64,000 bases of DNA from Streptomyces sp. NA02950 (GTDB lineage: Bacteria; Actinomycetota; Actinomycetes; Streptomycetales; Streptomycetaceae): NCBI RefSeq assembly GCF_013364155.1, contig NZ_CP054916.1, positions 5,515,001-5,579,000 on the forward strand, written 5' to 3'. A model generated the notes under the pieces. That model was not told the origin of the DNA and did not search any database. It saw only the letters and a program-made list of their open reading frames with translations. Numbering within the stretch: position 1 is the first letter of the stretch; each line of letters starts with the position of its first letter. Position numbers and translations under genes: made by a program. Below are positions 1 through 64,000 of this stretch, one piece after another.

Positions 1-2
1 AC

Positions 3-485
3 CCGTTCGCGGGCTCCTACGCCGTCGAGTCGCTGACCGACGCCGTCGAGGCCGCGGCCCTGGACCTGATGCGGCGGGTGGAGGACCGGGGCGGCGCCGA
101 GGCCGCCATCGAACAGGGCTTCCAGAAGGAGGAGATCGAGCGCAACGCCTATCGCATCGCCCAGGAACAGGACGCGGGTGAGCGGGTGGTCGTCGGCGTC
201 AACCGCTTCCGGCTGGAGGAGGAAGAGCCCTACCAGCCGCTGCGGGTGGATCCGGCGATCGAGGACCGGCAGCGGGAGCGGCTGGCCGCGCTGCGTGCCG
301 GGCGCGACGGGGAGGCGGTCCGCACGGCGCTGGCGGCGCTGAAGAAGGCGGCGGAGAGCGAACAGGGCACGGCCAATGTGCTCTATCCGATGAAGGACGC
401 GCTGGCGGCGCGGGCCACGGTGGGCGAGGTGTGTGACGCGTTGCGCGAAGTGTGGGGTACGTATGTCCCCGCTGATGCATTCTGA
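3..485 (+). CDS. acyl-CoA mutase large subunit (methylmalonyl-CoA mutase family), C-terminal part
   Basis: This is the 3' end of a gene whose start lies left of the window; the frame is open from base 3 and stops at 485. The roughly 160 visible residues match the tail of the substrate-binding domain of B12-dependent acyl-CoA mutases: PFAGSYAVESLTD near the beginning, the segment GGAEAAIEQGFQKEEIERNA, and the helix rich in Asp and Arg before VLYPMKDALAARATVGEV. These enzymes rearrange methylmalonyl-CoA and succinyl-CoA (or isobutyryl- and butyryl-CoA). The B12 domain is absent and no B12-domain gene follows, so in this subfamily it would be encoded elsewhere or lie on a separate subunit. Exact substrate cannot be told from this fragment. 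Confidence 0.85.
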   Translation, partial: PFAGSYAVESLTDAVEAAALDLMRRVEDRGGAEAAIEQGFQKEEIERNAYRIAQEQDAGERVVVGVNRFRLEEEEPYQPLRVDPAIEDRQRERLAALRAGRDGEAVRTALAALKKAAESEQGTANVLYPMKDALAARATVGEVCDALREVWGTYVPADAF

Positions 486-601
486 GCGCTCCGGGAGTTT
501 CCGGGGCTCCGGGCTTCGTGGCTTCCGGGCTTCCGGGCTTTCGGGCTTCCGGGGTTTTCAACGTCCCGGGTATCCGGGTGACAACAAGGGGGGGCGGGCC
601 G
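486..601. repeat. short degenerate CTTCCGGG tandem repeat in intergenic gap
   Basis: Between the mutase stop and the lipoprotein start, the octamer-like unit CTTCCGGG or TTCCGGGC recurs several times with small changes (about 495-560). It makes a simple-sequence stretch unlike the flanking coding DNA. I see no clear terminator in it. Confidence 0.5.
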
Positions 602-1246
602 ATGGGGGCCGGACGGGTACGAGGCGCGGCGGCCGTGGGGCTGGCACTGGTGATGGCGGCGCTCGCGGGATGCGGCGGCGACGGTGACGGCGGTGACGGC
701 GGCGGCGGGGGATTCGGCGGCGGCAAGAACCCGCGCGGCGGCTCAGTACCCAGCGCGAGCGCCACGGCGAGCGCCCCGGAGGGCACCGACGCGCCCCGCA
801 CCACCACGCCGCTCGCGGAGCCGCTGCGGCTGCTGCCCGTCGCGGCGTCGGCCCCCGGGAACTGCCCGGCCGAGCGGCCCGCCGGGGGCCCGGACGCCTA
901 CGCGACGTACAAGGACCGGGAGGGGGTCTGCTACGTCGTCCGGCGGAACGACGGGATGAACGTCGTCGAGCCCCGTTCCGCCAAGGCCGGTTACGACCGC
1001 GAGAACGGCGCGGGCCACACCGTCACCGTCCGCTTCAACAGCCGTGACGCCGCCCGCTTCGCCCGGCTCACCCAGGAGCTGGCCACCCGGCAGCCCCCGG
1101 AGAACCAGCTCGCGATCGTGCGCGACGGCCGGGTGCTGTCCGCGCCGTCGGTGGCCACCTCCATCACCGGGGGCACGGTGGTCATCTCGGGGAGCTTCAC
1201 CCGTGAGTCCGCGCGGCAGCTCGCCCGCGACCTCGGCGGCGGGTGA
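602..1246 (+). CDS. lipoprotein with SecDF P1 head-like domain
   Basis: The product is 214 residues. It begins MGAGRVRGAAAVGLALVMAA and has a lipobox LAGC at about residue 24, so it is predicted to be lipid-anchored outside the membrane. After a Gly/Asp-rich and Ser/Ala-rich linker, residues about 85-214 hold a domain whose end (QLAIVRDGRVLSAPSVATSI followed by GGTVVISGSFT and an ARQLARDL helix) closely resembles the P1 head subdomain of SecD. It is free-standing, not part of a SecD polytopic protein. The ATG at 602 is chosen because it gives a proper signal peptide and follows a G-rich ribosome site; longer in-frame starts add an unrelated leader. The role is unknown; help in late export folding or substrate binding is possible. 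Confidence 0.7.
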   Translation: MGAGRVRGAAAVGLALVMAALAGCGGDGDGGDGGGGGFGGGKNPRGGSVPSASATASAPEGTDAPRTTTPLAEPLRLLPVAASAPGNCPAERPAGGPDAYATYKDREGVCYVVRRNDGMNVVEPRSAKAGYDRENGAGHTVTVRFNSRDAARFARLTQELATRQPPENQLAIVRDGRVLSAPSVATSITGGTVVISGSFTRESARQLARDLGGG

Positions 1247-1260
1247 GCGACACTGGGGTC

Positions 1261-1473
1261 ATGTCTGCTCCCCGCCGCGCCTGTCCGGTCTGCACCCGAG
1301 AGATCGCGGTCGTGGGCGGGCGGTTCGCCCGTCACGATCCGCCGGGCCGCCGCACGGACTACGAACTGGTCTCCTGCCCCGGGTCGCGCCGGACCGCGCC
1401 GCTGCTCGGCACCCCGCCGAAACTGTTCGGCGAGGACGAGCCGCCGTCGCCGGGACAGCAGGCGCTGTTCTGA
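1261..1473 (+). CDS. small zinc-ribbon-like hypothetical protein
   Basis: A 70-residue protein with CPVC close to the N-terminus, then RFARHDPPG, and a further Cys in VSCPGSRR, a pattern suggesting a small metal-binding ribbon. The ATG at 1261 is preferred; an in-frame GTG at 1243 would overlap the stop of the lipoprotein gene. It lies 14 nt downstream of that gene and probably shares its transcript. Function unknown. Confidence 0.55.
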   Translation: MSAPRRACPVCTREIAVVGGRFARHDPPGRRTDYELVSCPGSRRTAPLLGTPPKLFGEDEPPSPGQQALF

Positions 1474-1521
1474 TCAGCGTTCCGGCCCGCCGCCCCGCCG
1501 TCTTCCAGTCCCCGCCGTCGT

Positions 1522-2235
1522 TCAGCCGCCCGTGACCAGCCGGGAGGCGATCCGCACCCCGGGGCTGCTCTCGGTCAGGGCCTCCGCCAGCTGATCGCCC
1601 GCGGCCTTCAGCGCGATGTCGTCCAGCGGACCGAGCGCGTCCAGGACGAAGAAGGCGCGGGTGGTGGTGTGGGTGAGCCGGGTGCGGACGCACTGGCGCC
1701 AGTTCCAGCGGCGGCAGGTGACGCCCGCGTCGTCCCGCCACACCACCTCACCGGACGCGGGGTGTTCCACGGCGGCCTCGCCCCCGGCCGTGGTCTCGAA
1801 GGTCTCCTCGCCGGTGGCCCGGACCAGCCGGGCGGGCCCGCTGTAGTGGTCGAGGTCCTCACCGCCCAGCGGCAGCACATGGGCGACCGAGACCGCGTTG
1901 TAGAGGTCGGTCAGCCGGTCCACCCGGGGCAGCCCGGCGCCCACCCGCCGCAGCAGGGCCTCCGCGCTGGGCCGGGTGCGCTGCGGCTTGGCCCCGAAGC
2001 CGCGGAACGCCTCCCGCCAGGCGGCGAGATGCGGATGCTCCTCCACCGGCCCGTCCCCGAACCGCTCACGGGCGGCCGACTCGGCATCCGCCAGCGGACG
2101 TTCGCTGATCGCGTCGCTCGGCCCGGGGCGCAGCCCCTCCGCGGTGATGAGCAGGGCGCGGTAGTCGGGGCGGAGTGCGTGGACGGCCGGGTCGATGGCG
2201 GCGGACTCCAGCCAGCCCGCTACGTCGGTGATCAT
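1522..2235 (-). CDS. B3/4 domain-containing protein
   Basis: A 237-residue protein related to the free-standing B3/B4 domain family (COG3382), named after the editing domain of bacterial phenylalanyl-tRNA synthetase beta. Characteristic stretches are LYNAVSVAHVLPLGGEDLD, then a paired Gly/Glu segment and VVWRDDAGVTCRRWNWRQC. The start ATG at 2235 follows GGGAGAG at a proper distance. Family members are thought to bind or edit aminoacyl-tRNA-like or nucleic-acid ligands; this is inferred from the fold only. The gene faces away from the exported hydrolase at 2404, so the roughly 170-bp gap probably holds two divergent promoters. Confidence 0.8.
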   Translation of the reverse strand: MITDVAGWLESAAIDPAVHALRPDYRALLITAEGLRPGPSDAISERPLADAESAARERFGDGPVEEHPHLAAWREAFRGFGAKPQRTRPSAEALLRRVGAGLPRVDRLTDLYNAVSVAHVLPLGGEDLDHYSGPARLVRATGEETFETTAGGEAAVEHPASGEVVWRDDAGVTCRRWNWRQCVRTRLTHTTTRAFFVLDALGPLDDIALKAAGDQLAEALTESSPGVRIASRLVTGG

Positions 2236-2403
2236 GATCTCTCCCTGCGGTGGTGCTGAGTCGCGCATGGTCGGCTGGTCCACTATGGCATACGGCACGG
2301 TGCAGCGTGCTGGACCGAAGGGAGGTACCGGGGGCAAGCCCCACCCCGGGACGGCGGGCAGCCTGATGGCGACGCCTCCGTCCCGGGCGGAAGGCTCTGC
2401 GGT

Positions 2404-3657
2404 ATGGATCCACACATCTTCGGCCGCGGGCCGGACCGTCGGGGAGTACTGGCCGCCGCGGCGTTCGCCGCCCTGGGAGCGGCGGTGGCCGCGCCCGCCG
2501 CGCGGGCCTTGCCGCGCGCCTCTCGCGGGCGGGCCGGGCTGACGCTGCCCGCCCCGACCGGGCCGTACCCCGTCGGCACCGTCTCCCACCATCTCGTCGA
2601 TCACGACCGGCCCGATCCCTGGGTGGCGTCCCGCCCGTCGCGCGAACTGATGGTCAGCGTCCGCTATCCCGCCCGGGACGTCGAGGGGCATCCGCGCGCA
2701 CCGCAGATGCTGCCGGGCGCGGCGGCCGGGTTCGACCGGCTGAACTCCTTCGAGGGCGTGCCGAAGGGGCGTGTCGACTGGGCGGCGACCCGGACCTTCG
2801 CGCATCAGGACGCCCCGCCCACGCGGTCCGGCGGCGCCCGGCGCCCCGTGGTGCTCTACTCGCCCGGCGTCGGTGATCCGCGCTCCATGGGCACCACCCT
2901 CACCGACGAGCTGGCCTCGCACGGATATGTCGTGGTCTGCGTCGACCACACCTTCGACGCGTCGGCGGTCGAGTTCCCGGACGGCCGGGTTGAGGCCAGC
3001 CGACTGCCGGAGGAGTACGAGCGGGCCGAGCGCGAGGGGACGTTCGTCGAACTGCTGAGGAAGACCTGCGGGGTGCGGGTGGCCGACACCCGCTTTGTCC
3101 TCGACCGGTTGGAGGCGCTGGTTCCGGCAGGGGCGGAGCCGTCGGCCGTTGGGATGTTCGGGCAGTCCGCGGGCGGCTTCGCGGCCGTCCAGGGCCTCCA
3201 CGACGACCGGCGGATCGCGGCGGCCGCGAATCTGGACGGGGTGCTGGCCTACGTCAGGAAGGACCACGAGCCGGGGAATCTCTCGACGGCCGCCGAGGAC
3301 GGTGTGGACCGGCCCGTGCTGCTGATGGGCATGGACGGCAACGACCACCGCACGGTGCCCTCGTGGGGTGCGCTGTGGGAGCACAGCACCGGCCCGCGCC
3401 TCGACCTGACGCTGCGCGGCTCGCGCCACGCGGCCTATACCGATGTCGTCGCGATGCTGCCGCAGATCGTGCGGCGGCTCGGTCTGCCGGAGAAGACCGT
3501 CACGAAGGTGATCGGTACGGTCGCGCCGGATCGGGCGGTGGCCGCCCAGCGGGCCTGCGTCCGGGCGTTCTTCGACGCCTCGCTGCGGGGCCGCGACATC
3601 GGGGGACTGCCGGCCGGTCTGTCGGCCCGCCACCCGGAGGTGCGGTTGGTGCGCTGA
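2404..3657 (+). CDS. Tat-exported alpha/beta hydrolase (PAF-acetylhydrolase-like)
   Basis: A 417-residue protein. The N-terminus DRRGVLAAAAFAALGAAVAA is a twin-arginine-like signal ending near ARA. The mature part has the alpha/beta-hydrolase layout of the platelet-activating-factor acetylhydrolase group: VVLYSPGVGDPR (oxyanion loop), then the domain for SHGYVVVCVDHT, and the nucleophile elbow GMFGQSAGG with Ser as nucleophile. A His in LRGSRHAAYTD is the likely catalytic base. It probably hydrolyses an ester or lipid substrate outside the cell. The start at 2404 follows GGAAGG. It stands alone; the gene downstream is on the other strand beyond a MITE-like element. Confidence 0.8.
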   Translation: MDPHIFGRGPDRRGVLAAAAFAALGAAVAAPAARALPRASRGRAGLTLPAPTGPYPVGTVSHHLVDHDRPDPWVASRPSRELMVSVRYPARDVEGHPRAPQMLPGAAAGFDRLNSFEGVPKGRVDWAATRTFAHQDAPPTRSGGARRPVVLYSPGVGDPRSMGTTLTDELASHGYVVVCVDHTFDASAVEFPDGRVEASRLPEEYERAEREGTFVELLRKTCGVRVADTRFVLDRLEALVPAGAEPSAVGMFGQSAGGFAAVQGLHDDRRIAAAANLDGVLAYVRKDHEPGNLSTAAEDGVDRPVLLMGMDGNDHRTVPSWGALWEHSTGPRLDLTLRGSRHAAYTDVVAMLPQIVRRLGLPEKTVTKVIGTVAPDRAVAAQRACVRAFFDASLRGRDIGGLPAGLSARHPEVRLVR

Positions 3658-3717
3658 CGCCGGTCGCGGAGCGCCGTGCCCGTCCCGGCCGCGCCCGTCC
3701 CGCCCCGTCTCCGTCCG

Positions 3718-3908
3718 AGGGCCCGTCTTCAAAGGGGCCGCCCTGCTCCCGACGCCTGGCACGGCGCCCCCAGCTACCGCTGGGAGGTGCCCCCGGCCGC
3801 GTTGTCGGAGTCGCCCGAGTACGCCCAGTACGAGGGCGATCCTTCGCCTTGCGATGTACCGCACCAGACGCCGCTCGCGGCCGGACGCCCCCTTTGAAGA
3901 CGGGCCCT
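3718..3908. mobile_element. MITE-like element with perfect 20-bp terminal inverted repeats
   Basis: The sequence AGGGCCCGTCTTCAAAGGGG at 3718-3737 is repeated exactly as its reverse complement at 3889-3908, bounding a 191-bp unit with no gene. The interior (for example GCGTTGTCGGAGTCGCCCG) resembles a short repeat I recall from many Streptomyces intergenic regions. Its last two bases form part of the TAG stop of the neighbouring minus-strand membrane protein. No clear target-site duplication is visible. It would need a transposase supplied elsewhere. Confidence 0.75.
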
Positions 3909-4050
3909 AGAACAGCCCGAGCTGGGCGGTGAGCATCGCGATCACGATGACGAGGGTCCAGCCGACGATGTGCTCCTTCAGCTGGTCGTCGTCGGTGGGG
4001 CCGCCGGTGCGGGGGCGGAGGCCGATGCGGCGCGCCGCGATGTCGGTCAT
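3907..4050 (-). CDS. SCO1431 family small membrane protein
   Basis: A 47-residue protein, MTDIAARRIGLRPRTGGPTD followed by a single hydrophobic helix (GWTLVIVIAMLTAQLGLF) at the C-terminus. This fits the SCO1431 family of very small Streptomyces membrane proteins, as I recall it. The ATG at 4050 is chosen because the longer reading frame upstream is not family-like. The gene's TAG stop overlaps the right end of the MITE-like element, so insertion there may have set the C-terminus. Function unknown. Confidence 0.7.
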   Translation of the reverse strand: MTDIAARRIGLRPRTGGPTDDDQLKEHIVGWTLVIVIAMLTAQLGLF

Positions 4051-4220
4051 GCGGGTGTCCTCGGTGCTCGGAGATGATCGTGACGAACAGGATGAATCGG
4101 TCCCCCCACGCCATCCCAAGGGTGCGTGACGACCCACCCGGGGTAAAGAGGGAGTGGCCGAACTCACCAGTAGGCCGTGTACCGTCACGCCGTTCACCGT
4201 GCGAATCGAGGAGGTCCAGG

Positions 4221-5669
4221 GTGACCAGCGTCATTCCCAAGGGTCTGGGGGAACAGGTCCGTGCGCTGGCCGGCGGTGAGGTGTCCTCCCGCGTCCTGGT
4301 CGAACAGTCGCTGGAGCGCATCGCCGCGACACAGGGCACCCTCAACGCCTTCCGCCGGATCCGGGCCGAGGCCGCGCTGCTGGAGGCCGAGGAGGCCGAC
4401 CGGCGGCTGGCGGCGGGGGAGCGGCTGCCGCTGCTCGGGGTGCCGATCGCGATCAAGGACGACACGGATCTGGCGGGGGAGCCGACCGCGTTCGGCTGCC
4501 CCGGGGAGTTCCCGGCCAAGACCGAGGACGGCGAGGTCGTACGGCGGCTGCGGGCCGCCGGTGCGGTGATCGTCGGCAAGACCAACACCCCCGAGCTGGG
4601 CCAGTGGCCGTTCACCGAGGGCCCGGCCTTCGGCGAGACCCGCAACCCCTGGAACCCCGCGCACACCCCCGGCGGCTCCTCCGGCGGGGCCGCGGCCGCC
4701 GTCGCCGCCGGTCTGGTCCCCGGCGCGCTGGGCTCGGACGGCGCGGGCTCGGTGCGTATCCCCGCCGCGTGGACCCATCTGGTGGGCATCAAGCCGCAGC
4801 GCGGCCGGATCTCCACCTGGCCGGACGCCGAGGCGTTCAACGGCATCACCTGCAACGGCCCGCTGGCCCGTACGGTCGCGGACGCCGCGCTGCTGCTGCA
4901 CGCCGCCAGCGGCAACCACGAGGGCGATCTGCACCGGCCGGAGCCGGTGGACCTGCTGGCCGCGGTGGACCGCGACCCGGGGCGGCTGCGGATCGCGCTC
5001 TCGTTCAAGCCCGCGTTCACGGGCACGCCCAAGGAGCTGGACCCGGTGGTCAGGGCCGCGGTGCTGCGGCTCGCGGAGCGGCTGGCCGCCCTGGGGCACG
5101 AGGTGGTGGAGGCCGAACCGCGCTACGGGATGGTGGGGCTCGCCTTCCTGCCGCGCGCCACCGCCGGGCTCCACGAATGGGCCGGGCGGGTCCCGGACCA
5201 GACGCTGCTGGACGTACGCACCCGGGCCGCCGCCCGCCACGGACGGCTGCTGGGCGGCGGCCCGCTGCGCTGGGCGCGCGCCGCCGAGCAGCGGCTGCAC
5301 CGCCGGGTCGGGGCGATCTTCCACCAGCGGGGGTTCGATGTGGTGCTGGCCCCGACGACCGCCACCCCGCCGCTGAGGATCGGGGCGATGTCCGGTCTCT
5401 CCGGGTGGCGCACCGACCGCGCGATGATCGCGGCCTGCCCGTACGCCTGGCCGTGGAACGTGCTGGGCTGGCCCGGGGTGAACGTTCCGGCCGGGTTCGC
5501 CGACGCCGACCACACCCTGCCGCTGGGTGCCCAGCTGCTCGGCCCGGCCGAAAGTGAGCCCCGTCTCATTTCGCTGGCCGCTCAGCTCGAGGCCGATATG
5601 CGCTGGTTCGAGCACTGGCCCCGGATTGCGGGGCCATCGGCCGGACAGACGGACCCGGCGGCCCCCTGA
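4221..5669 (+). CDS. amidase signature family enzyme
   Basis: A 482-residue amidase. The start GTG at 4221 sits just after GAGGAGGTCCAGG; upstream ATGs in frame lack a ribosome site. The Ser-cisSer-Lys triad is visible: Lys in PIAIKDDTDL, the Gly/Ser loop GGSSGGAAAAVAAG, and the nucleophile Ser in GSDGAGSVRIPAA. Family members hydrolyse amides or aryl acylamides; GatA is excluded because no gatB/gatC neighbours exist. Substrate unknown; cytoplasmic, as no signal peptide is seen. A hairpin at 5673-5693 follows the stop. Confidence 0.88.
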   Translation: MTSVIPKGLGEQVRALAGGEVSSRVLVEQSLERIAATQGTLNAFRRIRAEAALLEAEEADRRLAAGERLPLLGVPIAIKDDTDLAGEPTAFGCPGEFPAKTEDGEVVRRLRAAGAVIVGKTNTPELGQWPFTEGPAFGETRNPWNPAHTPGGSSGGAAAAVAAGLVPGALGSDGAGSVRIPAAWTHLVGIKPQRGRISTWPDAEAFNGITCNGPLARTVADAALLLHAASGNHEGDLHRPEPVDLLAAVDRDPGRLRIALSFKPAFTGTPKELDPVVRAAVLRLAERLAALGHEVVEAEPRYGMVGLAFLPRATAGLHEWAGRVPDQTLLDVRTRAAARHGRLLGGGPLRWARAAEQRLHRRVGAIFHQRGFDVVLAPTTATPPLRIGAMSGLSGWRTDRAMIAACPYAWPWNVLGWPGVNVPAGFADADHTLPLGAQLLGPAESEPRLISLAAQLEADMRWFEHWPRIAGPSAGQTDPAAP

Positions 5670-5672
5670 GGT

Positions 5673-5693
5673 AGCGGAGGGGCTTCCTCCGCT
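5673..5693 (+). terminator. hairpin after amidase gene
   Basis: AGCGGAGG at 5673-5680 pairs with CCTCCGCT at 5686-5693 around a 5-nt loop, immediately after the amidase stop. There is no T-run, which is usual for Streptomyces terminators. Confidence 0.6.
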
Positions 5694-5734
5694 GTGGTCA
5701 CGAGTGCGAAAGATCATCACTACACTTCCGCCAC

Positions 5735-6055
5735 ATGGTGAAGACGGTGAGCGAGAAGCGGCGACGCAGAAAGAAGAGCGGGCCAATATTTGTCAACGCC
5801 TCCGGGGGCCGGAGGCAGCTGCTGAAGCTCGCGGCGCTGGCCGTCGGCTGTGTCTGCCTCGGTTATCTGCTGCTGCTGGTCGCGGCCCTGTCCGGGGTGG
5901 TCTGGCAGGACGAGCAGGAGCCCCCCAGGACCGCCGAGCGGTCCACCACCGGCAGTGCCCCGGCCACCGGATCCTGGTCCGGCGCCGACTCCGAGGGCTT
6001 CGCGGGATCCGCGCCCCTTGCCACGGCCTCACCCACTGGAGGCAGCCCCTGGTGA
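5735..6055 (+). CDS. small membrane protein coupled to polysaccharide synthase gene
   Basis: A 106-residue protein with a strongly basic N-terminus (SEKRRRRKKSG), one transmembrane segment at about residues 30-52 (LAALAVGCVCLGYLLLLVAA) and a Ser/Thr/Ala/Gly-rich tail predicted to lie outside the membrane. Its TGA stop overlaps the GTG start of the NodB-GT2 gene (GTGA at 6052-6055), so the two are translationally coupled and the protein is probably an accessory subunit of that synthase. No conserved domain recognised. Confidence 0.7.
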   Translation: MVKTVSEKRRRRKKSGPIFVNASGGRRQLLKLAALAVGCVCLGYLLLLVAALSGVVWQDEQEPPRTAERSTTGSAPATGSWSGADSEGFAGSAPLATASPTGGSPW

Positions 6056-8139
6056 GCCCCCGGCACGCACTCCGCCCCGAGCCGCGCGGCCACTGGCTGC
6101 TGCTGATCATCGTCGTCTCCGCGGTCGCCGCCGCGCTGGTCTTCGAAGGCTGGACCACCCACGAGGTCGCGTCCGCGCAGACCCGAAAGCCCTGTACCCA
6201 CCCCGTACCGAAGGCGGCCGACACCGGGCAGCCGGTGATACGCATCGCCGACGGCACGGTGAAGACGGCCGGTATGCCGGCCCGCACCGTCGCCCTCACC
6301 TTCGACGGGGGCCCCGATCCCGTGTGGACCCCGCGCCTGCTGGACCTGCTGCGCGAGCACCGCGCACACGCCACCTTCTTCGTCTCCGGCGCCCAGGCGG
6401 TCCGGCACCCGGAGCTGGTCCGGCGGATCCGCGCCGAGGGACATGAGCTCGGTTCGCTCACCTACACCGAATCCGACCTGAGCTCGGCCTCCGCGCCGCG
6501 CACCCGGCTGGAGCTCTCACTGACCCAGACCGCGCTGGCGGGCACCACCGGTGTCACCACCAAACTCCTGCGGCTGCCGCTGACCACCCAGGCGGACACC
6601 CTGTGCGGCGGTGAGTGGACGGCCGCACAGCGCGCCGCCGCCCAGGGGTATCTCCTGGTCGCGGCCGACCGGCCGCTGCGGAAGCCGGAGCGGGGTGTCG
6701 TCCGGCAGTACAGCCAGACGGACACCGCCTACGGCGAGGTGAAGAAGCTCCTCAAGAACCGGAAGATCGAGAAGTTCGCCACGGTGTCCGAGGGGCTCGG
6801 CCAGACCTCCGTCAACGGTCCGGCGTCCACCGTCGGCCGCTGGCAGGGCCACGCGCTGATCCAGGTCCAGGGCCTCGGGCACACCTTCGTCTCCGCAATG
6901 ACCTGGGTGCTCGTTGTCGCCGGGGCCCTGGCCCTCCTGCGGCTGCTGATGCTCGTCGCCTTCGCGCGCGCCCACGTCCGGCGCCTGCACCGCTTCCGGC
7001 CCGGTTCGCCCTGGCTGCGCGAGGTCGACGAACCGGTGACGGTCCTGGTCCCCGCGTACAACGAGGAGGCGGGCATCGAGTCCACCGTGCGGTCGCTGCT
7101 GGCCTCCACCCACCGTCAGCTCCAGATCATCGTGATCGACGACGGATCGACGGACAGCACCGCGGACCTCGCCACCTGGATCGACGATCCCCGGGTGATG
7201 GTGATCCGCCAGCCCAACGCGGGCAAGGCGGCCGCCCTCAACACCGGCCTGATCCACGCGCACCACGACATCGTGGTCATGGTCGACGCCGACACCGTCT
7301 TCGAACCGGAGGCCATCCACCAGCTCATCCAGCCGCTCGCCCACCCCGCCATCGGCGCCGTCAGCGGCAACACCAAGGTCGGCAACCGCCGTCGGCTGCT
7401 CGGCCGTTGGCAGCACCTGGAGTACGTCTTCGGATTCAACCTCGACCGCCGGATGTACGAGGTGCTGGAGTGCATGCCGACCATTCCCGGCGCCATCGGC
7501 GCCTTCCGCCGGGACGCGCTGATGGGTGTCGGCGGCGTCAGCGAGGACACCCTCGCCGAGGACACCGACCTCACCATGGCCCTGTGGCGGGCCGGTTGGC
7601 GGGTGGTCTACGAGGAGTCCGCCATCGCCTGGACCGAGGTCCCCACCTCGCTGCGCCAGCTGTGGCGGCAGCGCTACCGCTGGTGCTACGGCACCCTCCA
7701 GTCCATGTGGAAGCACCGGCGCGCCCTCACCGAGGTCGGCCCTGCCGGACGCTTCGCCCGCCGAGCGCTGCCCTATCTCTTCCTCTTCCAGGTCGCGCTG
7801 CCGCTGATCGCGCCCATCGTGGACGTCTTCGCGCTGTACGGCGTGCTGTTCGCCGATCCGCTCCAGTCGATCGGGGTGTGGGCCGCCTTCCTCGTGGTCC
7901 AGATGCTCGGCGCCGGATACGCGCTGCGGCTGGACAAGGAACGGCTGAGGGCGCTGTGGGCGATGCCCCTCCAGCTCTTCGTCTACCGGCAGCTGATGTA
8001 TCTGGTGATCATCCAGTCCGTGGTCAGCGCCCTGTTCGGCACCCGGCTGCGCTGGCACCGCATGCAGCGCTCCGGCACGGCGGCCGACCAGCTGACCGTC
8101 GACCCGGCCGGGCGCCACGAGCGCCTGCCATCCCGATGA
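6052..8139 (+). CDS. NodB-like polysaccharide deacetylase domain fused to GT2 glycosyltransferase
   Basis: A 695-residue membrane protein. An N-terminal anchor (about residues 12-30) is followed by a NodB-like domain (about 80-260), a second membrane segment, a family-2 glycosyltransferase domain from LVPAYNEEAGIES (about 330), with DDGSTDST, the metal-binding VDAD and the QRYRW motif, and C-terminal membrane helices. The GT2 half looks intact and would polymerise and export a beta-linked sugar chain. The NodB half is degenerate: the first motif reads TFDGGP instead of TFDDGP and the second reads LTYTE where HTxTH is expected, so the metal ligands are missing. The arrangement recalls MatB of the Streptomyces mat locus (PNAG-like polymer), a comparison from memory. 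Gene order small membrane protein, synthase, LCP protein suggests a surface polymer unit. Confidence 0.85.
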   Translation: MSPRHALRPEPRGHWLLLIIVVSAVAAALVFEGWTTHEVASAQTRKPCTHPVPKAADTGQPVIRIADGTVKTAGMPARTVALTFDGGPDPVWTPRLLDLLREHRAHATFFVSGAQAVRHPELVRRIRAEGHELGSLTYTESDLSSASAPRTRLELSLTQTALAGTTGVTTKLLRLPLTTQADTLCGGEWTAAQRAAAQGYLLVAADRPLRKPERGVVRQYSQTDTAYGEVKKLLKNRKIEKFATVSEGLGQTSVNGPASTVGRWQGHALIQVQGLGHTFVSAMTWVLVVAGALALLRLLMLVAFARAHVRRLHRFRPGSPWLREVDEPVTVLVPAYNEEAGIESTVRSLLASTHRQLQIIVIDDGSTDSTADLATWIDDPRVMVIRQPNAGKAAALNTGLIHAHHDIVVMVDADTVFEPEAIHQLIQPLAHPAIGAVSGNTKVGNRRRLLGRWQHLEYVFGFNLDRRMYEVLECMPTIPGAIGAFRRDALMGVGGVSEDTLAEDTDLTMALWRAGWRVVYEESAIAWTEVPTSLRQLWRQRYRWCYGTLQSMWKHRRALTEVGPAGRFARRALPYLFLFQVALPLIAPIVDVFALYGVLFADPLQSIGVWAAFLVVQMLGAGYALRLDKERLRALWAMPLQLFVYRQLMYLVIIQSVVSALFGTRLRWHRMQRSGTAADQLTVDPAGRHERLPSR

Positions 8140-8156
8140 GCGGGGCGAGGAGAACC

Positions 8157-9284
8157 ATGCCGAACCACTGGCCGGACGACTGGACCGACACCGGGCGTGC
8201 GCCGCATGACGGCATCGTCCTTCCGCAGCAGCAACAGCGGCCGGAGCCGCTGCGGCGGATACCGCCGGACCCGTACCAGCCGCGTGAGGACGACGAGGCC
8301 GCTCCCCGCCGCCGGTGGCCCCGGCGGCTGTGGCGGACGGTGGCCGTGGTGCTCTCGCTGGCCCTGGTCGGCGCCGGTACCGCCTACGTCTGGGCGACGT
8401 CCAAGCTCAAGAACGAGGTCGACCTGGGCAGGGTCGAGCACCGTCCCCCCAAGGGCAAGGGCACCAACTACCTCATCGTGGGCTCCGACAGCCGTGACGG
8501 TCTCTCCGGCAAGGACAAGAAGGACCTGCACACCGGCTCGGCCGAGGGCCGCCGCACCGACTCGATGATGGTGCTGCACACCGGCGCCCACGGCACCACG
8601 CTGATGAGCCTGCCGCGCGACTCGTGGGTGACCCTCCCGCCGTACACCTTCCCCATGACCGGCAAGCGCCCGGGGGCGTCGAAGAACAAGCTCAACGCCG
8701 CGTTCTCACTGGGCGGTCCGGAACTGCTGGTGCGGACCGTGGAGCACAACACCGGGCTGCGGATCGACCACTACGCGGAGATCGGCTTCGCCGGTTTCGT
8801 GAACGTCGTCGACTCGGTCGGCGGGGTGCGGATGTGTCTCCCCAGGCCCATCAAGGACGAGAAGTCGGGCGCCGACCTGAAGAAGGGCTGCCAGACCCTG
8901 AACGGCGCCCAGGCGCTGGCCTTCGTCCGGCAGCGTCACCAGGAGGCCAAGGGGGACCTCGGCCGTAGCCAGAACCAGCAGAAGTTCCTGTCGGCGCTGG
9001 CGAAGAAGGCCACGGAGCCGGACCACGCTCTGGTCCCGTGGGAGGTCTTCCCGACCGTGGGCGCCGGTCTGGACACCCTCATCGTGGACAAGGACATGGA
9101 CCTGCGGACGCTGGCGTCCATGTTCGAGGCGATGAAGGGCGTAGCGGGCGGGAGCGGCAAGCAGCTGAACGTCCCCGTGGCGAGCCTCGGCTTCACAACG
9201 CGCAAGGGCAGCGCGGTGAAATGGGACGAGAAGCGGGCGAAGAAGCTCTTCGAGCAGCTGAGGAACGACCGGCCGGTGGGCTAG
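8157..9284 (+). CDS. LytR-CpsA-Psr (LCP) family protein
   Basis: A 375-residue type II membrane protein: a charged, Pro-rich cytoplasmic N-terminus, a transmembrane helix at about 57-80 (TVAVVLSLALVGAGTAYVW), then an LCP domain. Typical LCP features are NYLIVGSDSRDG, GRRTDSMMVLHTG, LMSLPRDSWVTLP, KLNAAFSLGG and ALAFVRQRHQ, including the Arg and Asp residues that bind the pyrophosphate of the polyprenyl carrier. LCP proteins attach glycopolymers from lipid carriers to peptidoglycan. The start ATG 8157 has GAGGAG upstream; an ATG at 8136 overlaps the previous stop but lacks a ribosome site. Following the polysaccharide synthase, it may anchor that polymer. Confidence 0.88.
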   Translation: MPNHWPDDWTDTGRAPHDGIVLPQQQQRPEPLRRIPPDPYQPREDDEAAPRRRWPRRLWRTVAVVLSLALVGAGTAYVWATSKLKNEVDLGRVEHRPPKGKGTNYLIVGSDSRDGLSGKDKKDLHTGSAEGRRTDSMMVLHTGAHGTTLMSLPRDSWVTLPPYTFPMTGKRPGASKNKLNAAFSLGGPELLVRTVEHNTGLRIDHYAEIGFAGFVNVVDSVGGVRMCLPRPIKDEKSGADLKKGCQTLNGAQALAFVRQRHQEAKGDLGRSQNQQKFLSALAKKATEPDHALVPWEVFPTVGAGLDTLIVDKDMDLRTLASMFEAMKGVAGGSGKQLNVPVASLGFTTRKGSAVKWDEKRAKKLFEQLRNDRPVG

Positions 9285-9300
9285 CCCGCCCACCGGCCGT
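9271..9300. terminator. bidirectional hairpin between LCP and DUF397 genes
   Basis: CGGCCGGTGGG at 9271-9281 pairs perfectly with CCCACCGGCCG at 9290-9300. The LCP stop codon lies in the loop. The two flanking genes converge here, so it can serve both. Confidence 0.7.
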
Positions 9301-9312
9301 GTGCCGGACCGG

Positions 9313-9624
9313 TCAGACGGCGGTCGAGGCGTACGAGACGAAGGCGGTCCAGGCGGCCGGGGCGACGGCGAGTTGGGGGCCGCCGGGGTTCTTGGAGTCG
9401 CGGATGTGGATGGTGCCGCAGGGGTCAGTAGCGACCTCCAGGCAGTCGGGTCCGTCAGCCGTGCTGTAGCTGCTCTTGGCCCAGCCGACCTCGACGCACG
9501 ATGGGCCGTCAGCGGTGCTGTAGCTGCTCTTCGTCCACGCGACTTCCACGCACGATGGGCCGTCGTCGGTGCTGTAGCTGCTCTTTATCCACTCTGGTGC
9601 GGAATCAGAGGGCCTGAGGGTCAT
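9313..9624 (-). CDS. DUF397 protein with triplicated KSSYS motif
   Basis: A 103-residue protein of the DUF397 family, normally about 60-70 residues with a single W-x-KSSYS-x-x-x-G-x-x-CVEV segment. Here an 18-residue unit occurs three times in a row (WIKSSYSTDDGPSCVEVA, WTKSSYSTADGPSCVEVG, WAKSSYSTADGPDCLEVA) before the usual IHIRDSKNPGGP tail. Its ATG overlaps the stop of the upstream HTH gene by 4 nt. DUF397 proteins are small partners of the neighbouring HTH-DUF5753 regulators in Streptomyces, several of which act in development (WhiJ-like systems). The triplication is unusual. Confidence 0.9.
   Translation of the reverse strand: MTLRPSDSAPEWIKSSYSTDDGPSCVEVAWTKSSYSTADGPSCVEVGWAKSSYSTADGPDCLEVATDPCGTIHIRDSKNPGGPQLAVAPAAWTAFVSYASTAV
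9446..9597. repeat. 54-bp tandem repeat inside the DUF397 gene
   Basis: Three copies of a 54-bp unit lie in register (the sequence CCGTC begins at 9452, 9506 and 9560, each followed by a segment ending GTGCTGTAGCTGCTCTT). The copies differ by few bases, so the duplication looks recent. It encodes the three 18-residue repeats of the DUF397 product. Confidence 0.85.
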
Positions 9625-10433
9625 GTCTCTCCCAGCACTTTCTCGATGAAGGCATGTGACTCTCGTGGTGTGAGAGCCTGCGCTCGGATGGTCCCATAAC
9701 GAATGTCAAGGATCTGGGCCTCTTTGGGCTCGGCGAGCACACGGCTGATCAGCTGGACTTCGCTCAGCCCGACCGTCGCCCCGTCCTTGAGCCGCAGCAG
9801 CCGAAACGAACCGCCGAGACCGGAGTTCTCCTCACGGCTCAGGGGCAGGACTTGGAGGTCCACGTTCCGCAACTGACTCATTTCCAATAGGTGTTCGAGT
9901 TGTCGCCGCAACACCATCTTCCCTCCGATGGGGCGGCGCAACGTCGCCTCGCACTGCACGAAGTTGAACAGGGGGCGTGCCGTGGTGGTGTCGATGATCT
10001 CCTGTCGGGCCATTCGCGCGGCCACCCGCTGCTCGACTTCTTCCTCGGTGAACGCCGGACGACGCTCGCGGAACACCGCCCGAGCGTAGTCCTCGGTCTG
10101 TAGCAGACCGTCGACGACCGATTGGTTGTAGGAGCCGAGCTCGACGGCCTCACCCTCCAACTTCTTTACGTCCCGGACCTTTTTGGGATACCTGGCCTCC
10201 GCGACATCCGTCTTCATCGCGGCGATCTTGCCGCCCGCCCCCAGCACGTCATCCGCCTTGTCCAGGAACTCGACACTCGGAATCCGCCGCGCCCGCTCCA
10301 CCGCCGAGACCTGTTCCTCCCCGTAGCCGATCGCCGCGCCCAACTCCGCCTGTTTCAGCCCCGCCGCCTCCCGCCAGAGCTTGATCTGACGGCCGACGGC
10401 CCTCAATACGGCAGCGCTCCCCTCGTCTTCCAT
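9621..10433 (-). CDS. XRE-type HTH regulator with DUF5753 domain
   Basis: A 270-residue regulator. Residues about 10-70 form a helix-turn-helix of the XRE type (VGRQIKLWREAAGLKQAELG, then GYGEEQVSAVERARRIPS). Residues about 90-265 form a DUF5753 domain, with LLQTEDYARAVF, the RMARQEIID helix and QLRNVDLQVLPLS, ending with FIEKVL. Together with the overlapping DUF397 gene it forms the common Streptomyces WhiJ/DUF397 pair, thought to control development or act as a small regulatory switch. The start ATG is at 10433. Confidence 0.9.
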   Translation of the reverse strand: MEDEGSAAVLRAVGRQIKLWREAAGLKQAELGAAIGYGEEQVSAVERARRIPSVEFLDKADDVLGAGGKIAAMKTDVAEARYPKKVRDVKKLEGEAVELGSYNQSVVDGLLQTEDYARAVFRERRPAFTEEEVEQRVAARMARQEIIDTTTARPLFNFVQCEATLRRPIGGKMVLRRQLEHLLEMSQLRNVDLQVLPLSREENSGLGGSFRLLRLKDGATVGLSEVQLISRVLAEPKEAQILDIRYGTIRAQALTPRESHAFIEKVLGET

Positions 10434-10451
10434 ACCGGCCCACCTCCCGAG

Positions 10452-11108
10452 CTAGAACCCCCGCTCCTGTGAGCCTAGACACGCGCGACCACGCTGAGTG
10501 AGGAGAGTCAACAAATCACTCGAACCGACACTTCCGTTTCCCGCCTCCAGAACCGGTTCGCCATCGAAGCGGAACAGCGGGACCGCCCGAGCGCCGACAA
10601 GTTCCCGCGTACGGTCCAGCTCGGCGCGCAACTCCTCGGCGCCGTAGCCCTCCTCCGTCACCCCCGTCTCGGCCGCCAGCCGGGACAGAACGGACCGGTC
10701 GGAGATATGCAGTCCGTCCGTGAAGTAGGCCCGGAACAACCGCTCCGTCATCTCCTCGGCCCGGCCCTGGCGGGCGGCACGGCCCATCAACAGATGGGCG
10801 TCGAAGGTGTTGGTGAACACCGCGCGCCCGAGGTTCAGTTCCAGCCCGTCGTCCGCGCCGAAGGAGGTGTCCGCACGGATCGCCCGCGCGGCCGCCTCGC
10901 CGCGTTCCCGCTTGTGCACCTCGAACAGCGGCTCTCCGGTGGCCGGGGCATCGGGCCGGAGCCGGTAGGGGCGGATGACGGTCTCGACCGTGCCGCCCTC
11001 CGCCCGGTGGTGCCGGGCCGCCCGGCGGAACCGAGTGAAGCCGAGGTAGCAGTGGACGCACACCAGGTCCAGGACGAGTTCGACGCGTCGGGGCGCGGAG
11101 GAGTTCAT
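10452..11108 (-). CDS. DsbA-family (FrnE-like) thioredoxin-fold protein
   Basis: A 218-residue cytoplasmic protein of the FrnE/2-hydroxychromene-2-carboxylate isomerase group. The redox-type motif near the N-terminus is LVCVHCYLGF (CxxC with Val-His between the cysteines; family members usually have Pro-Trp). FDAHLLMGRAARQGRAEEM and LFRAYFTDG are typical of FrnE proteins. The tail is less typical (LFRFDGEPVLEAGN). The start is uncertain: ATG 11108 is chosen, but in-frame GTGs at 11126 and 11129 overlap the stop of the SDR gene and could couple the two. Confidence 0.8.
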   Translation of the reverse strand: MNSSAPRRVELVLDLVCVHCYLGFTRFRRAARHHRAEGGTVETVIRPYRLRPDAPATGEPLFEVHKRERGEAAARAIRADTSFGADDGLELNLGRAVFTNTFDAHLLMGRAARQGRAEEMTERLFRAYFTDGLHISDRSVLSRLAAETGVTEEGYGAEELRAELDRTRELVGARAVPLFRFDGEPVLEAGNGSVGSSDLLTLLTQRGRACLGSQERGF

Positions 11109-11122
11109 GGTGGTTTCCCGCC

Positions 11123-11830
11123 TCACCACGGCACCGGTCCGGTGAGCGAGAAGTAGCCGCCGGTCGGTCCGTCGGAACCGATCGTGGCCATCCGGACGAT
11201 GATCTCGGCGCCTTCCTCGATGGTCTGGTCGCCGGTGTGCCCGTTGAGGTCGGTCGCGGTGTAGCCGGGGTCGACGGCGTTGAAGCGGATCCCCGGGAAG
11301 GCGTGGGCGTACTGCACGGTGACCATGTTCAGCGCGGCCTTCGAGGAGGCGTACGCCAGGGCCGGGATCCAGACCGGCACGGCCGTGGCGTGGCCTTCCG
11401 GGTCGGAGGAGACCGTCAGCGAGCCCAGGCCGCTGCTGACGTTCACCACCACGGGGGCCCCGCTCGCCCGCAGCAGTGGGAGGAAGGCGTGCACGGTCCG
11501 TACGGCGCCGAAGACGTTGGTGTCGAAGACCGTCAGCAGATCGGCCCCGGTGGTCTCCTCGGCCGTATGGGCCCGGCCGTTGATCCCGGCGTTGTTGACC
11601 AGGACGTCCAGTCGGCCCGTCTCCCGCTCGATGGACTTCGCGGCCGCCTGTACCGACTCGTCGCTGGTGACGTCGATCAGCAACGGCCGGGCACCGATCA
11701 GGTGCGCGGCCTCTTCGCCGCGCCGGGCGTCCCGTGCCCCGACGTAGACGGTGTGTCCGGCGGCGACCAGCTGACGGGCGGTCTCAAGGCCCAGCCCCTT
11801 GTTGGCTCCGGTGATGAGTGTGGTGGTCAT
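11123..11830 (-). CDS. short-chain dehydrogenase/reductase
   Basis: A 235-residue classical SDR. It shows the cofactor motif TGANKGLGLETAR, VLVNNAGIN, the catalytic Ser in VNVSSGLGS, and the YxxxK pair in AYASSKAAL. The acidic or basic character after beta-2 (GARDARRGEEA) suggests NADP(H). Substrate unknown. It diverges from the HTH regulator gene at 11943, which probably controls it, and it precedes the DsbA-like gene in one operon. Confidence 0.9.
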   Translation of the reverse strand: MTTTLITGANKGLGLETARQLVAAGHTVYVGARDARRGEEAAHLIGARPLLIDVTSDESVQAAAKSIERETGRLDVLVNNAGINGRAHTAEETTGADLLTVFDTNVFGAVRTVHAFLPLLRASGAPVVVNVSSGLGSLTVSSDPEGHATAVPVWIPALAYASSKAALNMVTVQYAHAFPGIRFNAVDPGYTATDLNGHTGDQTIEEGAEIIVRMATIGSDGPTGGYFSLTGPVPW

Positions 11831-11942
11831 GCGCCCAGCCTCGGCGCCCCGGGAGGGAACAGGGAGTGCCCACTTCTTCATAGGAAACGCGGTACCAGGA
11901 TGAGCCCCTGGGCCACCGGCCGCCCGGCCGGATACTGGGAGG

Positions 11943-12800
11943 GTGAGCGGAGAAGGGAACGGCGGCCGGGGCGGTGACCTGGGTGGGGCGCTGCGCCACT
12001 GGCGGGAGCGGCTCGACCCGGCCACGGTCGGGCTGCCCGCCGGACGCAACCGCCGGACGGCCGGGCTGCGCCGCGAGGAGCTGGCCATGCTCGCGGGTAT
12101 GTCGGCCGACTACGTCATCCGCCTCGAGCAGGGGCGGGCCACCTCCCCGTCCCCGCAGATCCTCACCGCGCTGGCCCGGGCACTGCGGCTGTCCGAGGCC
12201 GAGCTGCGGCATCTGTTCGTCCTCGCGGGCCGGACGCCGCCCACGAGCGCCCGGATGCCCACCCATCTCACTCCGGGTGTGCAGCGGTTGCTGGACCAGA
12301 TGAGCGCGACCCCGGTCGGGGTGTACGACGCGGTGTGGACCCTCATCGCATGGAACAGGATGTACGCCGCGCTGCACGGCGACCCGTCCGCCCTGGCGGG
12401 ACGCGAGCGCAATTGCGTGTGGCGTCACTTCACCGGCATGCCCGGCCGGGTGGCGCACACCCCTGAGCAGGAGGCGCGGTTCGAGGCGGCCACGGTCGCC
12501 GATCTGCGGGCCGCGACCGTCCGCTATCCCGGTGACCCGGGCCCGCGGAGCCTCGTCAGGGAGCTCAGGAGAGTCAGCGAACGGTTCGCCGGGCTGTGGG
12601 ACTCCCACACGGTGGGCACCCACATGATGCACACCAAGACGGTGCGACACCCCGAGGTGGGGACGCTGGCCCTCGACTGCGACGTCCTCACCGTGCCCGG
12701 CAGCGATCTGCATGTGACGATCTACACCGCCGCCCCGGGCACCGAGGCCGCCGACAAGCTCGGTCTGCTCGGCGTCATCGGCACCCAGGCGATGTCATAG
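11943..12800 (+). CDS. HTH regulator, MmyB-like
   Basis: A 285-residue regulator. Residues about 12-80 are an XRE-type helix-turn-helix (RTAGLRREELAMLAGMSADY, then VIRLEQGRATSPSPQIL), followed by a MmyB-like ligand-binding region (about 105-275; GVYDAVWTLIAWNRMYAALH, NCVWRHF, VADLRAATVRYPGDP). This family is widespread in actinobacteria and often sits divergent to an SDR it regulates, exactly as here; its domain may bind a fatty acid or similar ligand. The start is a GTG at 11943 just after a GGGAGG stretch. Confidence 0.9.
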   Translation: MSGEGNGGRGGDLGGALRHWRERLDPATVGLPAGRNRRTAGLRREELAMLAGMSADYVIRLEQGRATSPSPQILTALARALRLSEAELRHLFVLAGRTPPTSARMPTHLTPGVQRLLDQMSATPVGVYDAVWTLIAWNRMYAALHGDPSALAGRERNCVWRHFTGMPGRVAHTPEQEARFEAATVADLRAATVRYPGDPGPRSLVRELRRVSERFAGLWDSHTVGTHMMHTKTVRHPEVGTLALDCDVLTVPGSDLHVTIYTAAPGTEAADKLGLLGVIGTQAMS

Positions 12801-12850
12801 GTCCGGTCGTACGTCCGGTCGTCGGTCCGGGGAAGGCGCCGCGCGCCCGG

Positions 12851-13561
12851 CTACGGCGCCAGGATGTCCAGCTCGCGCAGCGCGCCCACGGTGATCTCGC
12901 GGGTGTACTCCTCGGCGCGCACCGCGTCCCGCGCCCGGACCGCCTCCGCGACCCGGACATGCAGGGTGACCGCCTCGGGGTCGGGATCGGTGAACATCAC
13001 CTGGTGCTCGGTGCGGCCGGTCAGCACCTCGGCGACCACATCGCCGAGCCGGGCGAACATCTCATTGCCGGAGGCACGCAGGATCACCCGGTGGAACGCG
13101 ATGTCGTGCACCAGATACCCGGGGAGCTGCTGTCCCCGTGAGGTGGACACCATGCCGAGGGCGTGCTCGGTCAGCTCGGCGCACTGCTCGGGGGTGGCGC
13201 GCTCGGCGGCCAGCGCGGCCGCGGCCGGTTCGATCGCCGAGCGCAGCGCGGTCAGCGAGCGGAGCTGGCGGGGGCGGTCGGGACCGGCCAGCCGCCAGCG
13301 GATGACCTGCGGATCGAAGACGTCCCACTCCTCGGCGGGGCGCACCGTCACCCCGACCCGGCGGCGGGACTCCACCAGATGCATGGACTCCAGGACCCGC
13401 ACCGCCTCCCGGACGACCGTGCGTGACACCTCGAACCGCTGCTCCAGCTCATCGGTGCGCAGCACCGTCCCCGGTGGATAGTCACCCGCGGTGATCGCGG
13501 GCCCGAGGGTCTGTAGCACCCGGGCATGCGCCCCCCGCCCCTTGGGCCCCTGGTTGTCCAT
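12851..13561 (-). CDS. gntR: FadR-type GntR family repressor of gluconate genes
   Basis: A 236-residue regulator. The winged helix at residues about 12-80 includes LRTDELEQRFEVSRTVVREA and the wing RRRVGVTVRP; residues about 100-230 form an FCD effector domain with metal-site His residues (LVHDIAFHRVILRASGN, then LHVRVAEAVRARD). It is divergently transcribed from gluconokinase and a GntP permease, so it is most likely the repressor of gluconate use, released by gluconate or its phosphate. It would bind in the 132-bp gap, where a palindrome is seen at 13600-13613. Confidence 0.85.
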   Translation of the reverse strand: MDNQGPKGRGAHARVLQTLGPAITAGDYPPGTVLRTDELEQRFEVSRTVVREAVRVLESMHLVESRRRVGVTVRPAEEWDVFDPQVIRWRLAGPDRPRQLRSLTALRSAIEPAAAALAAERATPEQCAELTEHALGMVSTSRGQQLPGYLVHDIAFHRVILRASGNEMFARLGDVVAEVLTGRTEHQVMFTDPDPEAVTLHVRVAEAVRARDAVRAEEYTREITVGALRELDILAP

Positions 13562-13599
13562 GGAGTCAGCCTACGTGCCACGCCCAGGGCAAATAAGTA

Positions 13600-13613
13600 T
13601 GACTTTTGAGTCA
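13600..13613. promoter_or_regulatory. candidate GntR operator in gntR-gntK gap
   Basis: TGACT at 13600-13604 and AGTCA at 13609-13613 form an inverted repeat with a 4-nt spacer, in the AT-richer part of the divergent promoter region. Position and symmetry suit a repressor site; assignment to GntR is inference. Confidence 0.45.
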
Positions 13614-13693
13614 CGAACTCTTGAATACGTCGTACCCGTGAGGTTGAGTGTGCCGCGGCGCCGAGGTCGACGAAGACAGCGAGGTTCACCGCA

Positions 13694-14209
13694 ATGCACA
13701 CCCCTCCGGTAGTTGTCGTCATGGGAGTGTCCGGAACGGGCAAGACCACGGTCGGGCCGCTGCTGGCCGACCGGCTCGGCGTGCCGTACGCCGAGGCCGA
13801 CGACTTCCACCCGCCGGCCAACATCGCCAAGATGTCGGCCGGTATCCCGCTCGACGACGAGGACCGCAGGCCCTGGCTCGACGCCATCGGCGCCTGGGCG
13901 CACGACCACGCCGCGCGCGGTGGGGTGGTCAGCTGCTCGGCCCTCAAGCGGGACTACCGGGACCGGCTGCGCGCGGCCAACCCCGATGCCGTCTTTCTTC
14001 ATCTGACCGGCGATCGCGCACGGATCGCCGAGCGGATGAAGGCCCGCAAGGGCCACTTCTTCTCCGACCGGATGCTCGCGTCCCAGCTCGCCACGCTCGA
14101 ACCGCTCGAGCCCGACGAGAACGGCGTGGCCGTGGACATCTCCCCCGAGCCCGAGGCCATCGCCGAACGGGCCGCCGCCGAACTGCGGCGGCGTACCGCG
14201 CAGAACTGA
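13694..14209 (+). CDS. gntK: gluconokinase
   Basis: A 171-residue GntK-type gluconokinase, the usual size for the family. It carries the P-loop GVSGTGKTT, the substrate loop EADDFHPPANIAKM, GIPLDDEDRRPWL and the conserved VSCSALKRDYRDRLR. It converts gluconate and ATP to 6-phosphogluconate for the pentose phosphate pathway. A permease gene follows 32 nt downstream; both are probably one operon under GntR. Confidence 0.95.
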   Translation: MHTPPVVVVMGVSGTGKTTVGPLLADRLGVPYAEADDFHPPANIAKMSAGIPLDDEDRRPWLDAIGAWAHDHAARGGVVSCSALKRDYRDRLRAANPDAVFLHLTGDRARIAERMKARKGHFFSDRMLASQLATLEPLEPDENGVAVDISPEPEAIAERAAAELRRRTAQN

Positions 14210-14241
14210 CACCGCCAGGCACCGCTACGTAAGGAACCGCC

Positions 14242-15639
14242 GTGACCAGACTCAGCGTTGAGATGCTGGCTGCGGAGACCGTCGACCCGATCACGTCGGC
14301 AGGTCACGCACAGCTGGGGATCGCCGTACTCCTCGGCATCGCCGTCATCGTCCTGCTCATCACCACGTTCAAGCTGCACGCCTTTCTGTCGCTGACCATC
14401 GGTTCGCTGGTGCTGGGCGCCGCCGCCGGGGCGCCGCTGGACAAGGCGATCGCCAGCTTCACGGCCGGGCTCGGCACCACGGTCGCGGGCGTCGGGGTGC
14501 TGATCGCGTTGGGCGCGATACTGGGGCGGCTGCTCGCCGACTCCGGTGGCGCCGACCAGATCGTCGACACCATCCTGGCGAAGGCGAGCGGCCGCACCAT
14601 GCCGTGGGCGATGGCGCTGATCGCGGGACTGATCGGACTGCCGCTGTTCTTCGAGGTCGGCATCGTGCTGCTGATCCCCGTGGTGCTGCTGGTCGCCAAG
14701 CGCGGCAACTACTCGCTGATGCGCATCGGCATCCCGGCGCTCGCGGGTCTGTCCGTGATGCACGGTCTGGTGCCGCCGCACCCCGGTCCGCTGGCCGCGA
14801 TCGACGCCGTCCACGCCAACCTGGGCGTCACCCTGGCGCTCGGGGTGCTGGTCGCGCTGCCCACCGTGGTCATCGCCGGACCGCTGTTCGCCCGGTACGC
14901 CGCCCGCTGGGTGGACATCACCCCGCCGGACCGGATGATCCCGCAGCGCCCCTCGGAGGATCTGGAGCGGCGGCCGGGCTTCGCCGCCACCGTGGCCACC
15001 GTGCTGCTGCCGGTGGTGCTGATGCTGGGCAAGGCGCTCACCGACATCGTGGTGGACGACCCGGAGGCCGGGGTCCAGCGGGCCATGGACGTGATCGGCT
15101 CGCCCCTGATCGCGCTGCTGGCGGCGGTGATCGTCGGGATGTTCACGCTCGGCCGGGCCGCGGGCTTCACCCGGGGCCGGATCACCTCCACCGTGGAGAC
15201 CTCGCTCGCTCCCATCGCCGGGATCCTGCTGATCGTCGGCGCGGGTGGCGGTTTCAAGCAGACGCTCATCGACATCGGCGTCGGCCAGATGATCCTGGAC
15301 TTCTCCAAGGACTGGAACATCTCCGCGCTGCTGCTGGCCTGGCTGATCGCGGTCGCCATCCGGCTGGCGACCGGCTCGGCGACCGTGGCCACCATCTCCG
15401 CCGCGGGTCTGGTGGCACCGCTGGCCGCCGATATGTCCACCGCCCACACGGCCCTGCTCGTGCTGGCCATCGGCGCCGGTTCGCTGTTCTTCAGCCATGT
15501 GAACGACGCGGGGTTCTGGCTGGTCAAGGAGTACTTCGGGATGAGCGTGGGACAGACCGTCAGGACCTGGTCGGTGATGGAGACGATCATCTCCGTGACC
15601 GGGCTCGGCTTTGTCCTGCTGCTCTCACTCCTGCTCTGA
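14242..15639 (+). CDS. gntP: GntP family gluconate:H+ symporter
   Basis: A 465-residue polytopic membrane protein of the GntP family with about 12-14 hydrophobic segments. Recognisable stretches are GLPLFFEVGIVLLIPVVLLV, HGLVPPHPGPLAAID and, near the end, HVNDAGFWLVKEYFGMS. It imports gluconate. The start GTG at 14242 has AAGGAA upstream. It forms a catabolic unit with gntK. Confidence 0.92.
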   Translation: MTRLSVEMLAAETVDPITSAGHAQLGIAVLLGIAVIVLLITTFKLHAFLSLTIGSLVLGAAAGAPLDKAIASFTAGLGTTVAGVGVLIALGAILGRLLADSGGADQIVDTILAKASGRTMPWAMALIAGLIGLPLFFEVGIVLLIPVVLLVAKRGNYSLMRIGIPALAGLSVMHGLVPPHPGPLAAIDAVHANLGVTLALGVLVALPTVVIAGPLFARYAARWVDITPPDRMIPQRPSEDLERRPGFAATVATVLLPVVLMLGKALTDIVVDDPEAGVQRAMDVIGSPLIALLAAVIVGMFTLGRAAGFTRGRITSTVETSLAPIAGILLIVGAGGGFKQTLIDIGVGQMILDFSKDWNISALLLAWLIAVAIRLATGSATVATISAAGLVAPLAADMSTAHTALLVLAIGAGSLFFSHVNDAGFWLVKEYFGMSVGQTVRTWSVMETIISVTGLGFVLLLSLLL

Positions 15640-15722
15640 CGCGCTGAACAGTTCGCAAGAGTTCTGAAAAAACATCCGCACGGACCACATCCAATGACCC
15701 CTGTCGCGCGTCATCAAGGGGA

Positions 15723-15740
15723 GCGGCATGGTCATGCCGC
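15723..15740. promoter_or_regulatory. perfect inverted repeat upstream of DD-carboxypeptidase gene
   Basis: GCGGCATG at 15723-15730 and CATGCCGC at 15733-15740 form an 8-bp inverted repeat with a 2-bp centre, 30 nt upstream of the TTG start. It could be an operator or a hairpin in the leader. Confidence 0.4.
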
Positions 15741-15770
15741 CGTACGGCAGGGGCATTTGGAGTATCTATC

Positions 15771-16664
15771 TTGAAAAACGGCATGAAGAGCGTACGTCGC
15801 GTCTCCGCGGCGGTCGTCACCGCGGGGGCCGTGCTGGCGGCGGGGGCGTTCTCCGCCACCGCGCAGGCCGCCGCGGTCGCCACGCCCTCGATCGCCGCCA
15901 AGGGCGGCTATGTGATGAACAACAGCACGGGGAAGAGCCTGTACACCAAGGCCGCGGACACCCGTCGTTCCACCGGCTCCACCACCAAGATCATGACGGC
16001 GCGGGTGGTGCTCGCCCAGCCGAACCTGAACCTTGACGCCAAGGTGACGGTCCAGAAGGCGTACAGCGACTACATCGTCGACAACAACTACGCCTCCTCG
16101 GCGCGGCTGATCGTCGGTGACAAGGTCACCGTCCGGCAGCTGCTGTACGGGCTGATGCTGCCGTCCGGCTGCGACGCCGCGTACGCGCTGGCGGACAAGT
16201 TCGGCAGCGGTTCCACGCGGGCCGCCCGGGTGAAGTCGTTCATCGGCAAGATGAACGCCACCGCCAGGAACCTGGGTCTGTCGAACACCCACTTCGACTC
16301 GTTCGACGGCATCGGGCACGGGGCGAACTACTCCACCCCGCGCGATCTGACGAAGCTCGCCGGCAACGCGATGAAGTACTCGACGTTCCGGTCGGTCGTG
16401 AAGACCAAGTCGACCAAGCAGAAGGTGACCACGAAGAGCGGTGGCTACCGCTACATGTCGTGGAGCAACACCAACAACCTGCTCAGCGGCTACTCGGGCA
16501 CGATCGGCGTGAAGACCGGCTCCGGCCCGGAGGCCAAGTACTGCCTGGTCTTCGCCGCCACCCGGAACGGCAAGACGGTCATCGGCACGGTGCTCGCCTC
16601 CACCTCGGTGGACGCCCGCACCTCCGACGCCAAGAAGCTGATGGACTACGGCTTCAAGAAGTAG
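15771..16664 (+). CDS. secreted D-alanyl-D-alanine carboxypeptidase (peptidase S11)
   Basis: A 297-residue protein with a signal peptide (MKNGMKSVRRVSAAVVTAGA, then an AQA cleavage site near residue 34). The S11 motifs are present: STGSTTK (S-x-x-K) at about 66-72, SGC (motif 2) and KTGSG near residue 248. It trims the terminal D-Ala of peptidoglycan stem peptides. The TTG at 15771 is preferred over the ATG at 15783 because GGAG lies 8 nt before TTG, while the ATG has no ribosome site. It lacks the C-terminal membrane anchor seen in some DacA proteins. Confidence 0.88.
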   Translation: MKNGMKSVRRVSAAVVTAGAVLAAGAFSATAQAAAVATPSIAAKGGYVMNNSTGKSLYTKAADTRRSTGSTTKIMTARVVLAQPNLNLDAKVTVQKAYSDYIVDNNYASSARLIVGDKVTVRQLLYGLMLPSGCDAAYALADKFGSGSTRAARVKSFIGKMNATARNLGLSNTHFDSFDGIGHGANYSTPRDLTKLAGNAMKYSTFRSVVKTKSTKQKVTTKSGGYRYMSWSNTNNLLSGYSGTIGVKTGSGPEAKYCLVFAATRNGKTVIGTVLASTSVDARTSDAKKLMDYGFKK

Positions 16665-16744
16665 TCCTTGCGCGCATCGGGCCCCGGGCTCTTGTCACAC
16701 CCGGGTGCCGCATACACGCGATCTTCCCGGCACAGAATCAGCCC

Positions 16745-18145
16745 ATGGACCACGGGCAGATCGACACCACGACCGCGGACGCCTGGGCCGCCCTCGGCGG
16801 CGCACCGGCTCTGGCCGCGAAGGTGATGTACGCGCCGTCGGCCGGAGTGCTGCCCGCCCGGCTGCCGGTGCGGGAGCTGGCGCGCGCCACCGTGGGGGTG
16901 TGCTCGCTGGCCGCCGCCGAACTCGACGCCCGGCGCTCCGGCCACCCGGCGGCGGGGCTCGCGGAGCTCCGGGTGGCCGAGGCCGCGGTGGCCACGGCCT
17001 TCGTCAGCGAGCGGCAGCTGCGGATCGAGGAACGGCGGCCGGTGTCGTTCGCGCCGCTGTCCGGCTTCTGGCGCGCGGCCGACGGCTGGGTCCGCACCCA
17101 CGCCAACTATCCGCACCACCGCGCCCGGCTGCTGGCCACCCTCGGCATCCCCGCACGCGGTACACCGGAGGAGCAGGTGGAGCGGCTGCGCGCGGAGCTG
17201 GCGGCCCGCCCGGCGCACGAGGCGCAGGAGACGGCGTACGCGGCGGGGGCCCTGGCCGTGGCCCTGGCGGAGCCCGGCGCCACCGCTATGCCGCTGGACG
17301 CACTTCCGCTGGTCGAGTCGCGGCCGGTTCCGGGGCCGGGGCCGGATGCCGGACCGCGTCCGCTGCCCGCCGCGGCCCTGCCCGCCGAGGGCGTACGGGT
17401 GCTCGATCTGACCCGGGTCATCGCCGGTCCCGTGGCCACCCGCACCCTCGCCGTACTCGGCGCCGACGTGCTGCGCATCGACGCGCCGCGGTTGCCCGAG
17501 GACCCGGACGCGCACGCCGACACCGGCTTCGGCAAACGGTCCGCCCGGCTGGACCTCGGCGACCCGGCGGACCGCCGGACCTTCGACGCACTCCTCGCCC
17601 GCGCCGATGTGGTGGTCAGCGGCTACCGCCCCGGCGCGCTGGATGGCCTCGGACTCGCAGCGGACACATTGACCGAGCGGCACCCCGGGCTGATCGTCGC
17701 CGAGCTGTGCGCCTGGGGCTGGTCCGGGCCGTGGACCGGCCGCCGCGGTTTCGACAGCCTGGTCCAGGTGGCGACCGGGATCGCCGCGCTGGAAGCCGGA
17801 CCGGACGGCCGCCCCGGGGTGCTGCCCGCCCAGGCGCTGGACCACGGCACCGGCTATCTGATCGCCGCGGCGGTGCTGCGCGCGCTGACCGCACGCCAGG
17901 ACACCGGCGCCGGACGGCGGCTGCGCTTCTCGCTCGCGGGCACCGCGTCCTGGCTGATGCACGGTGTCACCCCGGCCCCGGAGGGCGGGCCGGAGTACGA
18001 CCCGGCGCCGTGGCTGGCGGAGACGGAATCGCCGTACGGGGCGCTGCGGTACGCCCGTTCGCCACTCGTCCGGCCCGGCGGCGGAGGCTTCAACTGGAGT
18101 CGCCCGCCCGGCCGTTGGGGAGCCGACACACCCCGTTGGCGCTGA
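16745..18145 (+). CDS. CoA transferase family III (CaiB/BaiF-like)
   Basis: A 466-residue protein. Residues about 215-400 match family III CoA transferases: GVRVLDLTRVIAGPVATRTL, LGADVLRIDAPRLPED and ADVVVSGYRPGALDGLG, followed by WTGRRGFDSLVQVATGI. Residues 1-200 look like a second, weaker copy or a remnant transferase domain. These enzymes move CoA between carboxylic acids through an Asp intermediate; the equivalent Asp is not certain here and the substrate is unknown. The ATG at 16745 lacks a clear ribosome site. Confidence 0.8.
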   Translation: MDHGQIDTTTADAWAALGGAPALAAKVMYAPSAGVLPARLPVRELARATVGVCSLAAAELDARRSGHPAAGLAELRVAEAAVATAFVSERQLRIEERRPVSFAPLSGFWRAADGWVRTHANYPHHRARLLATLGIPARGTPEEQVERLRAELAARPAHEAQETAYAAGALAVALAEPGATAMPLDALPLVESRPVPGPGPDAGPRPLPAAALPAEGVRVLDLTRVIAGPVATRTLAVLGADVLRIDAPRLPEDPDAHADTGFGKRSARLDLGDPADRRTFDALLARADVVVSGYRPGALDGLGLAADTLTERHPGLIVAELCAWGWSGPWTGRRGFDSLVQVATGIAALEAGPDGRPGVLPAQALDHGTGYLIAAAVLRALTARQDTGAGRRLRFSLAGTASWLMHGVTPAPEGGPEYDPAPWLAETESPYGALRYARSPLVRPGGGGFNWSRPPGRWGADTPRWR

Positions 18146-18185
18146 CCTCGGACGATCCGGCTGCTGCCGGTAACGCAACCCGGGA

Positions 18186-18206
18186 ATCCCTAAACCTCCT
18201 AGGGAT
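18186..18206. promoter_or_regulatory. inverted repeat upstream of crystallin-like gene
   Basis: ATCCCT at 18186-18191 and AGGGAT at 18201-18206 form an inverted repeat with a 9-nt spacer containing CCTCCT. It lies about 80 nt upstream of the start and could be an operator. Confidence 0.35.
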
Positions 18207-18286
18207 CTTCGCGGTTTTGGTCCGTACCAGGGCGAGCAGGCGCGGTGGTGAGAAGTGCCCATGACACTCAGCTAGGAGGTGTTCGT

Positions 18287-18895
18287 ATGGCGATACAGAC
18301 CACCCGTGCCCGGTTCGCCGGGGTGGCCATCGCCGTCGTCACCGGCAGCGTCTGCATTCCGTGGACGCAGACCGCCACCGCCGCCGAACCCGCCCCGCGT
18401 CACTGCGTGGTGGATGCCCGCTCGGGACAGCAGAGCTGCTTCGCGACCTTCACCGCGGCCGTCGACAGAGCGACCGACGGCCGGGTGACCGACGCCCCCG
18501 CCACGCCGCGGGAGGCCGCGGCGTCCCCGTCGTTCCGGGCGGAGCTGTCCGGTCTCCGGGCCACGGCGGCATCCCGAGCCGCGTCGAAGGCGAGGACGAA
18601 GGCGGAGGGGGACGTCATCCAGGGGACGTTCTTCGACGGGAAGAACTTCACCGGCTCCTCGCTCACCATCACCGGGCCGGGCCTGTGCGAGAAGGACGGC
18701 TGGGTCAACTACCAGCACGACCTGGCCGACGACTGGAAGAACCGCATCTCCTCGGTGCAGCCCTGGGGCAACTGCGCGGTCTGGCTCTACCCGGAGCCGG
18801 GCCTCGGCGGTGACCGCGACGGCCCGTTCGACGAGAACACCGCCGACATCGGCCAGATGATGAACGACCGCACCCAGTCGATCGGTTTCAGCTGA
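18287..18895 (+). CDS. secreted beta/gamma-crystallin-like (I36 inhibitor-like) protein
   Basis: A 202-residue secreted protein. The start ATG follows a perfect AGGAGGT (18274-18280) six bases away. A signal peptide ends near TATA/AEPA (about residue 33). After an Ala-rich linker, residues about 110-202 contain two Greek-key-like motifs, GTFFDGKNFTGSSLTI and VWLYPEPGLGGDRDGPF, with paired Cys (LCEKDG, GNCAVW). This pattern is seen in beta/gamma-crystallin-type and peptidase-inhibitor-I36 proteins. The gene is followed after 68 nt by a second secreted protein gene on the same strand. Possible roles are protease inhibition or binding of surface ligands. Confidence 0.75.
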   Translation: MAIQTTRARFAGVAIAVVTGSVCIPWTQTATAAEPAPRHCVVDARSGQQSCFATFTAAVDRATDGRVTDAPATPREAAASPSFRAELSGLRATAASRAASKARTKAEGDVIQGTFFDGKNFTGSSLTITGPGLCEKDGWVNYQHDLADDWKNRISSVQPWGNCAVWLYPEPGLGGDRDGPFDENTADIGQMMNDRTQSIGFS

Positions 18896-18963
18896 ACGGC
18901 ACCGGGCTGATCCGATCTCCGGTTTCCCTTCTCGTCGCAACACCCCCCACGGGAGAACTTCAC

Positions 18964-19611
18964 ATGATCAACCGCATACGCACCGGTGGCGGGCCCCGCC
19001 GGTTCCGCCGTACCCGCGCCGCCGTCCTGCTGTCCGCGGTGGCCGTCCTGGGCGGCGCCGCCATGGCTCCTTCCGCGCAGGCCGAGGAGACGCCGACCAT
19101 GCGTGAGCTGCTCGACAAGTGCGACAACGGCACCGACTCCTGCGTCTTCCACCCCGAGGGCGCGCCCACGGACGTCATGGGGGAGGCTCACCAGGTCGGA
19201 GACTCGGCCTACAACTGCACCCAGAACCTCCAGCGTTCGAGCATCGCCTGGGCCGACACCACCGGGGAGAGCAACAGCCTCGGGGTCTCGCTCAGCGCCG
19301 AGTACGGCTTCTCCGAGGTCTTCAAGGTGAGCATCGAGACCAGCTACGGGCACACCTGGGAGACCTCGCACACCGAGACCGACACCACCAATGTGGACGT
19401 CCGCCCCGGTGAGGTGGGCTGGGTGACCCGCGAACCCACCCTGGAGAAGGTCAAGGGCACCTACGAGCTGCACTTCGAGGACAAGTTCTACGGCCACTAC
19501 ATCTGGTACGTGCCGTTCGAGTCGACCGCGCCCAAGAAGGACGCGTCCAGCACCAGGACCCAGCACACCCGTCCGATGACGGAGGAGGAGAAGGCCCAGC
19601 ACTGCGGCTGA
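18964..19611 (+). CDS. secreted aerolysin-like beta-strand protein
   Basis: A 215-residue protein with a signal peptide (FRRTRAAVLLSAVAVLGGAA, cleavage near AQA at about 40). The mature protein starts with a Cys pair (CDNGTDSC), followed by YNCT, and has long alternating Ser/Thr and hydrophobic strands (SLGVSLSAEYGFSEVFKVSI, then TSYGHTWETSHTETDTTNV), then VDVRPGEVGWVTREP and YGHYIWYVPFES. The alternating strands followed by a VRPGEVGW-type turn resemble the insertion loop and stem of aerolysin/ETX-MTX2 beta-pore proteins. A GGGAGAA ribosome site precedes the ATG. It probably shares a transcript with the crystallin-like gene. Function is inferred, not established. Confidence 0.65.
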   Translation: MINRIRTGGGPRRFRRTRAAVLLSAVAVLGGAAMAPSAQAEETPTMRELLDKCDNGTDSCVFHPEGAPTDVMGEAHQVGDSAYNCTQNLQRSSIAWADTTGESNSLGVSLSAEYGFSEVFKVSIETSYGHTWETSHTETDTTNVDVRPGEVGWVTREPTLEKVKGTYELHFEDKFYGHYIWYVPFESTAPKKDASSTRTQHTRPMTEEEKAQHCG

Positions 19612-19659
19612 GCGCTCCGCGGGAAGTGCCGAGAGACGCCGTTGTGTGTCTGCGGCCGC

Positions 19660-19701
19660 GTCGTGGCCGGTCGCGCAGTTCCCCGCGCCCCTTAGGGGCG
19701 C
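19660..19701. repeat. Streptomyces-type GTGGCCGGTCGCGCAGTTCC intergenic repeat with hairpin end
   Basis: The segment GTGGCCGGTCGCGCAGTTCC followed by a GCGCCCCT/AGGGGCGC palindrome (19685-19701) is of a kind I recall as very common between Streptomyces genes, often acting as a 3' hairpin. A weaker copy in reverse orientation occurs near 59810-59840. Confidence 0.5.
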
Positions 19702-19758
19702 ACCCGAAGCGCACCGGACGTCAGCGAGGCCGCTTGGCGGCCGGCCGCCGAATGCCAT

Positions 19759-19796
19759 GAGCGCCCCTCCCGGACCTCTGCCCGGGAGGGGCGCTC
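19759..19796. terminator. strong bidirectional terminator
   Basis: GAGCGCCCCTCCCGG (19759-19773) pairs perfectly with CCGGGAGGGGCGCTC (19782-19796) around an 8-nt loop. It separates the convergent secreted protein gene and acyltransferase gene. Confidence 0.85.
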
Positions 19797-19816
19797 GCGG
19801 GGCGACGGCGGCGCGG

Positions 19817-20971
19817 CTACGGCATCCGGACGGCGGACAGCGACCGCTTGAGCAGCGGGGTCAGCCGCTGTTCGACAAAGCGGTACAGCAGCCAGGCCAG
19901 GGTCAGCATCAGCGCGACGGTCAGGACGAGGGTGGCATACGAGGGGAGGCCCAGCCTCTGGTGCAGCACCCCGACCACCACCCAGCCCAGATGCTCATGG
20001 ATGAGATAGAACGGATAGGTCAGCGCCCCGGCCACGGTCAGCCAGCGCCAGTTCGCCCAGTGCAGCTTGCCGAGGGCGATCAGCGCCACCGCCGCGTAGC
20101 CGAAGGCCACCACGGCGATGATGCCCGTGGACGAGCGGTAGGAGAAGGCGTTCTCCATCCGCGCCGGGTGCCAGAGTCCGGCGATCGCGTAGTGCTGGCC
20201 GATCAGAAAGCTGATCGCGACGATGCCCCAGGCCAGGGCGTCATGGCCGTAGCGGTGGACCAGGTACAGGCCGATGCCGCCGATGAAGTACGAGGCGTAC
20301 TCGGGCATCAGCACCACGTCCAGCAGCGGCAGGTTCGCCGCCTGGGCGACGGCCGCGCCCAGGGTCCAGACGGCACAGAACAGCACCACACGGCGGCGGT
20401 TGGCCCCGGGCAGGACGACGAACAGCGCGAAGAGGGCGTAGAAGCGCAGCTCCGCCCAGAGCGTCCAGCACACACCCAGCACCCGGTCCACGCCGAGCGG
20501 CTGTTGCAGCATCGTCAGGTTGACCAGGGCGTCACTGGGCGAGACCGCCTCGTAGGCCACCCAGGGCAGCGCGAACACGGCGGTCACCAGGATGATCGCG
20601 GCCCAGTAGGCAGGGAAGAGCCGGGAGACGCGGGAGGCGAAGAACGAGCGCAGCGGCCGCCCCCATCCGCTCATGCAGATGACAAAGCCGCTGATGACGA
20701 AGAAGATCTGGACGCCGAGGCAGCCGTAGGCGAAGGAGGACGAGGCGGTGGGGAACTGCTCACGGGGCGAGGTGCCCCACGCCTTGCCGATCTCTCCGGT
20801 GCGGCCGCCGTAGTGGTACGCGGCGACCATGAGCGCGGCGAGCAGCCGCAGCCCGTCCAGCGCGCGCAGCCGCGGCGGATGGGCGGTGCGCGCGGGGCGC
20901 GGCCCCGGTCCGGCCGCGGGGGAGGGGGCGAGGGATATGGGGCCCGCGTCGGGGGCGGTGGTCGCGGTCAT
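19817..20971 (-). CDS. acyltransferase 3 family membrane protein
   Basis: A 384-residue polytopic protein of the acyltransferase-3 (OafA/NolL-like) family. The signature LRALDGLRLLAALMVAAYHY is at about residues 40-60, followed by GCLGVQIFFVISGFVICMS and about ten membrane segments. These enzymes transfer acetyl or other acyl groups onto surface sugars. The start ATG 20971 follows GGAGG. It lies immediately downstream, on the same strand, of the POLYST and GT2 genes, so it probably O-acetylates the nonulosonate glycopolymer made by this cluster. Confidence 0.88.
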   Translation of the reverse strand: MTATTAPDAGPISLAPSPAAGPGPRPARTAHPPRLRALDGLRLLAALMVAAYHYGGRTGEIGKAWGTSPREQFPTASSSFAYGCLGVQIFFVISGFVICMSGWGRPLRSFFASRVSRLFPAYWAAIILVTAVFALPWVAYEAVSPSDALVNLTMLQQPLGVDRVLGVCWTLWAELRFYALFALFVVLPGANRRRVVLFCAVWTLGAAVAQAANLPLLDVVLMPEYASYFIGGIGLYLVHRYGHDALAWGIVAISFLIGQHYAIAGLWHPARMENAFSYRSSTGIIAVVAFGYAAVALIALGKLHWANWRWLTVAGALTYPFYLIHEHLGWVVVGVLHQRLGLPSYATLVLTVALMLTLAWLLYRFVEQRLTPLLKRSLSAVRMP

Positions 20972-21079
20972 GCGCTCGCCTCCGGACGCGGGCACGATAT
21001 GGAGGGCGCTCGGTCATCGGCCGTCACGCCGTCACTCCTTCATGGGGGCCGCGCGCAGGTGTCCGGTGGGGCATCCGGC

Positions 21080-22492
21080 TCATCCCGTGGCCGTCCGCTT
21101 CAGCGCGGCCCGCTTCAGGGCGCGGGCGCGGCGGGCGACCCGGCGCACCGCCTCGTTGCGCGGGATGAACGCGAGCTGGGACGGGACCGAACCGGGGAGG
21201 GCGAGCGCGGTCAGCCGCCGGCGCTTGAAGTAGCGCCAGGTGTGGGCGTCCAGATGGGCCGACAGATAGCGCTCGGCGGCCGGGCGCAGCCCGGGGTAGA
21301 TCTTGGCCTGCATCGCGAAGCCCACCGCCGAGACCAGCCCGGTCAGCCGCCGTCCGGCGCGCTCGTCGACCGGCTGGGTGTCCGCGGTCACCGCCCGGTG
21401 GTCCTCCAGGTCGGGCAGCAGCGCGTCCACGATGGTCACCGGCATCCGGTTGCTGTTCTGGTAGGGCGTCAGCCGCTCCAGCAGCACATCGGTGCCGATC
21501 CGCGCGACGGGCAGTCGGTAGAAGACGCTCGCGGTGAGCAGCGCGGTGGAGAAGCAGCCGACCACCAGGGCCGGGCGCATCCGCTGGTACAGCACCTCGG
21601 CGAGGACCGGGGTGTCCAGCACGGTCAGCTCCGCGCCCAGCTCCGCCGCCTTCTTCTCCAGCAGCCGCGACCAGCGGGCCGGGGCGGTGGGGTGCGGTTT
21701 GAAGACGACCGTGCGGTGGCCCAGCGCCACGGCACCGCGCAACATCCGCACATGCAGCTCTTCCTCCTCCTGCGGAGTGAGGATGTCCAGCGCGGACAGA
21801 TACTGGCCGAGCATCAGCGCCGGTCCGGCGCCGGTGGCGATCCGCTCACTGGCGGAGGCCACACTGCGCGGGGCGGCCTCGGCGACCTCGGCGAGCACCG
21901 TGGTGAACACCTCGGTCGGCAGGATCTCCGGCTCCACACCGAACTCGGTGAGCAGCAGCGGCCGCAGCCCCGGCACCAGGTCCAGGTGGAGCAGCCGCTG
22001 GATCCGGGTGCCGATCAGGGGATCCAGCTTGTTGCGGGTCGGGCCGTAGCTCATCAGACCGTCGGCGTAGACGTCGATGGGCGCGCCCTGGAAGACATGG
22101 GCCACCGCCAACGCCGGGTTGACCTGGATGGACTCCAGCACCAGCGTGATGTCGTCGTCGCCGAGGTTCCACAGCAGCCGCAGATGGCGCTCCCACAGCG
22201 GGGCGTCGTCGGAGCGCGGGGACCAGCCGCCGGGGTGGAACGGGCTGATCGTCTCGTTCCAGGACAGCACCCGGTCGAAGCGGCCGCGCAGCCGTTCGAA
22301 GCCGGGCATCTCGTCCACGGCCGGGGTGGTCTCCGGGGTCGCCGCGTTGTTGCTGATGAGCAGCAGCCGGCGGTCGGCCGGTTCGACGCTTCCCGCGTCG
22401 ATGGCGGCCGCGAGGGTCGCCGCCCCGTAGAGGGTCGAGGCGAGGAAGATCTGGGTGCGCTTGCGCGCGGCGCGGGGGGTGTAGCCGGACAT
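21080..22492 (-). CDS. polysialyltransferase-like (POLYST) glycosyltransferase
   Basis: A 470-residue protein resembling the alpha-2,8-polysialyltransferase family. Visible stretches are TQIFLASTLYGAATLAAAID at the N-terminus, LLLISNNAATPETTP, VFQGAPIDVYADGLMSYGP and, in the C-terminal nucleotide-sugar half, TVVFKPHPTAP and PALVVGCFSTALLTASVFY. The KPHP and the SxxL/T motif after the cysteine are typical of CMP-nonulosonate-using transferases. Its ATG overlaps the GT2 stop (ATGA). It probably adds CMP-activated nonulosonate units to the polymer. Confidence 0.8.
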   Translation of the reverse strand: MSGYTPRAARKRTQIFLASTLYGAATLAAAIDAGSVEPADRRLLLISNNAATPETTPAVDEMPGFERLRGRFDRVLSWNETISPFHPGGWSPRSDDAPLWERHLRLLWNLGDDDITLVLESIQVNPALAVAHVFQGAPIDVYADGLMSYGPTRNKLDPLIGTRIQRLLHLDLVPGLRPLLLTEFGVEPEILPTEVFTTVLAEVAEAAPRSVASASERIATGAGPALMLGQYLSALDILTPQEEEELHVRMLRGAVALGHRTVVFKPHPTAPARWSRLLEKKAAELGAELTVLDTPVLAEVLYQRMRPALVVGCFSTALLTASVFYRLPVARIGTDVLLERLTPYQNSNRMPVTIVDALLPDLEDHRAVTADTQPVDERAGRRLTGLVSAVGFAMQAKIYPGLRPAAERYLSAHLDAHTWRYFKRRRLTALALPGSVPSQLAFIPRNEAVRRVARRARALKRAALKRTATG

Positions 22493-23466
22493 CAGGCGGC
22501 CACCTCCGGCGCCGGGCGGCGCTTGACTCGCCGCAGCCGTGCGGCGCGCTCGTAGTCCATGGATTCCAGCGCGTCCTTCAGTACGTCCTGGGGCATGCGT
22601 TTCATCGCGGCCGCCGACAGGGAACGGAGTTTCCTGGCCACTTGGGGTTCGAATCGCTCGATGTTTCCGAGGTGATGGGAAATGATCGCGCAATAGGTGC
22701 GCACGGCTTTCGGCAGCAGGATGTCGGCATCCCGGTCCCGGGCCGTTTCCTCGATGACCTGATCGAATGCGCGAATGAAGTCCAGCTGTCGCACATCGCC
22801 GATCTGGGTGAGCGAGGAGGAGACCCCGCGCCGGTAGAACACCCCGTGCAGTCCGAGCACGGCGAACGTGTGTGCCTCACGGTGCAGCCGCCAGATCCAG
22901 GGCCGGTCCTCGGCGGTGCGCAGCCCGTGGGTGAAGTGCAGCAGTCCCTCGTCCAGCAGCCGCCGGTGGTACATGCCCGCCCAGGCGAACGCGTAGTCCA
23001 CCGAGGTGGAGCGGTCGGCGGGCAGGATCGCGTCCCGCGGGTTCATCATCACTCCGCGCCGGCCGTGCGGCACCCGGTGGATCGAGCGCGCCCGGGCGGT
23101 GCACTGGACATGGTCGGTGCGGACGAAGTCGCACCCCAAGTCCTCCATGGCGGCGAGGAGTTGGGCGTAGTACCCGGGCGCCAGCCAGTCGTCGCCGTCG
23201 AGGAAGGCCAGATACTCGCCCCGGGCCGCGTCGAGCCCGGTGTTGCGCGCGGTGGCGAGCCCGCCGTTCTTCTCGTGCCGTACGTAGACGGCCCCCGGCA
23301 GCTCGCGCTCGGCGCGCTCCAGGATCTCCGGCGTCCCGTCGGTGGCACAGTCGTCGACGAGAATGAATTCGAAGTCCTCGCGCGCGTTCGCACGCAGGCT
23401 TCTGAGCGTGTCGGGGGCATAGGTCTGCACGTTGTAGAACGGCACGATGACGGAGAGCTTAACCAC
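22492..23466 (-). CDS. glycosyltransferase family 2
   Basis: A 324-residue GT-A enzyme. It shows LSVIVPFYNVQTYAPDTLRS, the nucleotide motif FILVDDCATDGTPEIL, NGGLATARNTGLDAARGEYL and the metal-binding FLDGDDW. The remaining C-terminal half (TYCAIISHHLGNIERF and others) is like that of capsule or teichoic-type transferases. It starts with GTG at 23466 and begins the minus-strand half of the nonulosonate cluster, opposite the DUF6716 gene; the donor sugar cannot be told. Confidence 0.9.
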   Translation of the reverse strand: MVKLSVIVPFYNVQTYAPDTLRSLRANAREDFEFILVDDCATDGTPEILERAERELPGAVYVRHEKNGGLATARNTGLDAARGEYLAFLDGDDWLAPGYYAQLLAAMEDLGCDFVRTDHVQCTARARSIHRVPHGRRGVMMNPRDAILPADRSTSVDYAFAWAGMYHRRLLDEGLLHFTHGLRTAEDRPWIWRLHREAHTFAVLGLHGVFYRRGVSSSLTQIGDVRQLDFIRAFDQVIEETARDRDADILLPKAVRTYCAIISHHLGNIERFEPQVARKLRSLSAAAMKRMPQDVLKDALESMDYERAARLRRVKRRPAPEVAA

Positions 23467-23543
23467 GCCGGTGACGCTAGGTTGCCGTCCGGCATTCGTC
23501 TTGACCAGAGGGGTACCTAAAGGTGAACGAAGAACGTCGGAAC

Positions 23544-23598
23544 GGTTAACCAGCTCTTCCGGGCTGGCGATTCGCCAATCGTCGACGCGCTGTTAACC
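23544..23598. promoter_or_regulatory. paired GTTAACC sites in divergent promoter of glycopolymer cluster
   Basis: GGTTAACC (23544-23551, a perfect palindrome) and GTTAACCC (23592-23599) flank the middle of the 187-bp gap between the two divergent halves of the cluster. Two copies 48 bp apart suggest binding of one regulator on both sides. Which protein binds is unknown. Confidence 0.4.
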
Positions 23599-23653
23599 CT
23601 TTGTTGCTCCGCCGTTGGGCCGTCAATCGAAATCGCTTCCTAGCGTCTTCGAC

Positions 23654-25009
23654 GTGTCCTCACCTATCCCAACATCCCCGCGAGTGGCCGTGCTGGCCGA
23701 CTCCGACACCCGGTGGAAATGGGGCGCGCTCACCGCACAGCGCCTCGTCCCGGATGACTCGGAAACGGGTCGCCGCCTGGACGGCTTTCTGCTGCGCGGC
23801 CGGGCGACGCCGACCGTCCGGCAACTCGCCGAGGTGGGGGTGCGCGCCGACGCGCTGCGCGAGGTGACCGGCACCGAATTCGTCCGCGCGATGGACCGTG
23901 AACACTACGACGTGATCGTGCTCTCCCTGGTCGGCGGGGCCGTCCAGGCCATGGTGCACGGTCTGGCCCACGCCTGGCGCGGCGCCGCCCGCCGCCCCGT
24001 GGTCGTCACCGGCTATGTCGGCGTGGTCTACGAGAAGCTGGCCGACGGTCTGCTGCTGCGCCACGGCGCCGATGTGGTCCTCGCCAACTCCCGCCATGAC
24101 GCGGAGCGGTTCCGCGAGGTCTACCGGGGCGTCGGCGCCCCGGCGGACAGCGTCGTGGAGTGCGCGCTGCCCTTCCTCGGCGGCGCCCGCTACGACGAGA
24201 AGGCCCGGCTCGACCGCGCCCACCCCGGCGGCACCGTGGTCTTCGCCGTCCAGCCGTCCGTCCCCGACAACCGCGCCGACCGCACCTATCTGCTGCGCCG
24301 CGCGGTGGAGCACGCCCGCCGCCACCCCGACCGCGAGGTCGTGGTCAAGCTGCGCAGCAAGCCGGGCGAGCACACCACCCATATCGAGGAGCTTCCCTAC
24401 CAGAAGCTGATCGACCGGCTCGGCGACGGACTCCCCGCCAACTTCCGTCTGGCGTACGGGAACATGGGGGAGGTCCTGGACACCGCGGATCTGCTGGTCA
24501 CGGTCAGCTCCACAGCCGCCCTGGAGTCCCTGCACCGGGGCATCCCCACCGCCGTCCTCACGGACCTGGGGATCCGCGAGACGCTGGGCAACCACCACTT
24601 CCTCGGCTCCGGCTGTCTGGCCTCCTGGGACCAGCTGGACGCCGGAGACCGGCCCGAGGCCGACCCCGCGTGGCTCGCCCGCCAGGGCGTCGCCGCCGAC
24701 GGGCCCTACGAGACCTGGTTCGACGCCGCTCGGGAGCGGGTCGCCGAACTGGCCGCCGCGGACAGCCTGCCGCCGCTCGACCCCTACTACACCCGCGCCA
24801 CCGCCCCCGGCTATCTGCCGGGACGGCTCGCCCGCTACGGCTTCGAGCCCGACGGACGGCCGCGCCCCGGCGCCGCCCCCGAGGACGGGGCCCGGACCGG
24901 GGGCCTGCGCCGGGTGGTGCGCAACACGATGCGCGAGGCGGCCCGCGGCGCCTACCGCCACGGCGTACAGCGCGTGGCTCCCGTCATCCGCCGGATGGGG
25001 GAGCTGTGA
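23654..25009 (+). CDS. DUF6716 putative glycosyltransferase
   Basis: A 451-residue protein of the DUF6716 group, with GT-B-like character: RVAVLADSDTRWKWGALTAQ at the N-terminus, ADVVLANSRHDAERF in the middle, and LLVTVSSTAALESLHRGIPT near the donor site. The VVVKLRSKPGEHTTH stretch parallels the KPHP motif of the POLYST-like enzyme. The start GTG at 23654 is the first in frame close to the conserved domain. The next gene (NeuA) begins 41 nt on, or immediately if a GTG overlapping its stop is used. A role in assembling the nonulosonate polymer is inferred from its place in the cluster. Confidence 0.8.
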   Translation: MSSPIPTSPRVAVLADSDTRWKWGALTAQRLVPDDSETGRRLDGFLLRGRATPTVRQLAEVGVRADALREVTGTEFVRAMDREHYDVIVLSLVGGAVQAMVHGLAHAWRGAARRPVVVTGYVGVVYEKLADGLLLRHGADVVLANSRHDAERFREVYRGVGAPADSVVECALPFLGGARYDEKARLDRAHPGGTVVFAVQPSVPDNRADRTYLLRRAVEHARRHPDREVVVKLRSKPGEHTTHIEELPYQKLIDRLGDGLPANFRLAYGNMGEVLDTADLLVTVSSTAALESLHRGIPTAVLTDLGIRETLGNHHFLGSGCLASWDQLDAGDRPEADPAWLARQGVAADGPYETWFDAARERVAELAAADSLPPLDPYYTRATAPGYLPGRLARYGFEPDGRPRPGAAPEDGARTGGLRRVVRNTMREAARGAYRHGVQRVAPVIRRMGEL

Positions 25010-25050
25010 CCACCGCTGTGACCACCTCCGAAAGTACCGAAGGAGCCGCG

Positions 25051-26253
25051 ATGCCCCCCTCCTCCGACCGGCGTGTACTCGCCGTGATCCCCGCCCGCGG
25101 CGGGTCGAAGGGCGTCCCCGCCAAGAATCTCGCCTCCGTGGGGGGCGTACCGCTGGTGGCGCGCGCCGTCCGGGAGTGCCGGGCCAGCCGCCTGGTGACG
25201 GACGTGGTCGTCTCCACCGACGACTCCGGGATCGCCGCGGCGGCCCGCGGCGCGGGCGCCGAGGTCATCCAGCGGCCCCCGGCCATCGCGGGCGACACCG
25301 CCACCAGCGAGGCCGCGGTGATCCACGCCATGGACGCCTACGAGGCGCTCAGCGGCACCGCCGTGGACGTGGTGCTGCTGGTGCAGTGCACCAGCCCGTT
25401 CCTGGTCCGCGAGGACATCGACGGGGTCGCCGCGGCGGTGGTCGAGAAGGGCGCCGACAGCGCCCTGACGGTCGCGCCCTTCCACGGCTTCGTCTGGCGC
25501 GAGGGCGAGCTGCCGGAGGCCGACGGCGGCGACGGGGTCAACCACGACAAGGCGTACCGCCCGCGCCGGCAGGACCGCCCCCAGGACTTCCTGGAGACCG
25601 GCGCCGCCTACGCGATGGACGCGCACGGCTTCCGCGAGGCCGGGCACCGCTTCTTCGGCCGCACCGACCTGGTACGCACCGACGCCGCCCGGGTGCTGGA
25701 GGTCGACGACCCGCACGACCTGGCACGCGCCCGCGCGCTGTCGCCGCTGCTGGACGCGGACCGGCCCGGCTCCCTCCCCACCCGCGACGACATCGACGCG
25801 GTGGTACTCGACTTCGACGGCACCCAGACCGACGACAGGGTGCTGATCGACTCCGAAGGACGCGAACTCGTCGCCGTGCACCGCGGCGACGGGCTCGGGA
25901 TCGCCGCCCTGCGCCGGGCGGAGCTGGCGCTGCTGATCCTGTCCACGGAAAAAAACCCGGTCGTCGCCGCACGGGCCCGCAAACTCCAGGTCCCCGTGCT
26001 CCACGGCATCGACCGAAAAGATCTCGCACTGAAGCAGTGGTGCGAGGAGCAGGGCATCGCGCCGGAGCGCGTGCTCTACGTCGGCAACGACGTCAACGAC
26101 CTCCCGTGCTTCGGCCTCGTCGGCTGGCCCGTGGCGGTCGCAGGTGCGCACGACGTCGTGCGCGGCGCCGCACGTGCGGTCACCTCCACCCCCGGTGGTG
26201 ACGGCGCGATCCGCGAGATCGCCTCGTGGATTCTCGGAAAGGAACTGTCTTAA
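25051..26253 (+). CDS. neuA: acylneuraminate cytidylyltransferase fused to HAD phosphatase (NeuA-like)
   Basis: A 400-residue two-domain enzyme. Residues about 9-235 form a CMP-nonulosonate synthetase: VIPARGGSKGVPAKNL (CTP loop), RPPAIAGDTATSEAAVIHAM, LVQCTSPFLVREDID and QDFLETGAAYAMDA. Residues about 250-400 form a HAD phosphatase with motif I DFDGTQTDD, a Ser/Thr-Lys region (STEKNPVVAARA) and motif IV GNDVNDLPCF. The second domain probably removes the 9-phosphate of the sugar before activation. ATG 25051 with AAGGAG at 25040-25045 is preferred to a GTG at 25006. It is followed directly by neuB. Confidence 0.9.
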   Translation: MPPSSDRRVLAVIPARGGSKGVPAKNLASVGGVPLVARAVRECRASRLVTDVVVSTDDSGIAAAARGAGAEVIQRPPAIAGDTATSEAAVIHAMDAYEALSGTAVDVVLLVQCTSPFLVREDIDGVAAAVVEKGADSALTVAPFHGFVWREGELPEADGGDGVNHDKAYRPRRQDRPQDFLETGAAYAMDAHGFREAGHRFFGRTDLVRTDAARVLEVDDPHDLARARALSPLLDADRPGSLPTRDDIDAVVLDFDGTQTDDRVLIDSEGRELVAVHRGDGLGIAALRRAELALLILSTEKNPVVAARARKLQVPVLHGIDRKDLALKQWCEEQGIAPERVLYVGNDVNDLPCFGLVGWPVAVAGAHDVVRGAARAVTSTPGGDGAIREIASWILGKELS

Positions 26254-27186
26254 GTGAGCTCCATCTCTCGCCTCCGCACCCTCGGTGACAAGACCGCCGG
26301 GCCCGGCCAGCCGGTTTACGTCACCGGTGAGATCGGCATCAACCACAACGGCGACCTGGAGAACGCGTGCCGGCTGATCGACGCCGCCGCCGACGCGGGC
26401 TGTGACGCGGTCAAGTTCCAGAAGCGAACCCCGGAGATCTGCACCCCGCGCGACCAGTGGGACATCGAGCGCGACACCCCCTGGGGCCGGATGACCTACA
26501 TCGACTACCGCCACCGCGTGGAGTTCGGTGAGGACGAGTACCGCGCCATCGACGAGCACTGCAAGAAGCGCGGCATCTCCTGGTTCGCCTCCCCGTGGGA
26601 CACCGAGGCCGTCGCCTTCCTGGAGAAGTTCGACGTCCCGGCGCACAAGGTGGCCTCCGCCTCGCTGACCGACGACGAGCTGCTGCGCGCCCTGCGGGCG
26701 ACCGGCCGCACGATCATCCTGTCCACGGGTATGTCCACCCCCAAGCAGATCCGCCACGCGGTCGAGGTGCTGGGCAGCGACAACATCCTGCTCTGCCACG
26801 CCACTTCCACCTACCCGGCCAAGGCCGAAGAGCTCAACCTGCGCGTGATCAACACGCTCCAGGCCGAGTACCCCAACGTGCCGATCGGCTACTCCGGCCA
26901 CGAGACCGGTCTCCAGACCACCCTGGCCGCCGTCGCGCTCGGCGCGACCTTCATCGAGCGTCACATCACCCTGGACCGCGCCATGTGGGGCTCGGACCAG
27001 GCCGCCTCGGTGGAGCCGCAGGGCCTCCAGCGCCTGGTCCGCGACATCCGCGTGGTCGAGGAGTCGCTCGGCGACGGCGTCAAGAAGGTCTACGAGAGCG
27101 AGCTCGGCCCGATGAAGAAGCTGCGCCGGGTCGCGGGCGTCGTCGCCGAGGGCGAGGCCGCCGAGCGCGAGCCGGTCGCGGTCTGA
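26254..27186 (+). CDS. neuB: N-acetylneuraminate synthase family protein lacking SAF domain
   Basis: A 310-residue NeuB-type TIM barrel. Motifs include VTGEIGINHNGDLENACRL, AVKFQKRTPE, KRGISWFASPWDTEAVAFL, AHKVASASLTDDELLRAL, LSTGMSTPKQI, and IGYSGHETG with ITLDRAMWGSDQAAS. It condenses phosphoenolpyruvate with a hexose or hexose-6-phosphate to give a nine-carbon acid. The usual C-terminal SAF/antifreeze domain of NeuB (about 60 residues) is missing; the protein ends soon after KKLRRVAGVVAEGEAAEREP. The GTG start at 26254 immediately follows the neuA stop. Its partner phosphatase domain suggests a phosphorylated product. Confidence 0.9.
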   Translation: MSSISRLRTLGDKTAGPGQPVYVTGEIGINHNGDLENACRLIDAAADAGCDAVKFQKRTPEICTPRDQWDIERDTPWGRMTYIDYRHRVEFGEDEYRAIDEHCKKRGISWFASPWDTEAVAFLEKFDVPAHKVASASLTDDELLRALRATGRTIILSTGMSTPKQIRHAVEVLGSDNILLCHATSTYPAKAEELNLRVINTLQAEYPNVPIGYSGHETGLQTTLAAVALGATFIERHITLDRAMWGSDQAASVEPQGLQRLVRDIRVVEESLGDGVKKVYESELGPMKKLRRVAGVVAEGEAAEREPVAV

Positions 27187-27197
27187 GGCACCTCGAC

Positions 27198-28586
27198 GTG
27201 AACCCACCGGCCGGTGAGACCGGCCCGCGCCCGGAGACGGCGGGCGCCCCCGAGCACTCGGGGGCTGCCCGCCGGTTCCGGGCCCTGCCCTTGGACGGTG
27301 CGATGCCCTCCGTGGACGGTGCGATGCCTTCCGCCCCCTCGTCACCCCTGAGCACCCTCGCCTTCGTGGAGAGCCCGGTCCAGCTGCTGAACGTGCTGGA
27401 GTGGGCGTACACGGACGCGCTGCGCGATACGGGAGCGGCCGCGGCCGGTGACTCCGGGACCTCCGGTGGCTCCGAAGCGGCCGACGGCTCCGGCGCGTCC
27501 GGCGTGGCGCCGGACCGGCTGCCGCCGCTGGGCGCGGCCCTGGACCTCACCGTGGTGGTGCTCTCCCCGCACGATCCGATGACCCGCGGCCAGCTGCGCC
27601 GGATGGCCGAGCTCGCCCGGGACGAGGGCCTCACGGTGCGCTGGGAGGACGCGCGCGGCGGGGCGGGCGCCCCGCTGAAGACCATCGGCGGGCTGCGCGG
27701 GCCGCTGCGCCGCGCCGGGCGGATCGTCATAGGCGATCCCTTCTCGCGCTATGTGCAGCTGCTGCTCACCCTCACCCGTGCCCGGGACCTGGTCGTGGTG
27801 GACGACGGCACGGCCACCATGGAGTTCATCTCCCAGCTCGCCAACGGGGAGCGGCTGGTGCGCTGGCACCGGCGCGGCAGCAGCCGAGGGGCGCGCGACA
27901 TGGTCTTCGCGCCGGTGTCGGCCACCGCACGCCGCCGGCTCACCCCGGGCGACAAGCGCCGGGTCGAGGTCTTCAGCTCCATGCCGGTCGAGCCGCCCCC
28001 CGGAGTGACCGTCACCGCCAACGACTTCGCCTGGACCCGGGCCCGCTTCGGCCCGCCCCGGCTCACCCGCGGCACCGATCTGGTGGGCACCTCCCTGGTG
28101 GAGACCGGGGTGGTGGATCTGGAGCGCTATCTGGAGGCGGTCGCCGCCCTGGCCCGTACCCACGGCGCCACCCGCTACTTCGCCCACCGCCGGGAGAGCG
28201 CCGAGAAGCTGCACCGGGTCTCGGCCGAGGTGGGGCTGGAGATCGTACGGCCCGATCTGCCGCTGGAGCTGATAGCTCGCCGCGGCCCCATCGGCCACAC
28301 CATCGTGAGCTTCCCCTCGACCGTGGTGCACACCCTGCCGCTGGCGCTGGTGGGCACAGGGGTGCAGGTAGCCGTCTGCGATGTGGACCCGGCCTGGCTG
28401 ACGAGCGACGCCTCGCCGCGCGCCCAGGGGTTCCTGTCGGGGGTCACCGGCACCGCCCGGGACGTACGGCGGGTGAGCTCGGTGCCGCCGGCCCCGGAGC
28501 CGCGGACGCCGCCCGCGCCGCCTCCTGGGAGGCCCGTGCCTCCTGGGAGACCCGCGGCTCCCGGGACCGCGGTGGCAGCTTCCTGA
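27198..28586 (+). CDS. sialyltransferase-like (GT52/POLYST-related) protein
   Basis: A 462-residue protein when started at GTG 27198, or 427/420 from ATGs at 27303/27324, which lie in a tandem repeat. From LSTLAFVESPVQLLNVLEWA on, it looks like a transferase using CMP-nonulosonate: GRIVIGDPFSRYVQLLLTLT, RDLVVVDDGTATMEFISQLA, YFAHRRESAEKLHRVS and TIVSFPSTVVHTLPLALVG. The VDDG-T and S-S/T patterns recall GT52 sialyltransferases. The C-terminus is Pro-rich. It closes the plus-strand half of the nonulosonate cluster, 11 nt after neuB. Which linkage it makes is unknown. Confidence 0.7.
   Translation: MNPPAGETGPRPETAGAPEHSGAARRFRALPLDGAMPSVDGAMPSAPSSPLSTLAFVESPVQLLNVLEWAYTDALRDTGAAAAGDSGTSGGSEAADGSGASGVAPDRLPPLGAALDLTVVVLSPHDPMTRGQLRRMAELARDEGLTVRWEDARGGAGAPLKTIGGLRGPLRRAGRIVIGDPFSRYVQLLLTLTRARDLVVVDDGTATMEFISQLANGERLVRWHRRGSSRGARDMVFAPVSATARRRLTPGDKRRVEVFSSMPVEPPPGVTVTANDFAWTRARFGPPRLTRGTDLVGTSLVETGVVDLERYLEAVAALARTHGATRYFAHRRESAEKLHRVSAEVGLEIVRPDLPLELIARRGPIGHTIVSFPSTVVHTLPLALVGTGVQVAVCDVDPAWLTSDASPRAQGFLSGVTGTARDVRRVSSVPPAPEPRTPPAPPPGRPVPPGRPAAPGTAVAAS
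27292..27333. repeat. 21-bp tandem duplication at the start region of the GT52-like gene
   Basis: TGGACGGTGCGATGCC plus five bases (27292-27312) is repeated at 27313-27333 with one change. Each copy carries an in-frame ATG. Confidence 0.8.
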
Positions 28587-28666
28587 CACCGTCGCTCGGA
28601 CGGCCGTGTGGCGCTTCTCACGACAAAGCGCGCTGTTATACCCCCTGACTAGGGAGATCATGCGCC

Positions 28667-28688
28667 GGGAGGGGTACTTTCCCCTCCC
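28667..28688 (+). terminator. terminator after nonulosonate plus-strand genes
   Basis: GGGAGGGG (28667-28674) pairs with CCCCTCCC (28681-28688) across a 6-nt loop, about 80 nt after the transferase stop, followed by a moderately T-rich stretch (28700-28712). Confidence 0.65.
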
Positions 28689-28753
28689 CGATCCGGTTGA
28701 AGTTTTGTTGATCGACATTCGGACGACCGGGTTGCCGTTCTACGCTTCTTCAG

Positions 28754-29989
28754 GTGAAGCAATTGATGTCCCTCGATGAGACCGATGCCACACCCACCGC
28801 CGACGCGGCACTGCCCGGTGCGCTCCCCGATGCGCTGCGCGCCGAACTGATCTCCTTCCGGCGGGATTTGCATATGCACCCGGAGCTCGGCAACTGTGAG
28901 TTCCGCACCACCGCCGCGATCAAGGCGCGGCTGGAGCAGGCGGGCCTCGTACCGCGGGTGCTCCCCTCCGGCACCGGTCTCATCTGTGACATCGGCCCCC
29001 GCGATGGGGTCGCGCCGCTGCTGGCGCTGCGCGCCGACATCGACGGGCTGCCCATCCCGGACACCAAGACCGTCCCCTACCGCTCGACCTTCGCCGACCG
29101 CGCCCACGCCTGCGGCCACGATGTGCACACCACCGTCGTCCTCGGCGCCGGTCTGGTCCTGGCCGAGCTGGCCCGCGAGGGGCGGCTGCACCGCCCGGTG
29201 CGGCTGCTGTTCCAGCCCGCCGAGGAGGTGCTGCCCGGCGGCGCCGCCGACGCGATCGACGCGGGCGTCCTGGACGGCGTCGGCCGGATCCTGGCCCTGC
29301 ACTGCGACCCCAAGGTGGAGGTCGGCCGGATCGGGCTGCGCACCGGGCCGATCACCTCGGCCTGCGACCGGCTGGAGATCTCCCTCGACGGACCGGGCGG
29401 CCACACCGCGCGTCCGCATCTGACCACCGACCTGGTGACCGCCGCCGCCAAGGTGGTCACCGAGGTGCCCGCGCTGCTGGCCCGCCGAGTCGACGCCCGC
29501 TCCGGTCTCGCCCTGACCTGGGGGCGGGTGGAGTCCGGTCACGCCTGCAACGTCATCCCGCAGCACGCCGAGCTGTCCGGCACCATCCGCTGTCTGGATC
29601 TGCCCGCCTGGCGCGAGGCCCCGGACCTGGTGCACGCCGCGGTCGACGAGATCGCCACCCTGCACCGGGCCAAGTCGGAGATCAACTACATCCGCGGCGT
29701 CCCGCCGGTGGTCAACGAGGCGAGCTCCACCGAGCTGCTGCGCGACGCCATGGTCGCCCGCCGCGGCGCCACCGCGGTCGAGAGCACCGAACAGAGCCTC
29801 GGCGGCGAGGACTACTCCTGGTACCTGGAGCGGGTGCCGGGCGCGATGGCCCGGCTGGGCGTCCGCCGCGTCGGCGACAGCACCCGGCGCGATCTGCACT
29901 GCGGCGACTTCGACGTGGACGAGGGCGCCATCCAGGTCGGCGTGGAGCTGTTCACCGCGGCCGCGCTGCTCGACCGAAACCTTCTGTAG
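28754..29989 (+). CDS. M20 family amidohydrolase (AmiA/AmiB-like)
   Basis: A 411-residue metallo-amidohydrolase of the M20D type. Motifs: FRRDLHMHPELGNCEF, LLALRADIDGLPI, ACGHDVHTTVVLGAGL, QPAEEVLPGGAADAI, and later SLGGEDYSWYL plus a LHCGDFDVDEGA end. These enzymes cleave N-acyl amino acids or related amides with a two-metal centre. In M. tuberculosis the paralogues amiA1 and amiB1 also lie next to deoD (from memory), so the association with nucleoside genes seems conserved without a clear reason. The start is GTG 28754 or ATG 28766. Confidence 0.88.
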   Translation: MKQLMSLDETDATPTADAALPGALPDALRAELISFRRDLHMHPELGNCEFRTTAAIKARLEQAGLVPRVLPSGTGLICDIGPRDGVAPLLALRADIDGLPIPDTKTVPYRSTFADRAHACGHDVHTTVVLGAGLVLAELAREGRLHRPVRLLFQPAEEVLPGGAADAIDAGVLDGVGRILALHCDPKVEVGRIGLRTGPITSACDRLEISLDGPGGHTARPHLTTDLVTAAAKVVTEVPALLARRVDARSGLALTWGRVESGHACNVIPQHAELSGTIRCLDLPAWREAPDLVHAAVDEIATLHRAKSEINYIRGVPPVVNEASSTELLRDAMVARRGATAVESTEQSLGGEDYSWYLERVPGAMARLGVRRVGDSTRRDLHCGDFDVDEGAIQVGVELFTAAALLDRNLL

Positions 29990-30076
29990 CCCCCTCGGCG
30001 CCCCTCGGTACCCCCTCGGTCAAGGCACGTTCGCGACGATCCGATAACGGCTTCCGAGGGGGGCTTTATCTGACAT

Positions 30077-30088
30077 CTACGCGCGTTA
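30077..30088. promoter_or_regulatory. variant CTACGCGCGTTA operator-like site upstream of nucleoside importer
   Basis: CTACGCGCGTTA matches the CTACGCGCGTAG palindrome found before add, deoC and deoD at 10 of 12 positions. It lies 53 nt upstream of the BMP lipoprotein start, in a likely promoter region with an AT-rich stretch (GCTTTATCTGACAT) just before it. Confidence 0.6.
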
Positions 30089-30141
30089 CGATGCGGCGGA
30101 GCCAGCGCCAAAGGAGGCGCTTCGAGTCAGAGGGGACCCTC

Positions 30142-31176
30142 GTGCGCCGGGTATCCAAGATAGTTGTCGCGGGGCTTGCCACCGCGGCCCTCGCATTCTC
30201 CGCCACTGCCTGTGGCAGCAGTTCGGAATCGGAAAGCAAGGACAAGGGCGTCGGCCTGGCCTATGACGTGGGCGGCCGCGGCGACCACTCCTTCAACGAC
30301 TCCGCCGCCAAGGGTTTCGACAAGGCCAAGAAGGACTTCAAGGTCGGTGGCACCGAGCTGACGGCGAAGGACGGCGACACCGACGCCGACCGCTACGACA
30401 AGCTGGCCAGCCTCGCCGAGGAGGGCTACAACCCGGTCGTCGGCGTCGGCTACGCGTGGACCCCCTCGCTCACCAAGGCCGCCAAGAAGTACAAGGACAC
30501 CGACTTCGCGATCGTCGACTCGGTCGTCGACCTCAAGAACGTCGCCAGCCTGGTCTCCGCCGAGCACGAGGGCTCCTACCTCGCCGGTGTGGCCGCGGGC
30601 CTGAAGACCAAGTCCAACAAGGTCGGCTTCATTGGCGGCACCGACAGCGCGCTGATCAAGAAGTTCGCGGGCGGCTTCCAGCAGGGCCTGAAGGACACCA
30701 ACCCCAAGGCGTCGCTGGACGTCCAGTGGGTCCAGGTCGGCTCGGCCAAGGGCTTCGGCATGCCCGACCGCGGCAAGGACATCGCGGAGGGCATGCTCTC
30801 CAACAAGGTTGACGTGATCTTCTCGGCGGCCGGCGGCTCCGGCGCGGGCGCCATCGAGGCCACCGCCAAGAAGAAGGGCACCTGGTCGATCGGTGTCGAC
30901 GGCGACCAGTACTACGACAAGGGCCTGGCCCAGTACAAGCACACGATCATGACCTCCATGATCAAGACCGTGGACAACTCGGTCTACGACTTCATCAAGA
31001 GCGTGGTCAAGGACAAGAAGGCCGAGAGCGGCGTCCAGACCTACGACCTGAAGCGCGGCGGCGTCTCCCTCTCGTACTCCGGCGGATTCATCAACGACAT
31101 CAAGCCGAAGATCGAGGAAGCCAAGAAGAAGATCATCGACGGCAAGATCAAGGTGGCTGACACCTACAAGGACTGA
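30142..31176 (+). CDS. BMP family nucleoside-binding lipoprotein
   Basis: A 344-residue substrate-binding lipoprotein of the BmpA/PnrA family. The signal ends in the lipobox SATAC (Cys about residue 25). The mature part has VGLAYDVGGRGDHSFNDSA, ADRYDKLASLAEEGYNPVVG, DFAIVDSVVDLKN, GSYLAGVAAGLKTKSNKVGF, IFSAAGGSGAGAIEATAKK and VDGDQYYDKG, the regions that bind purine nucleosides in PnrA. It starts with GTG 30142 after GAGGGGAC. It delivers nucleosides to the ABC transporter encoded by the next three genes. Confidence 0.93.
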   Translation: MRRVSKIVVAGLATAALAFSATACGSSSESESKDKGVGLAYDVGGRGDHSFNDSAAKGFDKAKKDFKVGGTELTAKDGDTDADRYDKLASLAEEGYNPVVGVGYAWTPSLTKAAKKYKDTDFAIVDSVVDLKNVASLVSAEHEGSYLAGVAAGLKTKSNKVGFIGGTDSALIKKFAGGFQQGLKDTNPKASLDVQWVQVGSAKGFGMPDRGKDIAEGMLSNKVDVIFSAAGGSGAGAIEATAKKKGTWSIGVDGDQYYDKGLAQYKHTIMTSMIKTVDNSVYDFIKSVVKDKKAESGVQTYDLKRGGVSLSYSGGFINDIKPKIEEAKKKIIDGKIKVADTYKD

Positions 31177-31187
31177 TCACCGTCCGC

Positions 31188-31228
31188 CCACGGACCCGGG
31201 GGGACCAGCCGTCCGCCCGGGTCCGTGG
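31188..31228 (+). terminator. 12-bp hairpin between BMP and ABC ATPase genes
   Basis: CCACGGACCCGG (31188-31199) pairs with CCGGGTCCGTGG (31217-31228), with a 17-nt loop. Lying inside the operon, it may partly terminate transcription so that the abundant binding protein is made in excess over the transporter. Confidence 0.7.
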
Positions 31229-31301
31229 CACTTCCGACGCGAGCGCGCCCCCGGGCACGCTCGCGGCCGGCCCCACCGCTCTCGCCCCTCAGGAGTGCGC
31301 C

Positions 31302-32960
31302 ATCAAAGCCGCCAGCCCACCCAAGGGCGCCCCCGCCGGCGACGTCCAGGAGGACATCGCCGTAGAACTCCGCGGAATCACCAAGCGGTTCCCCGGAGTC
31401 GTCGCCAACCACGACATCGACATCACCGTGCGCCGCGGTACCGTCCACGCCCTCGTCGGCGAGAACGGTGCGGGCAAGTCGACCCTGATGAAGATCCTCT
31501 ACGGGATGCAGCGCCCGGACGAGGGCATCATCGCGATCAACGGCAAAAGGGCCGAACTGTACTCCCCGGCGGACGCGATATCCCGTGGCGTGGGCATGGT
31601 GCACCAGCACTTCATGCTGGCCGACAACTTCACCGTGCTGGAGAACGTGGTTCTCGGCGCGGAGAAGCTGCACGGCATCGGCGCCAAGGCGCGCGCCAGG
31701 ATCAAGGAGATCTCCGACGCCTACGGCCTGGGGGCCCGCCCCGACGTCCTCGTGGAGGACCTCGGCGTCGCCGACCGCCAGCGGGTGGAGATCCTCAAGG
31801 TCCTCTACCGCGGCGCCCGCACGCTGATCCTCGACGAGCCCACCGCGGTCCTCGTCCCGCAGGAGGTCGACGCGCTCTTCGACAACCTCCGCGAGCTCAA
31901 GTCCGAGGGCCTCACCGTCATCTTCATCTCCCACAAGCTGGGCGAGGTCCTCTCCGTGGCCGATGACATCACCGTCATCCGGCGCGGCACCACCGTGGCC
32001 TCCGTGGTCCCGTCCGAGACCAGCCCCCGCCAGCTCGCCGAGCTGATGGTCGGCAGTGAACTGCCCTCCCCGGAGACGCGCGAGTCCACCGTCACCGACC
32101 AGAAGATGCTGACCGTCGACGGACTGCGGCTGACCGCCACCGATGTGGACGGTGTGGAGCGCGCGGTGCTCGACGGCGTCGACCTCACCATCCACAAGGG
32201 CGAAGTCCTGGGCATCGCCGGTGTGGAGGGCAACGGCCAGGCCGAACTGGTCGAGGCCGTCATGGGCATCCGCGACCCCGACGCGGGCGCCATCACCCTC
32301 GACGGTGCCGACATCTCGCACGCCCCCACCCGCAAGCGGCGGGAGGGCGGTATCGGCTACATCCCCGAGGACCGCCACCGGCACGGCCTGCTGCTGGAGG
32401 CCCCGCTGTGGGAGAACCGCATCCTCGGCCATGTCACCGAGGCGCCCAACAGCAAGGGCGGGCTGCTCAACCCGGGCGCCGCCCGCCGCGACACCGAGCG
32501 GATCGTCACCCAGTACGACGTGCGCACCCCCGGTATCGAGGTCACCGCGGCCTCCCTGTCCGGCGGCAATCAGCAGAAGCTGATCATCGGCCGGGAGATG
32601 AGCCACCGGCCCAAGCTGCTCATCGCCGCGCACCCGACGCGTGGGGTGGACGTCGGTGCCCAGGCGCAGATCTGGGACCAGATCCGCGCCGCCCGGCGCG
32701 AGGGCCTGGCGGTACTGCTGATCTCCGCCGACCTGGACGAGCTGATCGGCCTGTCCGACACCCTGCGGGTGATGTACCGCGGCCGGCTGGTCGCCGACGC
32801 CGACCCCGCCACGATCACCCCGGAGGAGCTGGGCTCGGCCATGACCGGCGCGGCCTCCGGCCATCTCGAGGGCACGGCCGACGCCGACGTCCCGGCCGAC
32901 GACGTCCCGGCGGACGCGGCACCGGCCGACGCCGCCCCGGCTGGGGGAGAGGACCGATGA
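31302..32960 (+). CDS. nucleoside ABC transporter ATP-binding protein, apparent ATC start
   Basis: A 552-residue double-ATPase of the ribose/nucleoside type. First domain: VELRGITKRFPGVVANHDID, Walker A GENGAGKST, LILDEPTAV. Second: GVEGNGQAE, SLSGGNQQKLIIGREM and AHPTRGVDVGA. The frame is open from the previous stop, but has no ATG, GTG, TTG or CTG codon before GTG 31428, which would cut off the first beta strands. The codon at 31302 is ATC, placed 6 nt after AGGAG, and starts the sequence KAASPPKGAPAGD. So this gene appears to start at ATC, unless there is a base error. The C-terminus ends with an Asp/Ala/Pro-rich repeat tail. Confidence 0.85.
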   Translation: MKAASPPKGAPAGDVQEDIAVELRGITKRFPGVVANHDIDITVRRGTVHALVGENGAGKSTLMKILYGMQRPDEGIIAINGKRAELYSPADAISRGVGMVHQHFMLADNFTVLENVVLGAEKLHGIGAKARARIKEISDAYGLGARPDVLVEDLGVADRQRVEILKVLYRGARTLILDEPTAVLVPQEVDALFDNLRELKSEGLTVIFISHKLGEVLSVADDITVIRRGTTVASVVPSETSPRQLAELMVGSELPSPETRESTVTDQKMLTVDGLRLTATDVDGVERAVLDGVDLTIHKGEVLGIAGVEGNGQAELVEAVMGIRDPDAGAITLDGADISHAPTRKRREGGIGYIPEDRHRHGLLLEAPLWENRILGHVTEAPNSKGGLLNPGAARRDTERIVTQYDVRTPGIEVTAASLSGGNQQKLIIGREMSHRPKLLIAAHPTRGVDVGAQAQIWDQIRAARREGLAVLLISADLDELIGLSDTLRVMYRGRLVADADPATITPEELGSAMTGAASGHLEGTADADVPADDVPADAAPADAAPAGGEDR

Positions 32961-34081
32961 AGAAGTTCGACAAGGAGCGGGTGCTCCTCGCGGTCGCGGC
33001 CCCGCTGCTCGCGATCGTCAGCGCGTTCCTGCTGACCGCACTGGTGCTGGCCGCGACCGGCAAGGCGCCGTTCGACGCCTTCGGCGTGATGTTCGACTAC
33101 GGCATCAAGTCCGACAGCCAGGTCTACATCCTCAACAAGGCGACGACGTACTACCTGGCGGGTCTCGCGGTGGCCATCGGCTTCCGGATGAACCTGTTCA
33201 ACATCGGCGTCGACGGCCAGTACCGGCTGGGCGCCTTCTTCGGCGCCGCCGCCGGCGGCGCGATGGGGCTGCCGGGTCTGGTGCAGATCCCGCTGATCAT
33301 CCTGGTCGCCATGCTCGTGGGCGCGATGTGGGCGTCCATCGCCGGTCTGCTCAAGGTCTACCGCGGCGTCAGCGAGGTGATCAGCACCATCATGCTGAAC
33401 TCCCTCGGGGGCATTCTCATCAGCTATCTGCTGGTGGACGGCCGGCTGGGTGTGCTGGACAAGCAGACCAACATCGTGGCCACCAAAGCACTGCCGGAGT
33501 CCAGCCACTTCTTCACCATCCCGGCCGGTGGCGACCTGGACCCGATCTGGGGCTTCATCGTCGTCGCCGTCCTCGCCGGGGTCGGCTTCTGGTTCCTGCT
33601 GGGCCGCACCCGGTTCGGGTTCGACCTGCGCGCGGTGGGCCGCTCCGAGTCCGCCGCCGAGGCCAGCGGTGTCAACGTCAAGCGCATGGTCCTCACCAGC
33701 ATGCTGCTCTCCGGCGCGATGGCCGGTCTGATCGGCATGCCCACCGTGCTGAACGACACCCACCAGTTCACCGCCGACTTCCCCGTGGGCGTCGGCTTCA
33801 CCGGTATCGCCATCGCCCTGCTCGGCCGCAACAACCCGGTGGGTATCGGACTGGCCGCCGTGCTGTGGGGCTTCCTCGAGCGCGGTGCCAACCGCCTGGA
33901 GTTCGAGGGCTACGACAAGGAGATCGTCGGCGTGATGCAGGGCGTGATCGTCCTGTGCGTCGTCGTCGCATACGAACTGGTGCGCCGCTACGGCCTCAAG
34001 CGCCAGCAGCAGAAGGTCGGTGCGGAGCTCGCCGCCCAGGCCAAGGCCGCCAAGAGTGACAAGCAGGAGGTGCCGGCATGA
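32957..34081 (+). CDS. nucleoside ABC transporter permease
   Basis: A 374-residue membrane protein of the BPD_transp_2 family (YufP type) with about 8-9 membrane segments. Conserved stretches: FRMNLFNIGVDGQYRLGAFF, KVYRGVSEVISTIMLNSLGG and DLRAVGRSESAAEASGVNV. The last is the EAA-like coupling loop. ATGA overlaps with the ATPase stop and the next permease start. It forms half of the nucleoside channel. Confidence 0.92.
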   Translation: MKKFDKERVLLAVAAPLLAIVSAFLLTALVLAATGKAPFDAFGVMFDYGIKSDSQVYILNKATTYYLAGLAVAIGFRMNLFNIGVDGQYRLGAFFGAAAGGAMGLPGLVQIPLIILVAMLVGAMWASIAGLLKVYRGVSEVISTIMLNSLGGILISYLLVDGRLGVLDKQTNIVATKALPESSHFFTIPAGGDLDPIWGFIVVAVLAGVGFWFLLGRTRFGFDLRAVGRSESAAEASGVNVKRMVLTSMLLSGAMAGLIGMPTVLNDTHQFTADFPVGVGFTGIAIALLGRNNPVGIGLAAVLWGFLERGANRLEFEGYDKEIVGVMQGVIVLCVVVAYELVRRYGLKRQQQKVGAELAAQAKAAKSDKQEVPA

Positions 34082-35373
34082 GTGCCACGGTGACCACCAC
34101 CAAGAGCACGACCACGCCGGGCAAGGCCACGGGATCCGCCCCCCGGATGTCCCTGGCCAAGGTGCTGCTGATCGTCGCGGGCGGCCTGATCGCGCTGTCG
34201 GTGCTGCGGACCTTCGTCGACGCCGCCCAGCAGGCGGACTTCGACCGCGTCACCTCCTCCGGCCAGATCGCCGCCGCGCTGTCCATGGCCGTTCCGATCG
34301 GTCTCGCGGGCCTCGGTGGTCTGTGGGCCGAGCGGGCCGGCGTGGTCAACATCGGCCTCGAGGGCATGATGATCCTCGGCACCTTCTTCGGTGCCTGGGC
34401 CGGTTACCAGACCAACCCCTGGATGGGGGTGCTCGCGGGCGTCCTCGGCGGTGCCCTGGGCGGGGTGGTCCATGCCGTCGCCACCGTCACCTTCGGGGTG
34501 GACCACATCATCTCCGGTGTGGCGATCAACATCCTCGCCCTCGGCGCCACCACCTACCTGGCCAAGCGCTGGTTCGAACCGCTGAGCGACATCGGTGGTT
34601 CGCCCAAGCAGTCCCCGCAGGTCGACGACCTCCCGTCGTTCACCGTGCCCGGTCTGTCCGACTGGCTGTCCACCCTGGAGAACCACCACTGGTTCCTGGT
34701 CTCGGACGTCGCCGGCATCCTCGGCGGTCTGGTCACCGACATCTCGGCGCTGACCGTGCTGACCGTGGTGCTGATCATCGGCAGCTTCTTCGTCCTGTGG
34801 AAGACCTCGTTCGGACTGCGCCTGCGGTCCTGCGGTGAGAACCCGACGGCGGCCGAGTCCCTGGGCGTCAACGTCTACCTGTACAAGTACCTGGCCGTGA
34901 TCGCCTCCGGCGCCCTGGCCGGGCTCGGCGGTGTCTTCCTCGCCCTGGTCCGCTCGCACATCTACAACGAGGGCCAGACCGGCGGCCGCGGCTACATCGG
35001 CCTCGCGGCGATGCTCTTCGGCAACTGGCGGCCCGGCGGGCTGGCGATGGGCGCGGGCCTGTTCGGCTACTCCGACGCCCTCCAGCTGCGCAACGGCGGC
35101 GTGACCGTGCACGCGCTGCTCCTGCTGGTGGCACTCGGCCTCGCTGTGCTGGCGGGCTGGCGGCTCTTCCGCAAGAGTTATGTCGGAGGCGCGGTGGCCG
35201 GTGCCGGTGCGGTCCTGCTGATCGTCTGGTACCTGCTGTCGGAGACCGTCTCCAACGACCTGGTCGCCGGTACCCCGTACATCGTCACCCTGCTGGTGAT
35301 GGGCATGGCCTCACAACGGCTGCGGATGCCCAAGGCCAACAACAGGCCCTACCGGAAGGGACAGGGCACATGA
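34078..35373 (+). CDS. nucleoside ABC transporter permease
   Basis: A 431-residue permease paralogous to its neighbour (YufQ type). It has a Thr/Lys-rich cytoplasmic lead, then PIGLAGLGGLWAERAGVVNI, GVDHIISGVAINILALGATT, and the coupling loop LRSCGENPTAAESLGVNVY, plus a longer C-terminal membrane region (about residues 340-420). It overlaps both neighbours by 4 nt, so the transporter genes and cdd are tightly coupled. Confidence 0.92.
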   Translation: MSATVTTTKSTTTPGKATGSAPRMSLAKVLLIVAGGLIALSVLRTFVDAAQQADFDRVTSSGQIAAALSMAVPIGLAGLGGLWAERAGVVNIGLEGMMILGTFFGAWAGYQTNPWMGVLAGVLGGALGGVVHAVATVTFGVDHIISGVAINILALGATTYLAKRWFEPLSDIGGSPKQSPQVDDLPSFTVPGLSDWLSTLENHHWFLVSDVAGILGGLVTDISALTVLTVVLIIGSFFVLWKTSFGLRLRSCGENPTAAESLGVNVYLYKYLAVIASGALAGLGGVFLALVRSHIYNEGQTGGRGYIGLAAMLFGNWRPGGLAMGAGLFGYSDALQLRNGGVTVHALLLLVALGLAVLAGWRLFRKSYVGGAVAGAGAVLLIVWYLLSETVSNDLVAGTPYIVTLLVMGMASQRLRMPKANNRPYRKGQGT

Positions 35374-35792
35374 GCACACCCGCTGCGGCGGCTCCCGACT
35401 GGGAGTCGCTGCGCGCGGCGGCCCGGGACGCGATGTCCCGGGCCTACGCCCCGTACTCCCGCTTCCCGGTGGGCGCCGCGGCGCTCGTCGACGACGGCCG
35501 CACGGTCACCGGGTGCAATGTGGAGAACGCGGCCTACGGCGTCGCCCTGTGCGCCGAATGCGGACTGGTCTCGGCGCTCTTCGCCTCCGGCGGCGGCCGG
35601 CTGACCGCCTTCACCTGCTGCGATGCCGAGGGCGCCGTGCTGATGCCGTGCGGCCGCTGCCGCCAGCTGCTGTGGGAGCACGGTGGCCCCGGCCTCCGGA
35701 TCGACACGGCCTCCGGAATCCGCCCGCTGGCCGAGCTGCTGCCGGACGCCTTCGGCCCCGCCGACCTCGAACGCCTCGGCGCTCCGGGCTAG
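35370..35792 (+). CDS. cdd: cytidine deaminase
   Basis: A 140-residue homotetrameric-type cytidine deaminase. Active-site features: AYAPYSRFPVGAAALV, GCNVENAAYGVALCAECGLV (with the CAE zinc and proton-shuttle residues) and MPCGRCRQLLWE. It turns cytidine and deoxycytidine into uridine and deoxyuridine. It overlaps the permease gene by 4 nt, linking uptake with first catabolic step. Confidence 0.95.
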   Translation: MSTPAAAAPDWESLRAAARDAMSRAYAPYSRFPVGAAALVDDGRTVTGCNVENAAYGVALCAECGLVSALFASGGGRLTAFTCCDAEGAVLMPCGRCRQLLWEHGGPGLRIDTASGIRPLAELLPDAFGPADLERLGAPG

Positions 35793-35811
35793 GCCCGCCC
35801 CCGTCCCAGGA

Positions 35812-35839
35812 GTGCGGCCCGGCCGCCACCGGGCCGCAC
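35812..35839 (+). terminator. hairpin in cdd-deoA gap
   Basis: GTGCGGCCCGG (35812-35822) pairs with CCGGGCCGCAC (35829-35839) with a 6-nt loop. It lies between two genes of the same pathway, so it may be an attenuator or stabilise the upstream messenger RNA. Confidence 0.6.
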
Positions 35840-35905
35840 CCCCTCATTCCCCGGCGCCCCGACATCCGGCGCCCGCACCACGCGAGAAAGGGCCCGCACC
35901 TCACC

Positions 35906-37183
35906 ATGGACGCCATCTCCGTCATCCGCGCCAAGCGCGACGGCGGCCGCCTCAGCGACGGCCAGATCGACTGGATCATCGACGCCTACACCCGCGGCGA
36001 GGTCGACCCCGAGCAGATGTCCGCGCTCGCGATGGCGATCTTCCTCAACGGGATGGACCGTGCGGAGATCGCCCGCTGGACCGCCGCCATGATCGCGTCC
36101 GGTGAACGGATGGACTTCTCCTCCCTCCCGCGCCCCACCGCCGACAAGCACTCCACCGGTGGTGTCGGCGACAAGATCACCCTGCCGCTGGCGCCCCTGG
36201 TGGCCGCCTGCGGCGCCGCCGTACCGCAGCTCTCCGGCCGCGGTCTCGGCCACACCGGCGGCACCCTCGACAAGCTGGAGGCGATCCCCGGCTGGCGGGC
36301 GCTGCTGTCCAACGACGAGATGTTGGCCGTGCTGCGGGAGGTCGGCTCGGTCATCTGCGCGGCGGGCGACGGCCTCGCCCCCGCCGACAAGAAGCTCTAC
36401 GCGCTGCGCGATGTGACCGGGACGGTCGAGTCCATCCCGCTCATCGCTTCGTCGATCATGTCCAAGAAGATCGCCGAGGGCACCGGCTCGCTGGTGCTGG
36501 ATGTGAAGGTCGGCTCCGGCGCCTTCATGAAGGACATCGACGCCGCCCGGGAGCTGGCCACCACGATGGTGGGCCTGGGCACCGACCACGGGGTGCGCAC
36601 CGTCGCCCTGCTCACCGACATGTCCACCCCGCTCGGTCTGACGGCGGGCAACGCGCTCGAAGTCCGTGAATCCGTCGAGGTGCTGGCGGGCGGCGGCCCC
36701 GCCGATGTTGTCGAACTCACCCTCGCCCTGGCCCGCGAGATGCTCGACGCGGCGGGTCTGCCGGACGCCGATCCGGCCAAGGCCCTCGCGGACGGCTCCG
36801 CGATGGACCACTGGCGCCGCATGATCGCCGCCCAGGGCGGCGACCCCGACGCGGCGCTGCCGGTCGCCCGCGAGCGGCATGTGGTCCCGGCCGCCGCCGA
36901 CGGCGTGCTCACCCGTCTCGACGCCTACGCGGTCGGTGTCGCCGCCTGGCGGCTCGGCGCGGGCCGCGCCCGCAAGGAGGACCCGGTCCAGGCGGGCGCC
37001 GGGATCGAGCTCCACGCCAAGCCGGGCGAGCGCGTCACCGCCGGTCAGCCGCTGCTGACCCTGCACACCGACACACCTTCGAGGTTCGACTACGCCCTCC
37101 GGGCCCTGGACGGCGCGGTGGACTACGCCCCGGCGGACACGGCGTTCAGCGCGCCCCCGATCGTGCTGGAGCGCATCGCGTAA
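35906..37183 (+). CDS. deoA: thymidine phosphorylase
   Basis: A 425-residue pyrimidine/thymidine phosphorylase. Motifs: ADKHSTGGVGDKITLPLAPL, the family signature SGRGLGHTGGTLDKLEAIPG, LYALRDVTGTVESIPLIASS (phosphate and base contacts), SKKIAEGTGSLVLDVKVGSG and a C-terminal domain with LHAKPGERVTAGQPLLTLH. It splits thymidine or deoxyuridine into base and deoxyribose-1-phosphate. ATG 35906 is chosen as it starts the family consensus (MDAISVIRAKRDG). It ends the importer-salvage operon. Confidence 0.95.
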   Translation: MDAISVIRAKRDGGRLSDGQIDWIIDAYTRGEVDPEQMSALAMAIFLNGMDRAEIARWTAAMIASGERMDFSSLPRPTADKHSTGGVGDKITLPLAPLVAACGAAVPQLSGRGLGHTGGTLDKLEAIPGWRALLSNDEMLAVLREVGSVICAAGDGLAPADKKLYALRDVTGTVESIPLIASSIMSKKIAEGTGSLVLDVKVGSGAFMKDIDAARELATTMVGLGTDHGVRTVALLTDMSTPLGLTAGNALEVRESVEVLAGGGPADVVELTLALAREMLDAAGLPDADPAKALADGSAMDHWRRMIAAQGGDPDAALPVARERHVVPAAADGVLTRLDAYAVGVAAWRLGAGRARKEDPVQAGAGIELHAKPGERVTAGQPLLTLHTDTPSRFDYALRALDGAVDYAPADTAFSAPPIVLERIA

Positions 37184-37202
37184 CGCGGCGCACCGACAGG
37201 GA

Positions 37203-37234
37203 AGGGCCGGACGGGCAGCTGCCCGTCCGGCCCT
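37203..37234. terminator. perfect palindromic terminator after deoA
   Basis: A 32-bp perfect palindrome (centre at 37218/37219, GGGCAGCTGCCC core) lies between convergent deoA and the metalloprotease gene and can act in both directions. Confidence 0.9.
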
Positions 37235-37249
37235 CTCGGTGTGTACGCG

Positions 37250-38521
37250 TTACTTCGGGGTGACCCAGACCTGCCGTTTGTAGCTGTTGGCCGAGTGGAG
37301 TTGGACCTTGGTGCTGTCGGCGGTGGAACCGCCCGTCACATCGAGGACCTTGCCCGAGGCGATGTGCACGATCTGGCCCTTGGCGTTGACCGACCACTTC
37401 TGCGACGCCTTGCCGGTGCAGTCGGAGAGCTGGATCTTGTTGCCGTTGGTGGCCGCGTTGCCCGCGTTGTCCAGGCACTTGCCGAGCGCGCGGAAGGTGC
37501 CGTCCCGCTCCAGCAGCCAGGACTGGGCGACGCCGCCGGTGCAGTGGTAGAGCTGGATCTGGGTGCCGTTGGCGGCCTTGCCGCCCTTGACGTCCAGGCA
37601 CTTGCCGCCGAGGCCGGTCACCTTGCCCTGGGGCGAGAGGGTGGCCCCGGCGCCCTTGGCGAGGTGGCGCAGCCCCTGGACGTCGAACTGCTGGACGTAG
37701 GTGCCCGCGCGCTTGTCCGGGTAGGCATCGGCCGGGGTGCACATGACCGGCTTCTCGCCGGAGTCGCTGCCCTTGACGCAGTCGCCGCGGGTGGCGCTGC
37801 GGTTGGCGTGGGTCATGCCCAGCGTGTGCCCGATCTCATGGCTGATGTGATTGCGCATGAAGGTTTCACCCCAGGACGGCAGCGGTTTGCCGTCCGAGGT
37901 GAAGAACGAGCTGTCGATGTAGGCGTGGCCGCTGGTCACCGTGTCCGCCACGGACGAGGAGAAGAAGCCGCAGCTGAGGTTCTTGGTGCCGGAGCCGTCG
38001 TGGACCACCTTCCATCCGTGGCTGTCGCCGTCCGCGGGCGGTACGCAGGGACGCTTGAGCACGCCCATGACGATCTCGCCCTTGGGCCGCTGGTAGTCCC
38101 AGCCGACCGGCTTGGTGTCGACGGTGATCGGAAGGTGGGTGACCCGCCGGAGGTCCGTCGCCGACGCCTTCGCGTAACGGGACAGCCAGTCCGCGGACTT
38201 CTGGTCGTAGAACCTGATCGTGTAGCCGGTCGACAGCGATGTGCCCGGACCGGCCAGCTTCCAGCCCTCACCGTGGGGCGCGGCGGCCGCGGTCTTGAGC
38301 GGTGTGGCGGGCGCCTTCAGCGCCATCACACCGTTGTCGAAGGTGGCGTTGTCGGTGGCGGTCCCGGCGTTGTCCGTCACCGGCGCCGAAGCCGTGGACG
38401 GCCGTGCGGCCTTGGGCTGTTCCTCGTCGTCGGTGCCGAACGCGCTGGACGAGAGCACTCCGCCGGTGATCGCCGCCGCGGCACACACCGCGACGACGGA
38501 TATCCGGCGCTTCCTGCTCAT
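37250..38521 (-). CDS. secreted metzincin-type protease with C-terminal ricin-B lectin domain
   Basis: A 423-residue secreted protein. A signal peptide (RRISVVAVCAAAAITGGVLS) is followed by a linker and a protease domain whose zinc motif HEIGHTLGMTH (about residue 233) is the metzincin pattern HExxHxxGxxH. ADGDSHGWK and CGFFSSSVAD are upstream of it. Residues about 290-423 form a ricin-type beta-trefoil (GGKCLDVKGGKAANGTQIQL, CLDNAGNAATNGNKIQLSDC, VLDVTGGSTADSTKVQL), which probably binds polysaccharides. The start is ATG 38521, or TTG 38545, which has AAAGGG upstream. It converges with deoA. Confidence 0.88.
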   Translation of the reverse strand: MSRKRRISVVAVCAAAAITGGVLSSSAFGTDDEEQPKAARPSTASAPVTDNAGTATDNATFDNGVMALKAPATPLKTAAAAPHGEGWKLAGPGTSLSTGYTIRFYDQKSADWLSRYAKASATDLRRVTHLPITVDTKPVGWDYQRPKGEIVMGVLKRPCVPPADGDSHGWKVVHDGSGTKNLSCGFFSSSVADTVTSGHAYIDSSFFTSDGKPLPSWGETFMRNHISHEIGHTLGMTHANRSATRGDCVKGSDSGEKPVMCTPADAYPDKRAGTYVQQFDVQGLRHLAKGAGATLSPQGKVTGLGGKCLDVKGGKAANGTQIQLYHCTGGVAQSWLLERDGTFRALGKCLDNAGNAATNGNKIQLSDCTGKASQKWSVNAKGQIVHIASGKVLDVTGGSTADSTKVQLHSANSYKRQVWVTPK

Positions 38522-38623
38522 GCGCCGCTTTCTGTTGGATCGCAAGTCCCCGTTGCCCTTTCATGGAAAGAACTCTTGCCGATTGCGGGTCTTCACCTGC
38601 CGGAAGCCCGAGTTGATCAGATG

Positions 38624-39577
38624 TTAGTCGAGCAACTGACCCCTTCTGCTCAGCAGGAAGCGTTTGAAGGCCGCCACCGGCGGAGTGTCCGGATGGCCGT
38701 CCAGCCAGGCGACGCCGATCTCCCGCACCGCGCGCGGCGCGGTGACCGTCAGCTCCGCCACCCCGGGGCGCGGCACCGCCGGGGGCGGCAGCAGGGCCAC
38801 CCCGAGTCCGGCGGCCACCAGACCCCGGATGGTCTCGGCCTCCTCGCCCTCGAACGCGATCTTCGGGGTGAATCCCGCCTCGGCGCACAGCGCGTCGGTG
38901 ATACGGCGCAGCCCGTAGCCCGGTTCAAGGGTGACGAAGACCTCGGAGGCGGCCTCGGCCAGACGGATCCGGCGGCGGCCCGCCAGCCGGTGGTCGTCCG
39001 GCACCACCAGCCGCAGCCGCTGCTCGTCCAGCCGACGCGCGACGAGGTCGGGGGCGTCGGGCATGGGTGAGGTCAGACAGAGGTCGAGACCGCCCGCCCG
39101 CATCCGCTCGATCATCGCTTCGCCGTAGTTCTGGACCAGCTGGAAGCGGACCCGCGGATGGTCCACCCGGAAGGCGCGGAGCAGTCCGGGCACCGTCTCC
39201 GAGCCGAGGGTGTGCAGAAAGCCGAACGAGACGCGTCCGGCGGCGGGATCGGCGTCCGCCCGCACCGACTCGGCGGCGCGGTCCACCTCGGCGAGGGCCC
39301 GTTCGACCGAGCGCAGAAACGTCCGGCCCGCCGGGGTGAGCGCCACCGTACGGCCGCGCCGGGCGAACAGCGCGACGCCGAGGTCCTCCTCCAGCCGGAC
39401 CATCGCCCGGCTGAGCGTCGACTGCGGCACCCCGAGCTCCTGGGCGGCCCGGGTGACGTGTTCGTGGCGGGCGACGGCGGCGAACTGGGCGAGCCGCGGG
39501 GTGAGGGCCTCCGCCCAGGACTCCTCCTCCATTCCCGCTGTCACCGGAATGTCGTGTTCGTAACTGATGTGTGACAC
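38624..39577 (-). CDS. LysR family regulator
   Basis: A 317-residue LysR regulator. The winged helix-turn-helix is at about residues 28-85 (LAQFAAVARHEHVTRAAQEL, VPQSTLSRAMVRLEEDLGV), followed by a periplasmic-binding-like effector domain (FLHTLGSETVPGLLRAFRV and others). It starts with GTG at 39577 and is divergent from an MFS transporter gene, which it probably controls through the roughly 90-bp intergenic region. Confidence 0.9.
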   Translation of the reverse strand: MSHISYEHDIPVTAGMEEESWAEALTPRLAQFAAVARHEHVTRAAQELGVPQSTLSRAMVRLEEDLGVALFARRGRTVALTPAGRTFLRSVERALAEVDRAAESVRADADPAAGRVSFGFLHTLGSETVPGLLRAFRVDHPRVRFQLVQNYGEAMIERMRAGGLDLCLTSPMPDAPDLVARRLDEQRLRLVVPDDHRLAGRRRIRLAEAASEVFVTLEPGYGLRRITDALCAEAGFTPKIAFEGEEAETIRGLVAAGLGVALLPPPAVPRPGVAELTVTAPRAVREIGVAWLDGHPDTPPVAAFKRFLLSRRGQLLD

Positions 39578-39669
39578 GCGCGCCCCTGACCTCGGCTCAT
39601 GCTGTGATGGAACGATTATCTCCATTCCGTGCATTGGACGCATCAACCGTGGGTACGTACGGTCGAATC

Positions 39670-41013
39670 ATGCCTCCCGCTGATACCGGGGCGTCCACCG
39701 GGAACCACCGTGTGGACGCCTCCCCCGCGCTGTCCTCCGCACCCGTCTCCACCCGTTCCGCGGCCGGGGCCGTGCCCGCTCCCGAGCGGATGAGCCCGGG
39801 CCGCCCCGGCTACGTCCGGATGCGGTTCGCCCTCTTCACCGCCGGGCTCGCGACCTTCGCCCTGCTCTACTCGACCCAGGCGCTGCTGCCCGCGATCTCC
39901 GACGACCTCCATGTGCAGGCCGACCAGGCCAGCTGGACCGTCTCCGCGGCCACCGCGGCCCTGGCCCTCGCGGTGCTGCCGCTGAGCGCCCTGTCCGAGC
40001 GGTTCGGCCGCCGCGCCATGATGACCGGCTCGCTCACGGTCGCGGTGGCGCTCGCCCTGCTGGTGCCGTACGCCCCGGACCTGGGCTGGCTGATCGGACT
40101 GCGCGCGGTCCAGGGCGCCGCCCTGGCCGGGATCCCGGCCTCGGCGATGGCGTACCTCTCGGAGGAGGTGCAGCCCAAGGCGCTGGTCGGCGCGATCGGG
40201 CTGTTCGTGGCGGGCAACAGCGTCGGCGGTATGAGCGGCCGGATCCTCACCGGCTGGGTGGCCGACGGCTACGGCTGGCGGACCGCGCTGGCCGCGGTCG
40301 GCGTCATGGCGCTGCTGTGCGCGGTCGCCTTCCGGCTGCTGCTGCCCCCGGCCCGGCACTTCACCCCGGCCGCGGTGAGCCCGCGTGCCCTGGCCCGTAC
40401 CGTCGCCGGACACCTCGCCGACCCGCTGCTGTGCCGTCTGTACGCGATCGGCGCGCTGTTCATGACGGTCTTCGGCGCGGTCTACACGGTCATCGGCTAC
40501 CGGCTGGTGGCCGAACCGTTCGGCCTCTCGCAGTCCCTGATCGGCTCGATCTTCCTGATCTACCTGGTGGGCACGGTCTCCTCGGCCGCGACCGGCAAGC
40601 TGGTCGGCCGGCTCGGCCGGCGCGGCGCCCTGTACGTGGCCGTGACCACCACGGCGGCCGGACTGCTGCTGTCCCTGCTGAACTCGATCGGCGCGGTGCT
40701 GCTCGGCCTGGTGCTGATCACCGCGGGCTTCTTCGCGGGCCACGCGGCGGCCTCCTCGGCGGTCAGCCGGACCGCCAAGACCGGCCGCGCCCAGGCCGCG
40801 GCGCTCTACCAGGCGTCGTACTACATCGGCAGCAGCGCGGGCGGCGCGCTGGGCGCGCTCGCCTTCCACGCGGCCGGATGGGCGGGAACGGTCCTGCTGG
40901 GCCTGGTGGCCGTGGTGGCCGCGGCGGCGATCACGCTCTACGCGACCCGCAAGGCCCAGGTCGAACGCCGGGCGGAGGTCGCCCGCCGGGCCCTCCGCGG
41001 CCTCCCCGCCTGA
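39670..41013 (+). CDS. MFS transporter
   Basis: A 447-residue major facilitator protein with 12 predicted helices. Signature elements: LSERFGRRAMMTGSL (loop 2-3), GLRAVQGAALAGIPASAMAY (helix 4-5) and GRLGRRGALYV (loop 8-9). It resembles drug or amino acid exporters of the YnfM/Bcr type. The ATG at 39670 gives an N-terminal extension of about 50 residues before the first helix. It diverges from its probable LysR regulator. Confidence 0.9.
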   Translation: MPPADTGASTGNHRVDASPALSSAPVSTRSAAGAVPAPERMSPGRPGYVRMRFALFTAGLATFALLYSTQALLPAISDDLHVQADQASWTVSAATAALALAVLPLSALSERFGRRAMMTGSLTVAVALALLVPYAPDLGWLIGLRAVQGAALAGIPASAMAYLSEEVQPKALVGAIGLFVAGNSVGGMSGRILTGWVADGYGWRTALAAVGVMALLCAVAFRLLLPPARHFTPAAVSPRALARTVAGHLADPLLCRLYAIGALFMTVFGAVYTVIGYRLVAEPFGLSQSLIGSIFLIYLVGTVSSAATGKLVGRLGRRGALYVAVTTTAAGLLLSLLNSIGAVLLGLVLITAGFFAGHAAASSAVSRTAKTGRAQAAALYQASYYIGSSAGGALGALAFHAAGWAGTVLLGLVAVVAAAAITLYATRKAQVERRAEVARRALRGLPA

Positions 41014-41658
41014 CCCCACCCCTCCAGCCCGGAGGGGCCGCCCCGCCCCTGTCCAGCGACGGCGCCCCCTCCGCCCCGGCCCCCGGGGCGCGCGATCCGC
41101 GCCCCGGGGGCCGCCCCATGCCCGCCGCCTGTGCCTCCGTCCGGAGCGGCAGGAGACGGGGGCGCCTGACTTCCCGGTGCGTACAGCCGCGTGCCCACCC
41201 GCGCTCGGGGCTCACGCCCCCGCCCGCTCCGGGGTCTTGCCGTCGGACCCCGTGCGGCCTCGGGGCCAGCACGCCCCCGGGTGGTCCACAACCTCCGCCC
41301 GCTCCACGCCTCTTGACGCCGGACGCCGCCCCGCCGCGCACGCCTCCTGACGCCGCCCCGCCGCGCACGCCGCCCCGCCGCGCACGCGGACCCGCCTGCG
41401 GCGGTGGTCCGCCCGCCCCCGCATGGGACGCACGCCCCTGGCCCCGGCCCGCACGGCGGTAGCACCCCGGGGGCGCGGCATCCGCGGTGCGGCGCGGCGT
41501 GCCGCCTGTGGCGGGGTGCCCGCGCGGCGCCCGCCCCGGGCCCCGGGCTTCGGCGGGCAGCGCGTGTTCGTCCGCGCCCGGGGCGCATACGGTCCCCCCT
41601 CGCAAGGGGGCCGCATGCGCCCCGGGCCGGCGGCCCTGGGGCCCGTCTCCGGGCCGCC
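41014..41658. other. 645-bp convergent intergenic region with GC-rich repeats
   Basis: This gap between the convergent MFS and hydrolase genes contains no gene I can support; the several open frames run through low-complexity Pro/Arg/Gly codons on both strands. It holds a tandem run of the unit CGCCGCCCCGCCGCGCACGC (about 41326-41390) and a long hairpin at 41577-41626. Confidence 0.6.
41577..41626. terminator. long hairpin in convergent gap
   Basis: CCCGGGGCGCATACGG and the following C-run (41577-41600) pair with the G-run and CCGCATGCGCCCCGGG (41604-41626), with one mismatch in the outer arms and a short loop around CGC. It lies 33 nt downstream of the minus-strand hydrolase stop. Confidence 0.6.
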
Positions 41659-42423
41659 CTAGCGGTGGAGGGTCGAGCCGAAGCCCGCTGCCAGTGGCAT
41701 CCGCAGGCCCAGCGGGGGAGGGGCCGCCAGGGCGTCGGCCACGGGGCGGGAGTAGCCCGTGGCGAAGAGCGAGCCGAGGAGGAAGTCCACGGTCAGGGCC
41801 TGGACTTCGGAGCGGTGCTGGTGCAGGCCGTGGCCGTCGGTGTGCACCTCGAAGCGGCAGACGTTCCGGTTGACCTTCTTGGCCCGCTCCGCCAGCCGGT
41901 AGGACAGATCGGGGTCGGTGCGCTCGTCGTTGGTCCCGTGGGCGATCAGCACCTGCCGTCCCACGAGCTGTTTCACCGGATCGGGTGCCAGGGCCGCGTC
42001 GGGTTCCGGGAGCCAGGGGGCGAGGGCGACCACCGAGCTGACGGCCGGGTGCCCGGCGGCGCGGAGGGCGGCGCGGCCGCCCATGCCGTGGCCGGTGAGG
42101 CAGACCGGCACATCGCCGTAGAGCCGCCCCACCTCGTCCGCGGCCCACTCGGCGTCCGCGGCGGGATCCGCGTCGGAGCCGTTCCATCCGCGGTGCCGGT
42201 AGTGGACGACATGGGCGGCCAGGCCCTCGTCCTGACCGGCGCGCACCAGTCTTCGGGCCAGTGGCAGCACTGCCGCCGCCGACATCCGGGTGGGGCGCCG
42301 GGTACCGACGGCCTCCCCTCCCGGGAGCAGCAGCACCACACCGTGTACGGTCCTCCGCGCGGCGGCCGCGCCCATCGGCCGCCCCAGCCGTGCGCCCCGT
42401 TCGGGCAACGCTTGCTGAGCCAT
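41659..42423 (-). CDS. alpha/beta hydrolase-like protein lacking nucleophile Ser
   Basis: A 254-residue protein with alpha/beta-hydrolase layout: VVLLLPGGEAVGTRRPT (oxyanion region), VVHYRHRGWNGSD, and an elbow reading LTGHGMGGRAALRAAG. In the GxSxG pattern the Ser is replaced by Gly (GHGMG). The acid (AHGTNDERTDPD) and His (TDGHGLHQH) positions are kept. It is predicted to be inactive as a Ser hydrolase or to act by another mechanism. The ATG at 42423 is chosen. It diverges from adenosine deaminase. Confidence 0.8.
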   Translation of the reverse strand: MAQQALPERGARLGRPMGAAAARRTVHGVVLLLPGGEAVGTRRPTRMSAAAVLPLARRLVRAGQDEGLAAHVVHYRHRGWNGSDADPAADAEWAADEVGRLYGDVPVCLTGHGMGGRAALRAAGHPAVSSVVALAPWLPEPDAALAPDPVKQLVGRQVLIAHGTNDERTDPDLSYRLAERAKKVNRNVCRFEVHTDGHGLHQHRSEVQALTVDFLLGSLFATGYSRPVADALAAPPPLGLRMPLAAGFGSTLHR

Positions 42424-42499
42424 TCCGACACGATCGCAGAAGGACTGGTGTACTCCACTACCCGTGCGGGTCACTGTTCCGTATCTATCCCACCCGTTC

Positions 42500-42511
42500 T
42501 ACGCGCGTAGG
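42500..42511. promoter_or_regulatory. CTACGCGCGTAG operator upstream of add
   Basis: A perfect 12-bp palindrome CTACGCGCGTAG, 15 nt before the adenosine deaminase start and 76 nt before the divergent hydrolase gene. The same palindrome occurs before deoC and deoD. Confidence 0.75.
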
Positions 42512-42526
42512 GGCTAGGCTTCGCAG

Positions 42527-43693
42527 ATGACGAGCGAGCACACCCACCAACCCACCCCCGAACAGATCCGCCGCGCCCCCAAGGTGCTGCTGCACGACCA
42601 CCTCGACGGCGGGCTGCGGCCCGGCACCATCGTCGACCTCGCCCGCGAGACGGGGTACGACGCGCTGCCGGAGACCGAGCCGGACAAACTGGGCGTCTGG
42701 TTCCGCGAGGCCGCCGACTCCGGTTCGCTGGAGCGCTACCTCGAGACCTTCTCGCACACCTGCGCCGTCATGCAGACCCGGGACGCGCTGGTCCGGGTCG
42801 CCGCCGAGTGTGCCGAGGACCTCGCCGCCGACGGTGTCGTCTACGCCGAGGTGCGCTACGCCCCGGAGCAGCACCTCGAGCAGGGGCTGAGCCTGGAGGA
42901 GGTCGTCGAGGCGGTCAACGAGGGCTTCCGCGAGGGCGAGCGGCGGGCCCGCGAGGAAGGCCACCGCATTCGCGTCGGCGCGCTGCTCACCGCGATGCGC
43001 CACGCGGCCCGCGCCCTGGAGATCGCCGAACTCGCCAACCGCTACCGCGACCTCGGCGTCGTCGGCTTCGACATCGCGGGCGCCGAGGCGGGCTTCCCGC
43101 CCACCCGCCACCTGGATGCCTTCGAGTATCTGAAGCGGGAGAACAACCACTTCACCATCCACGCGGGCGAGGCGTTCGGCCTGCCGTCCATCTGGCAGGC
43201 GCTCCAGTGGTGCGGTGCCGACCGGCTCGGCCACGGCGTCCGCATCATCGACGACATCGAGGTGGCGGACGACGGCAGCACCACCCTCGGCCGGCTCGCC
43301 TCCTACGTCCGGGACAAGCGCATCCCGCTGGAGCTGTGCCCGACCTCCAACCTCCAGACGGGCGCGGCCACTTCGTACGCCGAGCACCCCATCGGGCTGC
43401 TGCGCCGACTGCATTTCCGTGCCACCGTCAACACGGATAATCGTCTCATGGGTGGGACGAGTATGAGCGCTGAATTCCAGCATCTCGTATCAACATTTCA
43501 CTACACGCTGGACGACATGCAGTGGTTCACGGTCAATGCCATGAAATCGGCCTTCATTCCTTTTGGTGAACGTCTTGCGATGATCAACGACGTGATCAAG
43601 CCCGGGTACCATGAATTGAAGTCCGAATGGCTGTTCCGCCAGGTGGCTTCGACGTCCGCTGTGACCAGGGATTCTGCTGGCGAGGACAGCTGA
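42527..43693 (+). CDS. add: adenosine deaminase
   Basis: A 388-residue adenosine deaminase. Zinc and catalytic residues are visible: [14 protein letters not shown] (HxH-type), [13 protein letters not shown] (His and Glu), [24 protein letters not shown] and [14 protein letters not shown] (Asp zinc ligand). It converts adenosine and deoxyadenosine to inosine forms for PNP. The ATG at 42527 lies 15 nt downstream of a palindromic operator-like site. It is encoded between the two salvage operons. Confidence 0.95.
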
Positions 43694-43828
43694 TTCTACG
43701 GGCGGGGGCAAGGGCCTTTCCGATGCGGCCGCACGTCTGGAAGCGGATTTCCGGTGTTTGCGGGCCGGTGAAATCCATGACTACGTTCTCGTATCGGACA
43801 AGCCCCCCGTCTCAAGGACAGATTTCTG

Positions 43829-44095
43829 ATGAAGCAGGGAACCCTCAAGACCCTCGGCGTTGTTGCCCTCGGTACTGTCGCCATCATTGCCGGAGGCAGC
43901 ACCGCGTCCGCGGCCGGTCACGCTCCCGTGCCCGGTGGCGGTGCGGCCACTCCGCAGGTCCCCGGGCAGGGCGGCCAGGTCCCCGGCCAGGGCACCGCCA
44001 AGCCCTCGCCGCCCCCCGGCAAGGCCAAGCCCGACCAGGGGCTGTTCAGCCGTCTCCCGATCGGCGCGCTGGGCAACGGCCTGCGGCTGGGCTGA
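43829..44095 (+). CDS. small secreted Pro/Gly-rich protein
   Basis: An 88-residue protein with a signal peptide (MKQGTLKTLGVVALGTVAII, ending at ASA near 28). The mature part of about 60 residues is rich in Pro, Gly and Gln (two VPGQG repeats) and ends LFSRLPIGALGNGLRLG. An AAGGAC site precedes the ATG. It has no known domain that I recognise. Confidence 0.7.
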   Translation: MKQGTLKTLGVVALGTVAIIAGGSTASAAGHAPVPGGGAATPQVPGQGGQVPGQGTAKPSPPPGKAKPDQGLFSRLPIGALGNGLRLG

Positions 44096-44113
44096 TCCTC
44101 CGTCTTCTGCACA

Positions 44114-44155
44114 CGGCCGGGCCGCGCATCCCGACAGGGGTGTGCGGCCCGGCCG
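44114..44155 (+). terminator. hairpin after small secreted protein gene
   Basis: CGGCCGGGCCGC (44114-44125) pairs with GCGGCCCGGCCG (44144-44155), 18 nt after the stop. Confidence 0.75.
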
Positions 44156-44220
44156 CGTCATATGCCAGGATCTGGCCGACATGCTGCGGCAGACCGGCAG
44201 CCGACTGTGGGGAGTCTCCC

Positions 44221-44964
44221 GTGCGGACAAAGACGAGCGGACCGGCGGGGCGCCCCGGGCGGATACGGGCGGCCCACCTGACGGCCCTCCTGGCCTGCCC
44301 CCTCCTCGTACTCACCACCGCGTGCAGCGGCGGTTCGGATGACGGCGACGCCAAGGCCACCCCGTCCGCCGACCGCGGCCGGTCCGCGACCCCGGCCGCG
44401 ACCCGGCTGGAGAAGGCCGCCCTGGCGCAGGGCGACCTCAAGGGGTATCGGGTCACCAGCCGCAAGGCCGAGAACTGGGCCAGCGGACAGCCGAAGGCCG
44501 GCAAGAGCGCCTGCCAGCCGCTCGCCGACATCACCGGTGACAAGCCGAGCGCAAAGGCCAAGGAGACCGTTCGGCGCGGGCTGAACAGTCACAAGGCGCC
44601 GTACAAGGGCATCACGGCCGGGATCAGCCGTTACAGCGGCGCGGGTGCCAGATCGTTCATGCGCGAGCTCAAGTCCGCGCTCTCCGCCTGCTCCGGCGGG
44701 TTCTCCACCACCCTCAGCGGGCGGACCGTGAGCTACCGCCAGGTGCGGACCCAGCCCACCAAGGCGGCCGGTGACGACATCGTCGGCTACCGGACGACCG
44801 CCTCCGCGCAGGGGACGAAGATCCCGATGAGCTTTGTCGCGGTGCGCTCCGGTTCGACCATCGCCCTCTTCCTGGGCGTGGACTTCAAGGGGCTGGCCGA
44901 GTTCCCCGTGCCGCGGGCGATCGTCGACAAGCAGCTGGAGAAGCTGAGGAAGGCGGGCCTGTAG
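44221..44964 (+). CDS. hypothetical lipoprotein
   Basis: A 247-residue lipoprotein with lipobox LTTAC (Cys about residue 36) following HLTALLACPLLV. The mature part shows LEKAALAQGDLKGYRVTSRK, a Cys pair (SACQPLADI, LSACSGGF) and a VAVRSGSTIALFLGVDF strand near the end, giving an alpha/beta sensor-like look (PknH extracellular-domain type), though the match is weak. The GTG at 44221 follows GGAG. It converges with the PspC gene. Confidence 0.65.
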   Translation: MRTKTSGPAGRPGRIRAAHLTALLACPLLVLTTACSGGSDDGDAKATPSADRGRSATPAATRLEKAALAQGDLKGYRVTSRKAENWASGQPKAGKSACQPLADITGDKPSAKAKETVRRGLNSHKAPYKGITAGISRYSGAGARSFMRELKSALSACSGGFSTTLSGRTVSYRQVRTQPTKAAGDDIVGYRTTASAQGTKIPMSFVAVRSGSTIALFLGVDFKGLAEFPVPRAIVDKQLEKLRKAGL

Positions 44965-44988
44965 GCGAGGACTCCTCCGGGGCGCGCC

Positions 44989-45192
44989 TCACCACGCCTC
45001 GCGATAGCCGTCCTCGGCCGGGAGCAGTATCCACAGCGCGATATAGAGCAGGAACTGCGGCCCCGGCAGCAGACAGGAGACCAGGAAGATCACCCGCATC
45101 GTGGCCGGGGTGGTGCCGAAGCGGCGGGCCAGCCCCGCGCAGACTCCGGCGATCATCTTCTGGTGGCGGGGGCGGACCAGTGGGGCGGCCAT
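44989..45192 (-). CDS. PspC domain membrane protein
   Basis: A 67-residue protein with the PspC pattern: HQKMIAGVCAGLARRFGTTP, then MRVIFLVSCLLPGPQFLLY as the membrane segment, and ALWILLPAED. PspC-type proteins respond to envelope stress. It lies in the same orientation as, and about 100 nt downstream of, the VanZ gene. Confidence 0.88.
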   Translation of the reverse strand: MAAPLVRPRHQKMIAGVCAGLARRFGTTPATMRVIFLVSCLLPGPQFLLYIALWILLPAEDGYREAW

Positions 45193-45294
45193 GAGGACTC
45201 CTCGTCGTCTCGTCGGACTCTCGGACCTGTGCGGTCCGCCCGTCGCGGACCGAATGCCGAGGTACCCGGGAAGTTCTTCCCGATACCCCCAACG

Positions 45295-45870
45295 CTAGGG
45301 TCGCGAGCCCGTCGAGGCGTCGCTCCACGGTGCGATCCCGACCCTGTGAATCGTCGGGGTCACCGTCTGGACCTCCTCCTCCCGGGGGAGGGCGGCGGCC
45401 CGTGCCCGGTCCGCCCGGCGGCGGAGCCCGGCCCTGACGGCCGGAACCACCAGCACATGCGCGAGCGCCACACCGGCGGTGTTCAGCAGCACCGAGTCCA
45501 CGTTCATGATCTGCCCGGTCACCTCGCTGCGCAGCAGCGCGACCGCCAGGGCCGCCATCGCCCCGGTGAAGGCCGTCCGCGCCAGTGAGGCCAGCGGATA
45601 CGCCTCCACCCTGCCCCCGGCCAGCGGCAGCAGCACCCCCAGCGGCGCGAGCAGCAGCAGCCCGCCCCCGATCGAGCGGATCGCCGCCCAGGAGCTGAGC
45701 GCCAGATCGGCGCGGATGGTGGCCAGCGGCTCGAGGGTTTCGGCGGACACCCACGGCACGGTGAGCGGGCGCAGGGTCAGCCAGCACACGAACGACAGGT
45801 GTGCGACAAGGAGTACAACGCCCGCGGCGCGGTAGCGGAAGGCGGCCCTGCGGCCGGAACGACCCTGCAC
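45295..45870 (-). CDS. VanZ family protein
   Basis: A 191-residue membrane protein with five or so hydrophobic segments. It shows the VanZ pattern: LTLRPLTVP, IRSIGGGLLLLAPLGVLLPL, VDSVLLNTAGVALAHVL. VanZ members can lower teicoplanin binding, but most Streptomyces copies have no known role. It starts with GTG at 45870. Confidence 0.85.
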   Translation of the reverse strand: MQGRSGRRAAFRYRAAGVVLLVAHLSFVCWLTLRPLTVPWVSAETLEPLATIRADLALSSWAAIRSIGGGLLLLAPLGVLLPLAGGRVEAYPLASLARTAFTGAMAALAVALLRSEVTGQIMNVDSVLLNTAGVALAHVLVVPAVRAGLRRRADRARAAALPREEEVQTVTPTIHRVGIAPWSDASTGSRP

Positions 45871-46045
45871 GCCTTGCAGGACGCGCTGTGCGGGGGTACT
45901 GGTTCCGCCTGCTCCCCGCTGGTCAGCAGCTTGTTACCGAGACCTCGCCCACCAGGGATGACCGAGCGCTGAAACGTAACGAATCACTACGTGATCAGGG
46001 GCGTTCAGGGGCATTCAGGGGCGCTCGGCGGGCGATCGGCCGTGA

Positions 46046-46675
46046 TCAGGGGGACACCAGGACCCCGGAGTTGACCGCGATTTCGGGGTGGCGGCGCATC
46101 TCCTCGGTGCAGCTGTAGCGCTTGAGCGGATCGCGGTCGCTGTCCGGCCCGCCCAGCAGCACCCGGTGGTGTTCGTCCGCCGCCGTGGACTCCCCGAGGG
46201 TGCACACGATCTGGGCCAGCGCCATCGACTGGAGCTCCTCCGGCGGCCGGTTCAGCCGCAGCGCCCGGTCCGGATCGTCCTGGGCCGGACCGGACACCTG
46301 CACCCAGTCCTCCACCGCGGTGGAGAACCCGGCCGACGTCTCGGCCGCCGAGGGCGGCTGCCGCAACTGCTCCAGCAGCGCACGGGCGATCTGCACCGGC
46401 TCCGGTGGCGGCTTCTCGTCGGGCAGCCGCGCGCTGCGGCTCAACGACAGGACCCGGGAACCGCACAGCAGATAGATCCGCACCGAGACCCGGCCCGTCC
46501 CCTCGGCCGACCGGTCCGGCTCCGGCGCCTCGCACGACGCGCGCGAGGGCGCGGCTCCCGCGTCCACCGGCACCGACGTCCCGCGGATACCGCATCCGGT
46601 GGCCAGCAGCGCGACCGCCGCGGTCAGCAGGGCGACGGCCGGACGGATCCGGCGCCGGTTCACCGCCCGCTTCAT
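46046..46675 (-). CDS. lipoprotein of the afsQ operon
   Basis: A 209-residue lipoprotein, lipobox LATGC (Cys about residue 28). It has a Cys pair (RASCEAPE, YLLCGSR), then LLEQLRQPPSAAETSAGFST and AQIVCTLGES, the latter reminiscent of GerMN-type domains. Its start overlaps the sensor-kinase stop by 4 nt, so it belongs to the afsQ1-afsQ2 operon. It could modulate signal sensing by the AfsQ2 extracellular domain. Confidence 0.8.
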   Translation of the reverse strand: MKRAVNRRRIRPAVALLTAAVALLATGCGIRGTSVPVDAGAAPSRASCEAPEPDRSAEGTGRVSVRIYLLCGSRVLSLSRSARLPDEKPPPEPVQIARALLEQLRQPPSAAETSAGFSTAVEDWVQVSGPAQDDPDRALRLNRPPEELQSMALAQIVCTLGESTAADEHHRVLLGGPDSDRDPLKRYSCTEEMRRHPEIAVNSGVLVSP

Positions 46676-48210
46676 CGGGCGCCCCCTTCGTTCTTGCGCT
46701 CCTCCTCGCCCGCGGCGAGCCGCGAGGCGTCCATCGGCAGCCGGAGCGTGAAGACCGCGCCGCCCTCCTCGGAGTTGGCCGCGCTGATGTCACCGCCGTG
46801 GATATGGGCGTTCTCCATGGCGATCGACAGACCGAGTCCGCTCCCCTCCGACCGGGGCCGGGAGGCGCTCGCCTTGTAGAAGCGGTCGAAGACATGCGGC
46901 AGGACGTCCTCGGGGATACCCGGACCGTGGTCCCGCACCCGGATCAGCAGCTCGCCCCCCTCATCGCCGTCCGTGCGCACCGACACCCGCACCGGCGAAC
47001 CGCCGTGCTTGAGCGCGTTCCCGATGAGGTTCGCCAGGATCACATCGAGCCGGCGCGGATCGAGCCGGGCCATGATCCCGCGCTCCGCGTCCAGCTCCAC
47101 CGCGTCCAGCCAGGCCCGGGCGTCGACGCACGCCGTCACCTGGTCCGCCACATCCACGTCGTCCAGCACCAGACGGGCCGTGCCCGCGTCGAAGCGGGTC
47201 ACCTCCATCAGGTTCTCCACCAGGTCGTTCAGCCGCCGGGTCTCGCTCACCACCAGCTGCACCGCGGGGGCGATCATCGGGTCGAGCGAGTCGGCCTCCT
47301 CCTCCAGCACCTCGGTGACGGCCGTGATCGCGGTGAGCGGGGTCCGCAGCTCATGCGACATGTCCGCCACGAAGCGGCGGCTGGACGCCTCCCGGGCGCT
47401 CAGCTCCGCCACCCGCTTCTCCAGCCGCTCCGCGGTCCGGTTGAAGGTGCGGGAGAGATTGGCCAGCTCATCGGAGCCCGACACCTGGAGCCGGGTGTCC
47501 AGATGCCCCTCACCCAGCCGGTGCGCCGCCTCGCCGAGCCGCTGCACCGGCCGCAGCACCGTGGCCGCGGCGGCCTGCGCCAGCAGCGCGGAACCGATCA
47601 GCGCCAGGGCGGTGGCGATCCCCAGCGACCAGGCCAGCGAGTTGAGGTCCTGGCGCTCGGTGTCCAGCGACTTGAGCATGTAGCCGGTCGGGCCGCCCCC
47701 GTTCACCTTCGCCCCGCCGACCAGATACGGCGTGCCGTCCAGTGTGATCCGCTGCCAGTAGAGGTGGTACGGGGCCTCGTTGGAGCCGTTCACCGCGCGC
47801 TTCTCGTCCACCGCGTGGCGCAGCGACCGGGGCACCACCTTCAGCGTGAACAGCTCCTCGTCCGACGCCACTGCGCAGGTCCCGCCGCCGCGTGTCCGGG
47901 CGATCAGCAGCACCTCGTATTTCTGGGTGTTGTCCGCCATACGGTCCGACGCGTCCTGCAATTCGGGACATGTCGGTGTTGCGGGCAGCGGGTCGGTGTC
48001 CTCCTTCAGCGCCTTGCGGAACTCGTCCAGCGCCGCGTCCTGGGTGCGGGTCAGCACCGCGTCACGGTTCAGCCAGTACGCGATGGCCGACGCGGACACG
48101 GCGGCGGCCAGTGCCACCAGACCGAAGACCAGCATCAGCCGCAGTCTCAGACTCAGCCACCGCAGCAGCCCCGCGGCCCAGCCCCGCGCACGACCGGGCT
48201 CCTCGCTCAC
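46672..48210 (-). CDS. afsQ2: sensor histidine kinase AfsQ2
   Basis: About 512 residues from GTG 48210 (TTG 48219 would add three). Two membrane helices (near residues 25-47 and 180-205) enclose an extracellular region with two Cys (PTCPELQ, GTCAVAS) that may sense a signal. A HAMP linker leads to the H-box FVADMSHELRTPLTAITAV (phospho-His), N-box NLIGNALKHGG, DHGPGIP and GSGLGLSIAMENAH. The site AAGGA upstream fits GTG 48210 better than TTG 48219. AfsQ2 phosphorylates AfsQ1 in control of antibiotic production and nitrogen response in S. coelicolor; assignment rests on the afsQ1-sigQ context. Confidence 0.9.
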   Translation of the reverse strand: MSEEPGRARGWAAGLLRWLSLRLRLMLVFGLVALAAAVSASAIAYWLNRDAVLTRTQDAALDEFRKALKEDTDPLPATPTCPELQDASDRMADNTQKYEVLLIARTRGGGTCAVASDEELFTLKVVPRSLRHAVDEKRAVNGSNEAPYHLYWQRITLDGTPYLVGGAKVNGGGPTGYMLKSLDTERQDLNSLAWSLGIATALALIGSALLAQAAAATVLRPVQRLGEAAHRLGEGHLDTRLQVSGSDELANLSRTFNRTAERLEKRVAELSAREASSRRFVADMSHELRTPLTAITAVTEVLEEEADSLDPMIAPAVQLVVSETRRLNDLVENLMEVTRFDAGTARLVLDDVDVADQVTACVDARAWLDAVELDAERGIMARLDPRRLDVILANLIGNALKHGGSPVRVSVRTDGDEGGELLIRVRDHGPGIPEDVLPHVFDRFYKASASRPRSEGSGLGLSIAMENAHIHGGDISAANSEEGGAVFTLRLPMDASRLAAGEEERKNEGGAR

Positions 48211-48274
48211 CGCGCTCAATTCCTTACGTCTCCGCCCCGGGTCCGCACGTCCCCGCCCCGGGCCCCGCGTGCGC

Positions 48275-48961
48275 TCACTGCGGAGCGTCCAGCCGGTAAC
48301 CCACCCCGCGCACGGTACGGATCAGCGTCGGCGACGACGGGACGTCCTCCACCTTGGCGCGCAGCCGCTGCACACAGGCGTCGACCAACCGGGAATCGCC
48401 GAGGTAGTCGTGCTCCCAGACCAGCCGCAGCAGCTGCTGGCGGGACAGCGCCTGGCCCGGCCGACGGCTCAGCTCCAGCAGAAGCCGCAGCTCAGTGGGG
48501 GTGAGCTGAAGGTCCTCCCCATTCTTGGTCACCGTCATGGCGGCACGGTCGATCACCAGGCTGCCGAAGGACGCGGCATCGTTCGCCTCCCGTTCGCCCC
48601 GGCGCAGCACCGCGCGGATCCGGGCGTCGAGCACCCGGCCCTGCACGGGCTTGACCACATAGTCGTCGGCTCCCGACTCCAGACCCACCACAACGTCGAT
48701 GTCGTCACTACGTGCGGTCAGCAGGATGATCGGCAGCTGGTCGGTGCGCCGGATCCGGCGGCACACCTCGAAGCCGTCGATCCCGGGCAGCATCACATCC
48801 AGCACGATCAGATCCGGCCGCTGCTCGCGCAGCAGTTTCAGGCCGTCCTCGCCTGTCGCCGCCGTCGCCACACGGTGGCCCTGGCGGGACAGTGAGAGTT
48901 CGAGGGCCGTGCGGATGGCGTCGTCGTCCTCGATCAGCAACAGGAAAGGCACGTTGGTCAT
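48275..48961 (-). CDS. afsQ1: response regulator AfsQ1
   Basis: A 228-residue OmpR/PhoB-type response regulator. Receiver: IEDDDAIRTALELSL (acid pocket), phospho-Asp in LIVLDVMLPGIDGFEV, ILLTARSDD and DDYVVKPVQGRVL (Lys). Winged-helix output domain: LTPTELRLLLELSRRPGQAL and TVRGVGYRLD. It is followed 55 nt on by the kinase gene, and faces sigQ. A site matching the reported AfsQ1 consensus lies in the gap at 49019-49034. Confidence 0.93.
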   Translation of the reverse strand: MTNVPFLLLIEDDDAIRTALELSLSRQGHRVATAATGEDGLKLLREQRPDLIVLDVMLPGIDGFEVCRRIRRTDQLPIILLTARSDDIDVVVGLESGADDYVVKPVQGRVLDARIRAVLRRGEREANDAASFGSLVIDRAAMTVTKNGEDLQLTPTELRLLLELSRRPGQALSRQQLLRLVWEHDYLGDSRLVDACVQRLRAKVEDVPSSPTLIRTVRGVGYRLDAPQ

Positions 48962-49018
48962 TCTGGCCTACAAGGGGCCTGTAGTTCGACCGCCGGGGGT
49001 TTATCAGCTCGATCCCCT

Positions 49019-49034
49019 GTGACGAGCCTGTGAC
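49019..49034. promoter_or_regulatory. AfsQ1 box between afsQ1 and sigQ
   Basis: GTGAC-GAGCCT-GTGAC matches the AfsQ1 consensus GTnAC-n6-GTnAC known from S. coelicolor at every defined base. It lies 58 nt upstream of afsQ1 and in the sigQ promoter region, so phosphorylated AfsQ1 probably controls both. Confidence 0.85.
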
Positions 49035-49153
49035 AGTCGACAGACAGCGCGATGAAACTGGCCCGGCAAAGTCTTCTGTGCACCGGGCGGAACGGCGGCC
49101 GGGGCAGCCAGAACCAGACCGGACGGACCGGCTCCACCGACGGGGGGCGCGAG

Positions 49154-49954
49154 ATGAGCACACTGCACTTCACCAACACCAGCGCAGTTCGCACGCGCCT
49201 TCACGACGCCGGCCGGAACAACGAGAAGTCCGGTGCCGTGAGCGGGCGGGGGTGCGCTCGCGGCGCCGGGCGTCAGAGGCCTCCTTACATGGTGGCCATT
49301 GACGCACACACAGGGGCCGAGGGCGGCACCGGCGGCCTCGGGGGGCACGGGGGAAAGTACGGGGGACCGGGGGAAAACGGGGGAAACGGGGGCGGCTCGT
49401 ACGGGGAGGCAAAGGGGGAGCGGCGCACTGCGTCGGAGGTGGAGTTCACCGCCTACGTGCAAGAGCGCCGCGCCTCCCTGTACGCCACCGCCTACCACCT
49501 GACCGGTGACCGGTTCGAGGCCGAGGACCTGCTCCAGAGCGCGCTGTTCTCGACCTACCGGGCCTGGGACCGGATCAGCGACAAGGCGGCGGTCGGCGGC
49601 TATCTGCGGCGCACCATGACCAATCTTCACATCAGCGCCTGGCGCCGCCGCAAGCTCAACGAGTACCCGACGGAGGAGCTGCCGGAGACGGCGGGCGACC
49701 ACGACGCGATGCGCGGCACCGAGCTGCGCGCCGTGCTGTGGCAGGCCCTGGCCCGGCTCCCCGAGCTCCAGCGCACGATGCTCGTCCTGCGGTACTACGA
49801 GGGCCGTACGGACCCGGAGATCGCGGACATACTGAACATAAGTGTCGGAACGGTCAAGAGCAGCATCTGGCGCTCACTGCGGCGGCTGCGCGAGGACGAG
49901 ACCCTCAGCTTCGGCCGTGACGAAGAGGAGTCCTTCGGCGAACTGGTCGCCTGA
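49154..49954 (+). CDS. sigQ: ECF-type sigma factor SigQ
   Basis: A 266-residue SigE-family sigma factor from ATG 49154. Region 2 spans about 115-175 (LYATAYHLTGDRFEAEDLLQ, TYRAWDRISDKAAVGGYLRR) and region 4 about 195-250 (LARLPELQRTMLVLRYYEGR, DIAxxL-type helix read as EIADILNISVGTVKSSIWRS). The roughly 100-residue N-terminal extension is unusual and includes a Gly-rich run coded by repeated GGGGGA units. GTG/ATG starts further in (ATG 49289) would remove part of it. It is transcribed away from afsQ1 and is expected to be an AfsQ1 target. Confidence 0.88.
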   Translation: MSTLHFTNTSAVRTRLHDAGRNNEKSGAVSGRGCARGAGRQRPPYMVAIDAHTGAEGGTGGLGGHGGKYGGPGENGGNGGGSYGEAKGERRTASEVEFTAYVQERRASLYATAYHLTGDRFEAEDLLQSALFSTYRAWDRISDKAAVGGYLRRTMTNLHISAWRRRKLNEYPTEELPETAGDHDAMRGTELRAVLWQALARLPELQRTMLVLRYYEGRTDPEIADILNISVGTVKSSIWRSLRRLREDETLSFGRDEEESFGELVA

Positions 49955-49974
49955 CGGCGGCCGGGAGACCGAAG

Positions 49975-50100
49975 GCGGGGGAAACACGGGGGCGGGGGAT
50001 ACGGGGGCATCGGGGGAACGGGGAAAAAAACCGGGGATCGGGGGATCCACGGGAGATAACGGGGGAACGGGGGAACACGGCGCGGGACCGGACGGCCGGG
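49975..50100 (+). repeat. GGGGGA-type G-tract repeat after sigQ
   Basis: About ten runs of four to six G separated by 3-8 other bases lie between sigQ and the convergent kinase gene. The same kind of repeat occurs in frame within sigQ at about 49340-49395. Runs like these can form G-quadruplexes on the plus strand. Confidence 0.75.
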
Positions 50101-50173
50101 GGGTCTGTCCGGTCCCGCGCTGTTGTGCGTGCCGGGAGCGGGCCGGGATATGGGTACGCGGCAGTGCGGTGGG

Positions 50174-50827
50174 TCAGCCCGCGGTGACGGTGGCCGCCGG
50201 TCGCGCGGCCGTACCGCTGCGCCCCGCGGCCGCCGCCGCGGCGACGCGCCCCATGGCGGTGTCCCGGCCGCAGGCGTACGCGCCCAGCGCCGTCTGCCGG
50301 GCCACGATCCCGCGCTCGGCGCGCATCAGCCGCCAGCCGCGCCGCACCAGATAGAGCGCCGACTTCCGGCCCTCGCGCAGATCCCGCAGCAGCCGCCGCC
50401 GGAAGGTGGTGGAGGGGCGGCCCCGCAGACAGATCGCGTCCGCGAGCACACCCAGCTCGGCGCACCGTCCGATGATGTCGGCGGCGAAGACCCCCTCGGC
50501 GATGAACAGCGGGGTACGGCCGAGGTCCAGCAGCTCTTCGCCGACGCGGGCGCTGGTCGGGATGTCGTACACCGGCACCGTCGTACGTGACGTCCGGCAC
50601 AGCGCCGCCACGGCCGCCACCGCCGCGTCCGCGTCCCAGGAGAGCGGGGAGTCCCAGTCGGTGCTTCCGTCCTCCGCCAGCTTCGGGAGGGTCGGGTCGT
50701 CGCCCTCCTTGTAGAAGTCGTCGAGGTTCAGCACGGGCAGCCCGCTACGGGCCGCGAGCGATGACTTTCCGGAACCGGAAGGGCCGGAGAGCAGGATGAC
50801 GCGGGCGGGTGAGGGATGGAAGGTCAC
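50174..50827 (-). CDS. uridine kinase-like P-loop protein
   Basis: A 217-residue P-loop kinase: Walker A GPSGSGKSSLA, LNLDDFYKEGDDPTLP, DWDSPLSWD, and IAEGVFAADI, which resemble the uridine kinase/phosphoribulokinase family. The C-terminus is Ala/Arg-rich. It starts with GTG at 50827 without a clear ribosome site; the end of a TnpB element lies 12 nt upstream. A nucleoside substrate would fit the region's theme, but is inference. Confidence 0.82.
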   Translation of the reverse strand: MTFHPSPARVILLSGPSGSGKSSLAARSGLPVLNLDDFYKEGDDPTLPKLAEDGSTDWDSPLSWDADAAVAAVAALCRTSRTTVPVYDIPTSARVGEELLDLGRTPLFIAEGVFAADIIGRCAELGVLADAICLRGRPSTTFRRRLLRDLREGRKSALYLVRRGWRLMRAERGIVARQTALGAYACGRDTAMGRVAAAAAAGRSGTAARPAATVTAG

Positions 50828-50838
50828 GGAACACCAGT

Positions 50839-50903
50839 TTGACTGCTCCCCTCCCTGAAGGGAAGGGATTCCTTCCCTTCAGGGCTGTGTGGGGATTCCT
50901 GGC
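50839..50903 (-). ncRNA. predicted 3' guide (omega) RNA end/right-end hairpin of tnpB element
   Basis: CCCTGAAGGGAAGG (50853-50866) pairs perfectly with CCTTCCCTTCAGGG (50871-50884), loop GATT, directly after the tnpB stop. In IS605 elements the transcript from the end of tnpB through this structure forms the omega RNA. Only the hairpin is seen; the RNA is inferred. Confidence 0.5.
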
Positions 50904-52124
50904 TCAGGCTGCCTCCGGGAGCAGCGCTCCCGGAGGTCTTACGCCCTCGGCGCCAGCCGGGTTCAGACCTGCCCGGTGGAGCATCACACGGGCGGAGTTC
51001 TCGTCTCTGGGGGAGACGGCTCCGCACGCGGTGCAGGTGTAGATGCGCTCGGACAGCGGCAGTGCGTGCTTGGTTCTCGCTCCGCACGATGCGCAGTCCA
51101 TGGTGGTGTGCGCGGGGTGCACGAAACGGATGTCCCGCCGGTGTTTGCGGCCCATCTCGACCAGGGCCTTCTTCGTGGCGCCGATCGCGGCGTCCGCCGC
51201 CTTGCGCGCCATGGAGGACTTGGCGAGGAACTTCGGCTGGGAGTCCTCGACGGCTATGGCGTCGTAGTCGGTCACGACCTTCTTCGCCCACTTGCGCCCG
51301 GTGTCCTGCCGCTGCCGGGCGATCTTCGCGTAGGTCTTCGCCCGCCACTTCTTCGCCTCGCGGTAGCCCTTCGAGGCGGCCTGTCCCTTCTTCGGTCTGC
51401 GGCGGGCCATCATCCGGTCGTACCGGGTCAGCTTGGCCTGGGCCCTGCGGCCGTGCTGGGCGTGCGGAAGGTCGTGGGCGTTGGAGGTGGTGGTCGCGGT
51501 CTGCTTCACGCCCCAGTCCACACCGAGCACCCGGCCGGTTTCCGGCAGCGGCCGCACCTTTGCGGGGACCACGAACGAGCAATACCAGTGCCCGATACTG
51601 TCCTGGTACACCCGCACCGAAGAAGGTTCGGCGGGCAGATCCCGCGACCACACCACCGTCAGCACGATCCCACCCGCCAGGTACAGGCGGCCGTCCCTCA
51701 GCCGGAACCCGCGCCGGGTGTAGTTCAGCGTCGGCAAGGCCTCGTGCTTCTTCTTCCACTTCGGCATACCGGCCCGCTGCCGCCCAGGCAAGCGTTCCCG
51801 GATGTCCTTGTGCGCCTTGGCACGGGATGCGCCGAAGTCCCGGATCACCTGTTGTTGGGGAACACTGGAACCCTCACGCAGCCACGGCGTACACTCCCGC
51901 GCCCGGGTCAGCATCTTGTCCAGCTGCGCCGGTCCACACGTCCGCTTCTCACCCGTGGCCTTGTTGTGCAGGTGGGTGGCCTTGGACTTGGCGACACATT
52001 CGTTCCAGATCCAACGGCACCGGTCCCACTCGGCCAGCAGCGCCGTACGCACGGTCGACGACACGCGAAGCCGGTAGGTGTACCGGGCATGCCCAGCCTT
52101 GTCGGCTTCACTTGGCCCCGTCAT
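50904..52124 (-). CDS. tnpB: TnpB family RNA-guided endonuclease
   Basis: A 406-residue TnpB. The RuvC active site appears intact: GVDWGVKQTA (first Asp), DAIAVEDSQPKFL (Glu) and VSPRDENSARVMLH (last Asp), with a zinc finger CASCG...CTACG between the latter two. The N-terminal WED/REC-like part reads TYRLRVSSTVRTALLAEWDR. Such proteins cut DNA using an omega RNA derived from the element's own right end, and are the ancestors of Cas12. The ATG at 52124 is the likely start; in-frame upstream codons exist. No tnpA is present, so the copy may be immobile alone. Confidence 0.92.
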   Translation of the reverse strand: MTGPSEADKAGHARYTYRLRVSSTVRTALLAEWDRCRWIWNECVAKSKATHLHNKATGEKRTCGPAQLDKMLTRARECTPWLREGSSVPQQQVIRDFGASRAKAHKDIRERLPGRQRAGMPKWKKKHEALPTLNYTRRGFRLRDGRLYLAGGIVLTVVWSRDLPAEPSSVRVYQDSIGHWYCSFVVPAKVRPLPETGRVLGVDWGVKQTATTTSNAHDLPHAQHGRRAQAKLTRYDRMMARRRPKKGQAASKGYREAKKWRAKTYAKIARQRQDTGRKWAKKVVTDYDAIAVEDSQPKFLAKSSMARKAADAAIGATKKALVEMGRKHRRDIRFVHPAHTTMDCASCGARTKHALPLSERIYTCTACGAVSPRDENSARVMLHRAGLNPAGAEGVRPPGALLPEAA

Positions 52125-52355
52125 GCCATCAACGTAGCGTCCTCGTTCGTTATCCACGCCGCATTCCGGCAGACTTACCCGAACGGGTGACCGAAGCAAG
52201 CCGCTGCGGACCGCCGGTTCCTCAACTCCGAGATGCTTCACCTCCTGGAGGCCGCTCCCACCGCTCTCCGGGAATCCCGGTGACCTCCCGGGGCGGTGCC
52301 GATGCGGTCCGCGGACGCGCGGCGGCCGAAGACGGTGCGCACCGGATGCGTACCA

Positions 52356-52388
52356 GCCCCCGCCCCTCGGACGGGAGGGGGCGGGGGC
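52356..52388. terminator. terminator of the deoC-aldehyde dehydrogenase operon
   Basis: GCCCCCGCCCCTC (52356-52368) pairs with GAGGGGG plus CGGGGGC (52375-52388), with one bulged G. It lies 40 nt past the stop of the minus-strand dehydrogenase-like gene. Confidence 0.8.
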
Positions 52389-52427
52389 CGGTGGCCGTCG
52401 GGGTCAGATCCCCGTTCAGGGACCCGT

Positions 52428-53297
52428 TCAGACACCCATGGGGTGCCAGACCGTCTTGGTCTCCAGGAAGGCGAGCATCCGGCGGGTGCCGGGGTCGGCG
52501 GACCAGTCCACAGGCTGTGGACGGACGACCCGCTTCAGGTTCTCCGCCGCGGCCTTCTCCAGTTCGACCGCCAACTCCGCGTCCGCGCCCGCGAGGTCGA
52601 TCGCGTTGACGTCCTGGTGGGCGGCGAGCGGGGTGGCGATCTCCGCCGTCCTGCCGGAGAGCAGGTTCACCACGCCACCGGGGAGGTCCGAGGTGGCCAG
52701 GACCTCGGCGAGGGAGAGCGCCGGGAGCGGGCGGGTCTCGCTCGCTACGACGACCACCGTGTTACCGGTGACGATCGCGGGCGCGATGACCGAGACCAGA
52801 CCGAGGAACGAGGAGTCCTGCGGGGCCAGGACCGCGGTGACGCCGGTGGGTTCGGGGCTGGACAGGTTGAAGTACGGCCCCGCGACCGGGTTGGCGGACC
52901 CGGCGATCTGGGCGATCTTGTCGGACCAGCCCGCGTACCAGACCCAGCGGTCGATCGCCGCGTCGACCTGGGCGCCCGCCTTGGACTTGGACAGCCCTTC
53001 GGCGTCGGCGACCTCGCGGACGAACTGGTCGCGGCGTCCCTCGAGCATCTCGGCCACGCGGTAGAGGATCTGGCCGCGGTTGTAGGCCGTGGCCCCCGAC
53101 CAGCCGCCGAATGCCTTGCGGGCGGCGACAACGGCGTCACGGGCGTCCTTGCGGGACGCCTGCGGGGCGTTGGCCAGCCAGCGGTCCTTTGCGTCGGTCA
53201 CCTCGTACACCCGCCCGCTCTCGGACCGGGGGAACGTGCCCCCGACGAACAGCTTGTAGGTCTTGAGCACGGAGAGTCGGTCGTTGCGGTCAGACAT
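52428..53297 (-). CDS. aldehyde dehydrogenase-like protein without catalytic half
   Basis: A 289-residue protein that aligns with the N-terminal cofactor half of aldehyde dehydrogenases: KTYKLFVGGTFPRSESGRVY, WSGATAYNRGQILYRVAEML, DRWVWYAGWSDKIAQIAGSA and GLVSVIAPAIVTGNTVVVVA. It ends before the usual catalytic domain, so both the nucleophile Cys and the general-base Glu are absent. No frameshift is seen; the reading ends cleanly with VDWSADPGTRRMLAFLETKT. It overlaps the full-length dehydrogenase gene by 8 nt, implying a partner or regulatory subunit role. Confidence 0.85.
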   Translation of the reverse strand: MSDRNDRLSVLKTYKLFVGGTFPRSESGRVYEVTDAKDRWLANAPQASRKDARDAVVAARKAFGGWSGATAYNRGQILYRVAEMLEGRRDQFVREVADAEGLSKSKAGAQVDAAIDRWVWYAGWSDKIAQIAGSANPVAGPYFNLSSPEPTGVTAVLAPQDSSFLGLVSVIAPAIVTGNTVVVVASETRPLPALSLAEVLATSDLPGGVVNLLSGRTAEIATPLAAHQDVNAIDLAGADAELAVELEKAAAENLKRVVRPQPVDWSADPGTRRMLAFLETKTVWHPMGV

Positions 53298-54780
53298 CGA
53301 GGTATGCCTCCAGGCCGTGGCGACCGCCCTCGCGGCCGTAGCCCGACTCCTTGTAGCCGCCGAACGGCGAGGTGGGGTCGAACTTGTTGAACGTGTTGGA
53401 CCACACCACCCCGGCGCGGAGCTTGTTCGCCATCCACAGGATCCGCGAGCCCTTCTCCGTCCAGATCCCGGCGGAGAGCCCGTAGGGGGTGTTGTTGGCC
53501 TTGGCGACGGCCTCTTCCGGGGTACGGAAGGTCAGCACGGACAGCACCGGGCCGAAGATCTCCTCGCGGGCGATCCGGTGGGCCTGGGTGACCCCGGTGA
53601 ACAGCGTGGGCGCGAACCAGAAGCCGGAGCTGGGCAGTTCGCAGGCCGGTGCCCAGCGCTCGGCGCCCTCGGCCTCGCCCGCCTGGGCGAGGGAGCGGAT
53701 ACGGGCAAGCTGCTCGGCGGAGTTGATCGCGCCGACGTCGGTGTTCTTGTCCAGCGGATCGCCCACCCGCAGGGTCCGCATACGGCGCTTGAGGGCGGTG
53801 AGGAGTTCATCCTGGACGGACTCCTGGACCAGCAGGCGGGAGCCCGCGCAGCAGACATGGCCCTGGTTGAAGAAGATCCCGTTGACGATCCCCTCGACCG
53901 CCTGGTCGATCGGAGCGTCGTCGAAGACGATGTTGGCCGCCTTGCCGCCCAGTTCGAGCGTGACCTTCTTCGACGTACCGGCGACGGTGCGGGCGATGGC
54001 CTTGCCGACCTCGGTGGAGCCGGTGAAGGCCACCTTGTCGATCCCGGGGTGACCGACCAGTTCGGCGCCGGTGCTGCCGTCACCGGTGATGATGTTGACC
54101 ACGCCCTCGGGCAGCCCGGCCTGGCGGCAGATGTCCGCGAAGAACAGGGCGGAGAGGGGGGTGGTCTCGGCGGGCTTGAGCACCACCGTGTTGCCCGCGG
54201 CGAGGGCCGGGGCGATCTTCCACGCCAGCATCAGCAGCGGGAAGTTCCACGGGATGACCTGACCCGCCACGCCCAGGGGCTTGGGGTCGGGACCGCTCGT
54301 GCCGCTCAGCGGGCTCCGCCCGCGGACGGCGTGGGCCAGCTTGTCGGCCCAGCCCGCGTAGTAGAAGAAGTGCGCCGCGACCAGGGGGAGGTCGGCGTCC
54401 CGCGACTCGCGGATCGGCTTGCCGTTGTCCAGCGACTCCAGGACGGCCAGCTCGCGGGAGCGCTCCTGGATGATGCGGGCGATCCGGAACAGGTACTTGG
54501 CGCGCTCGGAGCCCGGGAGGGCGGACCAGGCCGTGAAGGCGGCGCGGGCGGCCTTGACGGCGCGGTCGACGTCCTCGGCGGTGGCCTGGGCGACCTCGGA
54601 GAGCACCTCCTCGGAGGAGGGCGAGATGGTCTTGAAGACCTTGCCGTCGGCGGCCTCGGTGAACTCGCCGTTGATGAACAGCCCGTAGGCGGGGGCGATG
54701 TCGACGACGGCGCGGGACTCGGGCGCCGGTGCGTAGTCGAAGGGCCCGGGGGCGGGGGTCATGGGTGTCGTGGGTGCCAT
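53290..54780 (-). CDS. aldehyde dehydrogenase
   Basis: A 496-residue NAD(P)-dependent aldehyde dehydrogenase of full length. It shows the cofactor loop FTGSTEVGKAIART, the general base in LELGGKAANIVFDD and the catalytic Cys in NQGHVCCAGSRLLVQ, plus EEIFGPVLSVLTF. Lying 7 nt after deoC, which releases acetaldehyde from deoxyribose-5-phosphate, it probably oxidises acetaldehyde to acetate. It begins with MAPTTPMTPAPGPFDYAPAP and overlaps the next gene. Confidence 0.92.
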   Translation of the reverse strand: MAPTTPMTPAPGPFDYAPAPESRAVVDIAPAYGLFINGEFTEAADGKVFKTISPSSEEVLSEVAQATAEDVDRAVKAARAAFTAWSALPGSERAKYLFRIARIIQERSRELAVLESLDNGKPIRESRDADLPLVAAHFFYYAGWADKLAHAVRGRSPLSGTSGPDPKPLGVAGQVIPWNFPLLMLAWKIAPALAAGNTVVLKPAETTPLSALFFADICRQAGLPEGVVNIITGDGSTGAELVGHPGIDKVAFTGSTEVGKAIARTVAGTSKKVTLELGGKAANIVFDDAPIDQAVEGIVNGIFFNQGHVCCAGSRLLVQESVQDELLTALKRRMRTLRVGDPLDKNTDVGAINSAEQLARIRSLAQAGEAEGAERWAPACELPSSGFWFAPTLFTGVTQAHRIAREEIFGPVLSVLTFRTPEEAVAKANNTPYGLSAGIWTEKGSRILWMANKLRAGVVWSNTFNKFDPTSPFGGYKESGYGREGGRHGLEAYLDV

Positions 54781-54787
54781 GGGTGTC

Positions 54788-55792
54788 TCAGTCCACCGTC
54801 ACGTAGTCGGGGCCGGAGTAGTGGCCGGTGCGCAGCTTCTGGCGCTGCATCAGCAGGTCGTTGAGCAGGCTGGAGGCGCCGAAGCGGAACCAGTCGGCCG
54901 TCAGCCACTCGTTGCCCAGCGTCTCGTTGACCATCACCAGGTACTTGATCGCGTCCTTGGAGGTGCGGATACCGCCCGCGGGCTTGACCCCGACCTGGAC
55001 GCCGGTGGTGTCGCGGAAGTCGCGCACGGCCTCGAGCATGAGGAGGGTGACCGGCGGGGTCGCGTTCACCGTCACCTTGCCGGTGGAGGTCTTGATGAAG
55101 TCGGCCCCGGCCAGCATCGCCAGCCAGGACGCCCGGCGCACGTTGTCGTACGTCTGGAGCTCACCGGTCTCGAAGATGACCTTCAGGTGGGCGGCGCTGC
55201 CGTCCGGGCGGGCGCACGCCTCCTTCACCTGCTTGATCTCCTCGAAGACGTCCAGGTAGCGGCCGGACAGGAAGGCGCCGCGGTCGATCACCATGTCGAT
55301 CTCGTCCGCCCCGGCGGCCACCGCGTCCCGGGTGTCGGCCAGCTTCACCGGCATCGCGGCGCGGCCGGAGGGGAAGGCGGTGGCGACGGCGGCGACGTGG
55401 ATGCCGCTCCCGCCGGCGGCGGCCAGCGCCTCCTTGGCGGTCGCCACCATGTCGCCATAGACGCAGATCGCCGCGACCTTGGGGACCGTACGGTCCGTGG
55501 GGTCGGGGCTGACCCCCTTCGCGCACAGCGCCCGGACCTTGCCCGGGGTGTCCGCGCCCTCCAGGGTCGTCAGATCGATCATCGAGATCGCCAGGTCGAT
55601 GGCGTAGGCCTTCGCCGTGGTCTTGATCGAGCGGGTGCCGAGGGTCGCGGCACGGGCCTGGAGGCCGACCGCGTCGACGCCCGGCAGGCCGTGCAGGAAG
55701 CGGCGCAGCGCGCCGTCCGAGGCGGTCACGTCCGCCATGGACGCGAGTCGCTCCGCGGCCTCTTTGCCGTATGCGGGAACTGTGGTGGGCAT
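54788..55792 (-). CDS. deoC: deoxyribose-phosphate aldolase
   Basis: A 334-residue DeoC, class I aldolase. Catalytic Lys in GADFIKTSTGKVTVNA; AICVYGDMVATAKEALAAAG, ADEIDMVIDRGAFLSGRY and VGVKPAGGIRTSKDAIKYL are typical. It cleaves deoxyribose-5-phosphate to acetaldehyde and glyceraldehyde-3-phosphate. The N-terminal extension of about 60 residues is usual for the longer actinobacterial form. The start ATG is at 55792; a CTACGCGCGTAG palindrome lies 19 nt upstream. Confidence 0.95.
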   Translation of the reverse strand: MPTTVPAYGKEAAERLASMADVTASDGALRRFLHGLPGVDAVGLQARAATLGTRSIKTTAKAYAIDLAISMIDLTTLEGADTPGKVRALCAKGVSPDPTDRTVPKVAAICVYGDMVATAKEALAAAGGSGIHVAAVATAFPSGRAAMPVKLADTRDAVAAGADEIDMVIDRGAFLSGRYLDVFEEIKQVKEACARPDGSAAHLKVIFETGELQTYDNVRRASWLAMLAGADFIKTSTGKVTVNATPPVTLLMLEAVRDFRDTTGVQVGVKPAGGIRTSKDAIKYLVMVNETLGNEWLTADWFRFGASSLLNDLLMQRQKLRTGHYSGPDYVTVD

Positions 55793-55811
55793 GGTCACCA
55801 GACGAGCATAT

Positions 55812-55823
55812 CTACGCGCGTAG
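55812..55823. promoter_or_regulatory. CTACGCGCGTAG operator upstream of deoC
   Basis: Perfect copy of the 12-bp palindrome, 19 nt before deoC and about 105 nt before the divergent PH-domain gene. Confidence 0.75.
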
Positions 55824-55928
55824 CAGATGTCACCCCCGGGGTGGGGATCTGTTGGGCCGGGGAACCGGGTTCGGTGGGCCTCGGCTCCGGCATCCATTGT
55901 CGCCGAGGCGTGGTGCAGAATCGGCCCC

Positions 55929-56597
55929 ATGACGAGCCCGGACGACTCAGCCCCCGACTCCTCGGCCCCGCAGTCCTCGGACGACGGCCAGGAGAGCACC
56001 TTCGCCGACCGTGTCTACCGGTCCCCCGCCGGTATCGCGGGGGGTGTGCTGCTGCTCGGACTCGGCGCCTGGCTCGGTATCGACGCGATGATCCGGGGTG
56101 AGGGGCGGACACCGTGGCTGGCCCTGGCCGGGCTGCTGTTCGCGGTTCCGGTCGTCATCGCCTTCACGGTCCGCCCCGCGGTGTACGCGGGAGCGGACCG
56201 GCTGTTGGTACGCAACCCCTTCCGTACCATCACGCTGCCGTGGGCCTCGGTCGACGGAGTGCGCGCGGGCTACACCAGCGAAGTGCTGGCCGCCGGTGCC
56301 AAGTACCAGCTGTGGGCGATCCCGGTCTCGCTGCGGCAGCGCAAGCGGGCCGCGCGGCGACAGGCCCGGTCCGCCGCCGAGGACCCCTACAGCCGTACCT
56401 CCGCCCATGTCGCCGTCGACACCGATGAGGACCGGCGCGCCCCCTCCGACGCGGCCGTCGGCGATCTGCGCGAGATGGCCGAGCTCAACGCGGGGCGGGA
56501 CGGCGCGCAGGGGACGCCGGAGGTCCGCTGGGCGGTCGAGGTCATCGCGCCGACGGTGGCGGGGGCCGTGCTGCTGGTGATCATGCTGGCCATTTAG
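55929..56597 (+). CDS. PH domain-containing membrane protein
   Basis: A 222-residue protein with an acidic N-terminal tail, two membrane segments (IAGGVLLLGLGAWLGIDAM and WLALAGLLFAVPVVIAFTV), then a bacterial PH-like domain (ADRLLVRNPFRTITLPWASV, GVRAGYTSEVLAAGAKYQLW), and a third hydrophobic segment at the C-terminus. It is divergent from deoC. Function unknown. Confidence 0.8.
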   Translation: MTSPDDSAPDSSAPQSSDDGQESTFADRVYRSPAGIAGGVLLLGLGAWLGIDAMIRGEGRTPWLALAGLLFAVPVVIAFTVRPAVYAGADRLLVRNPFRTITLPWASVDGVRAGYTSEVLAAGAKYQLWAIPVSLRQRKRAARRQARSAAEDPYSRTSAHVAVDTDEDRRAPSDAAVGDLREMAELNAGRDGAQGTPEVRWAVEVIAPTVAGAVLLVIMLAI

Positions 56598-56612
56598 GGC
56601 CGGTGACGTCGG

Positions 56613-56644
56613 ACCGGGGCGGCCGCTGGTGCGGCCGCCCCGGT
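56613..56644. terminator. bidirectional terminator with T-rich tail
   Basis: ACCGGGGCGGCCGC (56613-56626) pairs perfectly with GCGGCCGCCCCGGT (56631-56644), loop TGGT, followed by TCTTTGGTTGTT. The PH gene and the mutase gene converge here. Confidence 0.9.
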
Positions 56645-56655
56645 TCTTTGGTTGT

Positions 56656-58359
56656 TCAGATGCCCGCCGCCGTCGCGAGGTCCGTCCTGAGCGACGCCAG
56701 CGCCGTCTCCGCCGTCGTACGGGCCGTGGCCAGCGCGTCCGCCCCGGGGACGTCCACCACCACCTCCAGGTAGCACTTCAGCTTCGGCTCGGTGCCGCTC
56801 GGGCGGACGATCACCCGGGCCGAGCGGATCGTTCCGTCGCCGGAGAGGTGGTAGCGCAGACCGTCCGTCGGGGGGAGGGTCTCGGTGCCCCGGGCCAGAT
56901 CGTCCGTCGACCTCACGGCCAGGCCCGCCAGTACGGTCGGCGGCTGTTCGCGCAGCCGCTTCATCGCCGTGGCGATCACGGAGAGGTCCTCCACGCGTAC
57001 GGACAACTGGTCGGTCGCGTGCAGACCGTGCGCGAGCGCGATGTCGTCCAGGAGGTCGGAGAGGGTGCGGCCCTGTTCCTTCAGCTCCGACGTCAGCTCC
57101 GCGATCAGCAGCGCGGCCGTGATGCCGTCCTTGTCGCGCACGCCGTCCGGGTCCACGCAGTAGCCGAGCGCCTCCTCGAAGGCGTAGCGCAGGCCGTCCA
57201 CCCGCGCGAGCCACTTGAAGCCGGTCAGCGTCTCGGCGTACGCCAGGCCGGCGGCGGCCGCGATCCGGGAGAGGAGCGAGGACGAGACGATCGTCGTCGC
57301 GACGGTGCCGTGGGCCCGCTTGTGCACCAGGTGCGTGGCGAGCAGCGCGCCGACCTCGTCGCCGCGCAGCATGCGCCAGCCGTGGGCCGGGGGCGCTCCG
57401 GCGGGGGTCGGTACGGCTACCGCGCAGCGGTCGGCGTCCGGGTCGTTGGCGATGACGACGTCCACGGCGTCGGGGCCGGCGGTGGGGTCGGTGGTGGCAC
57501 CCAGGTCTCTGGCGGTGGCGAACGCCAGGTCCATCGCGCCCGGCTCCTCCGGGTTCGGGAACGCGACGGTCGGGAACGCCGGGTCGGGGTCGGCCTGTGC
57601 GGCGACCACGGTCGGGGCCGGGAAGCCCGCGCGGGCGAAGGCGGCGGTGAGGGTGTCGCGGCCGACCCCGTGCATCGGGGTGTAGACGACGCGGGCGGTG
57701 CGGGGGGAGCCGGGGGTGAGGACGGCGTCGGTGCGGGCGAGGTACGCGTCCAGGACGTCGTCGCCCAGCGTCTCCCAGCCACTGTCCGGGCGGGGGACGT
57801 CGTTGAGGCTGCCGATCGCGGCGATTGCGGTGGCGATGTCGGTGTCGGCGGGCGGGACGATCTGGGAGCCGTCGCCGAGGTAGACCTTGTAGCCGTTGTC
57901 GCGGGGCGGGTTGTGGCTCGCGGTGACCTCGATGCCCGCGACGGCGCCGAGGTGGCGGATGGCGAAGGCCAGGACGGGGGTGGGGAGGGGGCGGGGGAGC
58001 AGGGCGGCGCGGAAGCCGGCGCCGGTCATGACGGCGGCGGTGTCGCGGGCGAAGTCGGCGCTCTTGTAGCGGGCGTCGTAGCCGATGACGACGAGGCCGC
58101 CCCGGGTGGTGTCCTGCTGGGCGAGGTAGGCCGCGAGGCCCGCGGCGGCGCGGATGACGACGGCGCGGTTCATGCGCATGGGGCCGGCGCCGAGCTCACC
58201 GCGGAGACCGGCGGTGCCGAACTGGAGGGTGCCGGAGAAGCGGTCCGCGATCTCGTCGAGCGCCTCGGTGCGCAGCAGTTCGCTGAGTTCGGCGCGGGTG
58301 TCGGGGTCGGGGTCCTCGGCGAGCCAGGTGCGGGCCTGGGTGATGAGGACGGGCTCCAT
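56656..58359 (-). CDS. phospho-sugar mutase (phosphopentomutase/phosphomannomutase-like)
   Basis: A 567-residue alpha-D-phosphohexomutase-superfamily enzyme of the PGM2 kind. It contains GTAGLRGELGAGPMRMNR, the phospho-Ser loop GIEVTASHNPPRDNGYKVYL, the metal loop IANDPDADRCAVAV, and the sugar loop FEEALGYCVDPDGVRDKDGI. Its neighbour deoD and the M. tuberculosis deoD-pmmB pair suggest it interconverts (deoxy)ribose-1- and 5-phosphates. The start is ATG at 58359. Confidence 0.88.
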   Translation of the reverse strand: MEPVLITQARTWLAEDPDPDTRAELSELLRTEALDEIADRFSGTLQFGTAGLRGELGAGPMRMNRAVVIRAAAGLAAYLAQQDTTRGGLVVIGYDARYKSADFARDTAAVMTGAGFRAALLPRPLPTPVLAFAIRHLGAVAGIEVTASHNPPRDNGYKVYLGDGSQIVPPADTDIATAIAAIGSLNDVPRPDSGWETLGDDVLDAYLARTDAVLTPGSPRTARVVYTPMHGVGRDTLTAAFARAGFPAPTVVAAQADPDPAFPTVAFPNPEEPGAMDLAFATARDLGATTDPTAGPDAVDVVIANDPDADRCAVAVPTPAGAPPAHGWRMLRGDEVGALLATHLVHKRAHGTVATTIVSSSLLSRIAAAAGLAYAETLTGFKWLARVDGLRYAFEEALGYCVDPDGVRDKDGITAALLIAELTSELKEQGRTLSDLLDDIALAHGLHATDQLSVRVEDLSVIATAMKRLREQPPTVLAGLAVRSTDDLARGTETLPPTDGLRYHLSGDGTIRSARVIVRPSGTEPKLKCYLEVVVDVPGADALATARTTAETALASLRTDLATAAGI

Positions 58360-58599
58360 GGGGTCTCCTGGGGCTGGCTGGCTGGCTGGCTGGGTGGGTG
58401 GGTGCGTGGGTGGTGGGGGGTGGGTGCGGGGGTGTGTGGGCGGGTGCGGGGCCGGGGGCTCCGGTGTGGGGTCCTGGACCGTCTATTTAGGCGCCGGTGC
58501 CCGGGGAGGTCTGGTCACCCGGAGATTGGCGCCACAAATACACGTAGTGTCCAGGACCCCACCCCTGCGCCCCCGTCCCCTCCCGTCTCGTCGGCGGCC

Positions 58600-58793
58600 G
58601 CGCCTCCGGTGGCCGGTTCGGGATGCTGGTCTTGGCTTTGGCGCTGCCCTCGGTGGCGGGGCCGGGCGACTGTGCCGCGGTGGGTTGTCGGTGGGCGCTC
58701 CTGCGGTGGCTGGTTCGGGATGCTGGTCTTGGCTTTGGCGCTGCCCCCGGTGGCGGGGCCGGGCGACTGTGCCGCGGTGGGTCGTCCGTCCGG
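58600..58793. repeat. 97-bp tandem direct repeat, two copies
   Basis: The unit with GGTTCGGGATGCTGGTCTTG at 58615 recurs at 58712. From there 72 bases are identical except for one change (TCGG to CCGG), and the flanks are also similar, giving about two copies of a 97-bp tandem unit. Confidence 0.85.
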
Positions 58794-58861
58794 GGTGCTT
58801 GTCCCCGGAGGGGCCGTGCCCCTCGGTTGAGCTCTGGGTACCCGCCGGAGGCGAGCTGACG

Positions 58862-58903
58862 CCGGGCGGCGGGTCCCCGGGGTGGGGCCCGCCCGCCGCC
58901 CGG
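58862..58903 (-). terminator. terminator after deoD
   Basis: CCGGGCGGCGGG (58862-58873) pairs with CCCGCCGCCCGG (58892-58903), beginning 18 nt downstream of the minus-strand deoD stop. Confidence 0.8.
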
Positions 58904-58920
58904 TCGCCCGACCGGCGAGG

Positions 58921-59742
58921 TCACACGCGGTCGAGGACCTTGGCCAGGAGGCTGCCCATACGGGCGGCGGAGTCGCGGCCCGCCTGGAGGACCTCCTCGT
59001 GGTTCAGGGGTTCGCCCGTCATGCCCGCGGCGAGGTTGGTGACCAGGGAGATGCCCAGGACCTCCGCGCCCGCCTCACGGGCGGCGATCGCCTCGAGGGT
59101 GGTGGACATGCCGACGAGGTCCGCGCCGATGGTGCGGGCCATACGGATCTCGGCCGGGGTCTCGTAGTGCGGGCCGGGGAACTGCGCGTAGACGCCCTCC
59201 TCGAGGGTGGGGTCGATCTGCTGGCAGAGCGCGCGCAGCCGGGGTGAGTACAGGTCCGTGAGGTCGACGAAGTTGGCGCCGATGATCGGGGAGCTGGCGG
59301 TGAGGTTGATGTGGTCGCTGATCAGTACCGGCTGGCCGGGGCGCATACCGTCGCGGAGGCCGCCGCAGCCGTTGGTGAGGACGATGGTCTTGCAGCCGGC
59401 GGCGACGGCGGTGCGGACGCCGTGTGCGACGGCGGCGACACCGCGGCCCTCGTAGAAGTGCGTGCGGCCGAGGAAGACCAGAACCCGCTTGTTGTTGATC
59501 TTGTACGAGCGGATCGTGCCCGCATGGCCCTCGACGGCGGGCGGCGGAAAGGCGGGCAGCTCGGTGACGGGGAACTCGTGGTCCGGCGTTCCGAGTGCGT
59601 CGGTGGCGGGGACCCAGCCGGAGCCCAGGACCAGGGCGACGTCGTGGGTCTCCGCGCCGGTCAGCTCGCGCAGGCGCGCGGCGGCGGCGTCGGCGGCGGC
59701 GTGGGGGTCGCCCTGGCTGTCCCAAGTAACTGATGCGTTCAC
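58921..59742 (-). CDS. deoD: purine nucleoside phosphorylase (trimeric type)
   Basis: A 273-residue PNP of the trimeric class. Motifs: [30 protein letters not shown] (phosphate site), [52 protein letters not shown] and LVTNLAAGM. It splits inosine and guanosine (and deoxy forms) to base and pentose-1-phosphate, used by the adjacent mutase. The GTG at 59742 has a weak ribosome site. A CTACGCGCGTAG palindrome is 25 nt upstream. Confidence 0.93.
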
Positions 59743-59767
59743 GCGGTCGAGAGTAGCCGCTTACTGC

Positions 59768-59779
59768 CTACGCGCGTAG
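59768..59779. promoter_or_regulatory. CTACGCGCGTAG operator upstream of deoD
   Basis: Perfect 12-bp palindrome, 25 nt before the PNP start codon; same sequence as sites at 42500 and 55812. Confidence 0.75.
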
Positions 59780-59889
59780 ACGTATTCGGGCGCGGTGTTC
59801 GGATTGTGATTCGCGCATGCGCCTGCGCGACCAGCCACGGCGCGGGCGCGGACGAACGACGGCACCTCGCGGCACTTCCCGCGGAGCGC

Positions 59890-60327
59890 TCAGCAGGGGC
59901 GCTTGCGCAGCTCCATGACGTAGTCGTGGGGTGCCCCGGCGGACTCGGCGGCGTCGGCGATTTCGCCGAGGTAGCGGGCCGAGGGGAGGCCGCCCTCGTA
60001 GCCGTTGAGGACGTAGAGCCAGGCGGGTTCGTCGCCGTCCAGAGTGTGGACACGGATCCGCATCCGCCGGTAGATGTCGAGTCCGACGCCCTCCCAGCGG
60101 TCCATGGAGTCCTCGTCCATGGGGGCGATGTCGTACAGGGCCACGAAGACCTGCGAGCGCGGGGCCTCCACGATGGTCGCGAGAGCGCCCTCCCAGCCCA
60201 TCTGCTCGCCGCCGAAGGTGAGACGCCAGCCGGTGATCCAGCCGGTACCGCGCAGCGGCGAGTGCGGTGCGCGGCGGGACATCAGCCGCGCGTCGAGGTT
60301 GCCGGCGTACGCGGCGTAGAGCGACAT
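59890..60327 (-). CDS. gamma-glutamylcyclotransferase family protein
   Basis: A 145-residue protein with the GGCT fold pattern: MSLYAAYAGNLDARLM (YxxN-like substrate loop), WRLTFGGEQMGWEGALATIV, VFVALYDIAPMDEDSMDRWEG (catalytic Glu) and VLNGYEGGLPSARYLGEIAD. Members form 5-oxoproline from gamma-glutamyl compounds; the substrate here is unknown. It lies directly upstream of deoD on the same strand, about 150 nt away. Confidence 0.85.
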   Translation of the reverse strand: MSLYAAYAGNLDARLMSRRAPHSPLRGTGWITGWRLTFGGEQMGWEGALATIVEAPRSQVFVALYDIAPMDEDSMDRWEGVGLDIYRRMRIRVHTLDGDEPAWLYVLNGYEGGLPSARYLGEIADAAESAGAPHDYVMELRKRPC

Positions 60328-60401
60328 GGCTCAGAGGGTACGGGAGAGGGGGGGAGTACCCCCGGGGCGGCCGGGCGAGCGCGTGCGGGACAATGGGGCA
60401 T

Positions 60402-61841
60402 GTGACTCGGATCGTGATCATCGGTGGCGGACCCGGCGGCTATGAGGCGGCGCTGGTCGCCGCGCAGCTCGGCGCGGAGGTGACGGTCGTCGACTGCGAC
60501 GGCCTGGGCGGGGCGTCGGTGCTCACCGACTGCGTACCGTCGAAGACGCTCATCGCCACCGCAGAGGTGATGACCACGTTCGACTCTTCGTACGAGGAGT
60601 TGGGGATCATCGTGGCCGATGACACCCCGCCGCTGGAGCGGGCGGCCCGGGTGGTCGGGGTGGACCTGGGCAAGGTCAACCGCCGGGTCAAGCGGCTCGC
60701 GCTGGCGCAGTCGCATGACATCACGGCGTCGGTGACGCGGGCCGGCGCGCGCGTCATGCGCGGGCGCGGGCGGCTGGAGCCGGCGCAGTCGCTCGACGGG
60801 TCGCGGCGGGTGGTCGTCCGGGCCGCGGACGGCTCCGAGGAGACGCTGGTCGCGGACGCGGTGCTGATCTCGACCGGTGCCCATCCGCGGGAGATCCCGG
60901 ACGCGCAGCCGGACGGTGAGCGGATCCTGAACTGGACGCAGGTGTACGACCTGGACGAGCTCCCCGAGGAGCTGATCGTGGTCGGCTCCGGTGTCACCGG
61001 TGCCGAGTTCGCCGGCGCGTACCAGGCGCTGGGCTCGAAGGTCACGCTGGTCTCCAGCCGGGACCGGGTGCTGCCGGGTGAGGACCCGGACGCGGCCGCT
61101 GTGCTGGAGGACGTCTTCCGGCGCCGGGGGATGAACGTGATGTCCCGCTCGCGGGCGCAGGCCGCCAAGCGGGTGGGGGACCGGGTGGAGGTCACGCTCG
61201 CGGACGGGCGGGTCATCACCGGCAGCCACTGTCTGATGGCGGTCGGGTCGATCCCGAACACGGCCGACATGGGCCTGGAGGAGGCCGGGGTCCGGCTGAG
61301 GGAGTCCGGCCACATCAAGACCGACAAGGTGTCGCGGACGAGCGCTCCGGGCGTCTACGCGGCCGGTGACTGCACCGGGGTGTTCGCGCTGGCGTCGGTG
61401 GCGGCCATGCAGGGCCGGATCGCGATGTATCACTTCCTCGGGGACGCGGTCACCCCGCTGAATCTGAAGACGGTCTCGGCCAACGTCTTCACCGACCCCG
61501 AGATCGCCACGGTGGGCTACTCCCAGGCGGACGTGGACTGCGGGAAGATCGACGCCCGGGTGGTCAAGCTGCCGCTGCTGCGGAACCCGCGGGCGAAGAT
61601 GCAGGGCATCCGGGACGGCTTTGTGAAGATCTTCTGCCGTCCGGGCACCGGCATCGTGGTGGGTGGTGTGGTGGTCTCGCCGCGGGCGAGCGAGCTGATC
61701 CACCCGATGTCGCTGGCGGTGGACAACAATCTGACGGTCGAGCAGATCGCGAACGCCTTCACCGTCTATCCGTCACTGTCCGGATCGATCGCCGAGGTGG
61801 CGCGGCAGTTGCACACCCGGAAGACGCAGGGCGAGGCGTAG
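60402..61841 (+). CDS. lpdA: NAD(P)H-quinone dehydrogenase, LpdA-type flavoprotein
   Basis: A 479-residue flavoprotein of the disulfide reductase fold. FAD motif IVIIGGGPGGYEAALVAAQL, NAD motif ELIVVGSGVTGAEFAGAY, and APGVYAAGDCTGVFALASVA. The redox motif CxxxxC is broken: GGASVLTDCVPSKT keeps only the second Cys, as in M. tuberculosis LpdA (Rv3303c), an NAD(P)H:quinone reductase. The start is GTG 60402 or ATG 60393 (both in frame). It is divergent from the gamma-glutamylcyclotransferase gene. Confidence 0.9.
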   Translation: MTRIVIIGGGPGGYEAALVAAQLGAEVTVVDCDGLGGASVLTDCVPSKTLIATAEVMTTFDSSYEELGIIVADDTPPLERAARVVGVDLGKVNRRVKRLALAQSHDITASVTRAGARVMRGRGRLEPAQSLDGSRRVVVRAADGSEETLVADAVLISTGAHPREIPDAQPDGERILNWTQVYDLDELPEELIVVGSGVTGAEFAGAYQALGSKVTLVSSRDRVLPGEDPDAAAVLEDVFRRRGMNVMSRSRAQAAKRVGDRVEVTLADGRVITGSHCLMAVGSIPNTADMGLEEAGVRLRESGHIKTDKVSRTSAPGVYAAGDCTGVFALASVAAMQGRIAMYHFLGDAVTPLNLKTVSANVFTDPEIATVGYSQADVDCGKIDARVVKLPLLRNPRAKMQGIRDGFVKIFCRPGTGIVVGGVVVSPRASELIHPMSLAVDNNLTVEQIANAFTVYPSLSGSIAEVARQLHTRKTQGEA

Positions 61842-61853
61842 TTGGCCCCTTAT

Positions 61854-61906
61854 AGCAGCTCTTGGCCACGCAGATGAACAACTTCTGCTAATTGGTGCAA
61901 GCTGCT
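61854..61906. promoter_or_regulatory. inverted repeat in AT-rich promoter of deoR-family gene
   Basis: AGCAGCT (61854-61860) and AGCTGCT (61900-61906) form an inverted repeat in a stretch that is unusually AT-rich for this chromosome, just before the DeoR gene. Possibly the regulator's own operator. Confidence 0.4.
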
Positions 61907-61941
61907 GAAAACAGACGGTCGTTGGCATTACTGTCAGTTTC

Positions 61942-62931
61942 GTGTTCGCTGCAGAACGTCGCCAATTGATCCTTGAAATGGTGCGTGCGAACGGAGCGGT
62001 GTCGCTCCGGGAGCTCGCCCGCGTCGTCCAGACCTCCGAAGTGACCGTCCGGCGTGATGTGCGGGCGCTGGAGGCAGAAGGACTGCTCGACCGCCGGCAC
62101 GGCGGTGCGGTGCTGCCGGGCGGTTTCACCAGGGAGTCCGGCTTCCCGCAGAAATCCCATCTAGCGACCGCGGAGAAGACGGCGATCGCCGATCTCGCGG
62201 CCGGTTTCGTCGACGAGGGCGAGGCCGTCGTGGTCGGCGCCGGTACGACCACGCAGGAGCTGGCCCGCCGGCTCGCGCGGGTCCCGGGGCTGACCGTGGT
62301 CACCAATTCCCTGCTGGTCGCACAGGCGTTGGCGCATGCCAACCGGGTCGAGGTCGTGATGACCGGCGGCACCCTGCGCGGCTCCAACTACGCCCTGGTC
62401 GGCAGCGGTGCCGAGCAGTCCCTGCAAGGACTGCGGGTCTCGCGCGCCTTTCTCTCCGGCAGTGGGCTGACGGCCGAGCGCGGGCTGTCCACCTCCAACA
62501 TGCTCTCGGCCAGCGTGGACCGGGCCCTGGTCCAGGCCGCGGCGGAGGTGGTGGTGCTCGCCGACCACACCAAGCTGGGCACCGACACCATGTTCCAGAC
62601 GGTGCCCACCGATGTGATCACGCGACTGGTCACCGATGAGCCGCCCGCCCATGACGACCGGGCGCTGACCGAGCTCCAGGCCCTGGCCGACCAGGGGGTG
62701 CAGATCTCCGTGGCCGGGCCGGGCGCGGGCGCGGGCTCGGGCGGTGAGGGCGGTGGCCCGGGGCGCCAGGGGCGGCTGGGCCATCCACCCAGAGCCGGTG
62801 AGGACGGGCTGCCGCTGCCCGGTCCGCGCCGCAACCACCCGCATCCGCCCAGCCCCCAGCTGCGCAGCGCGGTGCCGCTGTCGGAGCAGCAGCCGGGCCG
62901 GGTGGCGGACCTGGCGCCGCGCCGCCGCTGA
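61942..62931 (+). CDS. DeoR/GlpR family transcriptional regulator
   Basis: A 329-residue regulator. The DeoR helix-turn-helix fills residues about 4-58 (RRQLILEMVRANGAVSLREL, EVTVRRDVRALEAEGLLDRR), followed by a sugar-phosphate-binding DeoRC domain (FVDEGEAVVVGAGTTTQELA, VVTNSLLVAQAL, VLADHTKLGTDTM) and an unusual Gly/Pro/Arg-rich tail of about 75 residues. The GTG at 61942 lacks a ribosome site, so the messenger may be leaderless. It is a candidate regulator of the nucleoside genes; its effector could be deoxyribose phosphate. Confidence 0.88.
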   Translation: MFAAERRQLILEMVRANGAVSLRELARVVQTSEVTVRRDVRALEAEGLLDRRHGGAVLPGGFTRESGFPQKSHLATAEKTAIADLAAGFVDEGEAVVVGAGTTTQELARRLARVPGLTVVTNSLLVAQALAHANRVEVVMTGGTLRGSNYALVGSGAEQSLQGLRVSRAFLSGSGLTAERGLSTSNMLSASVDRALVQAAAEVVVLADHTKLGTDTMFQTVPTDVITRLVTDEPPAHDDRALTELQALADQGVQISVAGPGAGAGSGGEGGGPGRQGRLGHPPRAGEDGLPLPGPRRNHPHPPSPQLRSAVPLSEQQPGRVADLAPRRR

Positions 62932-63007
62932 CAGGGCGTGCGGTCGCGGGAAGCGGCCGTCGGGCCGGTGGGGCCGTGCGGTCGGTGGACCGTGTCGTGG
63001 GGCCCGT

Positions 63008-63601
63008 TCAGCGGGCCTTGAGACCGGTGAGGGTCAGGGCCAGCAGCCGGTCGGCCAGCTCCGGGTCGTCCGGCGACTGCTCCACGGCCAGGGCGATCGC
63101 ATTGGTCAGCTGCATCAGGTCGGCGATCACCACATCGGACCGCACGGCCCCGGCCTGCTGTGCGCGGGCGAGCAGCTCGCTGCCCGCCTCGCGCAGCGGC
63201 AGACCACACCCCCGGGACAGCTCCGAGCTCTCGTCCGCCGAGCACGCCATCAGGGCCTGGGCGAGCCCGCGGTAGGTGCTTGCGTGGTGGACCAGCGCAC
63301 GCAGCCAGTCGACCAGCGCACGGCACGGCTGCGGGGCCTTGGCCAGCTCCCGGGAGTGCGCCAGCAGGGCGCACATCTCGCCCTGGAAGACGGCGCCCAT
63401 CAGCGCCGTGCGATGGGGGAAGTGGCGGTAGAGGGTGCCGATGCCGACGCCCGCGCGGCGCGCGATGTCCTCCAGCGAGGCGTCCGTGCCGTGCTGGGTG
63501 AAGGCCGTACGGGCCTCCGCCAGCAGCCGCTGGTAGTTGCGGCGCGCGTCGGCGCGCATGGGGCGCGGTGGCGTCTGCGCCGTGGCTGTCTCGATCGCCA
63601 T
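63008..63601 (-). CDS. TetR family repressor
   Basis: A 197-residue TetR-type regulator. The DNA-binding part is at residues about 15-62 (YQRLLAEARTAFTQHGTDAS, IARRAGVGIGTLYRHFPHRT), followed by a ligand domain (LVDWLRALVHHASTYRGLAQ). ATG 63601 follows a strong GGGAGGA. The gene is divergent from the secreted protein at 63922 and may control that or another transporter. Confidence 0.9.
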   Translation of the reverse strand: MAIETATAQTPPRPMRADARRNYQRLLAEARTAFTQHGTDASLEDIARRAGVGIGTLYRHFPHRTALMGAVFQGEMCALLAHSRELAKAPQPCRALVDWLRALVHHASTYRGLAQALMACSADESSELSRGCGLPLREAGSELLARAQQAGAVRSDVVIADLMQLTNAIALAVEQSPDDPELADRLLALTLTGLKAR

Positions 63602-63921
63602 CGCGGTCCTCCCTGCCGTGCCCGGCCGTACCTGCCTGTAGGTCAAGCATGCCATCACGTGATGAGGTGGCGGTCCGGGTCGCCTGGTCGGAGCCCGAAG
63701 GGAAGACAACGCCCCTGCCGGGCAGCGCGGTTCACGCGTGGCCCGTCCGACAGGGCGCAAGCGCCGTGCGCGGCGTTCACTGGGGCGGTGGCGCGGGCGA
63801 CAGCGGTGCGTTAGCAACGTGTTAGCGGAACGACAGCCGTCGTCGGCACGCTATGAGGCACACGCCGAGCGAAAACCACGCCGGGCCAAGACCGTTCCAC
63901 TTCACGAAGAAGGTTCTCGAC
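63602..63921. other. 320-bp divergent intergenic region
   Basis: No gene supported. It should contain promoters for the TetR gene and the secreted protein gene. A GTTAGC direct repeat (about 63810-63827, spaced 12 bp) is the only feature I noticed. Confidence 0.4.
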
Positions 63922-64000
63922 ATGCGCACTCTCCGCACCCGAGTCCGTACCATCGCCAGTGCGGGGCTGCTGGTGACCGCCGCTCTTCTGGCCACCGCCT
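63922..64000 (+). CDS. secreted protein, N-terminal fragment
   Basis: The first 26 codons of a gene running off the right edge: MRTLRTRVRTIASAGLLVTA followed by ALLATA, a typical Streptomyces signal peptide. AAGAAGG precedes the ATG. Nothing more can be said about its function. Confidence 0.7.
   Translation, partial: MRTLRTRVRTIASAGLLVTAALLATA

Follow-up and report, generated by a model that had tools for sequence, protein, structure and literature searches.

A conserved palindrome ahead of nucleoside salvage genes in Streptomyces as the probable operator of a LacI-family regulator encoded beside glnR

The window, a 64,000-nucleotide stretch of the genome of Streptomyces sp. NA02950, carries several gene groups for the uptake and breakdown of nucleosides (Table 1). 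A gene for a substrate-binding lipoprotein is the first of an ABC transporter-cdd-deoA unit (30142-37183), whose following ORFs match the Pfam families ABC_tran, BPD_transp_2 (twice), cytidine deaminase, and pyrimidine nucleoside phosphorylase. Elsewhere in the window lie add, assigned by an NCBIfam equivalog model (637 bits against a cut-off of 412), deoC with an aldehyde dehydrogenase gene, and deoD with a phosphomutase gene. A LysR-like gene, labeled by eye, is located at 38624-39532. Exact copies of the palindrome CTACGCGCGTAG precede add, deoC, and deoD, and putative -10 elements are located between these copies and the starts: TAGGCT at 42515-42520 for add, TATGCT at 55810-55805, one base off the operator, for deoC, and TACTCT at 59755-59750 for deoD. 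Ahead of the lipoprotein gene is a degenerate copy with three mismatches in 14 positions to TCTACGCGCGTAGA, the right half of which is merged with a -10-like TACGAT at 30087-30092.

Table 1. Features of the window and the candidate regulator gene
Feature	Position	Strand	Details
Degenerate operator, BMP gene	30077..30088	+	Left half-site TCTACGCGCG intact; 10/12 match to the 12-mer
BMP/PnrA-type substrate-binding lipoprotein	30142..31176	+	Pfam Bmp, 186 bits
Exact operator CTACGCGCGTAG, add	42499..42510	+	16 nt to ATG 42527
add, adenosine deaminase	42527..43693	+	Pfam A_deaminase, 351 bits
Aldehyde dehydrogenase	53290-54762		25 nt after deoC; Pfam Aldedh
deoC, deoxyribose-phosphate aldolase	54788..55792	-	NCBIfam TIGR00126, 174 bits (cut-off 117)
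Exact operator, deoC	55812..55823	-	19 nt to ATG 55792
Phosphomutase	56656-58359		Same strand as deoD, 561 nt further on; Pfam PGM_PMM
deoD, purine nucleoside phosphorylase	58921..59742	-	NCBIfam TIGR01698, 340 bits (cut-off 302.6)
Exact operator, deoD	59768..59779	-	25 nt to GTG 59742
DeoR-family regulator	61978..62931	+	Pfam HTH_DeoR and DeoRC
LacI-family candidate (SCO4158 type)	G000:C1:4208628-4209644	-	Directly downstream of glnR, 1.3 Mb from the window

A whole-genome search found exactly three exact copies of CTACGCGCGTAG in 9.77 Mb, all inside the window and all ahead of the three genes named, and a reversed control pattern had no exact copy across the whole genome. A sequence-only reading of this DNA had already reported the three copies, placing those of deoC and deoD and their distances to the starts correctly and that of add one base off (with a gap of 15 nt instead of 16); its statements that the window holds no other exact copy and that three such matches are unlikely by chance agree with the genome search and with the absence of the palindrome from 100 dinucleotide shuffles. 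The 10/12 match ahead of the lipoprotein gene, also reported there, is confirmed, yet sequences within two mismatches of the 12-mer are no commoner than chance (5 in the window, including the three exact copies, versus 3.75 expected; 238 in the genome). Own-genome searches with a 16-mer (up to three mismatches) and a 14-mer (one mismatch) returned many intragenic matches and few new promoters, and their reversed control gave as many or more (31 against 37; 46 against 13), from which it follows that a weak single site is no proof. In our genome, sites ahead of rpoB, a gene for an opp-type binding protein, and others may be due to chance. That the palindrome itself is a promoter element, a methylation site, or a chance GC-rich repeat lacking a dedicated regulator is hardly credible: it does contain a GCGCGC run and lies close to -10-like hexamers, but the rarity of the reversed control and the position of all three genomic copies ahead of functionally linked genes argue against this reading, as does the conservation described below.

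Exact copies of the 12-mer were present in all 101 sampled Streptomycetaceae genomes (16 genera; one to six copies each), including 61/61 Streptomyces genomes with two to six copies, compared with 10 of 265 genomes from elsewhere in the class. The sequence-only reading had made its proposal depend on such conservation among relatives, and the exact copies are kept throughout. In a nonrandom sample, 105 of 128 distinct exact copies from the family adjoin nucleoside or purine genes; target labels could be given to 117 of the 128, a figure that is a description and no independent test because the reference set was built of genes already seen at sites. The distance from site to start is nearly fixed in the family (24 to 25 nt in 31/34 cases for deoD; 15 to 16 nt in 13/23 for add). 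Some species also have sites at purS and purN, and the regulon looks wider than had been seen from the window. The purS site is known from our genome (one mismatch) and from G174 (exact); 40 tiles of 20 kb, placed in ten genomes by guessing the distance to lacI, did not contain purS, and the purS site therefore rests on these two species. Outside the family, single copies (loci L071-L077, judged by eye) had no recognizable nucleoside gene downstream.

These patterns give good support to the proposal, made from the window alone, that one regulator governs import, deamination, phosphorolysis, and deoxyribose cleavage. The DeoR-family protein (SCO4920 type), which was put forward as a candidate (with its gene placed at 61942), is an unlikely repressor for this palindrome. 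Its gene is 2.2 kb from deoD, it was found near deoD in seven of eight family regions read (the eighth ended too early), and its domains are those of a DeoR-type regulator; however, the best NCBIfam matches of the protein are to AgaR and GlpR, both below their cut-offs, its score with the E. coli DeoR model is 69 where the cut-off is 244, and its promoter has no site with up to two mismatches, as had been remarked before. Further, the palindrome is even with a central CG (TCTACGC meeting GCGTAGA) in the target promoters, which is the format of most LacI operators (PMC4052901), and the matching palindrome in other genera adjoins LacI genes; both points count against DeoR. The evidence instead favors a regulator encoded outside the window, which had been the other option, namely, the LacI-family protein encoded beside glnR.

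This LacI candidate is present in 101/101 Streptomycetaceae genomes at identities of at least 68%, with at least 84% in 31/31 Streptomyces versus 46% for the best match outside the family, and its recognition helix reads TSTAVVSYV in all 55 family candidates read. It has an N-terminal helix-turn-helix (PF00356; 56.5 bits versus a cut-off of 27), and a PurR/LacI-type core domain extends over its full length, with long matches to the solved chains of CcpA, RbsR, and PurR (best E value, 2.3e-47). It falls below the RbsR equivalog cut-offs of NCBIfam (186 versus 382; 166.5 versus 531). Among the LacI loci compared in our genome (13 of 17), G008 (12 of 16), and G373 (5 of 5), five of these 30 by eye only, it was the only LacI protein found common to the three genomes; none of the other LacI proteins read was shared by all three. 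A half-site, GCGTAGA, is located ahead of lacI in 44 of 47 named loci, and the lacI promoter has one good half-site, but this overlaps a -10-like TAGACT, so that possible autoregulation is weak evidence. G133, the single genome outside the family that combines the same LacI helix with three exact 12-mers, has none of these in a clear nucleoside promoter.

The pairing of site and regulator recurs in relatives of Streptomyces and in some enterobacteria, judging from loci of related LacI genes. The pattern TC[AT]A..CG..T[AT]GA, fixed on the first 13 such loci, of which 11 had a site, and next found in 25 of the 30 that followed, occurs in 36 of 43 loci, with 43 matches in 392 kb versus 0.43 expected, and is absent from 27 other LacI loci that served as a control; none of the 37 sites in the 38 high-GC loci falls within a called gene. 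The 43 loci include several of Arthrobacter type and pairs from Crossiella, Xenorhabdus, and Jiangella-like genomes, and since they are not independent, the Fisher value for the pairing is too strong. Seven of the loci lack the palindrome. Nucleoside-type genes accompany 24 of the 43, and 19 have none in the stretch examined; nine of the latter carry a gene for a Gfo/Idh-type oxidoreductase, in most cases together with sugar-type ABC genes, so the LacI subfamily is not purely a nucleoside one. In Serratia, Pantoea, and Providencia, the exact 12-mer precedes a group encoding an MFS transporter, LacI, and a nucleoside hydrolase, and in Rothia it precedes genes for a PfkB-type kinase and LacI. 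Further, residue 17 of the recognition helix covaries with operator base 5 across these nonindependent loci: Thr17 goes with TCTA in 34/34 half-sites, Pro17 with TCAA in 21/24, Glu17 with A at base 5 in 4/4, and Val17 with T in 19 and A in 5. It is very unlikely that the palindrome is the target of another family-specific regulator (TetR, GntR, LysR, or other) and that LacI is linked to it by coincidence, through the shared pathway. Our regulator comparison covered LacI proteins alone, the LysR-like gene of the window could be such a candidate, and at one locus (L005) a PucR-like gene, identified by eye, precedes a carbon-nitrogen hydrolase gene; the covariation of residue and base, the control LacI loci empty of the palindrome, and the exact 12-mers beside enterobacterial LacI homologues nevertheless speak against it. 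The TetR-family, ppGpp-responsive XdhR was weighed for its purine link and set aside because its described targets are xdh and act genes (PMC6627660).

We therefore propose, with high confidence, that CTACGCGCGTAG is the core of the operator of a SCO4158-type LacI regulator that controls nucleoside salvage. The operator would span 14 to 16 bp, (A)TCTACGC joined to GCGTAGA(T), and a LacI dimer bound there, most likely just upstream of the -10 element in short-leader or leaderless promoters, would block RNA polymerase. The hold of LacI would change with a purine or nucleoside signal, and the salvage genes would open together. We infer as targets the genes for nucleoside uptake, add, deoD, and the deoC-aldehyde dehydrogenase pair; in some species, these would be joined by purSQL, purN, a gene for a second adenosine deaminase, and nuclease or nucleotidase genes.

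Known systems resemble this one in part. CytR of E. coli regulates nucleoside uptake and catabolism; like the proposed regulator, it is of the LacI family and controls genes of the deo type as well as those for deaminases and nucleoside uptake, but its operator and its dependence on CRP do not match, and the LacI candidate, at 163 versus an NCBIfam cut-off of 436, is no orthologue by that cut-off. DeoR of E. coli acts on the same pathway genes (deoC, deoD) but belongs to a family other than LacI, and the DeoR-like protein of the window is far below the DeoR cut-off. The operator of E. coli PurR also differs from the present palindrome, and most of the sites described here are at salvage and catabolic genes. 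The effectors of CytR are cytidine and adenosine, and PurR is a LacI-family purine repressor with guanine and hypoxanthine as corepressors (PMC4052901). A PurR-like variant of the LacI explanation, in which purine bases would tighten the binding of the same regulator and turn salvage and de novo synthesis off together, contrasts with an inducer-released catabolic repressor and is possible, if rather doubtful. The purS and purN sites of some species favor it, as do the positions of PurR and RbsR among the closest solved and curated relatives of the candidate; against it, the candidate scores 176.5 versus a PurR cut-off of 501 (NCBIfam), and many homologues outside the family lie next to nucleoside hydrolase and ribokinase-type genes and have the look of local catabolic repressors. 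UriR of corynebacteria, AdeR, and HpxR are likewise LacI-family regulators of nucleoside use, described as local (PMC4052901), whereas the present sites are spread over the genome; the candidate scores 116.9 against the UriR cut-off of 550 (NCBIfam), and in enterobacteria the counterpart of the SCO4158-type LacI could be AdeR or HpxR.

Streptomyces recycle much DNA and RNA as the mycelium dies before sporulation. SCO4158 of S. coelicolor reportedly affects antibiotic pigments (a study by Meng in 2012). Our candidate is almost certainly the same protein because it has the same gene neighborhood. SCO4158 is described as a LacI regulator downstream of glnR with a suggested role in regulating glnR (PMC9739823), and the accessible literature naming it gives no target or operator; the operator and regulator proposed here suggest a function for this conserved protein. 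One could go further and see in it a master regulator of the nucleic-acid economy of Streptomycetaceae that joins the roles of PurR, CytR, and DeoR of E. coli and spans nucleases, nucleotidases, nucleoside import, deamination, phosphorolysis, and de novo purine steps (purSQL, purN), an extension that we hold tentatively and place somewhat short of even. If true, its being encoded with glnR could link the way in which the DNA of dying hyphae is recycled with nitrogen supply and development. Purine metabolism also feeds the ppGpp and c-di-GMP signals tied to antibiotic production (PMC6627660). Given a common operator and a candidate regulator, the control of nucleic-acid recycling can be tested directly, and the recognition helix offers a case of matched change between a residue and an operator base. 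In the openly accessible literature searched, no paper ties the operator to these genes; the 12-mer does appear in two papers, on DNA structure and on GapR.

The palindrome singled out by the sequence-only reading occurs in the window as three exact copies of a 12-mer, one each before add, deoC and deoD, at the positions claimed save for the add copy, which was placed one base off. No exact copy arose in 100 shuffles of the window, and a search of the whole 9.77-Mb genome returned only these three. The TCTACGC half-sites join at a central C|G, as is typical of operators for LacI-family proteins (PMC4052901). A fourth site, proposed before the BMP lipoprotein gene, is present as a 10/12 match but by itself does not exceed chance; one half-site is complete, and the right half falls on a -10-like TACGAT. 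Similar hexamers predicted from the sequence follow each exact site, and a repressor bound just upstream of them would block RNA polymerase. The spacing between hexamer and start codon at add and deoD would resemble that of leaderless transcripts.

Coordinates of the sites, predicted -10-like hexamers and related features (window positions unless a contig is named)
Feature	Strand	Start codon	Site or extent	-10-like hexamer	Site end to hexamer (nt)	Hexamer to start codon (nt)
add, exact 12-mer	+	ATG 42527	42499-42510	TAGGCT 42515-42520	4	6
deoC, exact 12-mer	-	ATG 55792	55812-55823	TATGCT 55810-55805	1	12
deoD, exact 12-mer	-	GTG 59742	59768-59779	TACTCT 59755-59750	12	7
BMP lipoprotein, 10/12 match			30077-30088	TACGAT
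Region before transporter ATPase gene			31160-31440
deoD-phosphomutase gap			58360-58920
DeoR-family gene	+		61978-62931
LacI-family gene beside glnR			G000:C1:4208628-4209644

The deoD and phosphomutase genes lie 561 nt apart and are not assigned to one operon; within the gap a GGTTCGGGATGCTGGTCTTGGCTTTGGCGCTGCCC stretch is repeated, with two copies by eye. Unlike in relatives, where 23 of the 12-mer copies read precede the nucleoside-type transporter's ATPase gene, the region before this gene in the window holds no such site (best, 8/14), and a half-site lies before the BMP gene instead.

The 12-mer proved to be conserved among related genomes, with exact copies in 61/61 Streptomyces (2 to 6 each) and in all 101 Streptomycetaceae genomes from 16 genera (1 to 6 each), against 0 to 3 per genome for a reversed control pattern in these two sets. 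Among 296 genomes sampled from the class, each of the 31 Streptomyces carried 2 to 6 copies and 10 of the 265 others carried any, with one copy in nine of them and three in G133, a member of another family. There, a LacI gene encoding the recognition helix of the candidate regulator described below lies between two of the three copies, 15 to 16 kb from each, and none of the three sits in a clear nucleoside promoter.

We read the flanks of 128 different exact copies from family genomes; the set is nonrandom, combining the first site listed for many genomes with further copies chosen by hand. By comparison with reference genes drawn from these same contexts, 117 of the 128 lie at eleven gene kinds and 105 at nucleoside or purine genes: deoD (34 sites), adenosine deaminase (32, namely, 23 at add and 9 at a second paralogue, where the site overlaps the start region), the transporter ATPase gene (23), deoC (10), the gene for a secreted protein that has Ig-like and carbohydrate-binding domains (9), purN (4), a HAD hydrolase (2), and purS, the gap between a 5'-nucleotidase gene and mshD, and an opp-type binding protein (1 each). 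The other 11 include two intragenic sites with no start nearby. Spacing to the start codon is 24 to 25 nt at 31 of the 34 deoD sites and 15 to 16 nt at 13 of the 23 add sites; at the nine secreted-protein sites the exact operator lies 37 to 49 nt upstream.

A wider regulon, partly tested here, is plausible. The host genome has ten one-mismatch sites, five of them at purS (whose site is exact in one further species, G174), a CN_hydrolase that looks by eye to be of the beta-ureidopropionase type, a pair of proteins carrying metallophosphatase and 5'-nucleotidase domains (in one, from an incomplete piece, a domain scores just below the cut-off), and a GmrSD_C nuclease-like protein whose site falls within the called N-terminus. 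Of the other five, one falls in a coding region and the rest lie at rpoB, an opp-type binding protein and two unknown genes; the rpoB site, CTACGCGCGTAC, lies 29 nt upstream of the called start and may be due to chance. A three-mismatch site lies 44 nt upstream of the gene for an Exo_endo_phos-like protein that scores below the Pfam cut-off.

We counted 17, 16 and 5 LacI genes in the host genome, in G008 and in G373, a 5.4-Mb family member, of which 13, 12 and 5, respectively, were read. One protein among those read is common to all three, encoded directly downstream of glnR, the place held by SCO4158 in S. coelicolor (PMC9739823). It is present at an identity of at least 68% in 101/101 family genomes; in the class sample, it was found at 84% or more in 31/31 Streptomyces, with a best match of 46% elsewhere. 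Its recognition helix, TSTAVVSYV, is identical in all 55 copies read, and its own promoter carries a single half-site, GCGTAGA, conserved in 44/47 named loci and overlapping a -10-like TAGACT. The DeoR-family gene, a candidate of the sequence-only reading, stays near deoD in seven of eight family regions read. In Crossiella (L365 and L367), a DeoR-family gene about 3 kb away from lacI has an N-terminus similar to that of the DeoR-family protein in the window. Several genomes of a sister genus, g117, have a second close LacI paralogue (61 to 64% identity), and genomes of this genus have additional operator copies before purN and the secreted-protein gene.

The palindrome also accompanies related LacI genes elsewhere. 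We read 13 loci from other families and 33 from named records (L364 to L396), omitting from the count L394 to L396, which have a different helix (KSLVSLV) and no site, and retaining L369, a Streptomyces paralogue. The pattern TC[AT]A..CG..T[AT]GA, fixed after inspection of the first 13 loci, occurred in 11 of these and then in 25 of the next 30 (25/33 with the omitted loci), giving 43 matches in 391,994 bases at 36 of 43 loci; the other seven lack the palindrome. A first-order Markov control predicted 0.43 matches and never gave more than 2 in any of 30 runs; the 81,913 bases from 27 loci with other LacI genes had none. The first 13 loci hold seven sites of the strict form TCTA..CG..TAGA, which 100 dinucleotide shuffles never produced, and in 38 high-GC loci all 37 matches fall outside called genes.

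Helix and operator covary. With Thr at helix position 17, 34/34 half-sites read TCTA; with Pro, 21/24 read TCAA, as do 4/4 with Glu; Val is found with both (TCTA, 19; TCAA, 5). The Fisher P value for Thr versus Pro (6e-13) is too strong because the loci are related. A contact between position 17 and base 5 from the center fits classical lac repressor genetics.

Comparison by BLAST with tested references identified nucleoside-type genes in 24 of the 43 loci (nucleoside hydrolase, 13; ribokinase-type kinase, 10; xanthine dehydrogenase-like, 3; adenosine deaminase and BMP, 1 each); nine of the others have a Gfo/Idh-type oxidoreductase gene, and ten have neither. Most of the Gfo/Idh-type loci also have sugar-type ABC genes, and eight of the nine carry a TCTA..CG..TAGA site; this LacI subfamily is therefore not purely nucleoside related. 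The 19 of 43 loci that show no nucleoside-type gene leave our confidence in the regulator unchanged, because the call rests on the site and the helix, not on those neighbors. In L368, L380 and L391 (Pseudonocardia, a Nocardioidaceae MAG and Amycolatopsis), the gene for a LacI homologue is transcribed divergently from molybdenum-type xanthine dehydrogenase-like genes, and the gap between them holds a TCAAC..TAGA palindrome.

Several observations weigh against the LacI protein as the regulator: the sites in G133, the lone half-site before lacI itself, the persistence of the DeoR-family gene near deoD, and the related loci that lack the palindrome or a nucleoside-type gene. On balance, the most likely mode is that the LacI protein is a repressor, which a purine nucleoside or one of its products would release from the operator. 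The sites at purS and purN would suit a corepressor system as in PurR; this is a less likely but credible mode, as the catabolic neighborhoods of related loci favor release. Three residues ahead of the G in a GW/GF motif, the effector domain has His in 39/39 copies readable by pattern (of 55), versus Arg in 9 and His in 2 of 11 homologues (alignment A2 set), so the ligand of the family protein may differ from theirs.

Control of nucleoside genes by LacI-family proteins is already known for CytR, PurR, UriR, AdeR and HpxR (PMC4052901), and the candidate scores below the curated cut-offs for PurR, CytR, RbsR and UriR. We found no link of SCO4158 or the operator to nucleoside genes in the literature covered, a scope outside which most subscription journals and RegPrecise fall; RegPrecise may overlap part of the proposal. 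SCO4158 appears with SCO4920 in the regulator list of a glucose-repression study (PMC4848846), and a candidate ArgR site is listed before SCO4158 (PMC5839063).

In Serratia bockelmannii, Pantoea allii and Providencia rettgeri, the exact 12-mer recurs ahead of a transporter open reading frame, 132, 178 and 73 nt, respectively, from its first start codon, with lacI and a nucleoside hydrolase gene following; the transporter is MFS_1 in the first species and was assigned by eye from similarity in the other two. In Rothia santali, the 12-mer lies upstream of a PfkB-family kinase gene and lacI. In five loci from Pantoea, Serratia, Providencia and Xenorhabdus (L381, L384, L389, L387 and L390), a LacI homologue with helix GTSVAVVSYV adjoins a transporter gene; the Streptomyces operator beside it is exact in L381, L384 and L389, where a nucleoside hydrolase gene is also adjacent, and has one change in the two Xenorhabdus (L387 and L390). 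The pair in enterobacteria possibly reflects transfer between phyla.
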